From contig NZ_QETA01000005.1 of assembly GCF_003123725.1 (NCBI RefSeq), positions 62,001 through 126,000 on the forward strand: DNA of 64,000 bases, written 5' to 3'. The notes beneath the pieces were generated by a model. That model worked only from the letters and a program-made list of their open reading frames with translations. It had not been told where the DNA came from and searched no databases. The stretch comes from Corticimicrobacter populi. Its GTDB lineage: Bacteria > Pseudomonadota > Gammaproteobacteria > Burkholderiales > Burkholderiaceae_B. The position numbers were made by a program, and so were the translations under genes. Below, piece by piece: positions 1 through 64,000 of the stretch. Position 1 is the stretch's first letter. Every line of letters starts with the position of its first letter.

Positions 1-758
1 TCGGCTGCTCCCTGCAGGAACTGCTGCACATAGGGATCCTGGGACTGGTTCAGGTCGTCAGGCGTGCCACTGGCCAGCATCTTGCCCTGGCCGACCAGAT
101 AGACCTGGTCGGCGATGGCGAAGGATTCCTGCACATCGTGCGTGATCAGGACCGATGCGCAGCCGAGCCGGTCGGCCAGCGTGCGGATCAACTGTGCCGT
201 GATGCCCAGGGAGATCGGGTCCAGCCCGGCGAAGGGTTCGTCGTAGAGGATCAGCTCGGGCTCGAGGATGACGGCGCGTGCCAGCGCCACGCGCCGGGCC
301 ATGCCGCCGGAGATCTCGGCCACGGCCAGATGGGCGGCGGCACGCAGGCCGACGGCATCGAGTGTATTGAGCACTTTGGCGACAATCGCGGACTCTTCCA
401 GCCGGGTATGTTCGCGCAGGGGGAAGGCGACGTTCTCGAACACGTTGAGATCGGTGAACAGCGCACCCTGCTGGAACAGGACGCCCATGCGCTTGCGCAG
501 CGTCTGCAACTGGTGTGCATCGGCCTGCCCGATGTCGTGCCCGAAAACCTGCACCTGACCGCTCTGGGGCCGGATCTGCCCTGTGGCAGCCCGCAGCAGC
601 GTGGTCTTGCCCGAGCCGGAACCTCCCATGAGCGCAACGACCTGACCTGCATCGATCTGCAGGCTGATGTCGCGCAGCACGGTGAATTCGCCATAGCCGA
701 GCGCCGCGCCTTCAAAGCGCAGCACGGTCTTGGACGGGGTGTGAGAGGGGAATGACAT
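1..758 (-). CDS. mlaF: MlaF-type phospholipid-transport ABC ATPase (3' end cut off)
   Basis: ATP-binding subunit of an ABC system of the Mla (phospholipid trafficking / organic-solvent tolerance) type, acting on the cytoplasmic face of the inner membrane with an MlaE permease. Translation from the ATG at 758 shows Walker A GGSGSGKTT (residues about 45-53), the MlaF-type signature SGGMARR, Walker B LILYDEPFAGLDP and the H-loop LITHD. About 252 codons are present; the C-terminal end and any mlaE/mlaD genes lie left of the window. Nothing on the other strand in this stretch is convincing. Mla is preferred over a generic ABC ATPase because of the SGGMARR and DEPFAGLDP wording, which is known for that family; the missing neighbours would settle it. 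Confidence 0.85.
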   Translation of the reverse strand, partial: MSFPSHTPSKTVLRFEGAALGYGEFTVLRDISLQIDAGQVVALMGGSGSGKTTLLRAATGQIRPQSGQVQVFGHDIGQADAHQLQTLRKRMGVLFQQGALFTDLNVFENVAFPLREHTRLEESAIVAKVLNTLDAVGLRAAAHLAVAEISGGMARRVALARAVILEPELILYDEPFAGLDPISLGITAQLIRTLADRLGCASVLITHDVQESFAIADQVYLVGQGKMLASGTPDDLNQSQDPYVQQFLQGAA

Positions 759-902
759 GGCACCTATTGTATCCGAGGGTCTTGCCTGTACGCATATTCA
801 TGTTGTCAGGAGATTGAAAGACAGTGCAATCGAGAGGTGCTGAGGGAGGGGGGATGGTGCTACATTGCAGGCTGTTTTTGTAACGATCCGGAGTCAGGAA
901 CG

Positions 903-2192
903 ATGCAATCGCCGCATCATATCGAAATCATCGCAACGGTACTGTTCGCGATCGCCGTCATCCATACTTTTTCCGTTCCTGTCTTTGCCCGGCTGGCGCA
1001 TCGCAATGGTCCGCATGCCGGTTTGTGGCATCTGCTGTCAGAGGTCGAAGCTGTTTTTGGCGTCTGGGCCTGCGTGCTGCTGGCCTGCATGGCCCTGTTC
1101 TCCGGTGTTGGCGAGGCCGTGGCGTACATGGATACGCGCAACTTCACGGAACCGGCCTTTGTGTTCGTGATCATGGTGGTGGCTGCCAGTCGCCCGATCC
1201 TCGAACTGGTTGGTCTGGTGGTGCGAGGTGTGTCCCGTATCTTGCCCCTGCCGCGCGAGCTGGCCATGTTTTTCGTGATCATGACGGCCGTGCCGCTGTC
1301 CGGGTCGCTGATTACCGAGCCAGCCGCTATGACGCTGGCGGCATTGTTATTACGTGATGCGTATTTCCAGCGTTCGGAGCAGGCTGGTTTCAAGTACCTG
1401 ACGCTGGGCGTGCTGTTCGTCAATATTTCCATCGGTGGGGTGCTGACGGCTTATGCGGCACCTCCGGTACTGATGGTGGCCCAGGTCTTCGGTTGGGATA
1501 CGGGCTATATGCTGAGCCATTTTGGCTGGCGCGCTGCGGTTGCCGTCACGCTCAACGCCGCGTTGCTGACGCTGATATGCCGTCGTCACCTGCTGGATGG
1601 CGAGTTGGGGGCCGGACGCTCACGTGATCAGTCCAGCGCTCCAGCTGCCGATACCCGACCCCGCGTGCCGTTGATTGTTATCGGCATCCATGTCCTGTTC
1701 CTGCTGGGTATCGTGCTGTCGGCGCATCACCCGGTCATTTTCCTGGGCTTCCTGATGCTGTTCATCGGCTACGCCGGTGCCTATCCGCAGTACCAGAATC
1801 GCCTGATGATCCGAGAGGGGCTGATGGTCGGTTTCTTCCTGGCCGGCCTGGTCTTGCTGGGTGGATTGCAGAAATGGTGGCTGCAGGACTTGCTGGGCAG
1901 CCTGTCGCCGCTGGTTTTGTTCTGGGGAGCTACAGCCCTGACTGCCGTGACGGATAATGCGGCCTTGACTTATCTGGGTTCGCTGGTCGAGGGCACGAAT
2001 GAAGCCTGGCGCTACATGCTGGTCGCCGGTGCAGTCACAGGAGGTGGGTTGACAGTGATCGCCAATGCGCCCAATCCGGCGGGCTTCGCCATTCTCAAGA
2101 ATTGCTTCCCGGATGGGGCAATCTCGCCGCTCAAGCTGTTCCTGTCGGCCCTTGGCCCGACGTTGATGGCAGCGCTCTGGTTCCTGATCTGA
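903..2192 (+). CDS. putative Na+/H+ antiporter, multi-pass membrane protein
   Basis: A 429-residue polytopic inner-membrane protein with roughly ten or more hydrophobic segments and a short charged linker near residue 235. It resembles the 'putative Na+/H+ antiporter' family (NhaD/ArsB-like permeases); conserved-looking stretches include SLITEPAAMTLAALLL and LTAVTDNAALTYLGSLV, both with acidic or polar residues inside membrane segments as expected for ion exchange. The start is placed at ATG 903, with AGGA at 896-899 and the residue run MQSPHHIEI leading into the first membrane helix. An in-frame GTG at 837 would add 22 residues without hydrophobic character. It is followed by a strong terminator. 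The substrate ion is inferred from the family only. Confidence 0.7.
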   Translation: MQSPHHIEIIATVLFAIAVIHTFSVPVFARLAHRNGPHAGLWHLLSEVEAVFGVWACVLLACMALFSGVGEAVAYMDTRNFTEPAFVFVIMVVAASRPILELVGLVVRGVSRILPLPRELAMFFVIMTAVPLSGSLITEPAAMTLAALLLRDAYFQRSEQAGFKYLTLGVLFVNISIGGVLTAYAAPPVLMVAQVFGWDTGYMLSHFGWRAAVAVTLNAALLTLICRRHLLDGELGAGRSRDQSSAPAADTRPRVPLIVIGIHVLFLLGIVLSAHHPVIFLGFLMLFIGYAGAYPQYQNRLMIREGLMVGFFLAGLVLLGGLQKWWLQDLLGSLSPLVLFWGATALTAVTDNAALTYLGSLVEGTNEAWRYMLVAGAVTGGGLTVIANAPNPAGFAILKNCFPDGAISPLKLFLSALGPTLMAALWFLI

Positions 2193-2213
2193 TCCAGCCC
2201 GTATTGCATATGC

Positions 2214-2244
2214 AAAGGGCCGCACATCTGTGCGGCCCTTTTCT
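2214..2244. terminator. bidirectional intrinsic terminator
   Basis: Perfect 13-base stem (AAAGGGCCGCACA / TGTGCGGCCCTTT) with a 2-base loop, followed by T-rich sequence on the + strand and preceded by an A run, so it can serve both the antiporter gene and the leftward dsbA gene. Confidence 0.85.
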
Positions 2245-2332
2245 TATCGCCGGGCTGTCTCAGGAAAGCTTCCTGGAGCATGGCACCGGCGAAAATCGTC
2301 AGGAACTGGGAGAGGCTGTGGCGATATGTGTT

Positions 2333-2965
2333 TTAGCGCGTGGCCCGGATCTGCTTGACCAGGGCATCGGTCTGCGTGACTGTCTGTGCGTAGCCGTTGG
2401 CCAGCGCCGGCGAGGTCAGGAAACGGCCATCGACGACCACTTGTGGTGTGCTGTCGATGGCATAGCTTTCTGCCAGCTGGTTGGCACGTTGCATGCGTGA
2501 GTGCACGCCAAAGGAGTTATAGGTGTCGGCAAAGACCTTGGGGTCAAGGCCGGCGGTCTCGGTGGCCCATTTGGTGATGCCGGCCTCGTCGAACATGCGG
2601 GTGCGCTGTTCGTGGATGGCACGGAATACACCCAGATGCAGGTCGGTGCGGCCCATGGCTTCCAGCGTGTAATAGAGCTGTTGCAGCGGGCGCATGCCGG
2701 CGTTGAAGGCGATGGGGACATGAACGACGGCGACGTCATCCGGCTGGTTCTTGGTCCAGGTGTCGAGCAGGGGGGCCAGCGCAGCGCAGTGGCCGCAGGT
2801 ATAGGAGAAGAATTCCAGCACCTCGATCTTGTCGCCGCTGTCGGTCTGGTGTGGTCGCTCAAGGGTGACGTAGGGCGTGCTCTGGGCCTGGGCGGCGACC
2901 GGCAGCAGCATGGCGGCACCCGCAAGGGCGAAGGTGGAAATCAGACGTTGGAAAAGTGTACGCAT
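2333..2965 (-). CDS. dsbA: periplasmic thiol:disulfide interchange protein DsbA
   Basis: Periplasmic disulfide oxidase that introduces disulfide bonds into exported proteins (fimbrial subunits encoded further right are likely clients). 210 residues with a Sec signal peptide ending near AQA (residues 25-27), the thioredoxin-fold active site CGHC at about 57-60, and the cis-proline loop STPQ. The longer in-frame start at 3025 adds 20 residues with no signal-peptide logic; ATG 2965 begins a proper signal sequence (MRTLFQRLIS). It lies downstream of a SPOR protein and argS on the same strand, a common betaproteobacterial order, and terminates at the bidirectional hairpin near 2230. Confidence 0.93.
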   Translation of the reverse strand: MRTLFQRLISTFALAGAAMLLPVAAQAQSTPYVTLERPHQTDSGDKIEVLEFFSYTCGHCAALAPLLDTWTKNQPDDVAVVHVPIAFNAGMRPLQQLYYTLEAMGRTDLHLGVFRAIHEQRTRMFDEAGITKWATETAGLDPKVFADTYNSFGVHSRMQRANQLAESYAIDSTPQVVVDGRFLTSPALANGYAQTVTQTDALVKQIRATR

Positions 2966-3045
2966 GGATATAACCTGATCGGATGACGGGCAAAGGGTTG
3001 CCGGGATAGGACCATGCCCGGCCAAACAAGTTCAATTCCTGCCGT

Positions 3046-3065
3046 GCCCGCCAAAATCGGCGGGC
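3046..3065. other. GC-rich hairpin between SPOR gene and dsbA
   Basis: A 7-base perfect inverted repeat (GCCCGCC / GGCGGGC) around a 6-base loop just downstream of the SPOR-gene stop. There is no T tract on the leftward strand, so it is more likely an mRNA-stability or processing structure than an intrinsic terminator. Confidence 0.35.
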
Positions 3066-3078
3066 CTGCGGCGATGGA

Positions 3079-3816
3079 TTACTGGCGGACGACGGTCGAG
3101 GTGATGTTGTCGGCGGCCAGCCGTGCCCGCGTCCTGTTCATGTCGTCCAGCCGCTCGAACGGGCCGACTCGCACGCGGTTGACCAGTACGCCATTGACAT
3201 CGGCTTTCTGGATCTCGGCCGGCAGGCCGAGCAGCAGCATCTCCACGCGTCGGTTCTCGGCATCTTCGGCGACCCGGAATGCACCGACCTGCAGGAAGTA
3301 GCTGCCGGACGATGCTGCGGCAGGCGCAGGCGATGCCGCTGGCGGAGCAGCAGGCCGGTCGGTGGTTGGTGTTGCCGGCTGGATGGCACCTGCGGCAGCC
3401 GACGGTGGCGTATTCTGGCGCGGAGCCTGCTGGGCTGCGGCTGACTGTTGCGGCAGCGAGGCGATCAGCGCGCCGACAGCGTCGTCAGGCTGAGCCGACG
3501 GCGGGGTTGCCGGTTGACCGCCGATCGGCGGTGGTGCGGGTTGGTCTGCTGTTGGGCCGCTGTGTGGCAACCCGGCGGCACCATCACGACCGTACAGGCC
3601 ACTGTTGGGGTCGGGCGCTTGCCGAGGATCGGGGGGGCGATTGTTCTGCGAAGGTTCGCGCGTGGCGCGATCCACGAATGGCACAGGTGCCTGCGTGACG
3701 TAGAACGCCACGACAGCCGCGACCACCAGGCCGATGAGCAGCCCGGCCAGCATGGTGAAAATCGGGCTGCTGCGGCTATTGGAGCGGGAGGGCGCGCGGC
3801 GTCGGGGTTTTGCCAT
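3079..3816 (-). CDS. SPOR-domain cell-division protein (FtsN-like)
   Basis: 245 residues: a basic N-terminus rich in Arg/Ser, one membrane segment (about residues 20-40), a long Pro/Ala/Gln-rich periplasmic linker, and a C-terminal SPOR domain (about 170-245) beginning SYFLQVGAF. SPOR domains bind denuded septal peptidoglycan, and this single-pass layout is that of FtsN-type division proteins. It sits 8 bases downstream of argS and upstream of dsbA on the same strand. A run of seven C on the coding strand (3631-3637) codes Pro-Pro in the linker. FtsN identity is inferred from architecture and gene order, because linkers in this family do not align. Confidence 0.82.
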   Translation of the reverse strand: MAKPRRRAPSRSNSRSSPIFTMLAGLLIGLVVAAVVAFYVTQAPVPFVDRATREPSQNNRPPDPRQAPDPNSGLYGRDGAAGLPHSGPTADQPAPPPIGGQPATPPSAQPDDAVGALIASLPQQSAAAQQAPRQNTPPSAAAGAIQPATPTTDRPAAPPAASPAPAAASSGSYFLQVGAFRVAEDAENRRVEMLLLGLPAEIQKADVNGVLVNRVRVGPFERLDDMNRTRARLAADNITSTVVRQ

Positions 3817-3824
3817 GTCGTTTC

Positions 3825-5585
3825 TTATTCGCTGATGCTGCGGTCCATGCGTTCGGGGGCCGATACCCCGAGCAGGGCAAGGCCGTTGGCCAGCACCTGC
3901 CGGGTGGCGGCCGCCAGACGCAGGCGAGCCAGCCTGAGGGCACGATCATCGACCAGCGTATGCTCGGCGTTGTACCAGGCATGGAAATCGGCAGCGCAGT
4001 CGCGCAGCCAGAAGGCCACTTGATGTGGTGCGAGATCCTGGGCGCTTTGCTGAACCATGGCCGGGAATTCAGCCAGCCGTTGCAGCAGGACAAATTCGCT
4101 GGGGGCTGTCAGCAGGCTGATGTCTGCTTGGGCGTAATCGGCCGTATCCGTCGCCAGGATATCGACTTGAGCATTCGCCGTATTTTCGTCGAGATGCTTG
4201 CGTAGAATCGAGCAGATCCGGGCATGCGCATACTGGATGTAGAACACGGGATTCTCATCGCTCTGCTTGCGTGCCAGGTCGATGTCGAACACGAATTCGG
4301 AGTCGGCACGGCGCTGGATCAGGAAGTAGCGTACTGCATCGCGGCCGACCCAGTCGATCAGGTCGCGCAGAGTGACATAGCTGCCGGCACGCTTGGAGAT
4401 CTTGACCTCTTCGCCGCCGCGCATCACCTTGACCATCTTGTGCAGGATGTAGTCGGGGTAGTCCTTGGGGATGCCGAGGTCGAGTGCCTGCAGGCCTGCA
4501 CGGACGCGGGCCACGGTACCGTGGTGGTCGCTGCCCTGGATGTTGACGGCCTTGATATAGCCACGCTCCCATTTGGCCAGGTGGTAGGCCACGTCGGGTA
4601 CGAAATAGGTGTAGCCGCCTTCGGACTTGCGCATTACGCGGTCCTTGTCGTCGCCCGTACCCAGCTCGGTGGTGCGCAGCCACAGCGCACCACCTTCCTC
4701 GTAGGTATGGCCGCTGGCGATCAGGCGATCGACGGCCTGCTGGACGCGCCCGTCTTCGTACAGGGAGCTTTCCAGATAGTAGTTGTCGAATTTCAGGTCG
4801 AATGCCTGCAGGTCGAGATCCTGCTCGCGGCGCAGATAGGCAACGGCGAAGCGGCGGATGGTATCGAGGTCTTCGGCATCGCGGCTGGCCGTGACCGGCA
4901 CACTGTCGGCCGCCTGCACGGTAGCACCAGCCAGAAAGTCGCGGGCGATGTCGGCGATGTAGTCACCCTTGTAGCCGTCGGCCGGATACTCGGCTGAATC
5001 CGGTTCGATGCCGCGCGCACGTGCCTGGACACTGAGCGCCAGATTGTGGATCTGGTTGCCTGCGTCGTTGTAGTAGAACTCGCGGGTCACGTCCCAGCCG
5101 CTGGCATCGAACAGGCGGCACAGGGAATCGCCCAGTGCCGCTTGGCGGGCATGGCCGACGTGCAGGGGGCCTGTCGGGTTGGCAGAGACAAATTCGACCA
5201 GCACCTTGTTGCCATTGCGGGCTGCGCGGCCATACTCGGTACCACGCTGTGTGATGGCGGGCAGCACGGCCTGTCGGGCGGCTGCGGTGATGCGGAAATT
5301 GATGAAGCCGGGGCCGGCGATTTCGCCGCTTTCGAGCAGTTCGCGTGCGGCAGGCTCGGCCATCAGCGTGTCGACGATCTGCTGGGCCAGTTCGCGAGGG
5401 TTACGGCCAGCAGGCTTGGCGACCTGCATGGCGACGTTGCAGGCGATGTCGCCATGGGCGGCGACCTTGGGACGCTCCAGGCGGATCGTCGGCTGGGCGT
5501 CGGGAAGCAGGCGCGCCACGGCGGCGCGAATCAGGTCGGCAAGTGTGTGCTGTTGCTCGGGGAGCATGGAATCGGCTTGAAACAA
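3825..5585 (-). CDS. argS: arginyl-tRNA synthetase
   Basis: Class I aminoacyl-tRNA synthetase charging tRNA-Arg in the cytoplasm. 586 residues, close to the usual bacterial length of about 577. The HIGH-type motif is HVGH (about 142-145, inside [14 protein letters not shown]), the KMSKS-equivalent loop is KISKRAG, and a C-terminal DALR anticodon-binding domain follows. A second in-frame ATG at 5567 gives MLPEQQ and is an equally plausible start. The gene begins only 18 bases after the Rhs gene stop and ends 8 bases before the SPOR gene, so read-through from the Rhs gene is possible. Confidence 0.96.
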
Positions 5586-5603
5586 TGAGAGAAAACGCCA
5601 AGT

Positions 5604-8600
5604 TTACAGCGACCCGGTGGGCGATGCCATCTTGAAGCCCTGGGTCTCTTCAAGCCAGCGGCCATATTCCTCCATGTTCACGCTGCCGACATCGTTGCCA
5701 CCAGCACTCTGCCATTCCGGTACCCGCTGGATGAAAGTCTCCAGCGCATCGCGGGCCCGGGCACCAAGCTGCTCATGCTGGGCCTGGGCATTCAGCCAGG
5801 CGGTATTAGGTGCATCCATCCTGCGGTCACCCTGGCGCAGGTAGGGCAACCGTTCGTCGTGCAGCGTGGGGTCTTCGACCTGGCGGTGTGCCCATGGCGT
5901 GGCAGCAAGCGCCAGGCCGCTGGCACGAGCCTGCCAGAGCATCCAGTTCAGGGCGACATCCGAGAGGTCTCCCTGCTGGGCGATCCGGGTGGATGTGTCG
6001 AGATAGCCGCCACCGATATCGCCATGGGCACCAAGAAACCCGGCCTCGACCAGGTTGGCCCCGACTTCGCCGGGACCGCGCAGTCCGGTCAGTGGAAACA
6101 GGGCACGCTGCTCGTGCAGGGCGACTGCGTGGGCAACCCATTGCCAGGCAGGGGAAATCGAAAAGTCGAACTCGGCATTGCGCGCACCGTTCAGGCCCAT
6201 CTGGGCCACGCTGTCGAATAGGCCCATGAAGCGCAGGTCCACGCACAGACTGATCTGGCCCAGCGCCGGATCGTAGGCCTGGAAACGCCCCTGCTGTGTG
6301 TGTTCGGCAATCCTGTTGGCAAAGTGTCGTGCCAGGGCGGCTCCGCGCGAGAAACCGACCAAATCGATGGCAGTATAGTCATGGGTGGACTGGCGGGCAT
6401 GCAGCGTCTGCAGCAGGCGGGTCCACTGGCGATCGATGATAGCGTGTGCCGAACTGGCGGCCAGCGCGTCATAGTCTGCTTTGCCGGGCTGGCCCGGGCC
6501 TGGAATGTAGAACGTGCTGCCATCCTGATAGAGTTGGCTCATGAGCCAGACGTTGGTGCGGGTGGAGGGGGCATTGCGGGTGCCGTCGAAGGCGAATAGC
6601 AGCAGGCCGAGCGGATCAGCGTGGCTGCGAAAACGCTGACCTGCGTAGCCGAAGGCGCTGTTGCCAGGTATCGGGCCGATCGGGTCCGGCTCCAGGTAGT
6701 GTCCGGCAGTCGGATCATAGGTGCGCAGGTAATTGTCATGCCAGCCGGTTTCGGGGTCGAACACCTGTCCGGGCTGCCGCAGTGGAAACGCATGGGCCAG
6801 CGTGGTGTCGGGCCGGGCGGCGTGGCCCAGAGCATCGGGCCTGATGTGCCAGACCGGTCGGGCCTGGGCATCGCTGATCATCAATGGCATGCCGATGGCA
6901 TCGTTGTGGATAAAGTGCAGGTCTGTGGCTTCCTTTCCATAGTCAATCAGGGCGATGGGGATGCCCTGTGCGTACACATAGCGCTGGACCACCTTCCATG
7001 TACGGGATAGGCGTCCGCTGTCGGCTTCTCCTTGGGTAGCGGGTCGGGCCACGGCAGACAGGCGATGACCGTGGTAGAGATAGTGACTGTCCTGACCCTC
7101 TGCGCGTTTGAAAATGCGTACCCCCGAGGCATTGTGCAGATATTCTCCCAGGAGCGAGGCCGGCTTGCCGGCCGGTAGGCTGTCGACCATGACGCGTGTC
7201 AGCCTGCGTTGTGCCGAGTATTCAAGCTGGCGATTGCCGATGCGGGTGGGCAAGCCGCTGGCATCGCGCAGGATCGGTTCTGCCGACGTGGCCGATGTCG
7301 TGGCCAGAGCATTCTCGGCCTGCCCCCAGGCAACGTAGCGGCGTTCTGCCGCTGCATGGCCGGGTGCGGAGGCGGAGATGATCAGCCCGATCCGACCTTG
7401 TGCGTCATGGCCGTACATGCGCGCTGTGGTCTGTGCCTGCGCCGTCTGTAGCCACTCTGCCGACAGGCGACCGTGTCGATCCTGGCGCAGGTGCTGGATG
7501 AGGGGGGAGGCAGGGTTGCCGCTCGGCGGGCTGCTGATCAGGGTGCGCAGCTGGCCTTGTGCGGTGTCTCCTAGAGTGTGCCAGCCATTGCCATGGCGGT
7601 AGCCGGGCACCTGCGGCGAACTGTCGAGGACGCGCCGCAGGTGCCCGTCACGATCCAGCCAGTCTATCGATGCCAGCCTGCCTTGTTCAGACCATGTGTA
7701 CAGCAGTTGGCCACCTTCTGGCAGCGCGTGGCGCAGCAACCGGCCTTCCGTATCGTGCTCGTAGTGTTCGCGATAGGACAGCGGCGCGACGCCCGGCAGC
7801 AGTGCCGGCCTGGAGATTCGCTGTTCGATGCGGCTACCGGCGTTCTGCCGGGTGATCTGCCATGATGTTGTTTCGTGAGGATGCTGCAGGCGTGCCGGAT
7901 AGCCGTCGTGGTGCCAGTCCAGTCGGGTAGTGGTCCAGGTACCGCCTGCCTGGCGCACGTCGAATCCGGTCAGCCGCTGGGCATGGTCGTAGCGGTACCG
8001 CCATTCATCACCATTGGCAAAGCGGCGCAGCAGCATCCGAGCATCTGCAGACCTTTGCCAGGACTCCAGCCCGGTCACGTCGCTTTGCCAGCCGAGCAGC
8101 CTGCCATCTGGCGCATAGCGGATGTCGAGTCCTGGCCAGCCTGGAAGCGTACCGGATAGCCCTGTAATCGCCCCGGCAGCATTGCGTTGCAGGGACAGGT
8201 CAGCAATGTGGTCGATCCGGTTCTGGGCATCGTAGCCTATCGAGCCGATGGGGGCCGGGCACCCAGGGCATCCTGGACCCTGCGCATTGCGCAGTCGATA
8301 GCCTGCCGGGGTGACGCCGATCTCGAACCGGGTGCGTCCCCTGTGGCTGGTGACGATTGTCTGAAGCGTTTGATCTGTGTGATGTGGTGCGTTGGGTTGC
8401 AGATACTGCAACTCTATCCGCGATGCTGGATCGCCAGGGCGTTCGAAGGCGTTGGCGCGACCTGTGGCATCGTAGTGCCAGGTGCCGATGCGCAGCGACT
8501 GGTGGTCTTTGCCGATGGTGATGCCTGTCAGCAGATAAGGCACTTGTTCCAGGTTGCCGCTGGCTTCATGCTGATAGGTGCGGGTCATGCCATCGGGTCG

Positions 8601-9377
8601 TTGCAGCCCGGTCAGCCGCAGGTGGGCTCCTGGCGTATCGTGCTGGTAGCGCCATGGACCGTGCGGGGTATCTACCTGTGCCAGCCGTACGCCGTGTGGC
8701 GTGATTTCATAGTTGAAAGTGAGTCTCCGGCCGGCGGGGTCGGAGACACGCGCGATGGTATGTTGCAGGGGCCCTGCTGCAGCATGGCGCTGTATCTCCA
8801 GCCGGTTTTCTCCCTGCTCGATGCGGACCAGGTAGCCATCAAGGTTGAAGCTCAGGATATGGCCATCGGTCCAGTGCCAGCGCCATTCGGTTGCCGTCTG
8901 TTCAAGATGGCCTTGCCCAGCCTGCAATGCCAGGCAGGTGGGCCTGTCCTGGGTCAGGCTGGCGAATTCGATACGGCTGCCATCGGCCTGCACGATCTGT
9001 GGGCGATGGGGGATGCCGTACAGGCGGGTATCGTAGGAGAGACGCCAACTGCGACCCAATGGGGATGAGCGAGGGTCCGAGGAATTGTAATAACGGATCA
9101 GTTCCAGCCCCAGGGGACCTGGCTGCCGGGGCATGTCCGTTTCTTGCTGGTGCTTGTTGCCTGTCGCCAGATGAATCGGGTTGCCGGCTCCCAGGTTGAG
9201 GGTCGGCTCATGATCGTTCTGCAGTACGGACTGGCTATTGGGCTGGCACGGGTGACCCAGGCGCGAGGGGGCACACTGGAAGGGGGGGGATGATGTCTGG
9301 GCAGATGCCTGAATAGATATGGCAGACAAGGCATGGACGCAGTGCAGCAGGAAACGGGCAGGGAAACATGTGGCCAC
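5604..9377 (-). CDS. exported Rhs-repeat protein with C-terminal DUF2235 (Tle1-type lipase) domain
   Basis: 1257 residues. Start is GTG 9377, supported by CGGAG about 8 bases upstream and an in-frame stop just before. Order of parts: a likely Sec signal peptide (about 1-26, ending IQASA); a DUF6531-like N-terminal Rhs segment with GNPIHLATGNK; a long YD/Rhs repeat region; the Rhs-core end with DPIGP and then DPLGL (about 921-925), the usual self-cleavage point; and a 332-residue C-terminal domain from about 926. That domain has FAFDGTRN, the nucleophile elbow GFSRGAA (Ser about 1010), LFDSV (Asp about 1055) and GAHGDIGGGY (His about 1118), a complete DUF2235/Tle1-like Ser-Asp-His set. Tle1 lipases are type VI phospholipase effectors. 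No immunity-like gene lies beside it: argS follows after 18 bases. A C8 tract (9282-9289) sits near codon 30. Export by Sec rather than VgrG loading is inference from the N-terminus. Confidence 0.85.
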   Translation of the reverse strand: MATCFPARFLLHCVHALSAISIQASAQTSSPPFQCAPSRLGHPCQPNSQSVLQNDHEPTLNLGAGNPIHLATGNKHQQETDMPRQPGPLGLELIRYYNSSDPRSSPLGRSWRLSYDTRLYGIPHRPQIVQADGSRIEFASLTQDRPTCLALQAGQGHLEQTATEWRWHWTDGHILSFNLDGYLVRIEQGENRLEIQRHAAAGPLQHTIARVSDPAGRRLTFNYEITPHGVRLAQVDTPHGPWRYQHDTPGAHLRLTGLQRPDGMTRTYQHEASGNLEQVPYLLTGITIGKDHQSLRIGTWHYDATGRANAFERPGDPASRIELQYLQPNAPHHTDQTLQTIVTSHRGRTRFEIGVTPAGYRLRNAQGPGCPGCPAPIGSIGYDAQNRIDHIADLSLQRNAAGAITGLSGTLPGWPGLDIRYAPDGRLLGWQSDVTGLESWQRSADARMLLRRFANGDEWRYRYDHAQRLTGFDVRQAGGTWTTTRLDWHHDGYPARLQHPHETTSWQITRQNAGSRIEQRISRPALLPGVAPLSYREHYEHDTEGRLLRHALPEGGQLLYTWSEQGRLASIDWLDRDGHLRRVLDSSPQVPGYRHGNGWHTLGDTAQGQLRTLISSPPSGNPASPLIQHLRQDRHGRLSAEWLQTAQAQTTARMYGHDAQGRIGLIISASAPGHAAAERRYVAWGQAENALATTSATSAEPILRDASGLPTRIGNRQLEYSAQRRLTRVMVDSLPAGKPASLLGEYLHNASGVRIFKRAEGQDSHYLYHGHRLSAVARPATQGEADSGRLSRTWKVVQRYVYAQGIPIALIDYGKEATDLHFIHNDAIGMPLMISDAQARPVWHIRPDALGHAARPDTTLAHAFPLRQPGQVFDPETGWHDNYLRTYDPTAGHYLEPDPIGPIPGNSAFGYAGQRFRSHADPLGLLLFAFDGTRNAPSTRTNVWLMSQLYQDGSTFYIPGPGQPGKADYDALAASSAHAIIDRQWTRLLQTLHARQSTHDYTAIDLVGFSRGAALARHFANRIAEHTQQGRFQAYDPALGQISLCVDLRFMGLFDSVAQMGLNGARNAEFDFSISPAWQWVAHAVALHEQRALFPLTGLRGPGEVGANLVEAGFLGAHGDIGGGYLDTSTRIAQQGDLSDVALNWMLWQARASGLALAATPWAHRQVEDPTLHDERLPYLRQGDRRMDAPNTAWLNAQAQHEQLGARARDALETFIQRVPEWQSAGGNDVGSVNMEEYGRWLEETQGFKMASPTGSL

Positions 9378-9476
9378 GGCGCGGCTCCGTAAAGGGACGC
9401 CTCATGGTGCCGGTTGGCAGGATGGCCGGACTGAGTTAGTGTATGTTTTTGACCATCCGGAAAAGTGACACCTCTT

Positions 9477-9827
9477 ATGCTGATTACATTCAGATCCAAG
9501 GCTGGTGGCGATGTCCTGATGCTGGCGCAGCATGCCCAGCCGCTGTTGCAGGCCGCCGGCAAATCCGTGGCTGATGGCGTGCCCGAGCGGGGTGTCTGGA
9601 CCGCTGCACAGCTTGATGCAGCCATCGCCGGCCTGGAGTCGGCCATTGCCGGTGCCGATGATCCGCATGCTGCACACAATCAGCAGGATGATCCGGATCA
9701 GCCGGTGCCTCATCCTGTCGAGCAACCTGTGGGGTTGCGCCAGCGTGCCTATCCGCTGTTGAATCTGATGCGACAGGCTCGTGAGGCAGAGACGGAAGTC
9801 GATTGGGAAACTGCCGCGCCCTGGTGA
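9477..9827 (+). CDS. DUF1840 family protein
   Basis: 116-residue cytoplasmic protein beginning MLITFRSKAGGDVLML, the N-terminus typical of the DUF1840 family, widespread in Betaproteobacteria and of unknown function. The C-terminus (LRQRAYPLLNLMRQA) is the other conserved-looking part. An alternative GTG start at 9465 has a better-spaced GGA and would add MTPL; ATG 9477 is preferred because family members begin at M-L-I-T-F. It is divergent from the Rhs gene across about 100 bases and precedes tRNA-Thr. Confidence 0.75.
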   Translation: MLITFRSKAGGDVLMLAQHAQPLLQAAGKSVADGVPERGVWTAAQLDAAIAGLESAIAGADDPHAAHNQQDDPDQPVPHPVEQPVGLRQRAYPLLNLMRQAREAETEVDWETAAPW

Positions 9828-9858
9828 TCAGGCCAGTGCAAATGCTGTCGAGACAGGT

Positions 9859-9864
9859 TAGAAT
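9859..9864 (+). promoter_or_regulatory. possible -10 element for tRNA-Thr
   Basis: TAGAAT about 50 bases upstream of the tRNA. The matching -35 position (GTGCAA near 9836) is poor, so this is only a candidate. Confidence 0.25.
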
Positions 9865-9914
9865 AAAAGGCTTGCCATATTGTTCGTCAGGTTTTGCCTG
9901 ATGCGGCAGGGCGG

Positions 9915-9990
9915 GCCGGTTTAGCTCAGTTGGTAGAGCAGCGCACTTGTAATGCGAAGGTCGGGGGTTCGACTCCTCTAACCGGCACCA
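9915..9990 (+). tRNA. tRNA-Thr (anticodon UGU)
   Basis: 76 bases including an encoded CCA end. Acceptor arms GCCGGTT / AACCGGC pair perfectly over 7 bases; the D-arm TAGCTCAGTTGGTAGAGCA and T-arm GGTTCGA are canonical; the anticodon loop CTTGTAA gives anticodon TGT, which reads ACA (Thr). The outermost anticodon-stem pair appears to be a G-A mismatch above four good pairs. The leftward XRE reading frame ends inside the 3' acceptor arm. Confidence 0.96.
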
Positions 9991-10322
9991 CACGGATTCG
10001 ATGCAAAGGCCAGCCTTTTGGGGCTGGCCTTTTTCTTTACCTGTTCCTTGCGAACGGGGGTGGGCGGATCGCCATGTGGTATTGCGCCGAGCTGTTCGAC
10101 CTGTGCAACCAGTTGGGCACCAGAGGTGTTCAGGGCATGCGCCAGGGCCAGGATGACACCCAGGGTGGGCAGGCGCAGTCCACGCTCCAGCATGGAGACG
10201 AAAGTCCGGTCTATGGCTGCCCTGTGTGCCAATTCTTCCTGCGATAGCCCACTGTCCATCCTGTGTGCCTTGAGCACACGGCCGAACTGCATCGCAAGAG
10301 GTTTGCCGGGGGCTTTGACCAT
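9978..10322 (-). CDS. XRE-family helix-turn-helix regulator
   Basis: 114 residues with one HTH_3/XRE domain (about residues 14-70; helices around SGLSQEELAHRAAIDRTFVS and the ERGLRLPTL turn) and a basic C-terminal tail. It is a likely DNA-binding repressor; no second domain is visible. Starts ATG 10322 or ATG 10292, neither with a clear Shine-Dalgarno. A 14+14 base palindrome lies 21 bases upstream between this gene and the divergent PAS-GGDEF gene, so autoregulation and control of the cyclase are likely. The last codons run through the tRNA-Thr terminator and the stop lies in the tRNA acceptor arm. Confidence 0.8.
   Translation of the reverse strand: MVKAPGKPLAMQFGRVLKAHRMDSGLSQEELAHRAAIDRTFVSMLERGLRLPTLGVILALAHALNTSGAQLVAQVEQLGAIPHGDPPTPVRKEQVKKKASPKRLAFASNPCGAG
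10005..10035 (+). terminator. intrinsic terminator of tRNA-Thr
   Basis: Stem AAAGGCCAGCC / GGCTGGCCTTT with loop TTTTGG, followed by TT-rich sequence on the + strand. It lies inside the 3' coding end of the XRE gene on the opposite strand. Confidence 0.85.
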
Positions 10323-10342
10323 ACAGCTAGCATCGCTTTTGC

Positions 10343-10374
10343 TGTAGACTATTGTCTACGGACAATAGTCTACA
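10343..10374. promoter_or_regulatory. large palindromic operator between XRE gene and cyclase gene
   Basis: Perfect 14-base inverted repeat TGTAGACTATTGTC / GACAATAGTCTACA around a 4-base centre (TACG). Each half is itself a smaller inverted repeat (GAC-4 bases-GTC), so the site looks like two adjacent dimer-binding operators, as known for XRE/controller-type regulators. It is centred 36 bases before the XRE start and about 60 bases before the GGDEF start. Confidence 0.75.
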
Positions 10375-10419
10375 TAACGAAACAAGGCGCATCGGCTGCA
10401 ACGCGCCACATCCCAGAGC

Positions 10420-11721
10420 ATGAGACGCCTTTTCGCCTCCGGCACACGCGCCTTGCTGGCCTGGGGAGCCCGTGCGGGTGTCAAGCCCGCCTGTGGATCC
10501 GGCTGGCTGGATTCCGTCCTGCTAGGCATGACGGAGGGCATGCTTGCGCTGGATGCACAAGGGCGTGTGATACGGGTCAATCCTGCCGCCTGTGCAATGT
10601 TGGGTTACGAGGAAGCTGACTTGCTGGGTCTGGCGGGAGAGGCCCTTTTGCATGCTCCGCGCACCCGACAGTCGATGGCGTTGCGGGTGGGGGAGTACAT
10701 GGGGCAGATCTGCGATGGGCAGGCCTGGCTGAAATGCAAGCATGGTGGTGCTCTGCCGGTATCGTGGCGCTACCAGCCTGCCTGGCAGGGGCATGAGTTG
10801 CTTGGCGGCGTGGTGTTGATGCGAAACCTGTCGCGTGACCGTGAAGAAGATGCACACCGGCGACTGTTGATTTCTGCGCTTGAGAACGTGGCCAACGGCG
10901 TCATCATTACGGATGCCAGGGCGCGGATAAAGTGGGTCAATGCTGCGTTTGAGCGCATGACCGGGTATTCCATGAGTGAAGCTGTCGGCCTGACGCCTGG
11001 ACGGTTGCTCAATTCCGGAGCCCAGAGTCGTGTGTTCTACAAAAATATGTGGCGAACCATCCGCCAGGGCAAGGTCTGGCATGGCGAATTGCTCAATCGT
11101 CGCAAGGATGGCACGCTCTATCATGAAGAGCTGACCATCGCGCCGGTTCGTGAAGAGAATGGTCGCATCCTCCACTATGTGGGTGTCAAACAGAATGTCA
11201 GCAAGCGCAAGCACAACGAGCGCGAGATCCATTTCCAGGCACATCACGACCTGCTGACGGGGTTGGCCAATCGTCGTCGTCTCCAGCAGAAGCTTGATGA
11301 GTCCATCCCCTGCTGCAACGAGGGCCGCATGCTGGCCGTGCTGTTTCTGGATCTGGATCGTTTCAAACCGGTCAATGACCGATATGGTCATCATGTAGGG
11401 GATCAGCTGCTGGTCGCTGTGGCTGACCGGCTTCGAAGCTGCGTACGCGGTAGCGATCTGGTGGCCAGACTCGGGGGCGATGAGTTCGTGGTTCTGCTGG
11501 ATACGATACAGGCAGCCGAACAGGCTGCCCGGGTGGGGCGCAAGATTCTGACGGCGTTGTCTCAGTCTTTGCTGCTGGAGGGGCGGGATGTCACGACATC
11601 GGCCAGCCTCGGGATCGCCTTGTGTCCGCACGATGGCACGGATGCAGCAACGTTACTGCATCGTGCGGATCAGGCCATGTATCGTGCCAAGGCGGCAGGG
11701 CGGGGGCGCGTCAGTTTCTGA
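10420..11721 (+). CDS. diguanylate cyclase, PAS-PAS-GGDEF
   Basis: 433-residue soluble c-di-GMP synthase. Two PAS domains (about 28-140 and 148-265; the second has the typical GYSMSEAVGLTP and GELLNRRKDGTLY wording) are followed by a GGDEF domain (about 275-433) introduced by HDLLTGLANRR. The active site is intact (GGDEF 352-356), and the inhibitory I-site RGSD is present at 343-346, five residues before it, so feedback inhibition by c-di-GMP is expected. No membrane segment is visible, so the signal is probably cytosolic. It starts 46 bases after the palindrome shared with the XRE gene and ends abutting the convergent IgaA-like gene with no terminator between. Confidence 0.93.
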   Translation: MRRLFASGTRALLAWGARAGVKPACGSGWLDSVLLGMTEGMLALDAQGRVIRVNPAACAMLGYEEADLLGLAGEALLHAPRTRQSMALRVGEYMGQICDGQAWLKCKHGGALPVSWRYQPAWQGHELLGGVVLMRNLSRDREEDAHRRLLISALENVANGVIITDARARIKWVNAAFERMTGYSMSEAVGLTPGRLLNSGAQSRVFYKNMWRTIRQGKVWHGELLNRRKDGTLYHEELTIAPVREENGRILHYVGVKQNVSKRKHNEREIHFQAHHDLLTGLANRRRLQQKLDESIPCCNEGRMLAVLFLDLDRFKPVNDRYGHHVGDQLLVAVADRLRSCVRGSDLVARLGGDEFVVLLDTIQAAEQAARVGRKILTALSQSLLLEGRDVTTSASLGIALCPHDGTDAATLLHRADQAMYRAKAAGRGRVSF

Positions 11722-13926
11722 CTAGAAGAAAGTATTGGGTGCGCGGGCCGTCTGTTCATGCAACAGGGGCCCCAGCATGCGTTCCCGTTTGCGTGCAAGG
11801 ATGAACTGCCAGGCCCAGAGCAATGCGAATACCAGCGTCAGGGCGAGTGCCAATGCCAGTGCTGCGGTGCGTATCAGGGCGGGCGGACGATCTTCGGCAG
11901 CCAGTGTGGCGTCGATATAGAGCACGGGCCGACCTAGATCATCTCCCTGCGTCACGACATGACCGCGAATGGCGAACGGCATGGCTCCATCAGGTTGCCA
12001 TTGCATGTGAGCGAAGCGCAGCACGTCCAGCAGGTTGTCCTGGCGTACAGGGGGTTCCGGCAGGGCGCTATGAAGGCCTGGCCAGACGTGCAGCACGACG
12101 CCCTGGTTGCGATCGGTGCCGGCAATGGCGCGTAGTGGTGTACCGACTTGCGTCATGATGAGATTGGCACCCAGGTCACGCGTGGCCTGCTGGACGATGG
12201 ACAATCCGTTGGCTGTCAGAATAGCGCCGTTGCCAGCGTGCGAGGCATAGTCGCGCAGCCCGTCCCAGGTTTTTGCTGTGCCTTCGGGCATATCCGTGAT
12301 CAAAAGTTCGAGCAAGCTGTGCCGCAGCGCGGCGCATAGCGTCAGACGTGGAGAAACCTCCAGATCGAATGGGCATGCCTCGTCGATGCGGGCGAGCGTC
12401 TGATTCAGTCGGGTCAGATGGTATGGTGTCTGGCTGGCCGCACGACGCAGCGGTTGCCCTGCTTGTGCCAGCAAGGACAGCAGGCTGGAAACGGCGTGCG
12501 CTGGCCGTGCCTGCAACACGCTGCCGTCGTATAGCGAAACGGCCAGCGGTTCCAGTGCCGGCAGCGGTGTTGCTGCTTCATCGGTCCAGATCAGGCGCTG
12601 GCAGTCCAGCCCAAGCGGTTTGCCCGTGTCTTCCGGCCATAGCAGGCTGCAGCGTGCCTGGCCGGACAGGGCCAGCAGGTCGCCTTCGCCGGGGAGCGCC
12701 GCGCGCAGTTGTGTGGCGTCAGAATAGGCGACTTCCGTCTTGCCACCCAGCAGCGAACGACTCAAAGCCAGATCGCGCCCGGCCTCTTCGCCATTCATGA
12801 TCCAGAGCATGACGATGGCGGCTGCGCTGGCCAACGATAGCGTCAGGAAGCGGCCCCAGTAATGCATGGGCAGACGCTGCAATTCTTCGTTGATCGACAG
12901 CTGGTTGTTCAGGCGCACGATCATCCGGTCTTCCACGCGCACGTCTGCATCCACCGTACCATCCAGGCGCAGATCGATGCCATGCCGGGTCCAGTGTTCG
13001 GGCAGGCTCACAGGGACACTGTCGCCGATGAACAGTTGCGAGGCAACGATGCTGCTGTTGTCCGGGTTGACCAGCCTGACGAGATTGGCTGGACCTCTGA
13101 CACGGTTGACCTTCTGTGGCGTGGGATGGCGACGACTGCGTGCAATCCAGCGCCAGAGCGCCAGGGCTGCGCAGAGTCCGGCACCGGCCAGCCAGGCGGT
13201 GCGGGTGGCTGGCTCCTCTACATTGCCGGCAATGCCCAGGCACAGGAACATGCCGAACAACAGCGTGCTGGCCAGCAGACCGAAACCCAGACCGGTACGA
13301 AAACGTGCCTCATCCGGTGTTTCGTCGCGCTGGGAGATGAGTTGTGAGGCGCTAGCGGAGGTGGCAGCATCGCTGTCTGCCGTGCCGGACGTTGGGGTGG
13401 CATGGTCTGCGGAGCCTGAAGACAGGGCCTCGCCATGCTGCCATTTCTGCTCGAGCCGCTCCCTTTCGTCGCTGCGGGCCTTGCCGCCGGACAGATCAAA
13501 TGCCTCGTTCAGGCGGATCACGATGGCAAAGCTGTCCGTCAGTACGACTTCAGCGGCATTGTGCTCCTGCAGGAAGTCGATGGCATCGTGTGGCAGCACC
13601 ACATCCAGCCCGCCGAGCGTGTCATGCATGATGGTCTGGCCTTCGCCGCTCGAGTATCCGTGACGAATATGCGAACCTTCGAGGCGATAGACCCGATCGT
13701 CACGCAGACGAGCTGTCGATTTGGGTTTGGCCGGATGGATCAGGAAGGGCTGAATCAGCGGTTTTTCTTCTGCCGTCAGGGTGCGTATCGGCTGGCTGCG
13801 CTCGAGAAAGTCTTTGAAGGTGTGTTTGTCGGTACGACGACGACTACGATAGATAGCGTAATTGTAAATGGAGTAAACCAGGACAAAAATCAGCAGTCCA
13901 AGTTTCAGAATCAGCAAGGTATCCAT
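11722..13926 (-). CDS. IgaA/UmoB-family inner-membrane protein
   Basis: 734 residues. One N-terminal membrane helix (about 5-25) is followed by a cytoplasmic domain with RHGYSSGEG and a VVLP motif matching the 'RYGIS...VHLP' region of IgaA. Then come two helices (about 215-265), another near 360-380, a large soluble domain of about 310 residues, and a final helix (about 697-720) with a basic tail. This five-helix topology with one big periplasmic domain is that of IgaA/YrfF, the inner-membrane brake on the Rcs phosphorelay in Enterobacterales. Family membership is my recognition, not a search result. It lies between two diguanylate cyclase genes, and two RcsB-like regulators occur 27-34 kb away in this window. 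Confidence 0.65.
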   Translation of the reverse strand: MDTLLILKLGLLIFVLVYSIYNYAIYRSRRRTDKHTFKDFLERSQPIRTLTAEEKPLIQPFLIHPAKPKSTARLRDDRVYRLEGSHIRHGYSSGEGQTIMHDTLGGLDVVLPHDAIDFLQEHNAAEVVLTDSFAIVIRLNEAFDLSGGKARSDERERLEQKWQHGEALSSGSADHATPTSGTADSDAATSASASQLISQRDETPDEARFRTGLGFGLLASTLLFGMFLCLGIAGNVEEPATRTAWLAGAGLCAALALWRWIARSRRHPTPQKVNRVRGPANLVRLVNPDNSSIVASQLFIGDSVPVSLPEHWTRHGIDLRLDGTVDADVRVEDRMIVRLNNQLSINEELQRLPMHYWGRFLTLSLASAAAIVMLWIMNGEEAGRDLALSRSLLGGKTEVAYSDATQLRAALPGEGDLLALSGQARCSLLWPEDTGKPLGLDCQRLIWTDEAATPLPALEPLAVSLYDGSVLQARPAHAVSSLLSLLAQAGQPLRRAASQTPYHLTRLNQTLARIDEACPFDLEVSPRLTLCAALRHSLLELLITDMPEGTAKTWDGLRDYASHAGNGAILTANGLSIVQQATRDLGANLIMTQVGTPLRAIAGTDRNQGVVLHVWPGLHSALPEPPVRQDNLLDVLRFAHMQWQPDGAMPFAIRGHVVTQGDDLGRPVLYIDATLAAEDRPPALIRTAALALALALTLVFALLWAWQFILARKRERMLGPLLHEQTARAPNTFF

Positions 13927-14125
13927 GTCGGCATTTTTTTGGCGTGACGAACAGACGATAGTATCAAAATTGCAAAAATTGACGTGCCATACCTAATGTT
14001 GCCAACAAACAAGTGACGAGGACGAGATACAATTGAAAATGTTTGCGTTTGTTGCCATCTGCGTAGGGATACTGCTTGGTGGCGTTGCCGGACCACGCCT
14101 TTTCCTAGGTACCGCTTCCTGACTT

Positions 14126-15334
14126 ATGGCATTCCTGAAACAGCTTTGGAATTACATCCTGCAAAATATCGTTGCGCCCACCCGGCCGTCCAGCAGCCAG
14201 GTGTGGGAGCTGGTCATGCCGTTTGGCCGCTCGCCGTCTATTCGGCGTCACGCGGCTTCGGTCATCGTGGCCCGCGTGCAGTTGATTTGCCTGGTATTTG
14301 CCGTACTGGTGCCGCTCTGTTCGATCATCGATTTCCTGGTCTTCGGATGGGATACTGCGATCAAACTGACGGTGTTGCGCCTGATTGCGAGCGCCATTTT
14401 TGCGATGTTGGCCTGGCCGCGCGATATCTCGGTGCGTCGTCCCTATGTCCAGGCGCTGGTCATGCTGTCGATCATGCTCATGGTGCCCTCGCTCTTCTAC
14501 CTGATGGCGATGATGCTGGTCGATATCCATTACCTGACCGCCACGCAGCGCCTGGTGTTGCAGCTTTATGCCTTCATGCCCAGTATCGTGCTGGGCGGGC
14601 TGGCCATTTTTCCGTTGTCTGCGCTTGAGATCCTGCTGTTTGCCTGCCCGATCCTGGGTGTTGCCCTTGTCGGCATGAGCCTTTCGGGGGGGGATCTGTC
14701 GCTGGCCCAGCATGGTGCCGCGCTCTGGTTCATGTGCATGATGACGGGTGTGGCGATGTTCTCGGGCATGACCCAGTCCCACTACATGGAGCGGCTGGTG
14801 CATCGTGCCATGACGGACCAGCTCACCGGGGCGCAGACCCGGCGCTCCGGCGTCGAGGCGCTGGAGCGTATGTTCATGATGGCCGAGTCTTCGGACAAGC
14901 CCCTGGCGCTGGCTTTTTTCGATATCGATCACTTCAAGGCCATCAATGACGGTTTTGGTCATGAGGCTGGCGACGTGGTGCTGGTGGAGTTTGCCACGCG
15001 CCTGCGCAGCAGCTTGCGTAGTGGTGACATGTTGATTCGCTGGGGTGGGGAAGAATTCGTCGTGGCGCTGCCGGACATGAGTGCCGACAAGCTGACCATT
15101 TTCCTGGAGCGCCTGCGGGTGGCCGGCATGGGCTTGCGTGCCGACGGGCAACCCCTGACGGCCTCCATCGGTATGGCTGAGCGCGAGCAGGACAAGGCGC
15201 AGGACTGGCAAGAACTGGTTGATCGCGCCGACCAGCGCATGTATTTGGCGAAGCGCTCCGGACGGGCCTGTGCTGTCCTGCCGGGGCAGGAAATCGTACC
15301 GATGCCGATGCCGCTGACGGCCGACGCTTCCTGA
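14126..15334 (+). CDS. membrane-anchored diguanylate cyclase (GGEEF)
   Basis: 402 residues. The N-terminal half (about 45-215) holds about six hydrophobic helices forming an uncharacterised membrane sensor; the C-terminal half (about 225-390) is a GGDEF domain starting AMTDQLTGAQTRR. The catalytic motif is GGEEF (307-311), preceded five residues earlier by an I-site RSGD (298-301), so it should be active and product-inhibited. A G8 tract (14686-14693) in the membrane half codes Gly-Gly. A 27-codon open frame just upstream (14039-14122) encodes a hydrophobic peptide but has no good ribosome site. The terminator at about 15390 follows. Confidence 0.92.
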   Translation: MAFLKQLWNYILQNIVAPTRPSSSQVWELVMPFGRSPSIRRHAASVIVARVQLICLVFAVLVPLCSIIDFLVFGWDTAIKLTVLRLIASAIFAMLAWPRDISVRRPYVQALVMLSIMLMVPSLFYLMAMMLVDIHYLTATQRLVLQLYAFMPSIVLGGLAIFPLSALEILLFACPILGVALVGMSLSGGDLSLAQHGAALWFMCMMTGVAMFSGMTQSHYMERLVHRAMTDQLTGAQTRRSGVEALERMFMMAESSDKPLALAFFDIDHFKAINDGFGHEAGDVVLVEFATRLRSSLRSGDMLIRWGGEEFVVALPDMSADKLTIFLERLRVAGMGLRADGQPLTASIGMAEREQDKAQDWQELVDRADQRMYLAKRSGRACAVLPGQEIVPMPMPLTADAS

Positions 15335-15374
15335 TCCTGATTTGAGACTGGACGCACGCCGTCCGATGGGCATG

Positions 15375-15410
15375 AAAAAGGCCGTTCAATTTCTTGAGCG
15401 GCCTTTTTTT
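15375..15410. terminator. bidirectional intrinsic terminator
   Basis: AAAAAGGCCG/TTCAA pairs with TTGA/GCGGCCTTTTT (one G-T wobble) around a 4-base loop, with T run on + and A run on - side; it separates the GGDEF gene from the convergent sspB gene. Confidence 0.85.
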
Positions 15411-15431
15411 GCAAGTATTGCGCGGGCAGGA

Positions 15432-15884
15432 TTACTTGACGACAGTCAGGTGGCTGCGTTTGCCGGCAATGTCACTGCCGGGTTGCTCTGCGGCCTCTGA
15501 GGCTGCAGAGGCATCGGTCAATGCGGGCGATGGGTCATGCATGGCTGCTTCGCCTTCTTCTGCCACGGCAGGCTCCTCAACCTCGAAACCCATGCCTTCG
15601 CCCGTTTCGCGCGAATAGATGGCGATGACCGAACCGACCGGTACCGAGACGCGCTCGGTCCGGCCGTTGAAGCGGGCCTCGAATTCGACGTACTCATTGC
15701 CCAGCAACAGCTTGTTGGTGGCCAGCGCACTGATGTTGAGCGTGATCTGTCCGTCGCGCACATGGCCTTGCGGCACCAGGGTGCGGTCATTGACCTGAAC
15801 CACGATGTACGGCGTGTAGCCGCTGTCGGTGCACCATTCGTGCAGGGCACGGATCAGGTACGGCTTGGTGGAAATGTCACCCAT
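15432..15884 (-). CDS. sspB: ClpXP protease specificity-enhancing factor SspB
   Basis: 150-residue adaptor that delivers ssrA-tagged and other substrates to ClpXP. The N-terminal folded domain begins STKPYLIRALHEWC, typical of SspB. A flexible acidic Ala/Glu-rich linker follows (about 100-142), and the C-terminus ends LTVVK, matching the known LRVVK-type ClpX-docking tail. It lies 18 bases downstream of sspA, as in most proteobacteria, and ends at the shared terminator. Confidence 0.95.
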   Translation of the reverse strand: MGDISTKPYLIRALHEWCTDSGYTPYIVVQVNDRTLVPQGHVRDGQITLNISALATNKLLLGNEYVEFEARFNGRTERVSVPVGSVIAIYSRETGEGMGFEVEEPAVAEEGEAAMHDPSPALTDASAASEAAEQPGSDIAGKRSHLTVVK

Positions 15885-15902
15885 GGCATCGCTCTCCCTG
15901 CA

Positions 15903-16514
15903 TCAGCGGCGCATGATCTTCTCGGACGGGGTCAGCGCCTCGATGTAGGCCGGGCGCGAGAAGATACGCTCTGCATACTTTTGCAGCGGAGCAGCATTGC
16001 GCGGCAATTCGATACCGTAGTGGTTCAGGCGCCAGAGCAACGGCGCGATGGCCACGTCGAGCATGGAGAATTCTTCACCCAGCATGAACTTGTTCTTGAC
16101 CATGTTGGGCGCAAACATCGTCAGGTTGTCGCGGATGGCGACACGGGCCTGGTCCTTTTGCTTCTGGTCGTATTGACCCAGGCGATCCTCGAGGATGGCG
16201 ACGTGCACGAACAGCTCGCGCTCGAAGTGATAGAGCAGCAGGCGCGTGCGGGCGCGCATGATGGGATCTGCCGGCATCAACTGGGGATGCGGGAAGCGTT
16301 CATCGATGTATTCGTTGATGATGTTGGATTCGTACAGGACCAGTTCCCGTTCGGTCAGGATGGGTACCTGGCCGTATGGGTTCATTGTGGCGATATCCTC
16401 GGGCTTGTTGTAGAGGTCGATATCGCGGATTTCGAAATCCATGCCCTTTTCGAACAGTACAAAACGGCAGCGTTGTGAAAAGGGGCAGGTGGTGCCGGAA
16501 TAGAGAACCATCAT
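15903..16514 (-). CDS. sspA: stringent starvation protein A
   Basis: 203-residue RNA-polymerase-associated protein with a glutathione-S-transferase fold. The N-terminal thioredoxin-like half has YSGTTCPFSQRCRFVL; NPYGQVPIL and the family's LYESNIINEYIDERFPHP follow, and the helical C-terminal half covers about 85-200. SspA binds the transcription machinery and modulates starvation and virulence promoters. It lies between petC and sspB on the same strand, the standard betaproteobacterial arrangement. Confidence 0.95.
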   Translation of the reverse strand: MMVLYSGTTCPFSQRCRFVLFEKGMDFEIRDIDLYNKPEDIATMNPYGQVPILTERELVLYESNIINEYIDERFPHPQLMPADPIMRARTRLLLYHFERELFVHVAILEDRLGQYDQKQKDQARVAIRDNLTMFAPNMVKNKFMLGEEFSMLDVAIAPLLWRLNHYGIELPRNAAPLQKYAERIFSRPAYIEALTPSEKIMRR

Positions 16515-16629
16515 GGCAGGCGTTCCAGTCCTTGAAAATAACTAAAGGCCAGCGCGGACGCTGCCGCGCTGGCCCGGGCGCCGAATCCGGCATGATTTGC
16601 ACGGATATACGGCGGGGCTATCTTATATA

Positions 16630-17493
16630 TTACCTCACGTCCTTCCAGAATGCCGCATTGAGACGGTATGCGACGAACAGGAAGATGAACAGGAACAGCA
16701 TGACCCAGATGCCGATCAGCTTGCGATCCTGCTGTACGGGCTCGGACATCCAGGCCAGGAAGGCCGTCAGATCAGCCACGTCCATGTCGAAGGCGGCATC
16801 CTTTTCAGGATTCAGCGAGGTGAACTTGGCATCGAACGATGCGTGTGCTTCGCCCTGCAGGGTTTCCTTCTGGCTGGTGGCGTAACCATCCTGGTCGTAG
16901 GTGACCGTGACACGCTCCCAGACCTTGGGGGCCTCGGGGTTGGCCGGATCGCTGCTGACCTGATGAACGGTGGTGGTCGTGAGCGTGCGCGGGCCCTGGA
17001 CATCCCACATCACGTGGGGCATACCCACGCTCGGGAAGACCAGATTGTCCCAGCCGGTGGCCTTGCTGGTGTCGCGATAGAACGTGCGCAGGTAGGTGTA
17101 GATGTAGTCTGCACCGCTGGGGCCGGCATTGGTCGACTTGGCACGGGCGATCACCGACAGGTCGGGCGGGGTCGTGCCCAGCCAGGCCTTGGCGTCCTTC
17201 GGGCTCATGGCGATATCCATCATGTCGCCCACGCCTTCGCCGGTGAACAGCAGGCTGTTCTTGATCTGCTCTTCGGTCAGGCCGATTTGCAGCAGCTTGT
17301 TGTAGCGCACGGCGCTGGCGCTGTGACAGCTCAGACAGTAGTTGACGAAGATTTTCGCGCCGTTTTGCAGCGCACCCAGGTCGGTAACCGGCTTGGGGGC
17401 GCTTTCAAGCGGGTAGCCCGCATCGGCCGCATGCACGACGGCCGTCCCGCAACTCAGTACCAGGGCCAATGCGCCAAATAGCTTCTTGATCAT
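16630..17493 (-). CDS. petC: cytochrome c1 of the bc1 complex
   Basis: 287 residues with an N-terminal signal peptide (ending near VHA), the haem-binding motif CLSCH preceded by IFVNY, and a C-terminal membrane anchor (about 262-280: LIGIWVMLFLFIFLFVAYR) with a short cytoplasmic tail. It carries electrons from the Rieske protein to soluble or oxidase-linked cytochromes c in the periplasm. It is the third gene of petABC, 24 bases after petB. Apocytochrome export would use Sec and the haem would be attached by a Ccm system outside this window. Confidence 0.94.
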   Translation of the reverse strand: MIKKLFGALALVLSCGTAVVHAADAGYPLESAPKPVTDLGALQNGAKIFVNYCLSCHSASAVRYNKLLQIGLTEEQIKNSLLFTGEGVGDMMDIAMSPKDAKAWLGTTPPDLSVIARAKSTNAGPSGADYIYTYLRTFYRDTSKATGWDNLVFPSVGMPHVMWDVQGPRTLTTTTVHQVSSDPANPEAPKVWERVTVTYDQDGYATSQKETLQGEAHASFDAKFTSLNPEKDAAFDMDVADLTAFLAWMSEPVQQDRKLIGIWVMLFLFIFLFVAYRLNAAFWKDVR

Positions 17494-17517
17494 GATAAGT
17501 CCGTAAAAATGATTGGC

Positions 17518-18906
17518 TCAATGGTGGGGTCGGAAATTGACGCGCTGGGGGACGGGCTTGAATGTGCCCATCGTGCTCCAGTACGGCATCAGCAGGAAGA
17601 ACGCCAGGTAGATGACGGTCCCGATTTGCGACAGCAGATTGAACAGGTCGGACGGAGCTTGCGTGCCCAGGTAACCCAGGATCACGAAGTTGATCATGAA
17701 GATGCCATACAGAATCTTGTGCCAGCCCGGACGGTAGCGGATCGACTTGACCGGCGAGTGATCGAGCCAGGGCAGGAAGGCCAGCATCACCACTGTGCCG
17801 CCCATCACGATCACGCCCCAGAACTTGGCGTCGAACAGGCGCAGGCCCACGGCCACGCCAGCCAGCACGGCCAGCAGTACCAGGCGCAGCGTCGGATTGA
17901 TGCCCTTGGCACGGATGACCGGGATCATGCCCAGCACTGCAAACAGCAGCAGCACCCAGGTGAACTGGTCGGTGGTGGCACGCAGCATCGAATAGAACGG
18001 CGTGAAATACCAGACCGGGGCAATGTGCGGCGGCGTCTTGAGCGGATCGGCCGGGATGAAGTTGTTGTATTCCAGGAAGTAGCCGCCCATTTCAGGGGCA
18101 AAGAAGACAATCGCGAAGAAGACGATCAGGAAGCCGGCCACGCCCAGGATGTCGTGCACCGTGTAGTAGGGATGGAACGGAATGCCGTCGGCGGGACGAC
18201 CGTACTTGTCCTTGACCTTCTTGATTTCGATGCCGTCGGGGTTGTTGGAACCCACTTCGTGCAGGGCGATGATGTGGGCCACGATCAGGCCGATCAGCAC
18301 CAGCGGCACGGCGATCACGTGCAGCGAGAAGAAGCGGTTGAGCGTGGCATCGCCCACGACGTAGTCGCCGCGGATCCAGATCGACAGCTCGGGTCCGATG
18401 AACGGGATGGCGGCGAACAGGTTGATGATCACCTGGGCACCCCAGTAAGACATCTGGCCCCAGGGCAGCAGGTAGCCCATGAAGGCTTCGGCCATCAGAC
18501 AGAGGAAAATCGCCACACCGAAGATCCACACCAGCTCACGAGGCTTGCGGTAGGAACCGTACAGCAGGCCGCGCAGCATGTGCAGGTAGACCACCACGAA
18601 GAACATCGAGGCACCGGTCGAGTGCATGTAGCGGACCAGCCAGCCCCACGGCACTTCGCGCATGATGTATTCGACGGACATGAAGGCACGAGCGGCGTCC
18701 GGCTTGTAGTGCATGACCAGGAAAATCCCGGTCACGATCTGGATGACCAGCACCAGCATGGCCAATGAGCCGAACCAGTACCAGAAATTGAAATTCTTGG
18801 GCGCGTAGTACTCGGTGACATGCGCCCGCATGGTCGCTGTGAGGGGGAATCGCCTATCGATCCACCCCAGCAGGCCTGTCGTTTCGACGGTTTTTTCGCC
18901 AGCCAT
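17518..18906 (-). CDS. petB: cytochrome b of the bc1 complex
   Basis: 462-residue polytopic subunit carrying both b haems and the two quinone sites. Visible landmarks are HMLRGLLYGSYRKPRE (first haem/helix B region), YLLPWGQMSYWGAQV, the PEWY-equivalent region (here APVWYFTPFYSML) and helices to the C-terminus. Length is longer than mitochondrial cytochrome b because of the C-terminal extension usual in proteobacteria. It lies between petA and petC. Confidence 0.95.
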   Translation of the reverse strand: MAGEKTVETTGLLGWIDRRFPLTATMRAHVTEYYAPKNFNFWYWFGSLAMLVLVIQIVTGIFLVMHYKPDAARAFMSVEYIMREVPWGWLVRYMHSTGASMFFVVVYLHMLRGLLYGSYRKPRELVWIFGVAIFLCLMAEAFMGYLLPWGQMSYWGAQVIINLFAAIPFIGPELSIWIRGDYVVGDATLNRFFSLHVIAVPLVLIGLIVAHIIALHEVGSNNPDGIEIKKVKDKYGRPADGIPFHPYYTVHDILGVAGFLIVFFAIVFFAPEMGGYFLEYNNFIPADPLKTPPHIAPVWYFTPFYSMLRATTDQFTWVLLLFAVLGMIPVIRAKGINPTLRLVLLAVLAGVAVGLRLFDAKFWGVIVMGGTVVMLAFLPWLDHSPVKSIRYRPGWHKILYGIFMINFVILGYLGTQAPSDLFNLLSQIGTVIYLAFFLLMPYWSTMGTFKPVPQRVNFRPHH

Positions 18907-18976
18907 GAAACGGCTCCTTCAACTGTTCTCTAAATGAATATCGTGTGGATGCGCGAAGCACATCCGACCCTGACCG

Positions 18977-19633
18977 TTATGCCTTGTTGTCCTCATCAAC
19001 GCCGACGATGATGCGCGTGGCGGTGAGGTACTTGTAAGGCGGCACTTCCAGGTTGTCCGGTGCCGGCTTGTTCTTGAACACGCGGCCGGCCATGTCGAAG
19101 GTCGAGCCGTGGCAGGGGCAGAGGAAGCCGCCTTCCCAGTTGGCAGGCAGGCTGGGCTGCGGGCCGGTGGCAAAACGGGGGGTAGGAGAACAGCCCAGGT
19201 GCGTGCAGATACCGACCACGACCAGGAAATCCTTGTGATCGTCGTAAGAACGCCATTCGTTCTGGGCGTATTGCGGCGTAGGATATTCACCTGTACGCAG
19301 CGAGTCCGGATCGGCCAGTTCGTTGGTGTCGGTGGCCAGCGAGGCCATCTGCTCGGCAGTGCGACGGATGATCCAGACGGGCTTGCCGCGCCATTCGACC
19401 GTACGCATTTCACCGGGAACCATATCGCCGATTTCGACCTCGACCGGGGCTCCGGCTGCGCGGGCCTTGTCGGAGGGCGCGAATGTGCTGACAAAGGGAA
19501 CGGCAGTAGCTACGCCAGCCGCACCTCCGAGCGCACAGGTGATGCCAACCCAGGTGCGACGCGAGGGATCGGGTGGCAGGTTGGGGTCGATTGCACCTTC
19601 GTCGTCGTCGAGCACTATCGTATCGTGACTCAT
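18977..19633 (-). CDS. petA: Rieske iron-sulfur protein of the bc1 complex
   Basis: 218 residues from ATG 19633 (MSHDTIVLDDD). A twin-arginine-type signal/anchor (SRRTWVG followed by a hydrophobic helix, about 23-50) fits Tat export; the tatABC genes are 3-4 kb away. The [2Fe-2S] ligands are in CTHLGCSP and CPCHGSTFD. An in-frame ATG at 19675 would add 14 residues and is less likely. It is the first gene of petABC-sspAB; two tandem 20-base repeats lie about 75 bases upstream. Confidence 0.94.
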   Translation of the reverse strand: MSHDTIVLDDDEGAIDPNLPPDPSRRTWVGITCALGGAAGVATAVPFVSTFAPSDKARAAGAPVEVEIGDMVPGEMRTVEWRGKPVWIIRRTAEQMASLATDTNELADPDSLRTGEYPTPQYAQNEWRSYDDHKDFLVVVGICTHLGCSPTPRFATGPQPSLPANWEGGFLCPCHGSTFDMAGRVFKNKPAPDNLEVPPYKYLTATRIIVGVDEDNKA

Positions 19634-19707
19634 CTTGCTGATTTCCCTTTTCGGAATCGGTAGTGACAAAATCACATATATATACCCGATAGCGGGCCAG
19701 GTCCTAT

Positions 19708-19747
19708 GTGATCTAGCGCAAAGAAACGTGATCTAGCGCAAAGAAAT
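19708..19747. repeat. two tandem 20-base repeats in the petA-mscL intergenic region
   Basis: GTGATCTAGCGCAAAGAAA occurs twice with a 20-base period (starts 19708 and 19728), the copies differing only at the last base of the period. Each holds GTGAT-4 bases-CGCAA, which loosely resembles an FNR/CRP-family half-site pair (consensus TTGAT-N4-ATCAA). Position, 75 bases before petA and about 104 before mscL, fits a regulatory role, but the factor is a guess. Confidence 0.55.
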
Positions 19748-19850
19748 CCGCTTTCCCATGTTATTAATATGGTTATTTGGGAGAGCCATTGCCAGCGCCG
19801 CGTATTATAGCGCCTGTCTATTGTAGGGCTTCTTTTGAGCGAGGGAAGAT

Positions 19851-20312
19851 ATGAGCAAGAAAACCGGATTTCTCCATGAGTTTCGTGAGTTCGCCGTCCG
19901 TGGCAGCGTCGTTGATCTGGCTGTAGGCGTGATCGTGGGGGCGGCGTTCGGCAAGATCGTCGATTCCCTGGTCAAGGATATCGTCATGCCCGTGATCAAC
20001 TTCATTCTGGGCGGCTCGGTCGATTTTGCCAACAAGTTCATTACCCTGCGCGTACCGGAGGGCTACGCGGGTGGCCAGACTTATACCGAGCTGGTCGATG
20101 CCGGTGCCATCGTGCTGGGATGGGGCAACTTTCTGACCATTCTGATCAACTTCGTCCTGCTGGCGTTCGTGGTGTTCTGGATGGTCAAGCTGATCAATAT
20201 GGCGCGTCGCAGCGCCGAGCAGGAAGTTCCGGCAGAGCCCGAGGCTCCGCCTGCACCGAGCGAAGACGTAGTGCTGCTGCGTGACATTCGGGATCTGCTC
20301 AAGAACAAGTAG
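19851..20312 (+). CDS. mscL: large-conductance mechanosensitive channel MscL
   Basis: 153-residue inner-membrane channel that opens under membrane tension during hypo-osmotic shock. The N-terminal helix [20 protein letters not shown] and gate-lining first membrane helix are canonical, followed by the periplasmic loop, the second helix (about 100-122) and a C-terminal bundle helix ([14 protein letters not shown]). It is divergent from petA and convergent with the Nif3 gene (5 bases apart). Confidence 0.96.
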
Positions 20313-20317
20313 GCGCG

Positions 20318-21097
20318 TCAGACTGGATTGTCGATATCCAGGAACTCAACCTCGATGCCGAATCGTTCGGCGATGGCCTGACCGAGGGCCTCCACGCCAT
20401 AGCGTTCAGTGGCGTGATGGCCTGCGCCGATGAAGGCGGTGCCCGTTTCGCGTGCCAAGTGCGTATTGTGCTCCGAGGCTTCTCCAGTGATGTAGATGGT
20501 GGCACCGGCATCAAGCGCGGCCTGCATCATGCCCTGCGCACCTCCGGTGCACCAGGCGATGCGGCTGACCGGCTGGCCGGGATCGCCAACGACCAGGGGC
20601 TCACGGCCCAGCCGTGCCGCAATGCGCGCCTGCAGTTCGGACAGTGTGGCGATGTTGGGTGCATGCCCCAGCCAGATGAGGTTGTCGGGGCCGCAAGTGG
20701 CCGGGGCTTGCGTGCCGGGTCGGTACTCTGGCTCGAAACCGAGTACACGCGCCAACTGGGCGTTGTTGCCCAGCACGGGATGAGCATCCAGCGGCAGGTG
20801 ATAGGCGATCAGGTTGAGGTCATGCGCCAGCGTCAGTGCCAGCCGGGTGCGCTTGATGCCCCTGATGCGGGCGTCTTCGTTGCGCCAGAACCAGCCATGA
20901 TGGACCAGCACGGCATCGGCGTCGCGTTCGATGGCGGCACGCAGCAAGGCCTCGGAGGCCGTGACGCCGCTGACGATGCGGCGTATAGTCGGCCTGCCTT
21001 CGACCTGGAGGCCGATCGGACAGTAATCGCGAAACAGGTGAATCTGCAGCAGTTCGTCCAGCCAGGCAGTCAGGTCCTTGGTTTCAATTGTGCTCAT
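20318..21097 (-). CDS. Nif3-like dinuclear metal-centre protein
   Basis: 259 residues of the Nif3/YbgI (GTP cyclohydrolase I type 2-like) family, forming hexameric toroids with a two-metal site. Metal-ligand motifs visible are VHHGWFW near residue 65 and the C-terminal GHHATERYGVEALG. The in vivo substrate is not established for the family. It is divergent from the DegS-like protease across 36 bases, an order seen in many Betaproteobacteria. Confidence 0.88.
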   Translation of the reverse strand: MSTIETKDLTAWLDELLQIHLFRDYCPIGLQVEGRPTIRRIVSGVTASEALLRAAIERDADAVLVHHGWFWRNEDARIRGIKRTRLALTLAHDLNLIAYHLPLDAHPVLGNNAQLARVLGFEPEYRPGTQAPATCGPDNLIWLGHAPNIATLSELQARIAARLGREPLVVGDPGQPVSRIAWCTGGAQGMMQAALDAGATIYITGEASEHNTHLARETGTAFIGAGHHATERYGVEALGQAIAERFGIEVEFLDIDNPV

Positions 21098-21133
21098 CTT
21101 CTGTCAATCCGGTATGAAAATTGGTGATTCCTG

Positions 21134-22270
21134 ATGCGGCGGTTATGGTTGATCTTTGCCCAGGCTGTCACCTTGACCCTGGGTATTCTATTCGTTTTGG
21201 GGCTGCTGCGGCCCGGTGCGTCGGATGAGGCCAGTGGACGTGTGTCGCCTCAGGCGGCATCGGCCTCGTATGCCGATGCCGTGGCGCGTGCCGCACCAGC
21301 GGTCGTCAATGTGTACAGCCAGAAACGGGTGCGGGTGCCATTGCTGACATTGCCCGAGGGATCGCCGCTGCAGGATTTGCTGGGGCAGTTGCCCGGGCTG
21401 CCCCAGGGTGAGGAGGACAGCACCAGCCTTGGGTCGGGCGTGCTGATCGGCAAGGATGGGCACGTTCTGACCAATTATCACGTGATTGAAGCGGCGGATG
21501 AAATTGCCGTGATGCTGGTCGATGGGCGCGAGGTCAATGCCACGCTGGTCGGTGCAGACCCGGATACGGATCTGGCGATATTGCACATCGATGCCAGAGG
21601 GATCGAGGGCATGGATCCGGCGCATCAGTTCCGCACAGAAGGCGTGCGGGTCGGGGACGTCGTGCTGGCCATCGGCAATCCGTTTGGTGTGGGGCAGACG
21701 ACGTCGCTGGGTATCGTATCGGCACTGGGGCGCGACCGGCTGGGCATCAATACCTATGAAAATTTCATCCAGACCGATGCGGCCATCAACCCGGGTAGCT
21801 CGGGTGGTGCACTGATCGATGCCGAAGGCAAGCTGGTGGGCATCAATACGGCGATCTTTTCCCGCACGGGTGGGTCACTGGGCATTGGCTTTGCGATTCC
21901 TGCGGCAACGGTCAGGCAGGTCATGGAGCAGTTGCTCAAGAAGGGCGTGGTGCAACGGGGCTGGCTGGGTATCGAACCGCAGGACATGACGCCCGATCTG
22001 GCTCAGGCTTTTGGATTGACACAGTCTCAGGGCGTGCTGGTAGCAGCTGTGCTGCGTGACGGTCCTGCTCATCGCGGCGGGTTGCGCCCGGGCGATATCG
22101 TCAATGCATTCAATCGCCAACAGGTACGGGATACCCTGCACCTGCTCAACCTGATCGCCTCGCAGGTGCCCGGTGCCACGGTTGAACTGGATGTGCTGCG
22201 TGAAGGCACGGCACAGACGCTGAAAGTGGTGGCAGGCCAGCGCCCGGGACTACCGACGGCTGGTCGATAG
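21134..22270 (+). CDS. DegS/DegQ-type serine protease with one PDZ domain
   Basis: 378 residues with an N-terminal membrane anchor or signal (about 5-25), a trypsin-like domain and a single PDZ domain (about 285-370). The catalytic triad is His116 (NYHVIEAADE), Asp146 (DPDTDLAIL) and Ser223 (NPGSSGGAL). One PDZ plus an uncleaved-looking anchor fits DegS-type periplasmic site-1 proteases that sense envelope stress, rather than two-PDZ DegP. No anti-sigma gene lies beside it. It is convergent with tatC. Confidence 0.9.
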   Translation: MRRLWLIFAQAVTLTLGILFVLGLLRPGASDEASGRVSPQAASASYADAVARAAPAVVNVYSQKRVRVPLLTLPEGSPLQDLLGQLPGLPQGEEDSTSLGSGVLIGKDGHVLTNYHVIEAADEIAVMLVDGREVNATLVGADPDTDLAILHIDARGIEGMDPAHQFRTEGVRVGDVVLAIGNPFGVGQTTSLGIVSALGRDRLGINTYENFIQTDAAINPGSSGGALIDAEGKLVGINTAIFSRTGGSLGIGFAIPAATVRQVMEQLLKKGVVQRGWLGIEPQDMTPDLAQAFGLTQSQGVLVAAVLRDGPAHRGGLRPGDIVNAFNRQQVRDTLHLLNLIASQVPGATVELDVLREGTAQTLKVVAGQRPGLPTAGR

Positions 22271-22295
22271 CGGGCGGGTACTGCACAGCAAGGCC

Positions 22296-23063
22296 TTATG
22301 GCGTGACGTCGGTACTCTCGCTGCTACGGTCGGCTCGTGGCTGGACAGCCCTGCCCACCAGGATGCCGACTTCGTACAGCAGGCACAGCGGGACGGCCAG
22401 CATGAACTGGCTGACCACATCCGGTGGTGTCACGACGGCTGCGATGATGAAAGCGCCCACAATGACGTAGCCGCGCGCCGATTTGAGCTTTTCAATGGTG
22501 ACCAGTCCGGTGCGAATCAGCAGCACGACAGCGACCGGCACCTCGAACGTGATGCCGAATGCCAGGAACATCGTGATGACGAAATTCAGATAGGCTTCGA
22601 TGTCAGGTGCCGGCGTGATTGATTGCGGCGCAAAGGTCGCAATGAAGTGGAAGACAGTACGGAATACGAAGAAATAGCAGAAGGCCATGCCGGCCAGGAA
22701 CAGCAGCGTGCTCGAGACGATCAGCGGCAGGGCCAGCTTCTGTTCATGCCGATACAGGCCGGGGGCCACGAAGGCCCAGGCCTGATACAGCACCACGGGC
22801 AGGCTGAGCACGAAGGCTGCCATCATGGTGATCTTGACGGGTACCATGAATGGCGTGATGACCCCGGTAGCGATCATGCGCGTGCCTTCCGGGAGTGCGG
22901 CCAGCATCGGTTGCGCCAGGATGTCGTAGATGGCCGAGGCACCGGGCCAGAGGAACAGGAGCACGAAAAAGCCCAGGACGGCTGCGGCAGCGCGCAGCAA
23001 CCGTGACCGCAGCTCGATCAGGTGCGAGATGAAGCTGTCTTCCTGGTGTTCCTGCGTATTCAT
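22296..23063 (-). CDS. tatC: twin-arginine translocase subunit TatC
   Basis: 255-residue six-helix protein that recognises twin-arginine signal peptides. The typical N-terminus SFISHLIELRSRLLRA and FVAPGLYRHEQK loop are present. The C-terminal tail is cytoplasmic and charged. It overlaps tatB by 4 bases, so translational coupling is likely. A Tat substrate encoded in this window is the Rieske protein. Confidence 0.96.
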   Translation of the reverse strand: MNTQEHQEDSFISHLIELRSRLLRAAAAVLGFFVLLFLWPGASAIYDILAQPMLAALPEGTRMIATGVITPFMVPVKITMMAAFVLSLPVVLYQAWAFVAPGLYRHEQKLALPLIVSSTLLFLAGMAFCYFFVFRTVFHFIATFAPQSITPAPDIEAYLNFVITMFLAFGITFEVPVAVVLLIRTGLVTIEKLKSARGYVIVGAFIIAAVVTPPDVVSQFMLAVPLCLLYEVGILVGRAVQPRADRSSESTDVTP

Positions 23064-23593
23064 GGCTGGCGGGTCGTATCTTGGGCTGGTGCAGCCGGGC
23101 TGGACGCGTGCGTGTCGGCAGGTGCAGGCGGCGTGGCAGCAGCGGAGGCGGCGGGTTCTGTTGCAGGCACGGCCTCGGTGGCTTGGGCCACACCGTGTTG
23201 CGGTGCCGCTGTTGTGGTGGCAGCCGGTTCTGCTGTGCCGGTGGGCGTGTTGGCAGGTGCCGTGCTGGCCTGGTTCAGGCTGGCGGTCGTCTTCTGCTCG
23301 ATTTCATGGAATTCCCGCGCCATCTGATTGACGGGGTCGGCAATCGACTTGCTGACGTTGTCGATGGAGCCGCGTACATCGCTGGCGGCGCTTTCCATGT
23401 CCTGCTTGAACTTCTTGAGGTCGTCGAGCTCGATTTCCTTGCGGATATCGGTCTTGACGTCGTTGACGTAGCGCTGCGCACGCCCCAGCAGGTGGCCGAT
23501 GGTACGGGCCACCTTGGGCAGCTTTTCAGGGCCGATGACGATCAGCGCAATGATGCCGATCACCATCAGTTCGGTGAAACTGATGTCGAACAT
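23060..23593 (-). CDS. tatB: twin-arginine translocase subunit TatB
   Basis: 177 residues: an N-terminal helix (MFDISFTELMVIGIIALIV) with the conserved Glu, the hinge GPEKLP, an amphipathic helix, then a long Ala/Pro/Thr-rich tail from about residue 110. It forms the receptor complex with TatC. The gene lies 14 bases after tatA and overlaps tatC. Confidence 0.95.
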   Translation of the reverse strand: MFDISFTELMVIGIIALIVIGPEKLPKVARTIGHLLGRAQRYVNDVKTDIRKEIELDDLKKFKQDMESAASDVRGSIDNVSKSIADPVNQMAREFHEIEQKTTASLNQASTAPANTPTGTAEPAATTTAAPQHGVAQATEAVPATEPAASAAATPPAPADTHASSPAAPAQDTTRQP

Positions 23594-23607
23594 GATGGTT
23601 CAGCCGG

Positions 23608-23862
23608 TCAGTCGGCTTTTTCGCGTGCCTGCACGTCGATGGTCTCGCCTTGTGGCTTGGCTGCGGTGTTCTGCAGGGGGGCTGCCGCAGCAGGTTCCTG
23701 TTGCTCGGCCTGTGCAGGCGTTTCGGCTTCCTTCATGCCTTCCTTGAAGCCCTTGACGGCACCGCCGAGGTCGCTGCCGATGTTGCGCAGTTTCTTGGTG
23801 CCGAACACCAATGCCACGATCAGCAGAACGATCAACCAGTGCCAGATGCTAAAGCTACCCAT
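23608..23862 (-). CDS. tatA: twin-arginine translocase subunit TatA
   Basis: 84 residues: an N-terminal membrane helix ([16 protein letters not shown]), the FGTKKLR hinge, an amphipathic helix [15 protein letters not shown], and an Ala/Gln-rich tail. It multimerises to form the translocation site. It follows hinT by 28 bases and leads tatABC. Confidence 0.96.
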
Positions 23863-23890
23863 AATGTTTCTCCGTTGGGGTCGTGTCGGT

Positions 23891-24280
23891 TCAGGCGTTC
23901 ATCCGGGCGCCCAGCCCGGTCCAGGGGCGTTCTCCGCCCAGGATATGGAAATGCAGATGACCGACTTCCTGGCCGCCGTCGCGTCCGGCGTTGGTAATCA
24001 GCCGGAACCCGCCGTCAGGGCCGGGGCGGCAACCACTGTCAAGCGCCAGCTTGGGCACCAGCGCCATCATTCTACCCAACCATCCGGCATCTTCGGCCAC
24101 GATGTCCTGCAACGAGGTGACATGGCGTTTGGGAATCAGCAGCACATGCACCGGCGCGGCGGGATTGATGTCGTGAAATGCCAGAAAGTCATCGTCTTCA
24201 TGCACTTTCCGGGCGGGAATCTCGCCTGAGATGATTTTACAGAACAGGCAGTTGTCGTGAATATGCGAAGGATCAAACAA
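23891..24280 (-). CDS. hinT: HIT-family purine nucleoside phosphoramidase HinT
   Basis: 129 residues with the histidine triad HLHFHILGG (about 108-116) and the N-terminal [13 protein letters not shown] typical of HinT. It hydrolyses AMP-lysine type phosphoramidates. The start appears to be TTG 24280, set by AAGGAG with 7-8 bases spacing; no suitable ATG exists before residue 71. It begins directly after the hisE stop codon, so coupling with hisE is expected. Confidence 0.93.
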
Positions 24281-24610
24281 TTATGCACTCCTTGAGGCTT
24301 TTTCCTGCAGGCCGGACAACCCTTCGCGTCGCGCCAGTTCGGCCAGGATCTCTTCGGGCCGGATGTGGTGATGGGTGAGGGCCACCAAGCAATGAAACCA
24401 CAGATCGGCGGTTTCGTACACAATCTGCTCGCGCTCGCCATCCTTGGATGCCATCACGAGTTCGGTGGCTTCCTCGCCGATTTTCTTGAGGAAGGCATCG
24501 GGAGCCTTGGCCAGCAGCTTGGCCACGTAGGAGGTGGACGGGTCGCCGCCGTTTTCGGGCAGCCGGGTTTCCAGGGTGTCGGCGATACGTGCCAGAATGG
24601 TGTCGTTCAT
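24281..24610 (-). CDS. hisE: phosphoribosyl-ATP pyrophosphatase
   Basis: 109 residues from ATG 24610 ([14 protein letters not shown]). Second step of histidine synthesis, converting PR-ATP to PR-AMP; all-helical MazG-like fold with [12 protein letters not shown] and [12 protein letters not shown] holding the metal-binding acidic residues. An upstream in-frame start at 24655 would add residues that overlap hisI and is rejected. It lies 7 bases after hisI. Confidence 0.94.
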
Positions 24611-24617
24611 GTGGGGC

Positions 24618-25028
24618 TCAGCGGTAGATGTGCTCGGGGTCCTTGAGCACGCCATCGGTCACGGTCCAGGCGGCTGTTCCTGCCTCGCCCTGCAACTGGC
24701 GGTAGAAGCAGCTTTCGCGCCCGGTATGGCAGGCAATGCCACCAACCTGTTCTACGGTCAGCAGAACGACATCGCCGTCGCAGTCGAGACGGATGTCGTG
24801 CAGTTGCTGTACATGGCCGGACTCTTCGCCCTTGCTCCACAGGCGGGAGCGGGAGCGCGACCAGTACACGGCCCGGCGCAGGCGCACCGTTTCCAGCAGC
24901 GCTTCGCGGTTCATCCAGGCGAACATCAGGATGCGACCGCTGTGGCGGTCCTGGGCGATGGCGGGCAACAGACCCTGTTCATCGAAACTGACTTCATCAA
25001 GCCAGGCGGGAGTGGATGCGTCGGTCAT
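24618..25028 (-). CDS. hisI: phosphoribosyl-AMP cyclohydrolase
   Basis: 136 residues from ATG 25028. Third step of histidine synthesis. Motifs visible: [31 protein letters not shown] and the metal-binding DCDGD...CHTGRESCF cysteines. HisI and HisE are separate genes here, as in other Betaproteobacteria, not a fusion. It starts 4 bases after the hisF stop. Confidence 0.95.
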
Positions 25029-25032
25029 GGTG

Positions 25033-25827
25033 TCAGATCCTGACTGGAATGCCTTGTTCGGCCATGAAGGCCTTGGCTTGCCCGATGGTGTATTCGCCAT
25101 AGTGGAAAATGCTGGCCGCCAGTACGGCACTGGCTCCACCCTGGGTCACGCCGTCGGCCAGGTGCTGCAGGGTGCCGACACCACCCGAGGCGATTACGGG
25201 TACCGGGACGGCATCGGCCACGGCGCGGGTGAGTTCGAGATCGAAACCCTGCTTGGTGCCATCGCGGTCCATGCTGGTCAGCAGAATCTCGCCGGCACCC
25301 AGCGCGGCGACACGACTTGCCCATTCGAGTGCATCCAGGCCGCTGGAGCGTCGTCCGCCATGGGTGAACACTTCCCAGCGTGGCGTCTCGCCAGGACTGG
25401 AAACACGCCGTGCGTCGATGGCGACGACGATGCATTGCGAGCCGTGGTAGCCGGCGGTGGCTTCGACCAGGCCGGGATTGGCGATCGCGGCGCTGTTGAT
25501 GGAAACCTTGTCGGCACCGGCATTGAGCAGGCGCTGTACGTCCTGGGGCTGGCGGACGCCGCCACCCACGGTCAGCGGGATGAAGACCTGTGAGGCGACC
25601 TGCTCGATGATAGGCAGAATCAGATCGCGATCATCACTGGTGGCCGTGATGTCGAGAAAGGTCAGTTCGTCGGCACCCTGTTCGTTGTAGCGACGGGCGA
25701 TCTCGACCGGATCGCCGGCATCGACCAGATTGACGAAGTTGATGCCCTTGACGACGCGACCGGCGGTCACGTCGAGGCAGGGAATGATGCGGCGCGTCAG
25801 GCCACTGAGTGTGCGGTCGTCATTCAT
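25033..25827 (-). CDS. hisF: imidazole glycerol phosphate synthase, cyclase subunit
   Basis: 264-residue TIM barrel. Motifs: [16 protein letters not shown] with the catalytic Asp near residue 19, and [15 protein letters not shown] with the second catalytic Asp. It pairs with HisH, which supplies ammonia, to form IGP and AICAR. Start at ATG 25827 gives [10 protein letters not shown]; longer in-frame starts (25857, 25992) run into hisA and are not credible. Confidence 0.96.
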
Positions 25828-25861
25828 GCCGGGCGGCCTGCGGCAAGGTGTGAGCATGTCG

Positions 25862-26614
25862 TCATGCGGCTGCCCCACCCGACAGCTCATCTGCGCGTGC
25901 CTGTGCCGTCTTGAGGTCCAGCGTGCCTTCGTAGATGCTGCGGCCCAGGATGGCACCGCTGACGCCTTCTTCCTCGACGGCGCACAGCGCATCGATGTCG
26001 CGCAGGTCGGTGACGCCGCCGGATGCGATCACCGGGATGCGGACGTGTCGGGCCAGCCTGACCGTGGCTTCGATGTTGACACCCGAGAGCATGCCGTCAC
26101 GGCCGATATCGGTATAGATGATGGCTTCGCAGCCGTAATCCTCGAATTTCTTGGCCAGGTCCAGTACGTCGTTGCGGGTCAGTTTGCTCCAGCCGTCGGT
26201 GGCGACCTTGCCGTCGCGTGCGTCGAGTCCGACGATCACCTGTCCGGGAAAGGCACTGCAGGCGTCCTGCAGGAAGCCCGGATTCTTGACGGCTGCCGTG
26301 CCGATGATGACGTACGACAGGCCCAGGTCAAGATAGCGCTCGATGGTGTCCAGGTCGCGGATACCGCCACCGATCTGGACAGGGATGTCGTCGCCGACGG
26401 CTGCCAGGATGCTTTTGATGGCGGCTTCGTTCTTCGGCTTGCCGGCGATGGCTCCATTGAGGTCCACCAGATGCAGTCGCCGGCCACCCTGTTCAAGCCA
26501 GTGGGCGGCCATGGCACCGGGATCTTCGGAAAACACCGTGGCGTCGTTCAGATCGCCTTGACGCAGGCGTACGCAGTGTCCGTCTTTGAGGTCGATGGCG
26601 GGAATCAGCAGCAT
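25862..26614 (-). CDS. hisA: phosphoribosylformimino-AICAR-ribotide isomerase
   Basis: 250-residue TIM barrel, paralogous to His[17 protein letters not shown] carries the general base Asp near residue 8, and [12 protein letters not shown] the general acid Asp. It performs the Amadori rearrangement feeding HisF. It lies between hisH (44 bases upstream) and hisF. Confidence 0.96.
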
Positions 26615-26658
26615 GATGGCAAAGAGATGAAAGGTTGGGGGTGAGGGAAGGCGGCCGC

Positions 26659-27291
26659 TCAGGGCTGCCAGTCGATAAAGTTGCGATAGAGCTGCAGGCC
26701 GTGCTCTGCGCTCTTTTCAGGGTGAAACTGTGCAGCAAACACGTTTTCGTGTGCGACGGCGCAGGTGAACGCCACGCCATAGCGACTTTCGCCCACGCTC
26801 AGACCGGACTGTCCCGGTACGGCATAGTAACTGTGGACAAAGTAGAAGTATGCATCCTGCGGGATGGCATGCCAGAGCGGGTGAGGCTGGCTCTGGTGGA
26901 CCGTGTTCCAGCCCATGTGCGGTACCTTGAGCGCGGCAGGGCCGTCAAAGGCCGGGCCTTCGAAACGGCGTACCTGCCCCGGCAGCAGGCCCAGACCGGG
27001 TGTGTCGCCTTCGGCGCTGTGCTCGAACAGCATCTGTTCGCCCACGCAGACGCCCAGCAGCGGCTTGGTGCGGGCAGCCTGCATGACGGACTCATGCAGG
27101 CCGGACTCATGCAGCGTGCGCATGCAATCGCGCATGGCACCTTGGCCTGGCAGGACGATGCGGTCGGCGGCGGCAATACCGTCCGGCTGGTCACAGATGC
27201 GGATATCCGCCTCGGGAGCGGCATATTGCAGTGCTCGCGCCACCGAGCGGAAGTTGCCCATGCCGTAGTTGACGATAGCGATGCGGCTCAC
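26659..27291 (-). CDS. hisH: imidazole glycerol phosphate synthase, glutamine amidotransferase subunit
   Basis: 210-residue class I glutamine amidotransferase. The nucleophile Cys82 is in [11 protein letters not shown] and the His/Glu pair in AQFHPEKS. It overlaps hisB by 4 bases. It supplies ammonia to HisF through the barrel. Confidence 0.96.
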
Positions 27292-27875
27292 AGCACACCC
27301 TTGGTCGATGGCACCACGCCTGCGCTGCGCGGGTCCAGTTCAAGTGCCATGCGCAGTGCGCGGCCACAGGCCTTGAACACGGTTTCGCACTGATGGTGGG
27401 CATTGATGCCGCGCAGATTGTCGATATGCAGCGTGATCTGGGCATGGTTGACCAGCCCTTGGAAGAATTCCTGCGTCAGGTCCACGTCGAAGTCGCCGAT
27501 GCGCGCACGGGTGAAGGGCACATGAAACTGCAGTCCGGGACGACCCGAGAAATCCACCACGACCCGCGACAGTGCTTCGTCGAGTGGTACATAGGCGTGG
27601 CCGTAGCGGCGGATGCCGGCCTTGTTGCCGACGGCCTGCGCAATGGCCTGTCCGAGCGTGATGCCGACATCCTCGACCGTGTGATGCGCGTCGATGTGCA
27701 GGTCGCCTTCGGCCTTGATATCCAGGTCGATCAGGCCATGGCGGGCGATCTGGTCCAGCATGTGGTCCAGGAAAGGCACGCCGGTGTCGAGCTTTTGCTG
27801 GCCGGTGCCGTCGAGGTTGATGGCGACCCGGATGCGGGTTTCGTTGGTATTGCGGGTGATTTCGGCTGTACGCAT
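27288..27875 (-). CDS. hisB: imidazoleglycerol-phosphate dehydratase (monofunctional)
   Basis: 195 residues, only the dehydratase half; the phosphatase domain fused in enterobacteria is absent. Metal-binding His/Glu motifs [11 protein letters not shown] and [11 protein letters not shown] are present. It is the first his gene in this run; hisG, hisD and hisC are not in the window. It lies 16 bases downstream of the SafE/TauE exporter gene. Confidence 0.95.
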
Positions 27876-27891
27876 GGCAGTCGGGGAAAGG

Positions 27892-28698
27892 TCAGGATTT
27901 CAGGGCGGTCCAGATCATATAGCCGGCAAGCAGGAACAGCACATAGGCAAAAACCCGCTTGAGTTGTCGCACGTTGAGCTTGTGTGCGGTGCGTGCGCCC
28001 AGCGGTGCGGTCAGCATGCTGGAAACGACGACCGAGAACAGGCCGGGCAGGTAAACATAGCCCAGGCTGCCGGACGGCAGGTCGGGCAGGCCCCAACCAT
28101 TGTAGATATTGCTGAGCGTGCCGGACAGTGCGATCGGAAACCCCATCACGGCCGAGGTGCCGACGGCCTTGTGGATGGGCACGCCGCGCCACGTCAGGAA
28201 CGGCACGGTCACGAAGCCGCCGCCCGCGCCGACCAGACCGGACAGGGTGCCGATGCCGGTGCCAGCCGCAAACATGCCCGGAATGCCGGGGAGTGTGCCG
28301 GCCTGTTCTGGGGGCTTGCTCAACAGCATCTGCAGTGCCGATGCCGTCACGAAAATGCCGAAGAAGCCTGCCAGTACCCGGGTGTCCATCATGGCGGCCA
28401 GTGTGGGGCCGATCCAGGCACCGATCAGAATGCCGGGAATCAGCATGAATGCGGCCTTCCAGATCACGGACCCCTTGCGATGGTGCGCGTACACGCTGGA
28501 CATCGAGGTGAAAAGGATCGTGGTGAGCGACGTGGCGATCGCCATGTGCACCAGGTGGTCTGCCGGAAATTGCTGGACCGTGAAGATGAACGTGAAGAAA
28601 GGCACCAGCAGCATGCCGCCGCCAATGCCCAGCAGGCCCGCAGCAAAGCCCGTGAAGAGGCCTGTGCATACGAGCAGGAGAATGAGTTCGAGATGCAT
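27892..28698 (-). CDS. sulfite exporter TauE/SafE family protein
   Basis: 268-residue membrane protein with about eight helices and the duplicated glycine motifs of the TauE/SafE family ([14 protein letters not shown] and [15 protein letters not shown]). It is a putative exporter of sulfite or organosulfur anions; substrate unproven. Start ATG 28698 (MHLELILLL) begins the first helix; a 43-codon longer in-frame version reaching 28827 would overlap the divergent TetR gene and is rejected. It is divergent from the TetR gene and upstream of hisB. Confidence 0.82.
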
Positions 28699-28799
28699 GG
28701 TAGGGATAAAGCGCAGTCCAGGCGCGTGCAGGAGTTGCCCGGCAACTGCCCAGTATGCCATTTTTTTCGGCAAGCGTGTGGGCATGAGGTTGACATGAA

Positions 28800-28813
28800 A
28801 CCGTCCAGTCGGT
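28800..28813. promoter_or_regulatory. possible TetR-type operator
   Basis: ACCG-6 bases-CGGT imperfect palindrome (ACCGTCCAGTCGGT) 13 bases before the TetR start and 102 bases before the exporter start. It resembles the ACCG/CGGT half-sites of several TetR operators; assignment is speculative. Confidence 0.3.
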
Positions 28814-28825
28814 ATCTTTCGGGCC

Positions 28826-29401
28826 ATGTCGATGGCTCATCACCGCAAGAAACAGCCGGGGATCGTGCGCAGGCAGTTGCTTGACCAGGCGGTCCGGGTG
28901 GCCGTTGAGGAAGGGCTCAGCAGCCTGACGCTCGATGCCGTGGCGCGCCAGGCAGGCGTCAGCAAGGGCGGCCTGCTGCATCATTTTCCCAGCAAGCGTG
29001 CCTTGCTCGAGGCCATGTGCGACGAGTTTCTCGTTCGCCTGGAGCGCAAGATTGCCAAGGCGATTGCCCGTGATCCCGAACCGCGCGGCCACTTTGTGCG
29101 GGCCTATCTGGAAGTCATGTCCAACCTCAAGGCCCGTGATCATGCCAAGCGCTGGGCGGTGCTGTCGGTCATGCTGTTTGCCGAACCACAACTGCGCGAG
29201 CGCTGGCAGCACTGGATCGAGGCCCGGTTGTCGGAGCATACGGCGACCGATTCGGCACTGACCGCCTGGGTCGTGCGGCTGGCGGCTGACGGGCTCTGGC
29301 TGTCCGATCTGGTCGAAGGCAAGCCTATCCGCTCGACCCAGTCCACCGACATGCGCGCCGCCATTCTGGACGAACTCAAGGCTATGACATACCGCATCTG
29401 A
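28826..29401 (+). CDS. TetR-family transcriptional regulator
   Basis: 191 residues. The N-terminal TetR DNA-binding domain (about 12-60) has LTLDAVARQAGVSKGGLLHHFPSKRALL split over the usual helix-turn-helix; a helical ligand-binding domain follows with a C-terminal TetR_C-like segment. Starts ATG 28826 or 28832. It is divergent from the SafE/TauE exporter, which is its most likely target, and is followed by nspC after 44 bases. Confidence 0.87.
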   Translation: MSMAHHRKKQPGIVRRQLLDQAVRVAVEEGLSSLTLDAVARQAGVSKGGLLHHFPSKRALLEAMCDEFLVRLERKIAKAIARDPEPRGHFVRAYLEVMSNLKARDHAKRWAVLSVMLFAEPQLRERWQHWIEARLSEHTATDSALTAWVVRLAADGLWLSDLVEGKPIRSTQSTDMRAAILDELKAMTYRI

Positions 29402-29445
29402 CTGCGGTATGTCATGGCTGGATTACCCTGAGGATCAAATACCCG

Positions 29446-30564
29446 ATGCCCATTCTGCATTCTTCCGACCTGCAGACACCCTGCTACCTGATCGACGAAC
29501 AGCGGCTGCTGCGTAACCTCGACAAGATGCGCTGGCTGCGTGAGCAGTCCGGTGCCCGTGTGTTGTTGGCGCTCAAGTGTTTTGCCACCTGGTCGGCGTT
29601 CGACCTGATGTCGCAGTATATGGATGGCACGACGTCGTCGTCGCTGTACGAGGTGCGTCTGGGCCGCGAGAAATTCGGTGGCGAGACGCATGCCTACAGC
29701 GTTGCCTACGCGGACCATGAGATCGATGCCGTGGTGGCTTGCGCCGACAAGATCATTTTCAACAGCATCGGCCAACTGCAGCGGTTCGAGCAGGCTTCGC
29801 GCCACGTAATGCGTGGCCTGAGGCTCAATCCCCAGGTCAGCAACTCTCCGTATGTACTGGCAGACCCGGCTCGCCAGCACAGTCGGCTGGGTGAGGCGGA
29901 TCCGGTCAGGGTTGAGGAGGTCATGCACCTGGTGTCGGGTTTCATGATCCACAACAACTGCGAAAACCGTGACTTTGCGCTGTTTGCCGAGATGCTCGAT
30001 GGCATCGAGGCGCGTTTCGGGCATCTGCTGTCACGCGTGCAATGGGTCAGCCTGGGCGGGGGCATTCACTTTACCGGCGATGGCTACGATCTGGAGGCGT
30101 TTGCGGCAAGGTTGCGGGCATTTGCCGAAAAATATGGCGTGCAGGTCTATCTTGAACCGGGCGAGGCGGCCATTACCGGTGCCGCGACGCTGGAGGTGTC
30201 GGTGCTGGATGTGCTGCACAACGGCAAGGATCTGGCCATCGTGGACAGTTCCATCGAGGCCCATATGCTGGATCTGCTGATCTATCGCCTGCCGGCCCGT
30301 ATCGAGCCTGATCGTGGCGACCATCGCTACATGGTGTGTGGCAAATCCTGCCTGGCGGGCGATATCTTCGGTGAGTTCTCTTTCGAACAGCCATTGCGGG
30401 TCGGGGATCGCATCTCGATTCAGGATGCTGCCGGCTACACCATGGTCAAGAAAAACTGGTTCAACGGTGTGAATATGCCGTCCATTGCAATCCGCCGGCT
30501 CGACGGCAGGATTGATCCGATCAAATCATTTTCGTATGAAGACTATGTTGAGAGCCTTTCCTGA
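29446..30564 (+). CDS. nspC: carboxynorspermidine decarboxylase
   Basis: 372-residue PLP enzyme of the alanine-racemase-fold decarboxylases. The PLP lysine is Lys44 in LLALKCFATW; other motifs are TSSSLYEVRLGREKFGGE and the C-terminal CGKSCLAGD with the catalytic Cys. It decarboxylates carboxynorspermidine or carboxyspermidine to norspermidine/spermidine. It lies directly before the matching dehydrogenase gene, 38 bases apart, supporting a complete two-step alternative spermidine route. Confidence 0.92.
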   Translation: MPILHSSDLQTPCYLIDEQRLLRNLDKMRWLREQSGARVLLALKCFATWSAFDLMSQYMDGTTSSSLYEVRLGREKFGGETHAYSVAYADHEIDAVVACADKIIFNSIGQLQRFEQASRHVMRGLRLNPQVSNSPYVLADPARQHSRLGEADPVRVEEVMHLVSGFMIHNNCENRDFALFAEMLDGIEARFGHLLSRVQWVSLGGGIHFTGDGYDLEAFAARLRAFAEKYGVQVYLEPGEAAITGAATLEVSVLDVLHNGKDLAIVDSSIEAHMLDLLIYRLPARIEPDRGDHRYMVCGKSCLAGDIFGEFSFEQPLRVGDRISIQDAAGYTMVKKNWFNGVNMPSIAIRRLDGRIDPIKSFSYEDYVESLS

Positions 30565-30602
30565 GTAAGGCGTAATTTTTTCTATGGGGGGTGAGTGGCG
30601 AA

Positions 30603-31838
30603 ATGAAAAGGAACGTTCTGGTCATCGGTGCAGGTGGCGTCGGTCAGGTAGTGGTACACAAATGCGCGCAGCATAATGATGTCCTCGGGGATATCCATGT
30701 TGCGTCCCGCAATGTCCGGAAATGCCGGGAGATCATCGATAGCGTGCATCACAAGCATGCCATGAAGGTTCCTGGTGTACTTGAGCCGCATGCGCTCGAT
30801 GCCATGGATGTGGATGCCACCAAAGCCCTGATTCGCAGCACGGGTGCCCAGATCGTTATCAATGTCGGTCACGCCTTTGTCAACATGAGCGTGCTGCAGG
30901 CCTGCATCGAGACAGGTGCGGCTTATCTCGATACGGCCATTCATGAGGATGCCGACAAGATCTGCGAGGCACCGCCCTGGTACGCCAATCATGAGTGGAA
31001 GCGTCGTGATGCCTGCGAACAGCAGGGCGTGACGGCCGTGCTGGGAATCGGTTTCGATCCGGGCGTGGTCAATGCCTATGCGGCCCTGGCCTGCCAGGCG
31101 TATTTCGATGAGGTCGATTCCATCGACATCATTGATGTCAATGCCGGCAGCCATGGCCGTTATTTCGCCACCAACTTCAATCCGGAAATCAATTTCCGCG
31201 AGTTCACCGGCCGTGCCTGGACCTGGCAGGATCGCCAGTGGGTGCAGAATGCCATGTTCGAGGTGCAGCGTACCGATGATCTGCCCGTTGTGGGGCAGCA
31301 GACGACCTACCTGACCGGCCACGACGAATTGCACTCCCTGTCGCAGAACCTGGATGTGCCCAATATCCGATTCTGGATGGGCTTTGGTGAACATTACATC
31401 AACGTATTTACCGTGCTGAATAATCTGGGACTGCTGTCCGAAAAGCCGGTATGGCTGGATTCCGGGCAGGAAGTGGTGCCGTTGCAGGTGGTCAAGGCCA
31501 TTCTGCCCGATCCCGCTTCGCTGGCCCCTGCTTACCAGGGCAAGACCTGTATTGGTGATCTGGTCAGAGGGCGCAAGGATGGCCAGGCGCGGGAGGTCTT
31601 TATCTACAACATCAGCGACCATGCCGATGCCTATGCCGAGGTGGGCAGTCAGGCGATTTCGTATACGGCGGGCGTACCGGTGGTTGCCGCGGCGCTGCTG
31701 GTTGCGCAGGGCGAGTGGGATGTGCGGCGGATGGTCAATGTGGAAGAGCTGCCGGCCATGCCGCTGATCCGGCTGATGAATGGCATGGGCTTGCCGAGCC
31801 GCATTCGCGAAGGCAGCGCAGACCGCTTGCTGGACTGA
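30603..31838 (+). CDS. carboxynorspermidine synthase / saccharopine dehydrogenase family
   Basis: 411-residue NAD(P)-dependent reductase with the N-terminal Rossmann motif VLVIGAGGVGQVV and the Lys1/saccharopine-dehydrogenase C-terminal domain. Next to nspC this family condenses aspartate semialdehyde with putrescine or diaminopropane. ATG 30603 is chosen, with GGTGAG at 30590-30595 giving good spacing; GTG 30591 overlaps that ribosome site. It is convergent with the TRIC-type gene. Confidence 0.9.
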   Translation: MKRNVLVIGAGGVGQVVVHKCAQHNDVLGDIHVASRNVRKCREIIDSVHHKHAMKVPGVLEPHALDAMDVDATKALIRSTGAQIVINVGHAFVNMSVLQACIETGAAYLDTAIHEDADKICEAPPWYANHEWKRRDACEQQGVTAVLGIGFDPGVVNAYAALACQAYFDEVDSIDIIDVNAGSHGRYFATNFNPEINFREFTGRAWTWQDRQWVQNAMFEVQRTDDLPVVGQQTTYLTGHDELHSLSQNLDVPNIRFWMGFGEHYINVFTVLNNLGLLSEKPVWLDSGQEVVPLQVVKAILPDPASLAPAYQGKTCIGDLVRGRKDGQAREVFIYNISDHADAYAEVGSQAISYTAGVPVVAAALLVAQGEWDVRRMVNVEELPAMPLIRLMNGMGLPSRIREGSADRLLD

Positions 31839-31897
31839 CAGGGATATTCAAGGAACAGCAAAGGGGGGCAGGCCGGCCCCTCCTGGCACCGGGCGTG

Positions 31898-32515
31898 TCA
31901 GTGCACGTCCCGGGAATAAATGAACTTGGGCATGCTCCAGTTGAAGCGCAGGGCCAGCAGGCGCAGCAGCAGTCCTGACAGCAGCGAGACGACCATGACA
32001 ATGTTGTGGTCGAATCCCAGTTGCAGGCCGCTCACATACATGATGCCGGTCAGCACGGAGACCGTTGCATAGAGTTCGCTGCGAAACAGCAGCGGGATAT
32101 CGTTGCAGAGCACATCGCGCAGCACGCCGCCCACGCAGCCGGTGATCATGCCGGAAGCGATCACGATGACGAAGGGCAGTTCCATTTCCAGTGCCACATT
32201 GCAGCCGATCACGGTAAAGACCACCAGGCCGATGGCATCGAGCAGCAGGAACAGTTTGTGCAGGTGGTGCATGAAGCGCGCCAGCGCGATGGTCAGCAGC
32301 GCGGCACCCCCGGTCAGCAGCAGATAGTTGGGATGGGCGACCCAGGTCAAGGGGTAGTGACCCAGCACGATGTCGCGCGCCGAGCCGCCACCCAGTGCCG
32401 TGATGCACCCCAGCAGGCAGACGCCGACCCAGTCCATGCTGCGACGACCGGCCGCCAGTGCGGCAGTCACCGCTTCGGCGACGATGGCGATCAGATACAG
32501 AATGTAGAGCAGCAT
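31898..32515 (-). CDS. TRIC / YadS-type (UPF0126) membrane protein
   Basis: 205 residues with about seven membrane helices and two copies of the family's Gly-Gly-x-x-Arg-Asp signature (GGGSARDIVLG and GCVGGVLRDVL). Prokaryotic members form trimeric cation channels related to TRIC; others have been linked to glycine uptake. The start at ATG 32515 leads straight into the first helix; a longer in-frame version to 32722 adds a non-hydrophobic run. It is divergent from the DUF481 gene over about 230 bases with no other gene. Confidence 0.85.
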   Translation of the reverse strand: MLLYILYLIAIVAEAVTAALAAGRRSMDWVGVCLLGCITALGGGSARDIVLGHYPLTWVAHPNYLLLTGGAALLTIALARFMHHLHKLFLLLDAIGLVVFTVIGCNVALEMELPFVIVIASGMITGCVGGVLRDVLCNDIPLLFRSELYATVSVLTGIMYVSGLQLGFDHNIVMVVSLLSGLLLRLLALRFNWSMPKFIYSRDVH

Positions 32516-32749
32516 GGGGCAGCCTGGCAGGAGTAGAATCCGGGAAAACCCGTATGCTAATGCAGAATGTGCTTCCGCAGAAGCTGTGTGCCCGTTATCG
32601 GAACACTGATGTCGCCACTCGCAGCAATCCTGCCTCAGACTCAGGGTGGTGACTGTCTCCAGGCAGGGATTGCTTACATTAATCCGGTTCCGGAGCATTG
32701 CCGTTTGGCGATACGATTTCAATTTTCATTTGTCGAAGGCAAGACCACG

Positions 32750-33772
32750 ATGCATCCCGTCGTTTCCCGTACCGTCAGGCTGATGGTTGCATGTGCTGCA
32801 CTGGCATGGACGCAGGCGCAGGCCGATACGGTCGTACTGTCCAATGGAGATCGGTTGACGGGGCGCGTCTTGTTGATGGATGCAGGAAAACTGGTGCTGG
32901 AAACCGGTTATGCGGGCGAGGTGACCATCAAGTGGGATCAGGTTGCTCAACTCGAAACCGATGATCCCATGGCCCTGCGTATGCCTGGGCTGCCGGTTGA
33001 TTATGAAGCTCGCCTGGAACCGACCGATGAGCCCGGCATGGCGCAATCGGTCGAAGGCTGGAAAAAATACGAAGTCGCGCTGGGTGATATCGAACGCATC
33101 GTCAGGCCTCATCCTCTGCTGGGCGACTGGTCGCTGGATGGTTCCTTCGATCTTGCAGGCAACATCACGCGCGCGGCCAACGATACCAAGGACATGCTGT
33201 TTGCGCTCGATACCCAGGCCCGGCACGGCTGGTGGCGGCACAACCTCAAGCTGGACTATGCCCGCAAGGAACAGGACGATGTCGTCAGAACGCATAATTA
33301 CGGTGGTCGCTATGCGCTCGATCGCTTCCTGTCGGAAAAGATGTTCGTGCAGGGGCGCGTCCGCTACAACAAGGACTATATCGAAAACCTGACGCACCAG
33401 ACCCAGTTCGGCGTGGGGCCCGGCTATCAGTTCTGGGACAATGAGCTGGGGGCCTTCTCGCTGTCCGGTCTGTTGGCACATACGCGTTACCGCTATCGCA
33501 ACGATGGCGATGCCGAATTCCAAGCGTTGGGTGTCGGCTGGAACTATACGCGCTACTTCGGTGGCCGCCAGTGGCAACTGTTTACCAATGGCGACGCCTA
33601 CCGGCCGCTGGGCAACGATGCCAACTACAGCCTGAATGCCGAACTGGGCATGCGCTACAACGTCACCAACTGGGCTTCGCTGTATACCAAAGTGTCACAG
33701 CATACGGTGTCGGGTGCGGTCGAGGATCTCAATGAAACCCGCTATTCGATGGGGCTGGGTGTGACATGGTGA
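32750..33772 (+). CDS. DUF481 (YdiY-like) outer-membrane protein
   Basis: 340 residues. A signal peptide (cleavage near QAQA-DT, about 25), an N-terminal segment with TVVLSNGDRLTGRVL that looks like a small beta domain, then a DUF481 region (about 120-340) with alternating aromatic/polar strands and a C-terminal Trp (VTW), as expected for an outer-membrane beta-barrel. E. coli YdiY is described as salt-induced; no transport role is proven. Its stop overlaps the start of the DUF4153 gene by 7 bases. Confidence 0.82.
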   Translation: MHPVVSRTVRLMVACAALAWTQAQADTVVLSNGDRLTGRVLLMDAGKLVLETGYAGEVTIKWDQVAQLETDDPMALRMPGLPVDYEARLEPTDEPGMAQSVEGWKKYEVALGDIERIVRPHPLLGDWSLDGSFDLAGNITRAANDTKDMLFALDTQARHGWWRHNLKLDYARKEQDDVVRTHNYGGRYALDRFLSEKMFVQGRVRYNKDYIENLTHQTQFGVGPGYQFWDNELGAFSLSGLLAHTRYRYRNDGDAEFQALGVGWNYTRYFGGRQWQLFTNGDAYRPLGNDANYSLNAELGMRYNVTNWASLYTKVSQHTVSGAVEDLNETRYSMGLGVTW

Positions 33773-35565
33773 TGGCCGATACACAGGCCGTACCGGTCAT
33801 GCGCGAGACTGGCAACCCACCGTGGCTGCTGTTTGGCCTGGCAGGCCTGCTGCAGGGACTGCTGCTGTGGCTCCTGTTCGATGGCAGTGCATGGTTGCGG
33901 GAGGTGTTGTCCCCCAGCCTGTTCGTTGCCCTGCTCAATGTTGTGCTGGCGGTGCCCTTGAGCCTGTACCTGACCCAGGACATTCCCGGTCTGAGTGGCC
34001 GGCGGCGCACCGGCATCGTGGTCGGCATGGCGCTCCTGCTGGCTCTGCTGGGCGCGCACGCTGGCTGGGTGAATGACAGGGACGTGATCTACCATCGATT
34101 CGAATCGTATCTGTCCAATGGGCTGCTCTACGCCATCCTGGGCTTTACGCTGATTCCCCTGCTGGCGCATGTGCACTGGCAGGGGCGCGTGCCACGCTGG
34201 TCGTATGCCGCACTGTTTGAAACGGCCTGGCGAAATGGCCTGATGACAGTGCTTGCAGCGATACTGACGGGTATTTTCTGGGGGGTCTTCGGGGCCGGGA
34301 TGGGCTTGCTGGGGATACTGGGGCTGAAGGATCTGGTGCAGCACGTCTTCGAAGGCTATGTCGTCTGGCCCCTGACCATGATGGCATTTGGCTGCGCAAT
34401 CGCCCTGCTGCTGGCACGCAGCCAGGTGCTGGTCACGCTACGCCGCTTCTGGCTGTCGCTCAATCAGGTGTTCCTGCCATTGCTGCTGCTGTTGGCGGCG
34501 GTATGGGCAGTGGCAATGCTGTTTACGGGCATCACCCCTTTGCTGGAGACCAACAAGGCCGCGCTCTTCATGCTGTGGTTCATCGCGCTGGCCGTGCATT
34601 TCGTCAATACGGCCTGGCAGGATGGGGAGGGCGAAGCGCCTTTTCGCCGCAGCTTGCGGAACGTCATGGGCTGGCTCTGGCTGATCCTGGTTCTGGCCGC
34701 AGCCCTGGCCGCCTGGGCGCTGTATCTGCGCATCGATCAGCATGGCTGGACGCGTGATCGCATCTGGGCGGCATTGGTACTGCTGCTTGCTGTGGTCTAT
34801 GTGGCGGGGTATGCCGCCAGCCTGTGGCAGCGTGGCAGACGCTGGTTCTGGAGCGTGGCTCAGACCAACATCGTGGCCGCGTTGCTGATGTGTGTCGCAT
34901 TGGTGCTGCTGTTGTCACCGCTGCTGGATCCTTCTCGTATTGCGGTCAATAGTCAGGTTGCCCGACTGGAGCGTGGCGAGGTCAAGCCCGATGAATTCGA
35001 CTTCTACATGCTGCTGGAACAAAGCGGTCGCTATGGGCAGCAGGCGCTGACGCAACTGGCCGAGCTTTCCGGCTCCCCGGCTAAAGAGGAAATCGCCAGG
35101 CTGGCACGCAAAATGCAGGTCAATCGTGGCCTGACCGCAGTCGAGGATCTACCTGTTCGTACGGATGAGGAGATGCTGGCAGCCCTGAAGATTCTGCCGG
35201 GACCCGCGGCCATGCCGCCTGGCGCGCCCGAAGGGCTGATTGCTGCATTGCGTGCCCTGTCGGATACGCGTACGGAGCAGGCTTGCCTGGACGGTCGCGA
35301 GGAATGCTTGCTCTGGCCTGCGGATCTCAATGGCGATGGCCGTACCGATTTGATGCTGATTGTCGATCAGAAGCACTGGGGGCAGGTCACGATATTCAGT
35401 CAGGACGTCGAGAGCAAACGGTGGCAGGCCGTCGCCGAGGGAATCGAGGTCAATGCGCCGTGGCTGGAGGGCATGCGTGAGGGTCAGGCCCGTGTCGTGC
35501 CTTCACCCTGGCATAACATCGAGGTGGAAGGCCGGGTAATGCGCTTGCGCAGTATCGACCCCTGA
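33766..35565 (+). CDS. DUF4153 polytopic membrane protein with soluble C-terminal domain
   Basis: 599 residues. Residues about 15-400 hold about ten membrane helices matching DUF4153. The C-terminal 200 residues are soluble and contain DLNGDGRTD (about 520-528), the acidic calcium-loop pattern seen in FG-GAP/VCBS repeats, with two Cys nearby (about 507 and 514). Start is ATG 33766 or ATG 33772 (MVM at the N-terminus); it overlaps the DUF481 stop, so the two are translationally coupled. Function is unknown; an envelope role is inferred from the partner. Confidence 0.78.
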   Translation: MVMADTQAVPVMRETGNPPWLLFGLAGLLQGLLLWLLFDGSAWLREVLSPSLFVALLNVVLAVPLSLYLTQDIPGLSGRRRTGIVVGMALLLALLGAHAGWVNDRDVIYHRFESYLSNGLLYAILGFTLIPLLAHVHWQGRVPRWSYAALFETAWRNGLMTVLAAILTGIFWGVFGAGMGLLGILGLKDLVQHVFEGYVVWPLTMMAFGCAIALLLARSQVLVTLRRFWLSLNQVFLPLLLLLAAVWAVAMLFTGITPLLETNKAALFMLWFIALAVHFVNTAWQDGEGEAPFRRSLRNVMGWLWLILVLAAALAAWALYLRIDQHGWTRDRIWAALVLLLAVVYVAGYAASLWQRGRRWFWSVAQTNIVAALLMCVALVLLLSPLLDPSRIAVNSQVARLERGEVKPDEFDFYMLLEQSGRYGQQALTQLAELSGSPAKEEIARLARKMQVNRGLTAVEDLPVRTDEEMLAALKILPGPAAMPPGAPEGLIAALRALSDTRTEQACLDGREECLLWPADLNGDGRTDLMLIVDQKHWGQVTIFSQDVESKRWQAVAEGIEVNAPWLEGMREGQARVVPSPWHNIEVEGRVMRLRSIDP

Positions 35566-35686
35566 CACCTGGACATTGCGGCATCGCGACTACATCACCA
35601 CAAACGGCAGGACGATTCCACCCGAAAGGGCGTGGTGGGTGCGCTGCGATATACTGGTTTGTTACCAGTCTACAGCATGATTCGCC

Positions 35687-36745
35687 ATGAAAATCCTCGT
35701 CACCGGCGGTGCCGGCTTTATCGGTTCTGCCGTGGTGCGTCATCTGATCGGTCGTACGGATCACAGTGTCGTCAATCTCGACAAGCTCACGTATGCCGGC
35801 AACCTGGCTTCACTGGCCGATGCTCGCACCGATGTGCGGCATGCCTTCGAGCAGGTTGATATCTGTGATCGGGTAGAGGTCGATCGGGTCCTGCGCGAGC
35901 ATCAGCCGGACGGCATCATGCACCTGGCTGCGGAATCACACGTGGATCGTTCCATCGATGGTCCCGGTGCATTCATCCAGACCAATCTGGTCGGTACGTA
36001 TACGCTGTTGGAGGCGGCCCGCGCATATTGGTCGGGCCTGGCACCGGCGCGCAAGGCTGCGTTCAGATTCCATCACATCTCGACTGACGAGGTCTATGGC
36101 GATCTCGGAGAAGGCTCGGCCTCGCTGTTCACCGAAGAAACCGCTTACGATCCCAGCTCTCCTTATTCTGCCAGCAAGGCTGGATCGGATCATCTGGTGC
36201 GCGCCTGGCGCCGCACCTACGGCCTGCCGACCCTGATCACCAATTGCTCCAACAATTATGGTCCTTACCATTTCCCGGAAAAGCTGATTCCGCTGATGAT
36301 CCTCAATGCCCTGGAGGGCAAGCCCCTGCCGGTCTACGGGCAGGGAGGGCAAGTCAGGGACTGGCTGTACGTGGAAGATCATGCGCGGGCATTGTGTACC
36401 GTTTTCATGCATGGCGAACCCGGTGCGACCTACAACATCGGCGGCCACAATGAGCAGCGCAATATCGATGTCGTGCGGACGCTGTGTGCCTTGCTGGATG
36501 AATTGCATCCTGACTCACCCGTGGTACCGCATGCCCGATTGATCACGCATGTTCAGGATCGACCCGGCCATGACCTGCGCTATGCGATTGATGCCGGCAG
36601 GATCGAGCGTGAGCTGGGCTGGCGGCCGCAGGAAACCTTCGAGTCCGGGCTGCGCAAGACGGTTCAGTGGTACCTGGACAACCTCGACTGGTGTCGCAGT
36701 GTGCAGGATGGCAGCTACCGGCGTGAACGCCTGGGCATGGCCTGA
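35687..36745 (+). CDS. rfbB: dTDP-glucose 4,6-dehydratase
   Basis: 352-residue short-chain dehydrogenase converting dTDP-glucose to dTDP-4-keto-6-deoxyglucose for rhamnose and related sugars. Motifs: NAD-binding [11 protein letters not shown] at the N-terminus, catalytic [10 protein letters not shown] (YxxxK), STDEVYGDL with the active-site Asp-Glu, and [17 protein letters not shown]. The usual partners rfbA, rfbC and rfbD are not adjacent: the next gene is a convergent signalling gene. 121 bases upstream hold no gene. Confidence 0.94.
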
Positions 36746-36748
36746 ACT

Positions 36749-36770
36749 CACGGGGGCGCGGCCACCCGTG
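36749..36770. terminator. weak hairpin between rfbB and the convergent EAL gene
   Basis: CACGGG / CCCGTG stem around a 10-base GC-rich loop, without a T tract. It could act as a weak bidirectional terminator. Confidence 0.3.
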
Positions 36771-36775
36771 CCTCT

Positions 36776-37999
36776 TCAGTGCATGTGCGTGGTACTCGAG
36801 GGGCAGAGTTCACGGTCCAGCAGGGCTGTCAGTTCCGATTCCGGTGCAGGCCTGGCAATCAGGAAGCCCTGCACATAGTCGCATCCGGCATTGCGCAGGA
36901 ATTCGAGATCTTCTGCCGACTCTACGCCTTCTGCCGTGACTTTCATGCCGAGCTCCTTGCCCAGCATGATGGCGGTGATGGTGGCGGCTGCCAGCGTGCC
37001 GGTGACGGCTGCACCTGATACAAAGGCACGGTCGATCTTGAGTTCCGTGAAGGGCACGGCGGTCAGGCTGTGCATGGAGCTGTAGCCGATGCCGAAATCG
37101 TCCTGGGCCAGCCCGAAACCCTTGAGCCGCAGTCGGCCGGCTCCCATGAAAAAAAGACCCGGATCGACGGTCTGGGAGCTTTCCAGCAATTCGAAGGTGA
37201 CATCTTCTGCCGGTACGCCGCAGGCGATGACATGGGCGTGCAATTGATCGGGCAGGGTGGCATCGTCGAGCAGGTGTGTGGGGAGATTGACCGATACCGG
37301 AATGCGCCATCCCTGCGTGGCCCAGCGTCGGTAGGCCTGCAGGGCACCACCGAGCATGTGGATCAGCAGGGCATGATCCTTGCCATGTTCAGTGATGGCG
37401 GGCAGGAAGACGCCCGGCGATACCAGGCCGACGTCGGGATGACGCCAGCGAGCCAGGGCCTCGACGCCGACGATCTTGCCGGTACGCAGCGAGCACTTGG
37501 GCTGGAACCAGGGCTCGATCTGATGGGTGAGCAAGGCCGCATCAAGCATGGCTGAGGTCATGGCCGGCAACGACTCGGCGGGCAATACCGGGGCAGTTGC
37601 GGCAGGGCGATGGCTGTGCTGGTCGAGCGCCTTGCCCAGGCTTTGCGCATTGAGGGCGGTAAATGGTTTGGCGTAGCAATCGATGACCGTCAGGTTCATG
37701 TTGCGGGCCATGTGGCTGGCGCTGTCCATCATGCGAGGTGAACAGGCGCTGGTGATGGCGATCAGGATATCGGGATAGTGCTCTGCCAGTTCCTGGATGA
37801 ACTGCATGCCATCCATGTCCGGCATGTTCAGGTCAAGCAGGATCAGATCGTAGGCGCTGTGGCCGATGCGCGCGAGTGCATCGGTGCCGCTGTGTGCCGT
37901 ATCGACCTGGGCGAATCCGGCCTGTTCCAGCATGTCGCATACATGGGCACATTGCAGCGGGTGGTCTTCCAGAACAAGGATATGGTAGGGGTATCGCAT
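36776..37999 (-). CDS. receiver-EAL c-di-GMP phosphodiesterase (PvrR/RocR-like)
   Basis: 407 residues from ATG 37999, one base after the upstream kinase stop. The N-terminal receiver (1-125) has acidic residues at 11-12 and phospho-acceptor Asp56 (LILLDLNMPDMDG). The EAL domain (about 150-400) has the signature EAL at 180-182 (VEALARWRHP), SVNLP, LLES, DDFGIGYSS, ELKIDRAF, TAEGVE and QGFLIARP, so all expected metal and catalytic positions appear intact and it should degrade c-di-GMP. REC-EAL proteins such as PvrR and RocR lower c-di-GMP or antagonise kinases controlling Cup fimbriae. It is the last gene of the leftward signalling operon. Confidence 0.92.
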   Translation of the reverse strand: MRYPYHILVLEDHPLQCAHVCDMLEQAGFAQVDTAHSGTDALARIGHSAYDLILLDLNMPDMDGMQFIQELAEHYPDILIAITSACSPRMMDSASHMARNMNLTVIDCYAKPFTALNAQSLGKALDQHSHRPAATAPVLPAESLPAMTSAMLDAALLTHQIEPWFQPKCSLRTGKIVGVEALARWRHPDVGLVSPGVFLPAITEHGKDHALLIHMLGGALQAYRRWATQGWRIPVSVNLPTHLLDDATLPDQLHAHVIACGVPAEDVTFELLESSQTVDPGLFFMGAGRLRLKGFGLAQDDFGIGYSSMHSLTAVPFTELKIDRAFVSGAAVTGTLAAATITAIMLGKELGMKVTAEGVESAEDLEFLRNAGCDYVQGFLIARPAPESELTALLDRELCPSSTTHMH

Positions 38000-38000
38000 A

Positions 38001-40880
38001 TCAGGCTCTCCCGCGCACGATGGCAGCCTGGAGTGTATCGTGCAGTGTATTGATTGACAACGGACGCAGCAGCAGGTCTTCCATGCCGCAATCGCGCGCG
38101 CGCTTGCGCTCGTCGGACATGGCACTGGCGGTGACGCCATAGATCGGTGCCTTGTAGTGCTGCGAACGCAGGCGACTGGCCAGCGTGTAGCCATCCATGA
38201 TGGGCATGTTGATATCGGTCAGTACCACGTCTACCTCTTCGTGCTCAAGCTGCTGCAGCGCCGACTGGCCGTCCTTGGCCAGCAGGACGGTACAGCCGAG
38301 ATGCGCAAGCTGTTCGGACAGAATGCGCTGGTTGACCATGTTGTCGTCGGCGACCATGACGCGCAGGCCCAGGCTGGCCTCGAAAGGCCGGGTCGGGTTG
38401 AGTGATTGCTGCGGCTGGTGTTCTTGCAGCAGAAGCAGCGTACGCTTCAGATCCTGCAGATCATAGGCGTTGCAGTAGTGCATGAGTGGGCTGGTGGCCT
38501 CATCCGGGATCTGGCCGGGAGGTGACATGACCAGGCGCTGACCCTGCCAGTCCGGTGCCGGTGTAGCAGGCGGCCAGGCCGACAGCAGAAGTGCGCCCTT
38601 GGCCTGTGCTTCATCCCCGACCTGGAACGGCAAGGCATTGATGCCCCACTGATTGAGCCAGTCACACAGGTTGAGTATGGTTTCCTGGATGGCACCGCTG
38701 ACATAGACCGTACGCGGCAACAGGAACTGGCTGGCCGGCTGGGTGCCCAGTGGCAGTGAAACGCGCAGGTCAATACTGGTGCCCAGCCCCGGTGTGCTGA
38801 CCACAGACAGGGTGCCGTGCATGAGACTGGCCAGTCGCTTGCAGATGAATAGCCCCAATCCGGAGCCGGCCGGATTGTCCTCGCCCTGACTGCGGTTTTC
38901 CACCTGGTAATACGGAGAGAACAGCTTGTGCTGATGCTCGGGGGGAATGCCGATGCCGGTATCCGCTACCTGGAAACAGAGCGTCACCTGGCTGTCGTCC
39001 ATATCGAGGATGCGCAGGCGCAGTACGACATGCCCACCCAGTGTGAACTTGATGGCGTTGCTGACCAGATTGTTGAGGATCTGGCGCAGCCGCAGTTCGT
39101 CGCCAGCCACCCGCTGGGGTACCCGGCAGTCTGCCACTCCATAGAGCAGGATGCCCTTGGCACGGGCACGATCGGCGTAGCTGGCGACGACGCTGTTGAG
39201 CAGATCGACGGGCGAGAGATCCGAAATCTGCAGTTTTTCGTGACCGGCTTCGGCGCGTGCCAGATCCAGGGTTTCGCTGATGGTTCGCATCAGAGTGCCG
39301 GACGATAGCTGGATGGTCCGCAGATATTGGCGCTGGCGCTGTGTCAGTTCGGTCAGAGACAGTAACTCCAGCGTGCCCATGATGCCGAACAGGGGCGTGC
39401 GGATTTCATGGCTCATGGTGGCAATGAAATCGGTTTTGGCCTTGTTGGCGGAGTCGGCCTTGTGCTTGGCGGTCAGCAGCGAACGCTCGACTTCCTTGAG
39501 CGCAGTGATGTCATTCACGGCGCAGAGGGCCACTTCATGGCCCTGATGTTCCATGGGAACGACCTTGAGGAGAATGCTGCGTCCATCACGCAACGTGCGC
39601 TCCTGTCCTGGCTCCTGGTTTTGCAATGCCTGCAGGCGCCACTGGCTGTCCTCGGCATGCATCCATTGCCTGGCCTGCTCATTGGAGACCAGGGGAACAC
39701 CGCTGTTGCGGTCGATCAGGCACAGGCCCACCGGAGCGGCATCGACAATGGTCCGGGTCAGACGCTCACTGTCCTGCAGCGCGGCATACTGTGCCAGCGC
39801 GGGTTGCAGCAGCCTGCGACGGATCTGGTGCATGATGAGTGCCACAAGCGTACAGAGCGTGAGGACGGTAGCCAGTACGTGGTAGAGCGGTATATGACCA
39901 TGCTCGAAAATAACGTTGATAGGGACGGAGTACACCAGCCTCCAGCCGCCTTCGCCGATGGCCTTGCTCAAGACCAGATGGGAAGGCAGTCGATTGTCCC
40001 AGGCGTAATAAAAACTGTCCTGGGGGATTTCCTTGTGGCTGTACCATTCCGGATCGAGGATTTCCCCTTCGTGCAGAACGACATGCTGCGTCGGGGTCAG
40101 CAGCACATAGTTCTGCGGATGTCGGCTGTTGTCATGCCAGCGTATGGCGGTCTCGATATTGTTGACTTCCAGGCCAACCCATCCCGCATCGGGATCCGAC
40201 ATGTCCAGAGGGGTATAGAGGAACAGGCGCGAGATGTCGTCGCCGGGTGGTCGCAACCAGAACAGAGGCGCATAGCCATCGGCACGTGCGGCCGTGGCGC
40301 GCGTGGCAAGGAATTCGGCAATCCAGGTCTGTACGCCGGTAGGGATGCCGTGCCCAGAACCCGTCACATAGCGGGTTTTGCCGGTCGAGATCGACGTATG
40401 CAGGATGTTGACCTGTTGCAGGTCGAGAAGCTGGCGATCACGTGCCGTCACCAGCAGGTACCAGAACGGGGCACCATCCGACGTGGCAGTCACGGGAACG
40501 ACTTCCAACTGCGTGGCACCATTGCGCGGCTCAGAGGTGACCGGGGGCGTGGCTTTCCGGGAGGGCAGCATGGCCGCCGTGACCGAACGCAATTGGGCTT
40601 CACGGCGGTCGAAGAAAAACTGTGCGTCGTAGGCCGAGGCGTTCATGTCCCGGCGATAGGTCGACACCTCATTGTTGAAGGCCGTATAAAGATACAGGGC
40701 TCCACCCGCCAGAATACAGCCCACGAGTGCCAGTGCAAGAATATGCAGCAGCAGATGTGGGATGCGAGGCGGGGTACGCAGGTCGTTGGAGGGGGCGCTA
40801 AGATGAGCCTTCATGGCCTTCATGATAGAGGCCGGTCTCTGCGTCAGGTTTGGGAAGGTTCTGAAAAAATCGACGCTCAA
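38001..40880 (-). CDS. hybrid sensor histidine kinase 1 (no HPt domain)
   Basis: Up to 959 residues. A transmembrane helix (about 45-70), a periplasmic sensor of about 270 residues, a second helix (about 345-365), a PAS-like segment (about 385-490), HisKA with phospho-His491 (ATMSHEIRTPL), HATPase (with NLVSNAIKFT and GSGLGLFICKRL), a degenerate receiver-like stretch, and a C-terminal receiver (about 835-955) with Asp889 (VVLTDINMPIMDG). No HPt follows, so phosphate must leave through another protein's HPt. The start is uncertain: TTG 40880 overlaps the upstream regulator stop by 4 bases; ATG 40823 (MKAMKAHLS) is also good. The downstream REC-EAL gene starts 1 base after the stop. Confidence 0.92.
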   Translation of the reverse strand: MSVDFFRTFPNLTQRPASIMKAMKAHLSAPSNDLRTPPRIPHLLLHILALALVGCILAGGALYLYTAFNNEVSTYRRDMNASAYDAQFFFDRREAQLRSVTAAMLPSRKATPPVTSEPRNGATQLEVVPVTATSDGAPFWYLLVTARDRQLLDLQQVNILHTSISTGKTRYVTGSGHGIPTGVQTWIAEFLATRATAARADGYAPLFWLRPPGDDISRLFLYTPLDMSDPDAGWVGLEVNNIETAIRWHDNSRHPQNYVLLTPTQHVVLHEGEILDPEWYSHKEIPQDSFYYAWDNRLPSHLVLSKAIGEGGWRLVYSVPINVIFEHGHIPLYHVLATVLTLCTLVALIMHQIRRRLLQPALAQYAALQDSERLTRTIVDAAPVGLCLIDRNSGVPLVSNEQARQWMHAEDSQWRLQALQNQEPGQERTLRDGRSILLKVVPMEHQGHEVALCAVNDITALKEVERSLLTAKHKADSANKAKTDFIATMSHEIRTPLFGIMGTLELLSLTELTQRQRQYLRTIQLSSGTLMRTISETLDLARAEAGHEKLQISDLSPVDLLNSVVASYADRARAKGILLYGVADCRVPQRVAGDELRLRQILNNLVSNAIKFTLGGHVVLRLRILDMDDSQVTLCFQVADTGIGIPPEHQHKLFSPYYQVENRSQGEDNPAGSGLGLFICKRLASLMHGTLSVVSTPGLGTSIDLRVSLPLGTQPASQFLLPRTVYVSGAIQETILNLCDWLNQWGINALPFQVGDEAQAKGALLLSAWPPATPAPDWQGQRLVMSPPGQIPDEATSPLMHYCNAYDLQDLKRTLLLLQEHQPQQSLNPTRPFEASLGLRVMVADDNMVNQRILSEQLAHLGCTVLLAKDGQSALQQLEHEEVDVVLTDINMPIMDGYTLASRLRSQHYKAPIYGVTASAMSDERKRARDCGMEDLLLRPLSINTLHDTLQAAIVRGRA

Positions 40881-41512
40881 TCAAGCAGTCGATGGCGTGT
40901 GCAGAAGGTAATCAGCTCCTGGTCATTGGAGACATTGAGTTTGCGCATGGCCGACCGTTTCTGATTGCTGATGGTCTTGATGCTCCGGCTCAGATCGTAT
41001 GCAATGTCCTTGAGCGATTGCCCTCCGATAAAGCGGCGCAAGACTTCTATTTCCTTGCGAGAAAGGTCCGAGGCAAGTGTTGTATCCGCTGATGGTTGCT
41101 GGCGCATCAGGCTGGGATGCAGGTACTGGCGTCCCAGGCGCAGGGCTTCCAGTGCGATCTTGAGCGTATCGGGCGGATCGCTCTTGAGGACAACACCACT
41201 GGCACCGGCCTTGTAGAGAGAAGCGATCACCAGCGGGTTGCTCATCATCGTGACCACCAGGATCTGGGTCTGCGGGAAGTGATTGGCAAGATAGGCGATC
41301 AGCGCCAGTCCGTCGTTGTGCCGTGTGTCGCCGGGCATCGACAGGTCCGTAATGGCGACGTCCGGCTTTTCCTTGATGATATGTTCGATCAGTTCGGTCG
41401 GCGTGGTGACGCATGCCGTGATGTCGAAGCGGATGTCGTTGGCGAAGAAATCGCGAATCCCCGCCAGTACGAGAGGATGGTCATCGGCAAAAACCAGGCG
41501 CAGTTTCTTCAT
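40877..41512 (-). CDS. RcsB-like response regulator 2 (NarL/LuxR type)
   Basis: 211 residues. The receiver (1-125) has Asp10-Asp11 and phospho-acceptor Asp56 in TDLSMPG, continuing NDGLALIAYLANHFP, the same pattern as RcsB. A LuxR-type helix-turn-helix (about 148-205) reads LSRKEIEVLRRFIGG, then SIKTISNQKRSAMRKL, very close in wording to RcsB. It is likely a transcription factor for surface structures. It sits between the two hybrid kinases, 21 bases after kinase 2, and overlaps kinase 1. Confidence 0.92.
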   Translation of the reverse strand: MKKLRLVFADDHPLVLAGIRDFFANDIRFDITACVTTPTELIEHIIKEKPDVAITDLSMPGDTRHNDGLALIAYLANHFPQTQILVVTMMSNPLVIASLYKAGASGVVLKSDPPDTLKIALEALRLGRQYLHPSLMRQQPSADTTLASDLSRKEIEVLRRFIGGQSLKDIAYDLSRSIKTISNQKRSAMRKLNVSNDQELITFCTRHRLLD

Positions 41513-41533
41513 GGCGATCTGCCCGGGTGGAGG

Positions 41534-44500
41534 TCAGGTTGGCAAGTGTTCATCAATCACCGTTTTCAGATCAATTGCAATGCGCAGGAGTGTGGCTTCC
41601 AACTCGGGGGTCAGTGGCCCGGCACGCAACGCATCTTCTGCATTGTGAACCCGTTTGGCAAAACTTTGTTGGCGCATGCTCAACAGAGCGCCATGCATGC
41701 GGTGCAAGGCTTGCTGGATGCTCGAGGGTTTTTGGCTGCCAACCGCTTCCAGCAATGAGTTTGCATCGTCTGTCATGGATTGACGAAATAGCTCACGGTG
41801 CTTGGCCGGGATCAGGTCAAGTTCGCTGATGGCATCCGAGGTTGCGCTGTCGTGGATGGCTGGCGCGATCTGGGATACAGGCAGCGTCGTTGCGTCGGGT
41901 ACCAGACGGGCCGATACCTTGTGTGGTGCCAGCGTGTACAGGCTGTGGTACAGCGTATCAAGGTTGATGGGCTTAACGATCCAGGCATTCATGCCTGCCT
42001 GCCGGCAGTGATTTTCTTCCTCGCGCATGGCATTGGCGGTGACGCCGATGATCGGGACGTCAGTGCCCGTGTTGCGCAAGGCAGAAGTCAGTTCATAACC
42101 GTTCATGCGGGGCATATTGACGTCGGTCAGCACGATATCGTAGGAGGCTGCTGCCCAGCGCTGGAGGGCCTCGGCACCATCGCTGGTCATGGTTACCGTG
42201 CAGCCCAGCAGCTCCAGTTGATCCCTGAGGGTAGCCTGGTTGATCGGATTGTCTTCCGCTACCAGTATTTGCAGGCCCAGTTCGTGATATGCATGGCTGT
42301 TCGATTCCAGCTCCGATGTGCTGTCGGGATGCTGAAGATAACGAAGGATGCCTCGCGCAATGTCATCGGCACCGCAGCCTTCCAGGCGAGCGTCGGCATG
42401 GTCTGGTTCTGGTGCCAGGGGTGTCCCGGCCAGGATGTACTTGCCGGGCCAGTCCGATGGACGGCCAGGTTGTGAGACCAGCACATCGATCAGCAAGGTG
42501 TTGGCTGATGCCGTCGCTGTTTCAGGCATGTCGGCGGGCAGGATTGCTTCGGCCTGGGCCCCCCATTTTCGGAACCACAGACACAGGTTTCGGCTCAATT
42601 CTGCGTGTGCGCTGCGTACGCGCAGATCAAGTCCACTCAAGTCTGGCTCTGCAGGGCGTTGCGGGCAGGCGGCTGTTTCCAGAGTGATTCGCAGGGCAAA
42701 GCTGCTGCCCAGCCCCAGCTCGCTGGTCACCTGAATGTCGCCACCCATGAGGCGTGCCAGATTGTCGGAAATCGACAGCCCCAGTCCGGTACCCTGCGAG
42801 GTGTGGTTCTGCGAGGCAACTTGGTAGAACGGGGTAAAAAGCCGTGTCTGATCTTCGGCACTGATGCCAGGCCCGCTGTCCACGACCTGGAAGACCAGCT
42901 CGACGCTGCCGTCGGGCTGGTGCTGTGATCGCAAGCGTGCGACGACCTGCCCAGAGAGTGTGAACTTGATGGCATTGCTGAGGAAATTGTAGATAATCTG
43001 GCGAATCCGTGTCGGATCGCCCTGCACACAATCCGGGACCGAAGGCTCGATGCAGGCAAATATCTGCAGGCCTTTCTGGCGCGCCATGCCGGAGAATCCA
43101 TCCACGCAAGTCTGTACCAGCCGACCAGGGCAGAACGATTCCATGTTCAGGGCCATCTGGTCAGCCTCGATCTTGGTGAGATCCAGAATATCGCTGATCA
43201 ACTGCATCAGGATGGCCGAGGATTGCTGTAGGCGCCGCAGGTGCTGACGCTGGGCGGGCGTCAGTTGTGTCATCGAGAGCAGCTCCATTGTGCCCAGAAT
43301 GCCGTACAGCGGGGTACGGATTTCGTGGCTCATGGCTGCCAGAAAGCGTGACTTGGCACTGTTTGCGCTGTCGGCTTCGGACTTCGCCTTGCTGAGTGCC
43401 TTCTCGTATTGTGCGCGCACGCTGACGTCGGCAAAGGCACAGAGCAAGGCTGGTTGCCGGTGATAGCGGGTGGGCGCGTAGGCAACCTGCAGTGTCCGGT
43501 CATGGAGTTGCAGGTTGTCGCGGCTCCCCAGCGTATCAGCATGAAGCAAGTCTTTCGGTAGCAGGTTTGCGGGCAGTTGCCGTGTGCCGTCATCGGCGGT
43601 GGCGATATCCAGCCATTGCTGCGCCAATGTATTGGCAAACAGTACGCTGCCGTCGTCGCGCGACAGAATGCAGAGCGCCACGGGTGCCGTATCGAGCAAG
43701 GTCCTGCCGAAGGCTTCGCTTTCATGCAGGGCCTGGTGCGATTGCTGGATGGGCTGGACGACACGACGGTTATACCAGCGGGCATAGGCACCACCAACCA
43801 GGGTGCACAGGACAAGCAATCCCAGCGCTGTCAGGGGGAGCCATGAGTTGGCGCTAAACAGCGTGCTGTAGCGTACTTTGTAAACTCCGAGCCAACTGCC
43901 GCTGGCGTCTGTGAAGCCGAAGACGACGCCAGAAAGGGTCAGGTCTGTGCCTGTTTGGGTCTGTGGGGGGGGCGCTCCGTTGTTGCTGACCAGGATGCTG
44001 TCATTGTGCAGCATCCAGAATTCGTCATACAGCGGCGAGACAGCGATTTTGGCAAGAAGGTTGGTGCTGGCCAGGTTGAACACCGTGGCTGCGTGCAATT
44101 GTCCATTGTTGTCGGTATTGCGTACTGGCCAGACGCCGGAAGGAAACGGGGCGCTGGTATAGCCGACGATCGTGCCGGGCAGGTCGGGCAGGTGCAGCCA
44201 TCGAATTTCTGGTTCAGACAGCGACGGACTGGCTGCACTCTGAGCCGCGCTGCGGATCGTTGCAACTGTCAGCAGCAGATCTTGAGGCGAAAGCGTCTGG
44301 CGTCCGGCAATGGTTTCGTCAGCAGGGACCACGAGGCTGAGATCTGAATTGCCATCGATCAGCAGGGTCGTTGCGCCTGGAAAATAGGAGCGTGACCAGT
44401 AGGCAGCATAGAAATCCGAGAGAAAGTCGCCGATGGCATGCAGGGCTGCGCGATTGGCGGGGTGGTCTGCATTGACCGGGCAGGTCACCTTTTCCATGCA

Positions 44501-44887
44501 GAGTATTGCGTAGGGAATATCGGCAATGGAGGGACGTACCTGGTAGAGGTAGGGCTTGTCGTCGTGGATCGTAGATTGATTGGCGGGTTCTGGCAGCAGC
44601 ATCGCCGTTCGGGTCGGCAAGGTTTCGTTGCGCTGTTGCAGGGTGCGCAGGTAGCGTTCCTGTGCGTGGAGGTAGGTGGTCAGGGCAGCGAAATCGAATT
44701 CGGTTTTTTCCCGTGCCTGAGTGATGATGAGTTGCATGCCCCAGAACAACGCAATAATCAGCAGGATGGCCAGAGGCAGTCCTCCGAAGATGGCGATCTG
44801 CAGCCACCGGAACGAGCGCGATATCTTGCGAAAGGATGCGGGAGGCATGGCGGTCCTGGACCGAGGGCGAGGTTGCATCATATTCAT
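41534..44887 (-). CDS. hybrid sensor histidine kinase 2 with receiver and HPt domains
   Basis: 1117 residues from ATG 44887. Membrane helices near 33-53 and 350-375 bracket a periplasmic sensor of about 300 residues; a PAS-like segment, HisKA with phospho-His521 (AAMSHEIRTPLYG), HATPase (with FLSNAIKFT and GTGLGLSISDNL), a degenerate receiver-like region, a receiver with Asp922 (VLTDVNMPRMNG), and a C-terminal HPt with His1062 (ALHRMHGAL) follow. A full phosphorelay kinase of the RcsC/BvgS/RocS type. ATG 44887 has GAGG five bases upstream, overlapping the stop of the 69-codon gene before it; the alternative ATG 44938 lies inside that gene and has no good ribosome site. A C8 tract (43975-43982) codes Pro-Pro-Pro in the sensor. 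Confidence 0.92.
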   Translation of the reverse strand: MNMMQPRPRSRTAMPPASFRKISRSFRWLQIAIFGGLPLAILLIIALFWGMQLIITQAREKTEFDFAALTTYLHAQERYLRTLQQRNETLPTRTAMLLPEPANQSTIHDDKPYLYQVRPSIADIPYAILCMEKVTCPVNADHPANRAALHAIGDFLSDFYAAYWSRSYFPGATTLLIDGNSDLSLVVPADETIAGRQTLSPQDLLLTVATIRSAAQSAASPSLSEPEIRWLHLPDLPGTIVGYTSAPFPSGVWPVRNTDNNGQLHAATVFNLASTNLLAKIAVSPLYDEFWMLHNDSILVSNNGAPPPQTQTGTDLTLSGVVFGFTDASGSWLGVYKVRYSTLFSANSWLPLTALGLLVLCTLVGGAYARWYNRRVVQPIQQSHQALHESEAFGRTLLDTAPVALCILSRDDGSVLFANTLAQQWLDIATADDGTRQLPANLLPKDLLHADTLGSRDNLQLHDRTLQVAYAPTRYHRQPALLCAFADVSVRAQYEKALSKAKSEADSANSAKSRFLAAMSHEIRTPLYGILGTMELLSMTQLTPAQRQHLRRLQQSSAILMQLISDILDLTKIEADQMALNMESFCPGRLVQTCVDGFSGMARQKGLQIFACIEPSVPDCVQGDPTRIRQIIYNFLSNAIKFTLSGQVVARLRSQHQPDGSVELVFQVVDSGPGISAEDQTRLFTPFYQVASQNHTSQGTGLGLSISDNLARLMGGDIQVTSELGLGSSFALRITLETAACPQRPAEPDLSGLDLRVRSAHAELSRNLCLWFRKWGAQAEAILPADMPETATASANTLLIDVLVSQPGRPSDWPGKYILAGTPLAPEPDHADARLEGCGADDIARGILRYLQHPDSTSELESNSHAYHELGLQILVAEDNPINQATLRDQLELLGCTVTMTSDGAEALQRWAAASYDIVLTDVNMPRMNGYELTSALRNTGTDVPIIGVTANAMREEENHCRQAGMNAWIVKPINLDTLYHSLYTLAPHKVSARLVPDATTLPVSQIAPAIHDSATSDAISELDLIPAKHRELFRQSMTDDANSLLEAVGSQKPSSIQQALHRMHGALLSMRQQSFAKRVHNAEDALRAGPLTPELEATLLRIAIDLKTVIDEHLPT

Positions 44888-44894
44888 TAATCCC

Positions 44895-45104
44895 TCAGCT
44901 GTGTTGTCCGGGTTTTCCTGGGCAGCAGATTTGTTCATTGGCAGCCACGTGTTGTTTCCACTGGCTGGTCAGCGCCCGGCGCTGCTTGGGAGATGACAGC
45001 AGGAACTCATTCATCATGCCAATGAACTGATCCTGTCCAGTCGTTCCCAGATGGGCAAACTGAAGCAATACGCCCTGAACGGTTCCCTTGTCTGCCTTGC
45101 TCAC
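44895..45104 (-). CDS. small 69-residue protein of unknown function in the signalling operon
   Basis: GTG start at 45104 with a well-placed GGAG seven bases upstream, ending with TGA seven bases before the start of hybrid kinase 2. The protein is soluble, with a helical-looking core (VLLQFAHLGTTGQDQFIGMM, then SSPKQRRALTSQWKQHV) and a Cys-Cys pair at the C-terminus (QICCPGKPG). I do not recognise a family. The ribosome site, the exact fit before the kinase and the shared strand argue for a real gene; it could be a small regulator or adaptor of the phosphorelay, which is inference only. Confidence 0.65.
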   Translation of the reverse strand: MSKADKGTVQGVLLQFAHLGTTGQDQFIGMMNEFLLSSPKQRRALTSQWKQHVAANEQICCPGKPGQHS

Positions 45105-45233
45105 TGCTGTACTCCGGATGGCCGAGTGACTTTAACTTTCCGAGAGATTGCCCCTGTTGGGGTGCAAATGCAAAAAAGTGTAAAGAAGCAAAAGGAATTT
45201 CACAATCGGATCAGTTCTAAATTTCAAACTGCA

Positions 45234-45938
45234 TCAGTTTGCTGCGTGGTCTTTATTGCTGTCCAGTGTGTCGGGCGGTGGTGTGTCCGTATTGCCGCTG
45301 CCCATGATAAGGCCGCTTTCGTAGGCAAACTTGAACAGATCGGCATCACGCTGTATACCGAGCTTGCGCATGGCGCTGTTCTTCTGTGTGCTGACGGTCT
45401 GCTTGGTGCGATTGACCTGCTGGGCGATTTCATTGATCGATGCCCCGCCAACATATAGACGGACCACTTCTGCCTCGCGGCGCGACAGTTTCTGTCGTTC
45501 CGAGGTGGCCGCTGCTGTGGGGCCGGCACCTGCAGTGCGCAGGCTGGGAGACAGATAGCTGGCTCCTGCATGCACGGCATGAATGGCGGCAATCAGATGA
45601 TCGATTTCATCGGCCTTGCTCAGCACGGCCTTGATGCCCAGATCCAGCATGGCGGTCACCATTGCCAGGTTGTCCACCGTGGTGAAGACAATGATCTTGA
45701 GAGCCGGGTAGCGGCGTTGCAGAAATGCCAACATGCCCATGCCATCTCCTACGCTGCCGCCGGGCATGACGTAATCCGTGACCAGAATGTCGCATGGCCT
45801 GCGGGTCAGCAGGTCGATGACTTCGGTCGAATTGTGGGCGGTACCCACGATATCGAGCGTGCGCAAGGCAGACAGCTCATGCTGCATGCCAGCGATCAGG
45901 ACCGGATGATCGTCTGCCAGGATGATTTTGATGGCCAT
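45234..45938 (-). CDS. RcsB-like response regulator 1 (NarL/LuxR type)
   Basis: 234 residues. The receiver has Asp9-Asp10 and Asp55 (VTDYVMPGG), followed by GDGMGMLAFLQRRYP, as in RcsB. The LuxR-type DNA-binding domain (about 150-205) reads LSRREAEVVRLYVGGASINEIA then KQTVSTQKNSAMRKLGI. A 30-residue tail is probably disordered. It is the promoter-proximal gene of the leftward operon, 129 bases before the 69-codon gene, and is divergent from the fimbria-like gene at 46147, so it is well placed to control both directions. Confidence 0.92.
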   Translation of the reverse strand: MAIKIILADDHPVLIAGMQHELSALRTLDIVGTAHNSTEVIDLLTRRPCDILVTDYVMPGGSVGDGMGMLAFLQRRYPALKIIVFTTVDNLAMVTAMLDLGIKAVLSKADEIDHLIAAIHAVHAGASYLSPSLRTAGAGPTAAATSERQKLSRREAEVVRLYVGGASINEIAQQVNRTKQTVSTQKNSAMRKLGIQRDADLFKFAYESGLIMGSGNTDTPPPDTLDSNKDHAAN

Positions 45939-46146
45939 GATGCAACTCCATTGTGTACCCGACCAGGGACGGACTAAGCGACTCGGTACTGTATCCCGGC
46001 CATGTTAGACAAAAGTTAGTACCTGTCTGTATGGATATCAATTATTATTAGGACAAGTTCGAAATTTGTCGGCAAGACAAGACAGTCACAGAGGGACAGT
46101 TTGCTACGGATTGGCCGCCGCAGACATGTCGCAGGAGGGAAGTGCT
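45939..46146. promoter_or_regulatory. divergent control region between regulator 1 and mini-fimbrillin
   Basis: 208 bases, more AT-rich than the flanking genes. Two imperfect inverted repeats are visible: AGACA-12 bases-TGTCT (46007-46028) and GACAA-9 bases-TTGTC centred on TTCGAA (46052-46070). They share the word GACAA/AGACA and could bind one of the regulators encoded nearby. A strong AGGAGG ribosome site for the rightward gene lies at about 46131. Confidence 0.4.
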
Positions 46147-46470
46147 ATGAAAAAGATTGGCTCCGCACTCGTTCTGGCTGCCATGATGGGCCTGGGTACG
46201 CAAGTTGCTGCCTCCGGTCTCCCCAACAAGGTTGATCGTGGGGTCATCCGTTTCCAGGGGCAAATTGTCGAAGGTGCCACCTGTCGTCCGCAGGTCAATG
46301 GTCGCACTGCAGTACTTCAGGTCTCCGCTGTCTGTTCGGACCAGCGTGTCATGCAGCGCGTCCCTGGTCGCCAGGCTGGCGACGAGGTCATGATCGATGT
46401 GCGCGACATTCCCGCACGCGATGGGCGGCAGGATGTTCGTCGCCAGCTCGTCACCCTGACATACCGCTGA
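46147..46470 (+). CDS. short fimbrillin-like secreted protein
   Basis: 107 residues with a clear signal peptide (MKKIGSALVLAAMMGLG, ending near AAS). The mature protein starts with a GVIRFQGQIVEGATC strand, like the N-terminal strand and first Cys of type 1 pilins, has a second Cys about 20 residues on, and ends QLVTLTYR, the pilin C-terminal beta-strand pattern. It is about 60 residues shorter than a normal pilin, so most of the middle of the Ig-like fold is missing or compressed. ATG 46147 has a strong AGGAGG. It is divergent from regulator 1 and separated from the main fimbrial operon by a permease gene. Confidence 0.72.
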   Translation: MKKIGSALVLAAMMGLGTQVAASGLPNKVDRGVIRFQGQIVEGATCRPQVNGRTAVLQVSAVCSDQRVMQRVPGRQAGDEVMIDVRDIPARDGRQDVRRQLVTLTYR

Positions 46471-46531
46471 GTTTCCTGTCCTGATCCGTATCGGCTCGCC
46501 GCCCCGTTTGAGGCGGCAGCTATACTGAATC

Positions 46532-47872
46532 ATGGCGGACATCCTACATATCATTCGAAGAGAGGCCGGCTTGCCTGCCGTTCTGGGATCGGCCCAGATG
46601 GCAGGCGTGGCCTTTGGCGCAGTCATCAGCTATGGGCTGGTCTCGGGCGGGGTGCTGCCCCTGATGCTGGCCGGACCTGTTGTGGCCATGGTGGGCTATG
46701 TGGCTGCGGCCTGCTTGGTACTGTTGCTGATGTACTGTCTGGCGGATATGGCCGTAACCCATCCTGTGCCAAGCGCTTTTGGTGCCTATGCCGAAGCTTA
46801 TATTGGCCTGCGCATGGGGATTGTCGTGCGTGTCGCCTATTTCAGTGCGGTCGTTTGTATTGTCGGCACGGAAGTCGTCCTGCTGGAGCCACTGTTCGGC
46901 TTCTGGCTGGCACCCTTGCCAGGGTGGATGGTCGTTGTCCTGTTGTTGATCGGGCTGGGCGCAATCAATGGGCTGGGCGCGCTGGCCTCTGCGCGTTTCG
47001 GATTGTCGCTGGCCGTGCTGAAGGTCATCGCCCTGATAGCGCTTGTTGCATTGGCGGTCTATCAGGCACCGTTGGCCGGCGAGGCAGAAATTGGAATCGG
47101 GGATACCGTTTGGCCAGACATCTGGGCTGATGTGCCCCTGCCATCACTTTGGCAGGCATTTGTCGTGGCGGTTCTTGGGTATATAGGTATCGAAACCATG
47201 GCAGTGGCTGCGGCCGAAACCGCAGCGCCTGCTGCCGTGCTGCGTCGAAGCATGCGCAGGGCGACCTGGGGAGTGCTGATATTGGTTCTGTGCGCAGTGG
47301 CGGCCTCCGGCTGGATTCAGGCACAGCACTTTGTTCCATTCAATGTGCCTCCCTTTGTCTATCTGTTGGGCCTGACCGGTGTGCCGGCAGTCAATACGGT
47401 TTTCAATGTACTAATGCTGCTGGCAGTCGTCTCTGTGCTCAACAGCCAGATCTATGCAGGATCTCGCCAGTTGTTTGGCCTGAGCAGGGCTGGTCGGGCC
47501 CCGGCGGTGCTGGCGCGCCCCTGGTCGCGTAGCGCAAGCGGCAGCGTTGCCTGCACAGTATTGCTGCCCATACTGATATATCTTGCCTATGAAGCCTTTC
47601 CGACGCAGGTATATATTGGGGCGACGTCAATTGCCGTGACGGCCTTGCTTGCTGTCTGGATGGCGATATTTGCCTCGCATGTCGGTTTTCGTCGGCAGGC
47701 GGGTGGCCGGTCGTGGCAAGGCGTGGTCGGTGTGGTTCTGGTATTGGCTATTGCTGCATCTACGCTGCAGATTGATGTTTTTGGTGTGGCGCTGATGGTC
47801 GGCCTTCCTTTTCTGATTTTTATTTTCATGGCCGAATTTGTTTTCGGACTGTTTTTTGCCAATCCAAAATGA
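46532..47872 (+). CDS. APC-family amino-acid permease
   Basis: 446 residues with about twelve membrane helices. The N-terminal helix region has GSAQMAGVAFGAVISYG, then FGAYAEAYIG near residue 95, both typical of APC-superfamily amino-acid/polyamine transporters. Substrate not predictable. The ribosome site before ATG 46532 is weak. A 6-base GC hairpin (46498-46517) lies between the mini-fimbrillin and this gene. Its position between fimbrial genes is odd and may be incidental. Confidence 0.85.
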   Translation: MADILHIIRREAGLPAVLGSAQMAGVAFGAVISYGLVSGGVLPLMLAGPVVAMVGYVAAACLVLLLMYCLADMAVTHPVPSAFGAYAEAYIGLRMGIVVRVAYFSAVVCIVGTEVVLLEPLFGFWLAPLPGWMVVVLLLIGLGAINGLGALASARFGLSLAVLKVIALIALVALAVYQAPLAGEAEIGIGDTVWPDIWADVPLPSLWQAFVVAVLGYIGIETMAVAAAETAAPAAVLRRSMRRATWGVLILVLCAVAASGWIQAQHFVPFNVPPFVYLLGLTGVPAVNTVFNVLMLLAVVSVLNSQIYAGSRQLFGLSRAGRAPAVLARPWSRSASGSVACTVLLPILIYLAYEAFPTQVYIGATSIAVTALLAVWMAIFASHVGFRRQAGGRSWQGVVGVVLVLAIAASTLQIDVFGVALMVGLPFLIFIFMAEFVFGLFFANPK

Positions 47873-48055
47873 AAATAAATGACAATTAATGGGAGGTGTT
47901 TAGTACAAGTACGAGTTGGTGAGTTTTTGTGCGGGTTGTTTCGTTTTTGTTCTATATATCCCGCCAGATGAAGGTCCTAATATACGTTCACGCTCGATTT
48001 GTGGAGCGCAAGGCGTAAAAGCCTGATCGTGAAATTAACATACCGAGTGATTTGA

Positions 48056-48463
48056 ATGAGCAAGCTGGGAATCTGGGTGGATTTTCAACAGAAAATCGTT
48101 TGCACTGAGTTGCGTCGTCAGGATCTTATCTCGTTTTCCGAGTGGGCCTACGATGCCAGCGATTGTGCGCAACGATTTTCCGAGACGTCTTATCTGGGTT
48201 ACCGCATTTGGGCAGTGCCGTGCATGAGGCTGATGCGCAAGCATCCGTCGCTGTCGCGAGCCCTGGCTGTCGTCGTCCGTTGGATGGTGGCGGACATCAA
48301 GCATGAGCGAGGTGTCAGCAGCCAGTCCCATTGGATGGGCAGGGTGGTGCGCCGGGGTATTTTCTGGCCCGCCAACCGGCTGATCGGACATGCTGCTTCC
48401 CTCGCTGTGCCCACAGGGCAGTCGAAAGGCGACAGCGATTGCGCATTCGTACTCAAAAGTTGA
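48056..48463 (+). CDS. uncharacterised 135-residue protein upstream of fimbrial operon
   Basis: Soluble, Arg- and Trp-rich protein (MSKLGIWVDFQQKIVC...; YLGYRIWAVPCMRLMRKHP; VVRWMVADIKHERG). No signal peptide, membrane helix or known domain is evident; I do not recognise the family. ATG 48056 has GAGTGA a few bases upstream. The 183 bases before it (47873-48055) are AT-rich and hold no gene, probably promoter; the first pilin gene follows after 56 bases, so this may be the first gene of the fimbrial transcript. Confidence 0.6.
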   Translation: MSKLGIWVDFQQKIVCTELRRQDLISFSEWAYDASDCAQRFSETSYLGYRIWAVPCMRLMRKHPSLSRALAVVVRWMVADIKHERGVSSQSHWMGRVVRRGIFWPANRLIGHAASLAVPTGQSKGDSDCAFVLKS

Positions 48464-48519
48464 TTTTCCGAATCCACTTCACTTCATCAACTCTTGTATT
48501 TAGGATAGGTTCAAACATC

Positions 48520-49053
48520 ATGAAAAAGACTCTTGCCAATGTTCTGGTTCTCGCTGGCTTTGCCGCCATCGCCGGCACGGCTGCTGCCGACAGCGGCAAT
48601 ATCTCCTTCCAGGGTGAAATCACGCAATCGGCCTGCTCGATCGGTGGCGGTCAGCAAGGTGCCAACATGGTTGTGCCGATGGGCAGCATCTCGACCAACA
48701 TGTTCAATGGCGTGGGCTCCAAGGCCGGTGACGGTACCGACTTCACGATCGCTCTGCTGGGTTGCGACACCGACGTGTCGGAAAACGCCTCGATTTCGTT
48801 CCGTCCGGGTGCTGGCAGCGTGATCAACAATCGCCTGCTGAGCCTGGAAAACGGCAGTGGCGCAACTGGCGTGGCCGTGGCCCTGGTGGCTGAAGACGGT
48901 ACCGCGATCAACGTAGGCGGCACTGCGACCACCTATACCCTGGTCAAGGGCACCAACAACTTCAACTTCAAGGCCTACTACGAAGCCACCGCCGCCGACA
49001 TCAAGGCTGGTAAGGCCAATGCTCGCGCCGTTTTCGAAGTGACCTACTCCTAA
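48520..49053 (+). CDS. major fimbrial subunit (type 1 pilin)
   Basis: 177 residues: a signal peptide ending near TAAA-DS, an N-terminal donor strand with GNISFQGEITQSACSI, a disulfide pair (Cys near 39 and 81: ITQSACSI, LLGCDTD), and a C-terminal strand ending RAVFEVTYS with the penultimate Tyr needed for chaperone binding. Codon use is stronger than in neighbours (few rare-looking codons), as expected for an abundant structural protein. Followed by two hairpins that would limit transcription into the minor subunit and assembly genes. Confidence 0.93.
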   Translation: MKKTLANVLVLAGFAAIAGTAAADSGNISFQGEITQSACSIGGGQQGANMVVPMGSISTNMFNGVGSKAGDGTDFTIALLGCDTDVSENASISFRPGAGSVINNRLLSLENGSGATGVAVALVAEDGTAINVGGTATTYTLVKGTNNFNFKAYYEATAADIKAGKANARAVFEVTYS

Positions 49054-49061
49054 GCAGCGCA

Positions 49062-49083
49062 GGCCGGGGGTTTAGCCCCGGCC
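49062..49083 (+). other. stable hairpin after the major pilin gene
   Basis: GGCCGGGG / CCCCGGCC stem with a 6-base loop eight bases after the stop codon and no T tract; likely stabilises the pilin mRNA 3' end or assists termination. Confidence 0.55.
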
Positions 49084-49117
49084 AGTGGAGGCCGGCCATT
49101 GGTCGGTCCTCTGACAG

Positions 49118-49139
49118 GGCCGCGCGTGCGCGGCCTTTT
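49118..49139 (+). terminator. intrinsic terminator inside the fimbrial operon
   Basis: GGCCGCGC / GCGCGGCC stem with 2-base loop and TTTT. It lies between the major pilin and the remaining fimbrial genes, suggesting partial read-through. Confidence 0.75.
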
Positions 49140-49275
49140 CAAAGAAGTGTGCCGTCATCGTTACATGGCTGGCCGCACGAGAACAATCCAGAAATCTTAA
49201 GGCTGCACCTGTTGCGAAGCATCAGGCGGGCTTGTCTGCGCCTGTATGGCGCATACCTTCATAGTCACGATACCG

Positions 49276-49815
49276 ATGAAATCCATATCGAAATTTATCT
49301 TCCGGGCGATTGCCTTTTGCCTGGCTGCGAGTGCAGCTCACGCTCAGACTGCGACCCTGAATATTTCCGGTCGTATTACCAATACACCGTGCACGATTTC
49401 TGTGGGTAACGTCAATATGGGTGATGTACCGATTAGCGAATTTGCGGCTTCCAATATTGCGCCTGAAAAATATTGGAAGAATTTCAGCGTGACGTTGGGT
49501 GGTTGTGAACTGAGTACCTTGAGTACTGCATCACTCAAGTTTAAAGGCACGACTGCTGGTGACAACATAACATTGGCATTGCAATCCGGAACGGGGGCCG
49601 CTCAAGGATTCGGCGTCATGATTGTTACTAAAGATGCGACTCATATGAGTGATCGGATGGTGAATGTCGATGGCAGCACTTCTTATGCATTTAATGTTGC
49701 CTCGGGGAAAAAGACTTTTGATTTTCAGGCTGCTTACAGAGCAACGTCGTCGAATACGACACGTAAACCAGGCACGGCCAATGCCACGGCAACGATCACT
49801 TTGACCTATTCCTGA
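49276..49815 (+). CDS. minor fimbrial subunit
   Basis: 179 residues with a signal peptide (MKSISKFIFRAIAFCL, ending AHA), pilin N-terminal strand TLNISGRITNTPCTI, second Cys in LGGCELS, and C-terminal strand ending TITLTYS. Weaker base composition and lower GC than the major pilin. A longer start at ATG 49246 adds ten residues; neither start has a good ribosome site. Probably an adaptor or secondary shaft subunit, 20 bases before the chaperone gene. Confidence 0.88.
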   Translation: MKSISKFIFRAIAFCLAASAAHAQTATLNISGRITNTPCTISVGNVNMGDVPISEFAASNIAPEKYWKNFSVTLGGCELSTLSTASLKFKGTTAGDNITLALQSGTGAAQGFGVMIVTKDATHMSDRMVNVDGSTSYAFNVASGKKTFDFQAAYRATSSNTTRKPGTANATATITLTYS

Positions 49816-49835
49816 TTGACTCGGAGGTATGACTC

Positions 49836-50591
49836 ATGGCTACGTTCCAGAATACGACTGCAGCCGCATGTGTGGCTGCTGCCTGCCTGTTGATGGCAGG
49901 AACGGCCCAGGCTGCCGTCCAGTTGTCCAGCACCCGTGCGATCATGAATGAAACAGATCGCAATGTCTCCGTATATGCCCGCAATATGTCGGCCGAGCCT
50001 TTTGTGGTGCAGGCCTGGATCGATGGCGATGACGAAGAAATGGAGACGCCGTTCTTCATTTCGCCGCCGCTGAGTCGTTTCGATGGCAATGCCGAGCGCA
50101 GCCTGAATATCACGCGCGTGGGTGAGGATGATCTGCCCAGTGATCGGGAGTCCTATTACTGGATCAACGTGCTGGAAATTCCGCAAAAAACAGATGGCGA
50201 TGAAAACAGCCTGATGCTCGCCACACGTACGCGGATCAAGCTGTTCTATCGCCCGAACGATATCCAGAAGTCCCCACGAGGCGCGGAACTGATCAAGTGG
50301 TCGATGGCGCGTGAGGGTTCGCAATGTCAGCTGGCCATCGAGAATACCTCGGCCTACAACATCAATTTTGCCAGCATCGATCTGACGGGCGAAGCCAGCG
50401 ACTTTGGGCGCGCCCTGATTGCCAAGCCGCTGGAAACGACGCGGGTGCCACTGGCGCACTGCCCTGTCGGGGGCGTGTCTGTCACGCCTCATGTGGTCAA
50501 TGACTATGGTGTTGTCGAGTCCTGGCCGGCTGTGGTACCGGTTCTGTCGGGCGCACCGGTCACGAGCGTACCTGCTGGAGCAGTGCAGTGA
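49836..50591 (+). CDS. periplasmic fimbrial chaperone (PapD-like)
   Basis: 251 residues: a signal peptide ending near AQAA, two Ig-like domains, AVQLSSTRAIMNETDRNVSV at the N-terminal strand, the alternating hydrophobic G1-region and YYWINVLEIP, a chaperone signature. It caps subunits by donor-strand complementation and hands them to the usher. Its stop overlaps the usher start by 4 bases. Confidence 0.93.
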   Translation: MATFQNTTAAACVAAACLLMAGTAQAAVQLSSTRAIMNETDRNVSVYARNMSAEPFVVQAWIDGDDEEMETPFFISPPLSRFDGNAERSLNITRVGEDDLPSDRESYYWINVLEIPQKTDGDENSLMLATRTRIKLFYRPNDIQKSPRGAELIKWSMAREGSQCQLAIENTSAYNINFASIDLTGEASDFGRALIAKPLETTRVPLAHCPVGGVSVTPHVVNDYGVVESWPAVVPVLSGAPVTSVPAGAVQ

Positions 50592-53083
50592 ATCCTTGCA
50601 ACTTGCCGGGGCGATCCCTGGCGCTGTATGTAAGTGCCGTTCTGGGCCTGTTCGCCCTGTCGAGCAGCCATGCCGAAGAGCTGGCTGCCCAATTCGATGA
50701 CAGCTTTCTGCATCAGGGAGCCGGCCAGCCGAGCGTGGATCTGTCGATCTTTGCGCTGTCCAACCGTGTGCTGCCAGGTCTGAAGTCCGTGGTGTTGCGG
50801 GTCAACGGGCAACTGTCGGGAATGCGGGAAATCGATTTCATTGCCGTTGATGGCAAGGAAAACGCGCAGCCCTGCCTGTCGACCGAGCTGCTGGAAGACG
50901 TTGGTGTCAATCTGCTGGCTTTCCCCTCCCTCGTCGGGGTGGGGGCACCGCCGTGCACGAGCTTGCTTGCAGCTATTCCGTCGGCCTCGGCCAATTATGA
51001 TTTCGACAGGAATATCTTGAACCTGTCGATACCCCAGGCCGCGCTCAATCAGCGTGCGCGGGGTGCCGTGTCGCCCGAAATGTGGGATACCGGTGAGACG
51101 GCCTTCTGGTCTTCATATCATTTTTCGCATAACCAGATGCGGATTTCGGGTGAGGGCCGCTCGACCAATCGCAGCAGCTTCCTGAGCCTGCGCAATGGTC
51201 TGAACCTGGGTGCCTGGCGTTTGCGTGCCAATGGTAATTTCTACGACAACAACGGCAGTTCGAATTTCACCTGGAATGACTTCTATGCCGAGCGCGATGT
51301 CGCTGCCTGGCGCGGTTGGCTGCGCCTGGGCGACAGCTCGACATCGGGCCAGATATTTACCTCCACCCGGTTCCGGGGCGTGCAACTGCAATCCGATGAG
51401 GGCATGCTGCCGGACAGCATGCGGGGTTACGCGCCGGTGGTTCGCGGTGTGGCGGCGAGCAATGCCAAGGTCACCGTTCGCCAGAATGGCTATGTGATTT
51501 ACACCACCTTTGTCGCGGCTGGGCCGTTCGTCATCAATGACCTCTATTCGACACCAGGTGGCGGCGACCTGGAGGTCGAGGTGGAGGAACTCAATGGTCG
51601 CACCACGCAGTTTTTCCAGCCGTTTTCGGCACTGCCGACCATGGTGCGCGAAGGTATCTGGAATTACAACTTTTCCCTGGGACAGCATCGCCAGAGCTTC
51701 GGTAATGGCAAGCCACTGATGGGCATGGCGACGTTGGCGTATGGTTTGCCCTACGGGCTGACTGCCTATGGCGGTCTGACGACGGCCGAGGGCGGTTACC
51801 ACGCAGGTGCGATTGGCATGGCGATCAACATGCGGGCTCTGGGCGCGCTGTCGCTGGATTTGACCAGTTCACGCTCGCGCCAGCTGGATGGTGGCAAGCT
51901 GGTCGGTACTGCCGCCCGCATTCAGTATGCCAAGTCGTTTGCCGAAAGCGGTACCGACCTGACGCTGGCCAGCTATCGCTACAACTCGTCGGGTTATCGC
52001 AGTCTGGATGATGCGCTGCGTGATCGTAACGACAGTACCGTGTTTCGTGGTTTGCAACGCCAGCAGGAATATCAGTTGTCGTTTGCCCAGCGCATTGGAG
52101 AGACGGGCTCGCTTTCGTTCAACTATTTTGGCCTGACCTACCGTAATGAGGAGAAGAAGGCCGAGTACATGCAGGTGGGGTATTCCAGTGCCGTTGGGCG
52201 TGTCGGTTATTCGATTAACCTCGGTCTCAACCGCAGCCCGCAGCAGGAACGCCAGTCCACGGTCATGCTCACGCTGAGCCTGCCCCTGGGGGGATCACAT
52301 ACGGCCAGCTATTCAATGAATCACACCAGCGGCCAGGGTACCAGCCATGATGCCAACCTGAGTGGTGCGCTGACCGACGACTATGCAGTGACATATGCCC
52401 TGCAGGCCGGGATCAATTCGGGCAATGACAGTGGTGGACATGGCTATGGTTCGCTGGGTTATGCCTCGCCTGTCGGAATCATGAACGTCAGCCATGCCTA
52501 TGCACGCAATAGTTCGAATACTAACTTCGACTTCAGCGGTGCGGTGGTCGTGGATGGCAAGGGGCCGCTGTTTGGCCAGTCGCTGGGTGAGACGGCCATT
52601 GTGGTCGATGCGCCGGGCGCGGCCGGAGTACAGGTCGAGTCTTTCCCAGGGGTGCGTACCGACAGCAATGGACGTGCGCTGATTCCCTATGTCAGCCCGT
52701 ATCGTGAAAACCGCATTTCGTTGGCACCTGATTACGACGATGCAACCGCGACGATCCAGCAGAACGTGCAGACTGTCGTGCCGACACGGGGGGCTATTGC
52801 CGTGGCACATTTCGAGACTGCAATTGGCCGCACGGTTATCGCGACCCTGCGGGGAAGCGACGGCAAGGTATTGCCATTTGGTGCGTCCATCTATGACGAT
52901 GATGGCGAACAGCGTGGCGTGGTCGGGCCGGTGGGGCGTTCGTGGCTGACGGGACTGCAGGGCAACAACCATTTCCTGGTGAAGTGGGGCGAACAGCAAG
53001 AGTTGCAGTGCACCTTTGAAATCGATGTGTCGGCTGCCGAGCAGGGAACCGATAAAGTACAGAAGGAGTTCACATGCGCCTGA
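50588..53083 (+). CDS. outer-membrane fimbrial usher
   Basis: 831 residues, GTG start overlapping the chaperone stop. Signal peptide (ending SSHA), N-terminal subunit-binding domain (FDDSFL, VDLSIF, VVLRVNGQLSG), 24-strand pore with a middle plug domain, and C-terminal domains (GRTVIATLRGSDGKVLPFGA; the Cys pair near the end: LQCTF and FTCA). Residues such as GFSS-like family words are replaced by MRGYAPVVRGVAASNAKVTV, the typical usher plug-adjacent motif. Catalyses subunit ordering and secretion. It overlaps the adhesin gene by 10 bases. Confidence 0.94.
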   Translation: MNPCNLPGRSLALYVSAVLGLFALSSSHAEELAAQFDDSFLHQGAGQPSVDLSIFALSNRVLPGLKSVVLRVNGQLSGMREIDFIAVDGKENAQPCLSTELLEDVGVNLLAFPSLVGVGAPPCTSLLAAIPSASANYDFDRNILNLSIPQAALNQRARGAVSPEMWDTGETAFWSSYHFSHNQMRISGEGRSTNRSSFLSLRNGLNLGAWRLRANGNFYDNNGSSNFTWNDFYAERDVAAWRGWLRLGDSSTSGQIFTSTRFRGVQLQSDEGMLPDSMRGYAPVVRGVAASNAKVTVRQNGYVIYTTFVAAGPFVINDLYSTPGGGDLEVEVEELNGRTTQFFQPFSALPTMVREGIWNYNFSLGQHRQSFGNGKPLMGMATLAYGLPYGLTAYGGLTTAEGGYHAGAIGMAINMRALGALSLDLTSSRSRQLDGGKLVGTAARIQYAKSFAESGTDLTLASYRYNSSGYRSLDDALRDRNDSTVFRGLQRQQEYQLSFAQRIGETGSLSFNYFGLTYRNEEKKAEYMQVGYSSAVGRVGYSINLGLNRSPQQERQSTVMLTLSLPLGGSHTASYSMNHTSGQGTSHDANLSGALTDDYAVTYALQAGINSGNDSGGHGYGSLGYASPVGIMNVSHAYARNSSNTNFDFSGAVVVDGKGPLFGQSLGETAIVVDAPGAAGVQVESFPGVRTDSNGRALIPYVSPYRENRISLAPDYDDATATIQQNVQTVVPTRGAIAVAHFETAIGRTVIATLRGSDGKVLPFGASIYDDDGEQRGVVGPVGRSWLTGLQGNNHFLVKWGEQQELQCTFEIDVSAAEQGTDKVQKEFTCA

Positions 53084-54234
53084 CCAGAGTGACGCGAATC
53101 AGGATGGTGCCGGCTTTGGTTATCACCTTATTGGGTATGGCCAGCCAGTCGGTAGTCATGAACGAGGCCTATGCCGGGCCGCTTGATAGCCGTGCGGTGG
53201 CTTGCCGCCTGAATAATCAGGGTGGCAAGACCAACAAGGGTAACACCTATACGGCTTATCGTAGCTCCGGCTATGTTATGCCGTTGTCTGTTGGTGTGAC
53301 GACAAGACCGCTGCCTTCCGAGGCGCAGCGTGGTCAGGTGCTGTTTTCGACAACTGAGAGCGCTTTGCCATCTCTGTATGGAGAGGCACAGGGGCAGGCC
53401 GCGCCACTTTATTACTGTCCGCCAGGCACGACCGAGAGATTCGACGGCAATGGTGCCTATATTGATAGCGCTTACAAGCTTTATTCAACTGGCGTGCCGG
53501 GCATAGGGTATCGGGTTTACTATTATCTCAACGGAGGGGAAGAGGTCCCGGCACCTGCGACCTTTAACAATTCCTATCAGACGGGTGCGCTGGTATTTCC
53601 CATGAACGGATCTGGTCAGAGCGGGTACTTGACTACGCGTATTGATTTTGTGGCGACTGGGCAGCCGATTCAACCGGGAGTGATCAGGGCCAGTCAAGTC
53701 TTTGGGCAGGTGACCGTGCCAAATGCCGGTATCAGCATTCCCTGGCAACTGTACAAGGTGTACATGAACCAGGACATCACGATTACCGTGCCCACGTGCA
53801 ATGTCACCAATACTGCAGCATTGAACATGACTTTGCCCGATGTCTCGACGACTCAACTGTTGAGTGGCAAGGCGGGTGGTATTAGCGAGACCGTGTTACA
53901 GGTTAGTTGTGCGGCTACCAGTCGTCTTGCGCCTTCACTGAAGATTACCGCCAACACGCAGGTCAGCGGTCAAGCGGCGACCTTGCGTAATCAGGATGTG
54001 AGTGCTGGTGGTGCTAAAGGGGTCGGGGTGAAGCTGTGGTTGTATGACCCACCTGCCGGCGGCCATCGCCAGGTGTCGTTTGGTACCGAAGAAAAAGGTG
54101 TTGGGTTGCCCGTTGGTAATGTGCCCACCAGTCAATGGACGTATGGTTTGGGGGCGAGTTACCAGCAGATAGATTCCACGGTACAGGCCGGGACAGTCCG
54201 GGCATCTGCGACCCTCACGTTTACCTACATGTAA
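53074..54234 (+). CDS. two-domain fimbrial tip adhesin
   Basis: 386 residues, twice pilin length. A signal peptide (about 1-34, ending AYA), a receptor-binding-type N-terminal domain (about 35-205) rich in Tyr, Gly and Ser with Cys in VACRLNN and YYCPPG, then a pilin domain (about 210-386) with VTVPTCNV, VSCAATS and C-terminal TLTFTYM. This is the layout of FimH-like tip adhesins; the ligand cannot be read from sequence. Last gene of the assembly operon; the next gene starts 80 bases on. Confidence 0.85.
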   Translation: MRLTRVTRIRMVPALVITLLGMASQSVVMNEAYAGPLDSRAVACRLNNQGGKTNKGNTYTAYRSSGYVMPLSVGVTTRPLPSEAQRGQVLFSTTESALPSLYGEAQGQAAPLYYCPPGTTERFDGNGAYIDSAYKLYSTGVPGIGYRVYYYLNGGEEVPAPATFNNSYQTGALVFPMNGSGQSGYLTTRIDFVATGQPIQPGVIRASQVFGQVTVPNAGISIPWQLYKVYMNQDITITVPTCNVTNTAALNMTLPDVSTTQLLSGKAGGISETVLQVSCAATSRLAPSLKITANTQVSGQAATLRNQDVSAGGAKGVGVKLWLYDPPAGGHRQVSFGTEEKGVGLPVGNVPTSQWTYGLGASYQQIDSTVQAGTVRASATLTFTYM

Positions 54235-54314
54235 TTGGGAATGTTCTTGTATTCCGGCCCACGGCGCTGGGATACACTGTTTTTTCCATTTTCAAGCAGC
54301 CTTGGAGAGTCGAT

Positions 54315-54719
54315 ATGTCGGGACTACCGGATCGGGAACAGTTGCGGGTCACGCTCGCCAAGGTCATTGCGGAAACCTGCCGTTGCGATGCCGCGGCATT
54401 GTTGCGTGACGCCCCCTTTACCACAGTGATCGAGAATTTCGATTCACTCTATATGCTGGAAATCATGCTGGGCATCGAGGTCGAGTATGGCCTGAGCGCA
54501 GATGATCTGTTGCCTCGCGACTATACGACCAGCGAGGAACTGGCCGAGTTCTTTCCAACCAATCTCACCGAGCTGGCCGAGCATATCGAGAAAGTCGCCG
54601 AGCGCAAGGCTGCAAACGAAGCTGCCGGCATCCATCCGCCAACGCCCGAAAGCGTCGAGGCCGAACTGCGACGCCAGATCGAGGTAGAAGAACAGGCCCA
54701 GAAGGGAGAGCGTGTATGA
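54315..54719 (+). CDS. acyl-carrier-protein-like protein with C-terminal extension
   Basis: 134 residues. The first about 90 residues form an ACP-like helical bundle with the phosphopantetheine site Asp43-Ser44-Leu45 (ENFDSLYMLEI), and an acidic helical extension of about 45 residues follows. ATG 54315 is preceded by GGAG. It overlaps the following ketosynthase gene by 4 bases (ATGA), so the two proteins probably work as a pair in making or extending an acyl chain. Substrate unknown. Confidence 0.8.
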   Translation: MSGLPDREQLRVTLAKVIAETCRCDAAALLRDAPFTTVIENFDSLYMLEIMLGIEVEYGLSADDLLPRDYTTSEELAEFFPTNLTELAEHIEKVAERKAANEAAGIHPPTPESVEAELRRQIEVEEQAQKGERV

Positions 54720-55927
54720 GCCGACGTGTTGTCATTACGGCAATCGGGCTGGCCAGCCCGGTCGGCGATACTCCTGATGCCTGCTTTGATGCCTTGATTG
54801 CCGGAGCCTGCGGGGTGACGCCGCATCCCGACCCTGCCATCGGCCGGGATGTCGGCTATGTGCGTGGCGACATGACCGTGAATTTGCCCGGTAACCAGGC
54901 CATCATGCTGGATCGTGTCTCTCATCTGGCGCTGTATGTCGCAAAACAGGCGCTCGAGGCTGGCCGGCTTGGCACAGAGCAGCAGGCGGAGTGCGGAGTG
55001 TTTGTCGGCACAGGTATCGGTGGGGTATCCACGCTCTGCGATGCCGTGGGTGCCTTTCATGACAAGATTCCGCGTCGTGCCCAGTTGGTGATCCCTGCCG
55101 TGATGCCCAATGCGCCGGCGGCACATATCGCCCAGCACATGACGTCCACCCAGGAAGCCCAGACCTATGCAACGGCCTGTACGGCAGGTGCGGTCGCGAT
55201 TGGCGAGGCATTCCGGCGCATTCGTGATGGCTATCTCGATGTGGCGCTGGCGGGAGGTACCGAGGCCATGCTGCGCCCTGAGCTGATGCAGGCCTGGGGA
55301 CAATTGCAGGTGCTGTGCCGTGATGCCTCTGCCGAGCCCTATGGCGGTTGCCGCCCGTTCAGCAAGGGGCGGACGGGGTTTGCGCTGGGCGAGGGTGCAG
55401 CCATGCTGTTGCTGGAAACATACGAACATGCCATGGCGCGCGGTGCCACGCCGATTGCGGAAGTGTGTGGCTATGGGGTGAGCAACGACGGCACGCACCC
55501 ATTGCGCCCCAATCCGTCAGGGCAGGCTTTGGCCATTGCCCGGGCCATGCAGCAGGCAGGGCTGGCCCCCGAGGATGTTGGTTATATCAATGCTCATGCG
55601 ACGGGCACCCTGACCGGTGATCGGGTCGAGACCGCCGCCATCCGCCAGGTGTTTGGCCAGGCAGCAGATCGTCTTGCTGTCAGCAGCATCAAGGGAGCCA
55701 TCGGTCATCTGATCGGTGCCGGTGGCGCGGTCGAAACTGCGGTGACCGCACTGGCGCTGCAACGGCAGGTCTTGCCGCCCACGCTGCGTTTCGAGGGGGG
55801 CGATCCACAGTGTGATCTGGATTACGTGCCGAACCAGGCCCGGCGTGTGGAGGGGCTGTCTGTTGCCCTGAGTCATTCGTTTGGAATGGGCGGAAACAAT
55901 GCGGTGCTGGCGTTGAGGGGGGTGTAG
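54716..55927 (+). CDS. beta-ketoacyl-ACP synthase (KAS II-type)
   Basis: 403-residue thiolase-fold condensing enzyme. The catalytic triad appears complete: Cys155 (YATACTAGA), His294 (NAHATGT) and His331 (AIGHLIGAGG), with Lys326 in SSIKGAIGH. Length and spacing match FabF-type enzymes, but the partner ACP is the dedicated one upstream and no other fatty-acid genes (fabD, fabG, fabZ) are near. This looks like an accessory two-protein unit, not the housekeeping fatty-acid synthase. No clear terminator follows. Confidence 0.9.
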   Translation: MSRRVVITAIGLASPVGDTPDACFDALIAGACGVTPHPDPAIGRDVGYVRGDMTVNLPGNQAIMLDRVSHLALYVAKQALEAGRLGTEQQAECGVFVGTGIGGVSTLCDAVGAFHDKIPRRAQLVIPAVMPNAPAAHIAQHMTSTQEAQTYATACTAGAVAIGEAFRRIRDGYLDVALAGGTEAMLRPELMQAWGQLQVLCRDASAEPYGGCRPFSKGRTGFALGEGAAMLLLETYEHAMARGATPIAEVCGYGVSNDGTHPLRPNPSGQALAIARAMQQAGLAPEDVGYINAHATGTLTGDRVETAAIRQVFGQAADRLAVSSIKGAIGHLIGAGGAVETAVTALALQRQVLPPTLRFEGGDPQCDLDYVPNQARRVEGLSVALSHSFGMGGNNAVLALRGV

Positions 55928-56001
55928 GGTTGCAGCGCGCAGGTATCTGAGAAAAAGAGTCGCGCCGTCAGATTGTCACATCTAATGGATGTTTTTTGAC
56001 A

Positions 56002-56052
56002 GTAGGCTGCTGCCAGTCAGCCTACAATTGAAGATTGCTCAATCTTCAATTG
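56002..56052. promoter_or_regulatory. two abutting inverted repeats upstream of galU
   Basis: First repeat: GTAGGCTG (56002-56009) / CAGCCTAC (56018-56025). Second: a perfect 13-base arm CAATTGAAGATTG (56025-56037) / CAATCTTCAATTG (56040-56052) with a 2-base centre, ending 12 bases before the galU ATG. A TTGACA (-35-like) sits at 55996-56001, with TACAAT at 56023-56028, although the spacing (21) is long. It could be an operator or a 5'-leader structure over the ribosome site. Confidence 0.6.
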
Positions 56053-56064
56053 CATCCTATCTCT

Positions 56065-56904
56065 ATGAAACCCATCCGCAAGGCCGTGTTTCCCGTCGCA
56101 GGGCTGGGTACCCGTTTCCTGCCTGCCACCAAGGCCATGCCCAAGGAAATGCTGCCGGTCATCGATAAACCGCTGATCCAATATGCGGTTGAAGAGGCTG
56201 TCAGGGCCGGCATTACGGATCTGATCTTTGTGACCGGGCGCAACAAGCGTGCCATTGAAGATCACTTTGACCGCATTCCTGAACTCGAAGCCGAGCTTGA
56301 GGCCAAGGGCAAGGATGCGTTGCTCGACTGTGTCCGCAATATTCTTCCTGCCCACGTCAACTGTATCTATACACGCCAGCCATCACCACTTGGCCTGGGG
56401 CATGCGGTGCTGTGCGCGGCACCGATTGTCGGAAATGAGCCGTTCGCCGTTCTTCTGGCTGATGATTTATTGGATGCTGATGTATCAGTCACACAGCAAT
56501 TGATTGATGCTGCGCATCGTCATGGTGGCAGCATGCTGGCGATCCATGATGTACCGGCAGACCAGACTGGTAAATATGGAATTGTTGCTGGCTCCCGTGC
56601 CGCGTCGGATTGTCTCAAGGTAGAGCGAATAGTTGAAAAGCCAGTGCCGGAAAAGGCACCATCTACGCTTGGTGTCGTTGGGCGTTATGTGTTGGATTCG
56701 GCCATTTTCGAATGTCTGAGGGAAACGCAGGCCGGCGTGGGTGGAGAGATTCAGTTAACAGATGGGATTGAGCGGCTTATGCGATTACAGCCTGTGTTCG
56801 GCTATCAGTATGCCGGTACACGCTATGATTGTGGAAGCAAAGAGGGGATGTTTCGGGCAATTGTTGATCTTGGATTTAAATATCACAATTTAGACCATTT
56901 GTGA
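56065..56904 (+). CDS. galU: UTP-glucose-1-phosphate uridylyltransferase
   Basis: 279 residues making UDP-glucose, a precursor for LPS, capsule and other glycans. N-terminal nucleotidyltransferase motif [16 protein letters not shown] and [14 protein letters not shown] are canonical. ATG 56065 gives [13 protein letters not shown]; a longer TTG-type start at 56035 would pass through the inverted repeat and is unlikely. Visible shift to more AT-rich codons in its 3' third, then a gene-free stretch. Confidence 0.95.
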
Positions 56905-58416
<1,512 letters not shown>

Positions 58417-58444
58417 TGGCGATAAATACCTGACTTCGCCATTC

Positions 58445-60280
58445 ATGTGCGCACATACTGTTCGCCCGGATTTCCGGCAGGATATACAAGGACTACGGGC
58501 TGTTGCCGTATTGGCCGTGATGGTTTTTCACGCCAATGGATCGTGGTTACCTGCCGGTTTCATTGGTGTTGATATATTTTTTGTCATTTCGGGTTTCATT
58601 GTCTCCAGGCTCATCCTGGGCCGGCAGGGGCATTTTGATTGGCGCGGATTCTTCCTGGGGCGACTCAGGAGGATCGTGCCGGCTTACCTGTTCATGCTGG
58701 CTGTTGTTGCTTTGATTGCTGTTATCCTGTTGACTCCTCAGGATTTCAATTTTTTCAGTGCCAGTCTGAAAAATGCATTGCTCTTCAATAGCAATAATTA
58801 TTTTGCGAGCTTCGGAAATTATTTTTCTCCAAGCGCATATGAGCTTCCGTTGCTGCATACGTGGTCCCTGGCGATCGAAATGCAGTTCTATCTGGTACTG
58901 CCTTTGCTATTGGTTTTACTTCCACGTGCCGCATTGCGGTATGTCGTGCTTGTGCTCATTGTCGCCGCTATCGGGTGGTCGGAATATCAGAGCGGCAATC
59001 ATGACTCCATGTATTTTTCCTTTCTGGCCCGCTCTGCGGAGTTCGGTTTCGGAATCTTGCTGGCTGCCTATCCTCTGCCACCCCTGTCTAGACTGCAAGC
59101 TGAGGCAGCCAGCATTTCCGGCGCAGCGCTGCTGTTGCTAGGTGTCTTTTTTATCCCCGAAACAAATTTTCCGGGCGTATGGGTGTTGTTGCCATGCATG
59201 GGCACCCTTCTGATTATCGCTGCACGTGATGCAAGCTTGAATCGAATGCTTTCAAGTCGCTGTATGGTGGGTATAGGGGCCATCTCTTACTCGTTGTATC
59301 TCTGGCATTGGCCGATTCTGGCATTTATGCGTTACTACATTCAGCAATACGAATTGAGTATCACCTGGTTGCTGGTCTATGTTGTGTCAGCGCTTGGATT
59401 GGCTGTTTTTTCCTATCTTTGCATTGAAAAATTTTTCAGGCGACATGGTAACGACAGAGTATTCCTTGGAGGGCTGCTGGTTACGCTTGCGGTTGTCGCT
59501 GGTTTTCAAGTTCAGAGTGTGGGCCTGAATGCGGGAGTTGTCGTTCCTTTGCCCGTAGAGCGTACCCGTTATGCAGATAGTGCCAAGATTTGCCATGGTC
59601 AAGTGGTTGGTGATTGTCTGCAGGGCGATGTCAAAGAACAGCCTTGGGCACTGGTCATTGGGGATTCGCATGCGGCACAATTGAATCTTGCCTTTGATGC
59701 GTTGGGTAGGACTCGACACCAATCCTTCAAGTTGGTGACAGGTAGCAGTTGTGTGCCCATAGATCATTTTGATGTCGATCGCTTGCCGGCATGGGCTCGA
59801 CAGGCATGCATGGATCAGATTGCCTATGCTAGAGCGCTGGTTGCCTCTAGCGACATCATAATACTGGCAGCCATGTGGCAATACCAGATGGAAAGCCCGG
59901 ACTTTATCCTGGCATTGGAAGGGTTTTTGTCCGCGATGCAGTTGCGAGGGGCTCGCGTTATTGTGCTTGGGCAGGTGCCGATGCTGGATTCGAATGTGAT
60001 TCGTATGCATCGCTTTGCCGAGTTGGGGCTGCCCCCAGGTCATGTTCGTCTGCTGTCGACTGTCGATAGCGACAATGCAGTCAAGGCAATTGTAGAAAAG
60101 TATGGAAATGCAGTATTCGTTGACGTTGCTGGCCTTGATCTATTGCGGACGCCTCCCTTCTATAAAGAGAGCATGATTTATATGGACAGCCATCACTTGA
60201 ACGAAGTTGGTGCGCACGAGTACGCGCGAGAGTTGGAAAATATATTGACCAGCCTGTCCGTTAATACAGGCAAAAAATAG
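58445..60280 (+). CDS. OafA/YrhL-type acyltransferase with SGNH domain
   Basis: 611 residues. The N-terminal acyltransferase-3 domain (about 10-345) has RQDIQGLRAVAVLAVMVFHA with the catalytic His and about ten membrane helices; the C-terminal domain (about 370-605) is an SGNH hydrolase-like fold with ALVIGDSHAAQL and DSHHLNEVGAHEYA carrying the Ser-Asp-His set. Such fusions O-acetylate LPS O-antigen or other glycans. It starts 28 bases after wlbA. Confidence 0.9.
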   Translation: MCAHTVRPDFRQDIQGLRAVAVLAVMVFHANGSWLPAGFIGVDIFFVISGFIVSRLILGRQGHFDWRGFFLGRLRRIVPAYLFMLAVVALIAVILLTPQDFNFFSASLKNALLFNSNNYFASFGNYFSPSAYELPLLHTWSLAIEMQFYLVLPLLLVLLPRAALRYVVLVLIVAAIGWSEYQSGNHDSMYFSFLARSAEFGFGILLAAYPLPPLSRLQAEAASISGAALLLLGVFFIPETNFPGVWVLLPCMGTLLIIAARDASLNRMLSSRCMVGIGAISYSLYLWHWPILAFMRYYIQQYELSITWLLVYVVSALGLAVFSYLCIEKFFRRHGNDRVFLGGLLVTLAVVAGFQVQSVGLNAGVVVPLPVERTRYADSAKICHGQVVGDCLQGDVKEQPWALVIGDSHAAQLNLAFDALGRTRHQSFKLVTGSSCVPIDHFDVDRLPAWARQACMDQIAYARALVASSDIIILAAMWQYQMESPDFILALEGFLSAMQLRGARVIVLGQVPMLDSNVIRMHRFAELGLPPGHVRLLSTVDSDNAVKAIVEKYGNAVFVDVAGLDLLRTPPFYKESMIYMDSHHLNEVGAHEYARELENILTSLSVNTGKK

Positions 60281-60289
60281 GATTTTGTT

Positions 60290-60874
60290 ATGAACTACTC
60301 CCAGCACGAAAGCGCCATTGTTGATGAGGGAGCGCAAATTGGCGATGGTTCCCGTATCTGGCATTTTGTACATGTATGCGGCGGTGCGCGTATCGGCAAG
60401 GGTGTGTCTCTCGGACAGAACGTTTTTGTCGGCAACAAAGTGGTCATAGGTGACCATTGCAAGATTCAGAATAACGTATCTGTTTACGATAATGTCGTAC
60501 TGGAAGAAGGTGTGTTTTGTGGTCCCAGCATGGTTTTCACCAATGTTTACAATCCACGCTCGCTGATCGAGCGTAAGAGTGAGTATCGGGATACCGTAGT
60601 CAGAAAGGGGGCTACGCTGGGGGCCAATTGCACGATTGTGTGTGGCGTAACTGTTGGCGAATATGCCTTTGTGGGGGCAGGCGCAGTGGTCAACAAGGAT
60701 GTGCCGGCCTATGCATTGATGGTAGGGGTGCCTGCCAGGCAAATTGGTTGGATGAGTGAGTACGGCGAACGTCTGGAACTGCCCTTGACAGGCGAAGAAT
60801 ACGCAGTCTGCCAACATACAGGTGATCGTTATCTTTTGAAGGGTAATTCTCTTCATAAAAAAAATGATGACTGA
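60290..60874 (+). CDS. wlbB: sugar-nucleotide N-acetyltransferase (WlbB/WbpD-like)
   Basis: 194 residues, hexapeptide-repeat left-handed beta-helix ([44 protein letters not shown]), with [13 protein letters not shown] loop and [10 protein letters not shown] closing motif as in WbpD/WlbB. It N-acetylates the 3-amino group formed by the WlbC aminotransferase. It starts 9 bases after the acyltransferase gene. Confidence 0.9.
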
Positions 60875-60888
60875 GATATCTGAGTATT

Positions 60889-62070
60889 ATGAGTAAGAGT
60901 TTTTCCGGGAAAAAATTGTTTGCCTATATTCTGGCGACAGTATTTTTTATTTCATTGTTTTATTTGTTGCGACTTTTTCATGGCGTTGCCGAGGTGTCGC
61001 GAGATGGTAGTCTGCTTTTCTATAATGCTCCGGTTTATGCAAAAAATGAACAGGGTGAGTATCTGGCCTATCTGGATAGTACAGGAAAGAATTGGCTTGA
61101 AGAAATCGGTAGTGGAAAACGGCTGCTGGTTCACGACTATTATGAAGAGGTAAAGGCTTCTGGGGGGTTCTCGGATGACCATGCCGCACCCGCCATTATT
61201 TCCATGGGTGGGAACAGGATTCTGTATGCTACGGCATACCACGGTACCGACATGCACTTGTATGTGATAGATGATATGAGTATGGATGGGGCTGAACATA
61301 CAATTTTGAAAGGAAGCTATACATATCCTGCCTTGTTTGATATTAAGGGGGAAATCATTCTTTTTTCCAGGGAGCAGCCGGCAGGGAAAATGGGTGGCGA
61401 TCTTGTGGCCTATCGAGCATCCGATGGTTTTTCTGAAAAAAGAATATTGATGGAGTCGAGAGACGGTGAAGTTGTCTATGCTGCAATTCCGTTCATTGCT
61501 GATGATGAAATGCTTGTGGCGTATGCCTTGCATCGATATAGCGATCAAAGCATGCGTGATTTCCATGTCGCATCGTTTGGCCTGAAGACATGGGAAAAAA
61601 AGTGGGAGTGCGACTTGGGTTACTTGGTAGAAGGTGCTTTTTACAATCGACCTACTGCCATCGCCAAAAAAGATTCACGAATACTGGTGGGCACCAGTTT
61701 TTTTGATGAGGCTGCATTTTTGAAGGCGGAAACAGATGTTTTCAGCCAGGAAAACAAAGTTTTGCTGGTGGAGGGAAGCTCTGAAAGTTGTGCCTCGTTT
61801 CATGTTGTGTATGAAAGGGATGTGGCGGCTCCTTATTACAATACGGATGTAAATATAAATGAAAATCTTGATTTTGTATTTTTCAATGCTGATAGCTATT
61901 ACTCGAATCTGAATCTTGATGGCTGTTTCCTTGATGGGAGAAATATTTATCCAAGAATGGTGGGGCGAAAGATGCTGATTTTTTCAAGGATGAATGGTGC
62001 TCGTTACAACATAAGGAATTTCGATAATTCCCTATATGTCTGTCGCGCAGGAATGATTGATTTTCACTAA
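60889..62070 (+). CDS. orphan membrane-anchored protein in polysaccharide operon
   Basis: 393 residues with one N-terminal membrane helix (about 9-28, LFAYILATVFFISLFYLL) and a long, soluble, presumably periplasmic region rich in short beta-strand patterns (ILYATAYHGTDMHLYVID, IILFSREQP, DLVAYRASDGF), suggesting a beta-propeller-like fold. Several repeats of a 'strand-turn-strand' type recur about every 50 residues. Noticeably AT-rich compared with flanking genes, a sign of transfer. I do not recognise a family. Confidence 0.75.
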   Translation: MSKSFSGKKLFAYILATVFFISLFYLLRLFHGVAEVSRDGSLLFYNAPVYAKNEQGEYLAYLDSTGKNWLEEIGSGKRLLVHDYYEEVKASGGFSDDHAAPAIISMGGNRILYATAYHGTDMHLYVIDDMSMDGAEHTILKGSYTYPALFDIKGEIILFSREQPAGKMGGDLVAYRASDGFSEKRILMESRDGEVVYAAIPFIADDEMLVAYALHRYSDQSMRDFHVASFGLKTWEKKWECDLGYLVEGAFYNRPTAIAKKDSRILVGTSFFDEAAFLKAETDVFSQENKVLLVEGSSESCASFHVVYERDVAAPYYNTDVNINENLDFVFFNADSYYSNLNLDGCFLDGRNIYPRMVGRKMLIFSRMNGARYNIRNFDNSLYVCRAGMIDFH

Positions 62071-62090
62071 TATTTTATTTGGTTCCTTAT

Positions 62091-63191
62091 ATGATTCCGT
62101 TTATGGATTTGGCTGCGCAGCAGCAAAGAATAAAACATAAGATCGACAAAAATATTCAGGCAGTACTGGCGCACGGACAGTACATTCTGGGCCCCGAGGT
62201 TGCCGAGCTGGAGGAGCGGCTTGCTGATTATGTCGGAGCAAAGTATTGCATCAGTTGCGCAAACGGGACTGATGCCTTGCAGATTGCACAGATGGCGTTG
62301 GGTATCGGCCCGGGGGATGAGGTCATCACCCCAGGATTTACATACATCGCTACTGCGGAGACGGTAGCGCTGCTGGGGGCCAAACCTGTCTATGTCGATA
62401 TTGACCCAAGAACCTACAACCTGGACCCAGCCTTGCTGGAGGCTGCAATTACGCCTCGCACCAAGGCTATCATTCCCGTTTCGCTGTATGGACAGTGCGC
62501 TGACTTTGACGCCATCAATGCGGTAGCGGCCAGACACGGAATCCCCGTGATAGAGGATGCAGCACAAAGTCTTGGTGCTGTCTACAAAGGCAGAAAATCC
62601 TGCAATCTCAGCGAAATCGCATGCACTAGTTTTTTCCCCAGCAAGCCGTTGGGAGGCTATGGGGATGGTGGTGCCATCTTCACAAATGATGAAACCCTTG
62701 CCAAGGTGATTCGTCAGATCGCCCGACATGGACAGGATCGGCGCTACCATCACATACGTGTCGGCGTGAATAGTCGCCTGGACACCTTGCAGGCAGCGAT
62801 ATTGCTGCCCAAGCTGGAAATTCTGGACGATGAGATTCGGCTGCGCCAAGAGGTGGCCGCCAGGTATGATGCCGGACTGTTGGCCATGGGGATCACTTCG
62901 GGGCCACAGGTGATGGCTGAGCAAGTCAGCGTCTATGCACAATATACGATTCAGGTGGATGATCGTCCCGGTGTGCAGAAGAAGCTGCAGGAAGCGGGAG
63001 TGCCGACAGCCGTGCATTACCCTATCCCGCTTAATAAGCAGCCTGCAGTTCAGGATGCCGCGGTCGTGCTGGCTGTTGGTGATGCAGTCGCAGAACGGGT
63101 GATTAGCTTGCCGATGGGACCTTACCTTGGGCCAGAAGATCAGACAATTGTGCTGCAGGCTTTGAGGGCTGCACTACCTTCAGGTATTTGA
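62091..63191 (+). CDS. wlbC: PLP-dependent sugar aminotransferase (WlbC/DegT family)
   Basis: 366 residues. The PLP lysine is in SFFPSKPLGGYGDGGA; other motifs are SCANGTDALQIAQMALGIGPGDEV and EDAAQSLGA. It transaminates the 3-keto sugar nucleotide made by WlbA. ATG 62091 is chosen; TTG 62079 is possible. Its order, after the orphan gene and before a flippase, places it inside one operon. Confidence 0.9.
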   Translation: MIPFMDLAAQQQRIKHKIDKNIQAVLAHGQYILGPEVAELEERLADYVGAKYCISCANGTDALQIAQMALGIGPGDEVITPGFTYIATAETVALLGAKPVYVDIDPRTYNLDPALLEAAITPRTKAIIPVSLYGQCADFDAINAVAARHGIPVIEDAAQSLGAVYKGRKSCNLSEIACTSFFPSKPLGGYGDGGAIFTNDETLAKVIRQIARHGQDRRYHHIRVGVNSRLDTLQAAILLPKLEILDDEIRLRQEVAARYDAGLLAMGITSGPQVMAEQVSVYAQYTIQVDDRPGVQKKLQEAGVPTAVHYPIPLNKQPAVQDAAVVLAVGDAVAERVISLPMGPYLGPEDQTIVLQALRAALPSGI

Positions 63192-63210
63192 ACAGGTCAT
63201 TGGTGATCTC

Positions 63211-64000
63211 ATGAGCAGTTACTGGCGCAGTGTAACTTCAGTTTTCATGGGTACACTGATGGCCCAAATGATTCCCATCGTGGGTTCGTTGGTTATCGCA
63301 CGCCAGTATTTGCCTGACGAATTTGGTGCGTTCTCTGTCTGGCTTGGAGTTGTGACCTTTCTGAGTGTTGTTCTCACGGCACGCTTTGAGACGGCATTGG
63401 CGCTTGAAGATGATGGTAATCCACGACAACAGGCAGTTCTGGCTGCCTTGATTGTGACTTTGATGTTGACAATGGCTTCGGCGTTGATTGTTGGGGCCAT
63501 TGCATTTCTGATGCCGGCATGGTTGGGAGAGTTTTCACTTCTGTCTGTATTGCTTTTGGTTCCGGCGGCTTTGGCTTTGTCTGTTTCCCAAATATGGCAG
63601 TCTTGGGCCGCTGCAGAAGGTAGCTATGCATTTTTATCAATTATGCGTATCGTGCAAGCCGCAGGGATCACCTTGCTTCAAATTTCTGCAGGTATGTTCC
63701 TTGCCACAAGTGATGCTTTGGTTGGGGCTTATGCTATTGGAGTGATGCTGGGCGGGTTGATATCGGCGAAACTGATGCCCTTTAAGGTTTCGTTGAAATG
63801 GCAGCATCTCTGGCCGGCAAGTAAAAAATTCTGGGTGCGTCAGAAAAAGTTTCCGATGTTTTCTTTGCCGGCTGATGCAATTAGTGCGGCGTCAGCACAG
63901 TTGCCTGTTGTGATAGTCGCAGCAAGATTTGGCACAGAGACGGCTGGTTTGTTGGCAATGACCTTTCGAATACTGGGTGCACCAATCGGACTTTTGGGAA
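63211..64000 (+). CDS. Wzx-type polysaccharide flippase (5' part; runs off window)
   Basis: 263 codons from ATG 63211 are visible, beginning MSSYWRSVTSVFMGTLMAQM, with about seven hydrophobic helices and the family words SLVIARQYLPDEFGAFSV and TARFETALALEDD. MOP/MATE-superfamily oligosaccharide translocase moving lipid-linked repeat units across the inner membrane. GGTGAT lies six bases before the start. The 3' end is outside the window. Confidence 0.85.
   Translation, partial: MSSYWRSVTSVFMGTLMAQMIPIVGSLVIARQYLPDEFGAFSVWLGVVTFLSVVLTARFETALALEDDGNPRQQAVLAALIVTLMLTMASALIVGAIAFLMPAWLGEFSLLSVLLLVPAALALSVSQIWQSWAAAEGSYAFLSIMRIVQAAGITLLQISAGMFLATSDALVGAYAIGVMLGGLISAKLMPFKVSLKWQHLWPASKKFWVRQKKFPMFSLPADAISAASAQLPVVIVAARFGTETAGLLAMTFRILGAPIGLLG

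Follow-up and report, generated by a model that had tools for sequence, protein, structure and literature searches.

The sharing of one HPt domain by two kinases has a precedent in PvrS and RcsC of Pseudomonas aeruginosa, according to the portion of the source available to us (PMC3842833); the accessible part of a review names PvrS and PvrR for this species (PMC9549215). For the CblS/CblT/CblR system of the Burkholderia cable pili, the sections consulted describe a hybrid and an unorthodox kinase acting through one HPt (PMC4866733; PMC3842833). RocS1/RocA1/RocR of P. aeruginosa comprises the same protein types as the locus described below, together with Cup fimbriae. The sensor domains of BvgS are of the venus-flytrap type. 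Here we compare these systems with a locus of Corticimicrobacter populi, a relative of Achromobacter and Bordetella. No description of the locus was found in the titles or abstract starts of the open-licence PMC papers listed by our searches.

Gene content of the locus

The window (the whole stretch of 64,000 nt that was analyzed) carries a leftward set of relay genes and a rightward fimbrial run:

36776..37999, minus strand: REC-EAL, predicted PvrR-like c-di-GMP phosphodiesterase (Pfam REC and EAL; start ATG 37999)
38001..40880, minus strand: K1, hybrid kinase HisKA-HATPase-REC without HPt, in the PvrS-like place (Pfam)
40877..41512, minus strand: RB2, REC-GerE regulator that groups with the K2-linked ones (Pfam; tree)
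41534..44938, minus strand: K2, unorthodox kinase HisKA-HATPase-REC-HPt, in the RcsC-like place (Pfam)
44895..45104, minus strand: s69, 69-aa three-helix protein with a GTG start (ORF; family conservation)
45234..45938, minus strand: RB1, REC-GerE regulator that clusters with those of FK-containing loci (Pfam; tree)
45939..46146, no strand: intergenic region from which RB1 and the fimbrial genes diverge, a candidate control region
46147..46470, plus strand: mini-pilin, 107-aa pilin-like ORF (signal-peptide-like start by eye)
46532..47872, plus strand: amino-acid permease, recurring member of this fimbrial module (Pfam AA_permease)
48056..48463, plus strand: o135, conserved 135-aa ORF (conservation in other genomes)
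48520..49053, plus strand: pilin A (Pfam Fimbrial domain)
49246..49815, plus strand: pilin B (Pfam Fimbrial domain)
49836..50591, plus strand: PapD-type chaperone (Pfam)
50588..53083, plus strand: outer-membrane usher (Pfam)
53074..54234, plus strand: tip adhesin with pilin domain (Pfam Fimbrial domain)
54231..54719, plus strand: ACP-like protein (acyl carrier protein; DSL motif by eye)
54716..55927, plus strand: KAS, FabF-like ketoacyl synthase (by eye, with its Cys-His-His residues)

All relay and fimbrial genes named in an initial annotation of this DNA proved to be intact ORFs at or near the positions it gave, with the Pfam domains it assigned. The tight spacing that it had noted from s69 onward also holds. 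With K2 beginning at its likely start, ATG 44887, s69 and K2 are 7 bases apart and the SD-like GAGGGA of K2 overlaps the stop of s69; K2 and RB2 are separated by 21 bases, RB2 and K1 by -4 if K1 starts at TTG 40880 (more with the alternative ATG 19 codons on), and K1 and REC-EAL by 1 base. The gap between RB1 and s69 is 129 bases, so that co-transcription of RB1 with the relay is not required. As had been claimed, only one of the two kinases has an HPt; by Pfam the domain is present in 9/9 K2-type and 0/10 K1-type proteins, the window's own included. The divergent arrangement of relay and chaperone-usher operon stands as far as the genes are concerned, but the mini-pilin, the permease and o135 lie between RB1 and the first pilin. 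The fimbrial run continues past 54234 into the ACP-like protein and KAS. None of these five genes is in the initial annotation.

The mini-pilin gave no match in a Pfam scan; its identity to the ORF in the corresponding position of Achromobacter sp. Root83 is 43%. The permease occupies the same place in other RB1-type loci. For o135, identity is 59–73% in four other genomes and 35% in Collimonas, and Pfam and NCBIfam scans gave no match.

On the relay side, PvrR is by sequence the closest named family of REC-EAL, which upholds the proposed Pvr/Rcs-like protein set. The protein is a close relative rather than an equivalog, scoring 432.4 bits over positions 3–392 of 398 against the NCBIfam PvrR model NF052596, whose cut-off is 580 bits. 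A longer ORF of this gene reaches 38194. In alignment to RocR (3SY8) it keeps the EAL positions that we take to be catalytic. The scores of the kinases (K2 453, K1 416 bits) and regulators (RB1 152, RB2 154 bits) lie under the cut-offs for the enterobacterial RcsC and RcsB equivalogs, 920 and 235 bits, respectively. The K1 receiver has an Arg in place of the conserved REC Lys. RB1 retains both the phospho-acceptor Asp and the conserved Lys, which suggests that its phosphorylation is still selected. The periplasmic sensor of K1 models as dCache-like in structure comparison, where the dCache rows are 5–14% identical and name no ligand; by eye, the amino-acid-binding motif that we associate with the dCache family is not visible in it.

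Two modules of different lineage

K1, REC-EAL, K2 and an RB gene make up a Pvr/Rcs-like module that is present in related genomes, mostly without nearby fimbriae. K1-REC-EAL-K2 was found in five other genomes with no chaperone-usher match in the 20-kb stretch compared, accompanied by RB in all but one. In total, 9 of 12 K1/K2-type places had no chaperone-usher genes in the stretch seen, the K2 search across genomes having scored at most the best four candidates per genome. Thus, the main target of the relay may be elsewhere. Plasmid searches with K2 and REC-EAL returned 22 and 8 records. Three of the neighborhoods were examined: two Providencia plasmids have a hybrid kinase near fimbrial genes and no REC-EAL annotated in the stretch, and the third is the Roc locus.

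The second module has the order RB1-s69-mini-pilin-permease-pilins-chaperone-usher-adhesin-ACP-KAS and its own unorthodox kinase, here called FK. In Achromobacter sp. Root83 the two modules occur apart from each other, the fimbrial one as RB1-s69-mini-pilin-permease-o135-pilins-usher plus adhesin-ACP-KAS-FK. Of this module the window has an RB1 relative and s69, and its fimbrial operon follows the same gene order. The extra regulator and the small protein had been regarded as additions to a Pvr/Rcs layout; their relatives instead belong to this second, distinct fimbrial module.

In a regulator tree of 24 rows, RB1 clusters with the 11 rows from FK-containing loci (95/95) and RB2 falls on the side of the K2-linked rows. 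The K2-linked regulators of Root83 and two further genomes (G074 and G136) are nearer the FK side (93/90, under the tree's starred support level), which hints at earlier exchanges of regulator in K2-type relays. The kinases compared separate by H-box and HPt motif, with TPL[YF]G and an HR-type HPt versus TPLNA or TPMNA and an ELH-type HPt. The alpha-1 region of RB1 resembles that of its sisters from FK loci and shows no visible adaptation to K2.

All 67 candidates in the window's genome were scored without yielding an orthologue of the cognate FK; K1 and K2 themselves matched best, with 35% and 34% identity. As the genome is 98.4% complete, FK could sit in the missing part. The neighborhood conservation anticipated by the initial annotation extends to the four-gene relay but not to the whole locus, which was not seen complete in the other genomes compared. 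The merged arrangement is known from one genome, whose genus has no other species in the set.

The s69 family

s69 belongs to a small three-helix family, apparently undescribed, with members beside RB1/FK-type genes in Burkholderiales and Xanthomonadales. This conservation rules out a chance ORF. Pfam and NCBIfam scans of 20 members gave no convincing match (best E 0.0067 and 0.0078; QseG, two members), and no family was matched by more than two. Comparison of an s69 model with PDB structures yielded one match with E 8.1 (Z 4.1 on re-examination), and the best hit of the profile against PDB, E 0.007, was a short stretch of protein A.

The family is sparsely distributed in our searches, with matches in at least 4 of 399 Burkholderiales genomes, two of them weak (best 14 candidates per genome), and in at least 2 of 268 genomes in the family-level search, namely the window's genome and one other (best 21 candidates per genome). 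Outside the loci chosen by RB1, four of seven matches have an RB1- or FK-type gene no more than 1.5 kb away. The other three have no such gene within that distance: one, with an internal stop, is beside a Clp-type ATPase, one beside a Mur ligase and one beside OmpA- and Ig-domain proteins. The two weak Burkholderiales matches also lack a close RB1- or FK-type neighbor. We regard the s69 family as a small candidate auxiliary factor of RcsB-type relays.

The divergent control region

A GACAA-N-TTGTC palindrome lies near RB1 at 46052. It has no counterpart at the matching place in 10 other loci scanned; a single copy in two overlapping stretches of one genome is inside the usher gene. Alignment of five o135 upstream regions gave a weak common element only, so neither approach revealed a conserved operator for the locus. 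Promoter-like and terminator-like sites are about as frequent as in shuffled sequence (1 vs 1.7 and 6 vs 4.2).

A proposed merged phosphorelay and its alternatives

We propose that two phosphorelay modules merged naturally to form this locus and that the K2 HPt most likely serves RB1 as well, and give this reading a probability of about 0.5. Its gene content, spacing, two lineages and lack of a recognizable FK orthologue can be read directly from the sequence; that the K2 HPt is common to both kinases we infer, as we do the phosphate route, the targets and the role of s69. K1 would sense through its dCache-like periplasmic domain and phosphorylate K2, either directly at the K2 receiver or through its own receiver. 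The K2 HPt would hand the phosphate to RB2, and REC-EAL would lower c-di-GMP. RB1 and s69 presumably derive from a fimbrial module whose relatives have their own FK. Since the genome yielded no FK orthologue and RB1-s69 here stands at the head of the Pvr/Rcs-like genes, the K2 HPt most likely serves RB1 by takeover. RB1 may then turn on the divergent run from the mini-pilin through permease, o135, pilins, chaperone, usher and adhesin to ACP and KAS, and the K2-coupled s69 probably adjusts RB1 or the step from HPt to regulator.

The strongest alternative, which we consider unlikely but serious, is that the two sets of genes are neighbors only. K1 and K2 would serve RB2 and REC-EAL with targets elsewhere, and RB1 would be an orphan fimbrial activator whose activity depends on its own expression, on s69 or on small-molecule phosphodonors. 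The 129-base gap upstream of s69, the preponderance of K1/K2-type modules without nearby fimbriae and the RB1 interface residues, still like those of the sisters from FK loci, are consistent with this. In addition, the available part of one study reports that PvrR of P. aeruginosa functions without its receiver Asp (PMC3842833). Against it stand the intact Asp and Lys of the RB1 receiver, the K2 HPt next door, one of four HPt domains found in the genome, and the coupling to K2 of s69, whose family is mostly beside RB1/FK-type genes.

It is improbable, but conceivable, that RB1 is served instead by the HPt of one of two other unorthodox kinases on contig C1, of 1274 aa and in a 1097-aa frame. 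The HPt domains of both score above that of K2. The 1274-aa kinase has a best core stretch 45% identical to FK and an FK-like H-box, TPMNA, which makes this explanation slightly likelier and the merger slightly less so. However, the similarity of both kinases to FK is confined to the part from the kinase core onward, neither is near RB1 or fimbriae, and the 1274-aa one is 33% identical to FK over 612 aa and has a multi-PAS sensor. In protein types and REC-EAL family the locus agrees with a plain PvrSR/RcsCB system in which RcsB was duplicated and a small ORF arose by chance. This reading is contradicted by the tree, where RB1 and RB2 group with different regulator sets, and by the conservation of s69, and is thus very improbable.

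If the locus is a merger, it could reflect a natural rewiring event, preserved in one genome. After losing its sensor kinase, the fimbrial regulator would have come under the HPt hub of a c-di-GMP relay of different lineage, and s69, as a dedicated small adaptor of a new family, would have been captured with it. The s69 proteins could then be general modulators of specificity or activity in RcsB-type phosphorelays of Burkholderiales and Xanthomonadales. We offer this wider proposal tentatively and consider it rather doubtful. To our knowledge, partner changes of relay proteins have been studied mainly with engineered mutants. Here relatives keep both unmerged modules, one Achromobacter genome having the two of them, so that the states before and after could be compared in vitro with natural proteins.

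Comparison with known systems

Roc and BvgAS, which the initial annotation had cited as models, fit poorly. RocR is 29% identical to the window REC-EAL, and RocA1 27–28% to RB1 and RB2. RocS1 is annotated with a substrate-binding domain, which was not found in K1 and K2; Pfam gave no match to an SBP-type periplasmic sensor in 10 K1-type and 9 K2-type proteins with an E limit of 0.1, nor to BvgS-type venus-flytrap domains. We therefore reject membership in Roc, on low identity and sensor type, and in Bvg, on sensor type.

The fimbrial side has its nearest counterparts in the RB1-FK fimbrial loci of Achromobacter sp. Root83, A. kerstersii and Bordetella trematum; further RB1-FK loci are those of Bordetella genomosp. 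12 and Pseudomonas sp. Au-Pse12. All five have a closely related RB1. Root83 has s69, mini-pilin, permease, o135, pilins, chaperone, usher, adhesin, ACP and KAS in the same order, but contains a 133-aa ORF and, between its chaperone and usher genes, one pilin more. A pair of kinases, a pair of regulators and an EAL protein are already present in the loci of genomosp. 12, A. kerstersii and Au-Pse12. Unlike in the window, the kinases of RB1-FK loci are of the FK lineage, not K1/K2. Both kinases carry an HPt in genomosp. 12 and in A. kerstersii; Pfam finds no REC in the EAL protein of genomosp. 12, and the FK of B. trematum reads as two ORFs.

With PvrSR/RcsCB-CupD of P. aeruginosa PA14, as far as the accessible text describes it, the window shares a hybrid kinase without and an unorthodox kinase with HPt (PMC3842833), as well as an RcsB-like regulator, a REC-EAL protein and an adjoining chaperone-usher operon (PMC3842833; PMC2696094). 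The order K1-REC-EAL-K2-RB of the Achromobacter-type relatives is that of PA14 rcsB-rcsC-pvrR-pvrS backwards, as given in the part of the paper available (PMC2696094). The window's own order differs, it has two regulators and s69 rather than one RcsB-like regulator in a contiguous four-gene set, and its fimbrial run carries the permease, o135, ACP and KAS. The likeness of REC-EAL to PvrR is through the model, under its cut-off, rather than through alignment with the PA14 protein. The Pseudomonas relay has split roles, PvrS being the kinase and RcsC serving as relay and phosphatase. CblS/CblT/CblR, which the initial annotation had not mentioned, differs in having, in the sections available, a single regulator and no REC-EAL (PMC4866733; PMC3842833). 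It resembles the window, by domain architecture rather than sequence comparison, in its two kinases, one with HPt, and by this analogy appears to be the best betaproteobacterial precedent for two kinases with a common HPt.

Gene content of the locus

The Corticimicrobacter populi genome (3.55 Mb in 17 contigs, 98.4% complete) is the sole representative of its genus in the set compared, and its family takes in Achromobacter and Bordetella. On the minus strand lie, in order, the RcsB-like REC-GerE regulator RB1, the 69-aa protein s69, the unorthodox kinase K2 with its HPt, the second RcsB-like regulator RB2, the hybrid kinase K1, which has no HPt, and the PvrR-like REC-EAL. Pfam bore out the domains that the initial annotation had named for these relay genes. 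The start of K2 is most likely at 44887, 7 bases past the s69 stop, and an SD-like sequence ahead of K2 overlaps that stop. The fimbrial side, on the plus strand, opens with a 107-aa pilin-like ORF (mini-pilin), followed by a permease, a 135-aa ORF (o135), two pilins, chaperone, usher and adhesin, and the run continues with an acyl-carrier-protein-like gene (ACP) and a FabF-like ketoacyl synthase (KAS). The genes described initially hold as observed, with the mini-pilin, permease, o135, ACP and KAS left out. Flanking and accessory features are:

46532-47872, plus strand, amino-acid permease
48056-48463, plus strand, o135
54231-55927, plus strand, ACP-like gene and FabF-like KAS directly 3' of the adhesin
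56000-60874, nucleotidyltransferase, oxidoreductase, SGNH acyltransferase and hexapeptide genes

The top PDB match of the ACP-like protein was acyl carrier protein 2n98 (E 3.4e-4), and the FabF-like identity of the synthase comes from an NCBIfam match. The order adhesin-ACP-KAS also occurs in Achromobacter sp. Root83, A. kerstersii, B. trematum and G035 (KAS as two ORFs as read) and, more distantly, in Collimonas sp. OK242 (L129). ACP and KAS would link a fatty-acid or polyketide step to chaperone-usher fimbriae; among the papers listed in a literature search for such a step, nothing fitted. The permease precedes the pilins in Root83, A. kerstersii, B. trematum and G035 as well. o135 is 59–73% identical in four relatives, with a 35% identical Collimonas copy 3' of KAS, and had no match in Pfam or NCBIfam. 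Further on, GC drops to 48–50% (56000-59999); the 56000-60874 genes probably make up a surface-polysaccharide block of foreign origin. A second chaperone-usher operon in this genome (G000:C12:78001-98000, L045) adjoins a large EAL-like ORF of 1102 aa.

Two modules in relatives

The most fitting reading of the locus is that two modules have merged. The Pvr/Rcs-like relay proposed initially is present, but RB1 and s69, taken there as extra genes, mark a second module.

When 151 family genomes were searched with K2, 13 matched at E up to 1e-60, the C. populi genome counted. Twelve K1- or K2-type places were taken from other genomes (L029-L037, L040, L041, L043; 20 kb each, 12 kb for one), and in seven (L030-L036) both kinases stood in a single cluster. 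L030-L034 share the order K1, REC-EAL, K2, RcsB-like regulator, the regulator not being found in L030. The remaining places hold K2, RB2 and REC-EAL without K1 (L029), REC-EAL, K2 and an RB without K1 (L041, L043), K1 with merely partial K2 matches (L037), or K1 without other module members (L040). Chaperone-usher genes fell within the fetched stretch in three of the 12 (L035, L036, L041); L035 and L036 have their EAL gene on the opposite strand, and Pfam detected no REC domain in the encoded protein. None of the 12 stretches gave an s69 match. The K2-search matches in G035, G112 and G148 are kinases outside this set, those of G035 and G112 being, judged from their neighbourhood, of the FK type, an unorthodox kinase of another lineage.

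RB1 matched 49 of 268 family genomes at E up to 1e-38, and an alignment of RB1 searched against the collection of named genomes left 78 loci. Close relatives of RB1 have FK next to them, and several of these loci also carry the same fimbrial operon. The Achromobacter sp. Root83 locus reads RB1, s69, a 133-aa ORF, mini-pilin, permease, o135, pilins, chaperone, a further pilin, usher, adhesin, ACP, KAS and FK, and this genome carries K1-REC-EAL-K2-RB at a separate place. B. trematum has FK (two ORFs as read), RB1, permease, o135, pilins, chaperone, usher, adhesin, ACP and KAS, with a second RB1-like regulator beyond KAS. In Root83 RB1-s69 run in the direction of the fimbriae, whereas in C. populi they diverge from them and head the K2 string. 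A full-size kinase with K1 or K2 as best match was found in 0 of the 78 RB1-chosen loci, although this absence is weak evidence for some of them, because they are short. The sole best matches to K2 or RB2 were ORFs of 149 aa (20%, L115) and 209 aa (26%, L104). Fourteen of the 78 contain EAL proteins, which are 27–37% identical to REC-EAL.

Bordetella genomosp. 12 (L081), A. kerstersii (L078) and Pseudomonas sp. Au-Pse12 (L102) each combine an EAL protein with two FK kinases and a pair of RB1-like regulators at one place; in L081 chaperone-usher genes lie alongside.

The s69 family

Among 20 aligned s69 members F27, N32 and S38 are invariant; scanned against Pfam and NCBIfam, these members gave weak, scattered matches only. 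The protein is confidently predicted to fold as a three-helix bundle (mean pLDDT 86.6), and a structure search with the model found no structural relative. The s69 profile matched 24 of the 78 RB1-chosen loci, five of which (L101, L122, L135, L152, L155) were not part of profile building. For 22 of these 24, a relay or chaperone-usher gene lay within 1 kb, the nearest being RB1- or FK-type in 21 and a chaperone in one. As the 78 loci were chosen for RB1, whole genomes are the fairer contrast: s69 was found in 2 of 268 family genomes and, at limited sensitivity, in 4 of 399 genomes sampled across the order. Four of seven further members lay within 1.5 kb of RB1/FK-type genes. From the RB1-locus and whole-genome counts, the association of s69 with RcsB-type relays is strong but not exclusive.

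Lineages and the probable loss of FK

In a tree of 24 regulators, with rough bootstrap values and 12 of 21 inner forks open, RB1 groups with 11 rows of FK-containing loci (95/95) and RB2 falls on the K2-linked side. The compared kinases have an H-box of TPL[YF]G versus TPLNA or TPMNA, and an HPt of HR-type versus ELH-type. For FK in the C. populi genome (67 of 67 candidates scored), the best matches were K1 (35%) and K2 (34%). Contig C1 encodes a 1274-aa kinase that combines an HPt with a TPMNA H-box; it was not counted as FK, since its sensor part is multi-PAS and its similarity to FK begins only at the kinase core (33% over 612 aa). The genome holds four HPt domains, in a 682-aa frame, two unorthodox kinases on C1, and K2, that of K2 being the only one found in the RB1 neighbourhood. 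Because of these results RB1 probably lost its own kinase and now stands beside the K2 HPt; this single HPt may plausibly be shared.

Proposed phosphate route and comparison with known systems

The periplasmic part of K1 is dCache-like in a predicted model (mean pLDDT 81.9). Its structural matches were mostly dCache chemoreceptor and kinase domains (Z 9.6–12.6 over 182–270 residues), with identity up to 14% in the rows shown. The permease could be linked to this dCache-type sensor. In its receiver K1 has Arg (within 38001-38060, minus strand) at the conserved Lys position, which is Lys in nine of nine relatives; this favours a route in which phosphate would pass from the K1 His to the K2 receiver and then the K2 HPt.

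In P. aeruginosa PvrS is the kinase and RcsC serves as relay and phosphatase; under the conditions of that study, replacing the Asp of the PvrS receiver made no difference (PMC3842833). In Burkholderia cenocepacia, CblS is described as passing phosphate to its own receiver first and then to the CblT HPt (PMC4866733). The closest NCBIfam family of REC-EAL is PvrR (432 bits against a cut-off of 580, profile 3–392 of 398). REC-EAL is 29% identical to RocR of P. aeruginosa. Its catalytic positions align with those of RocR 3SY8, so that it is likely an active phosphodiesterase.
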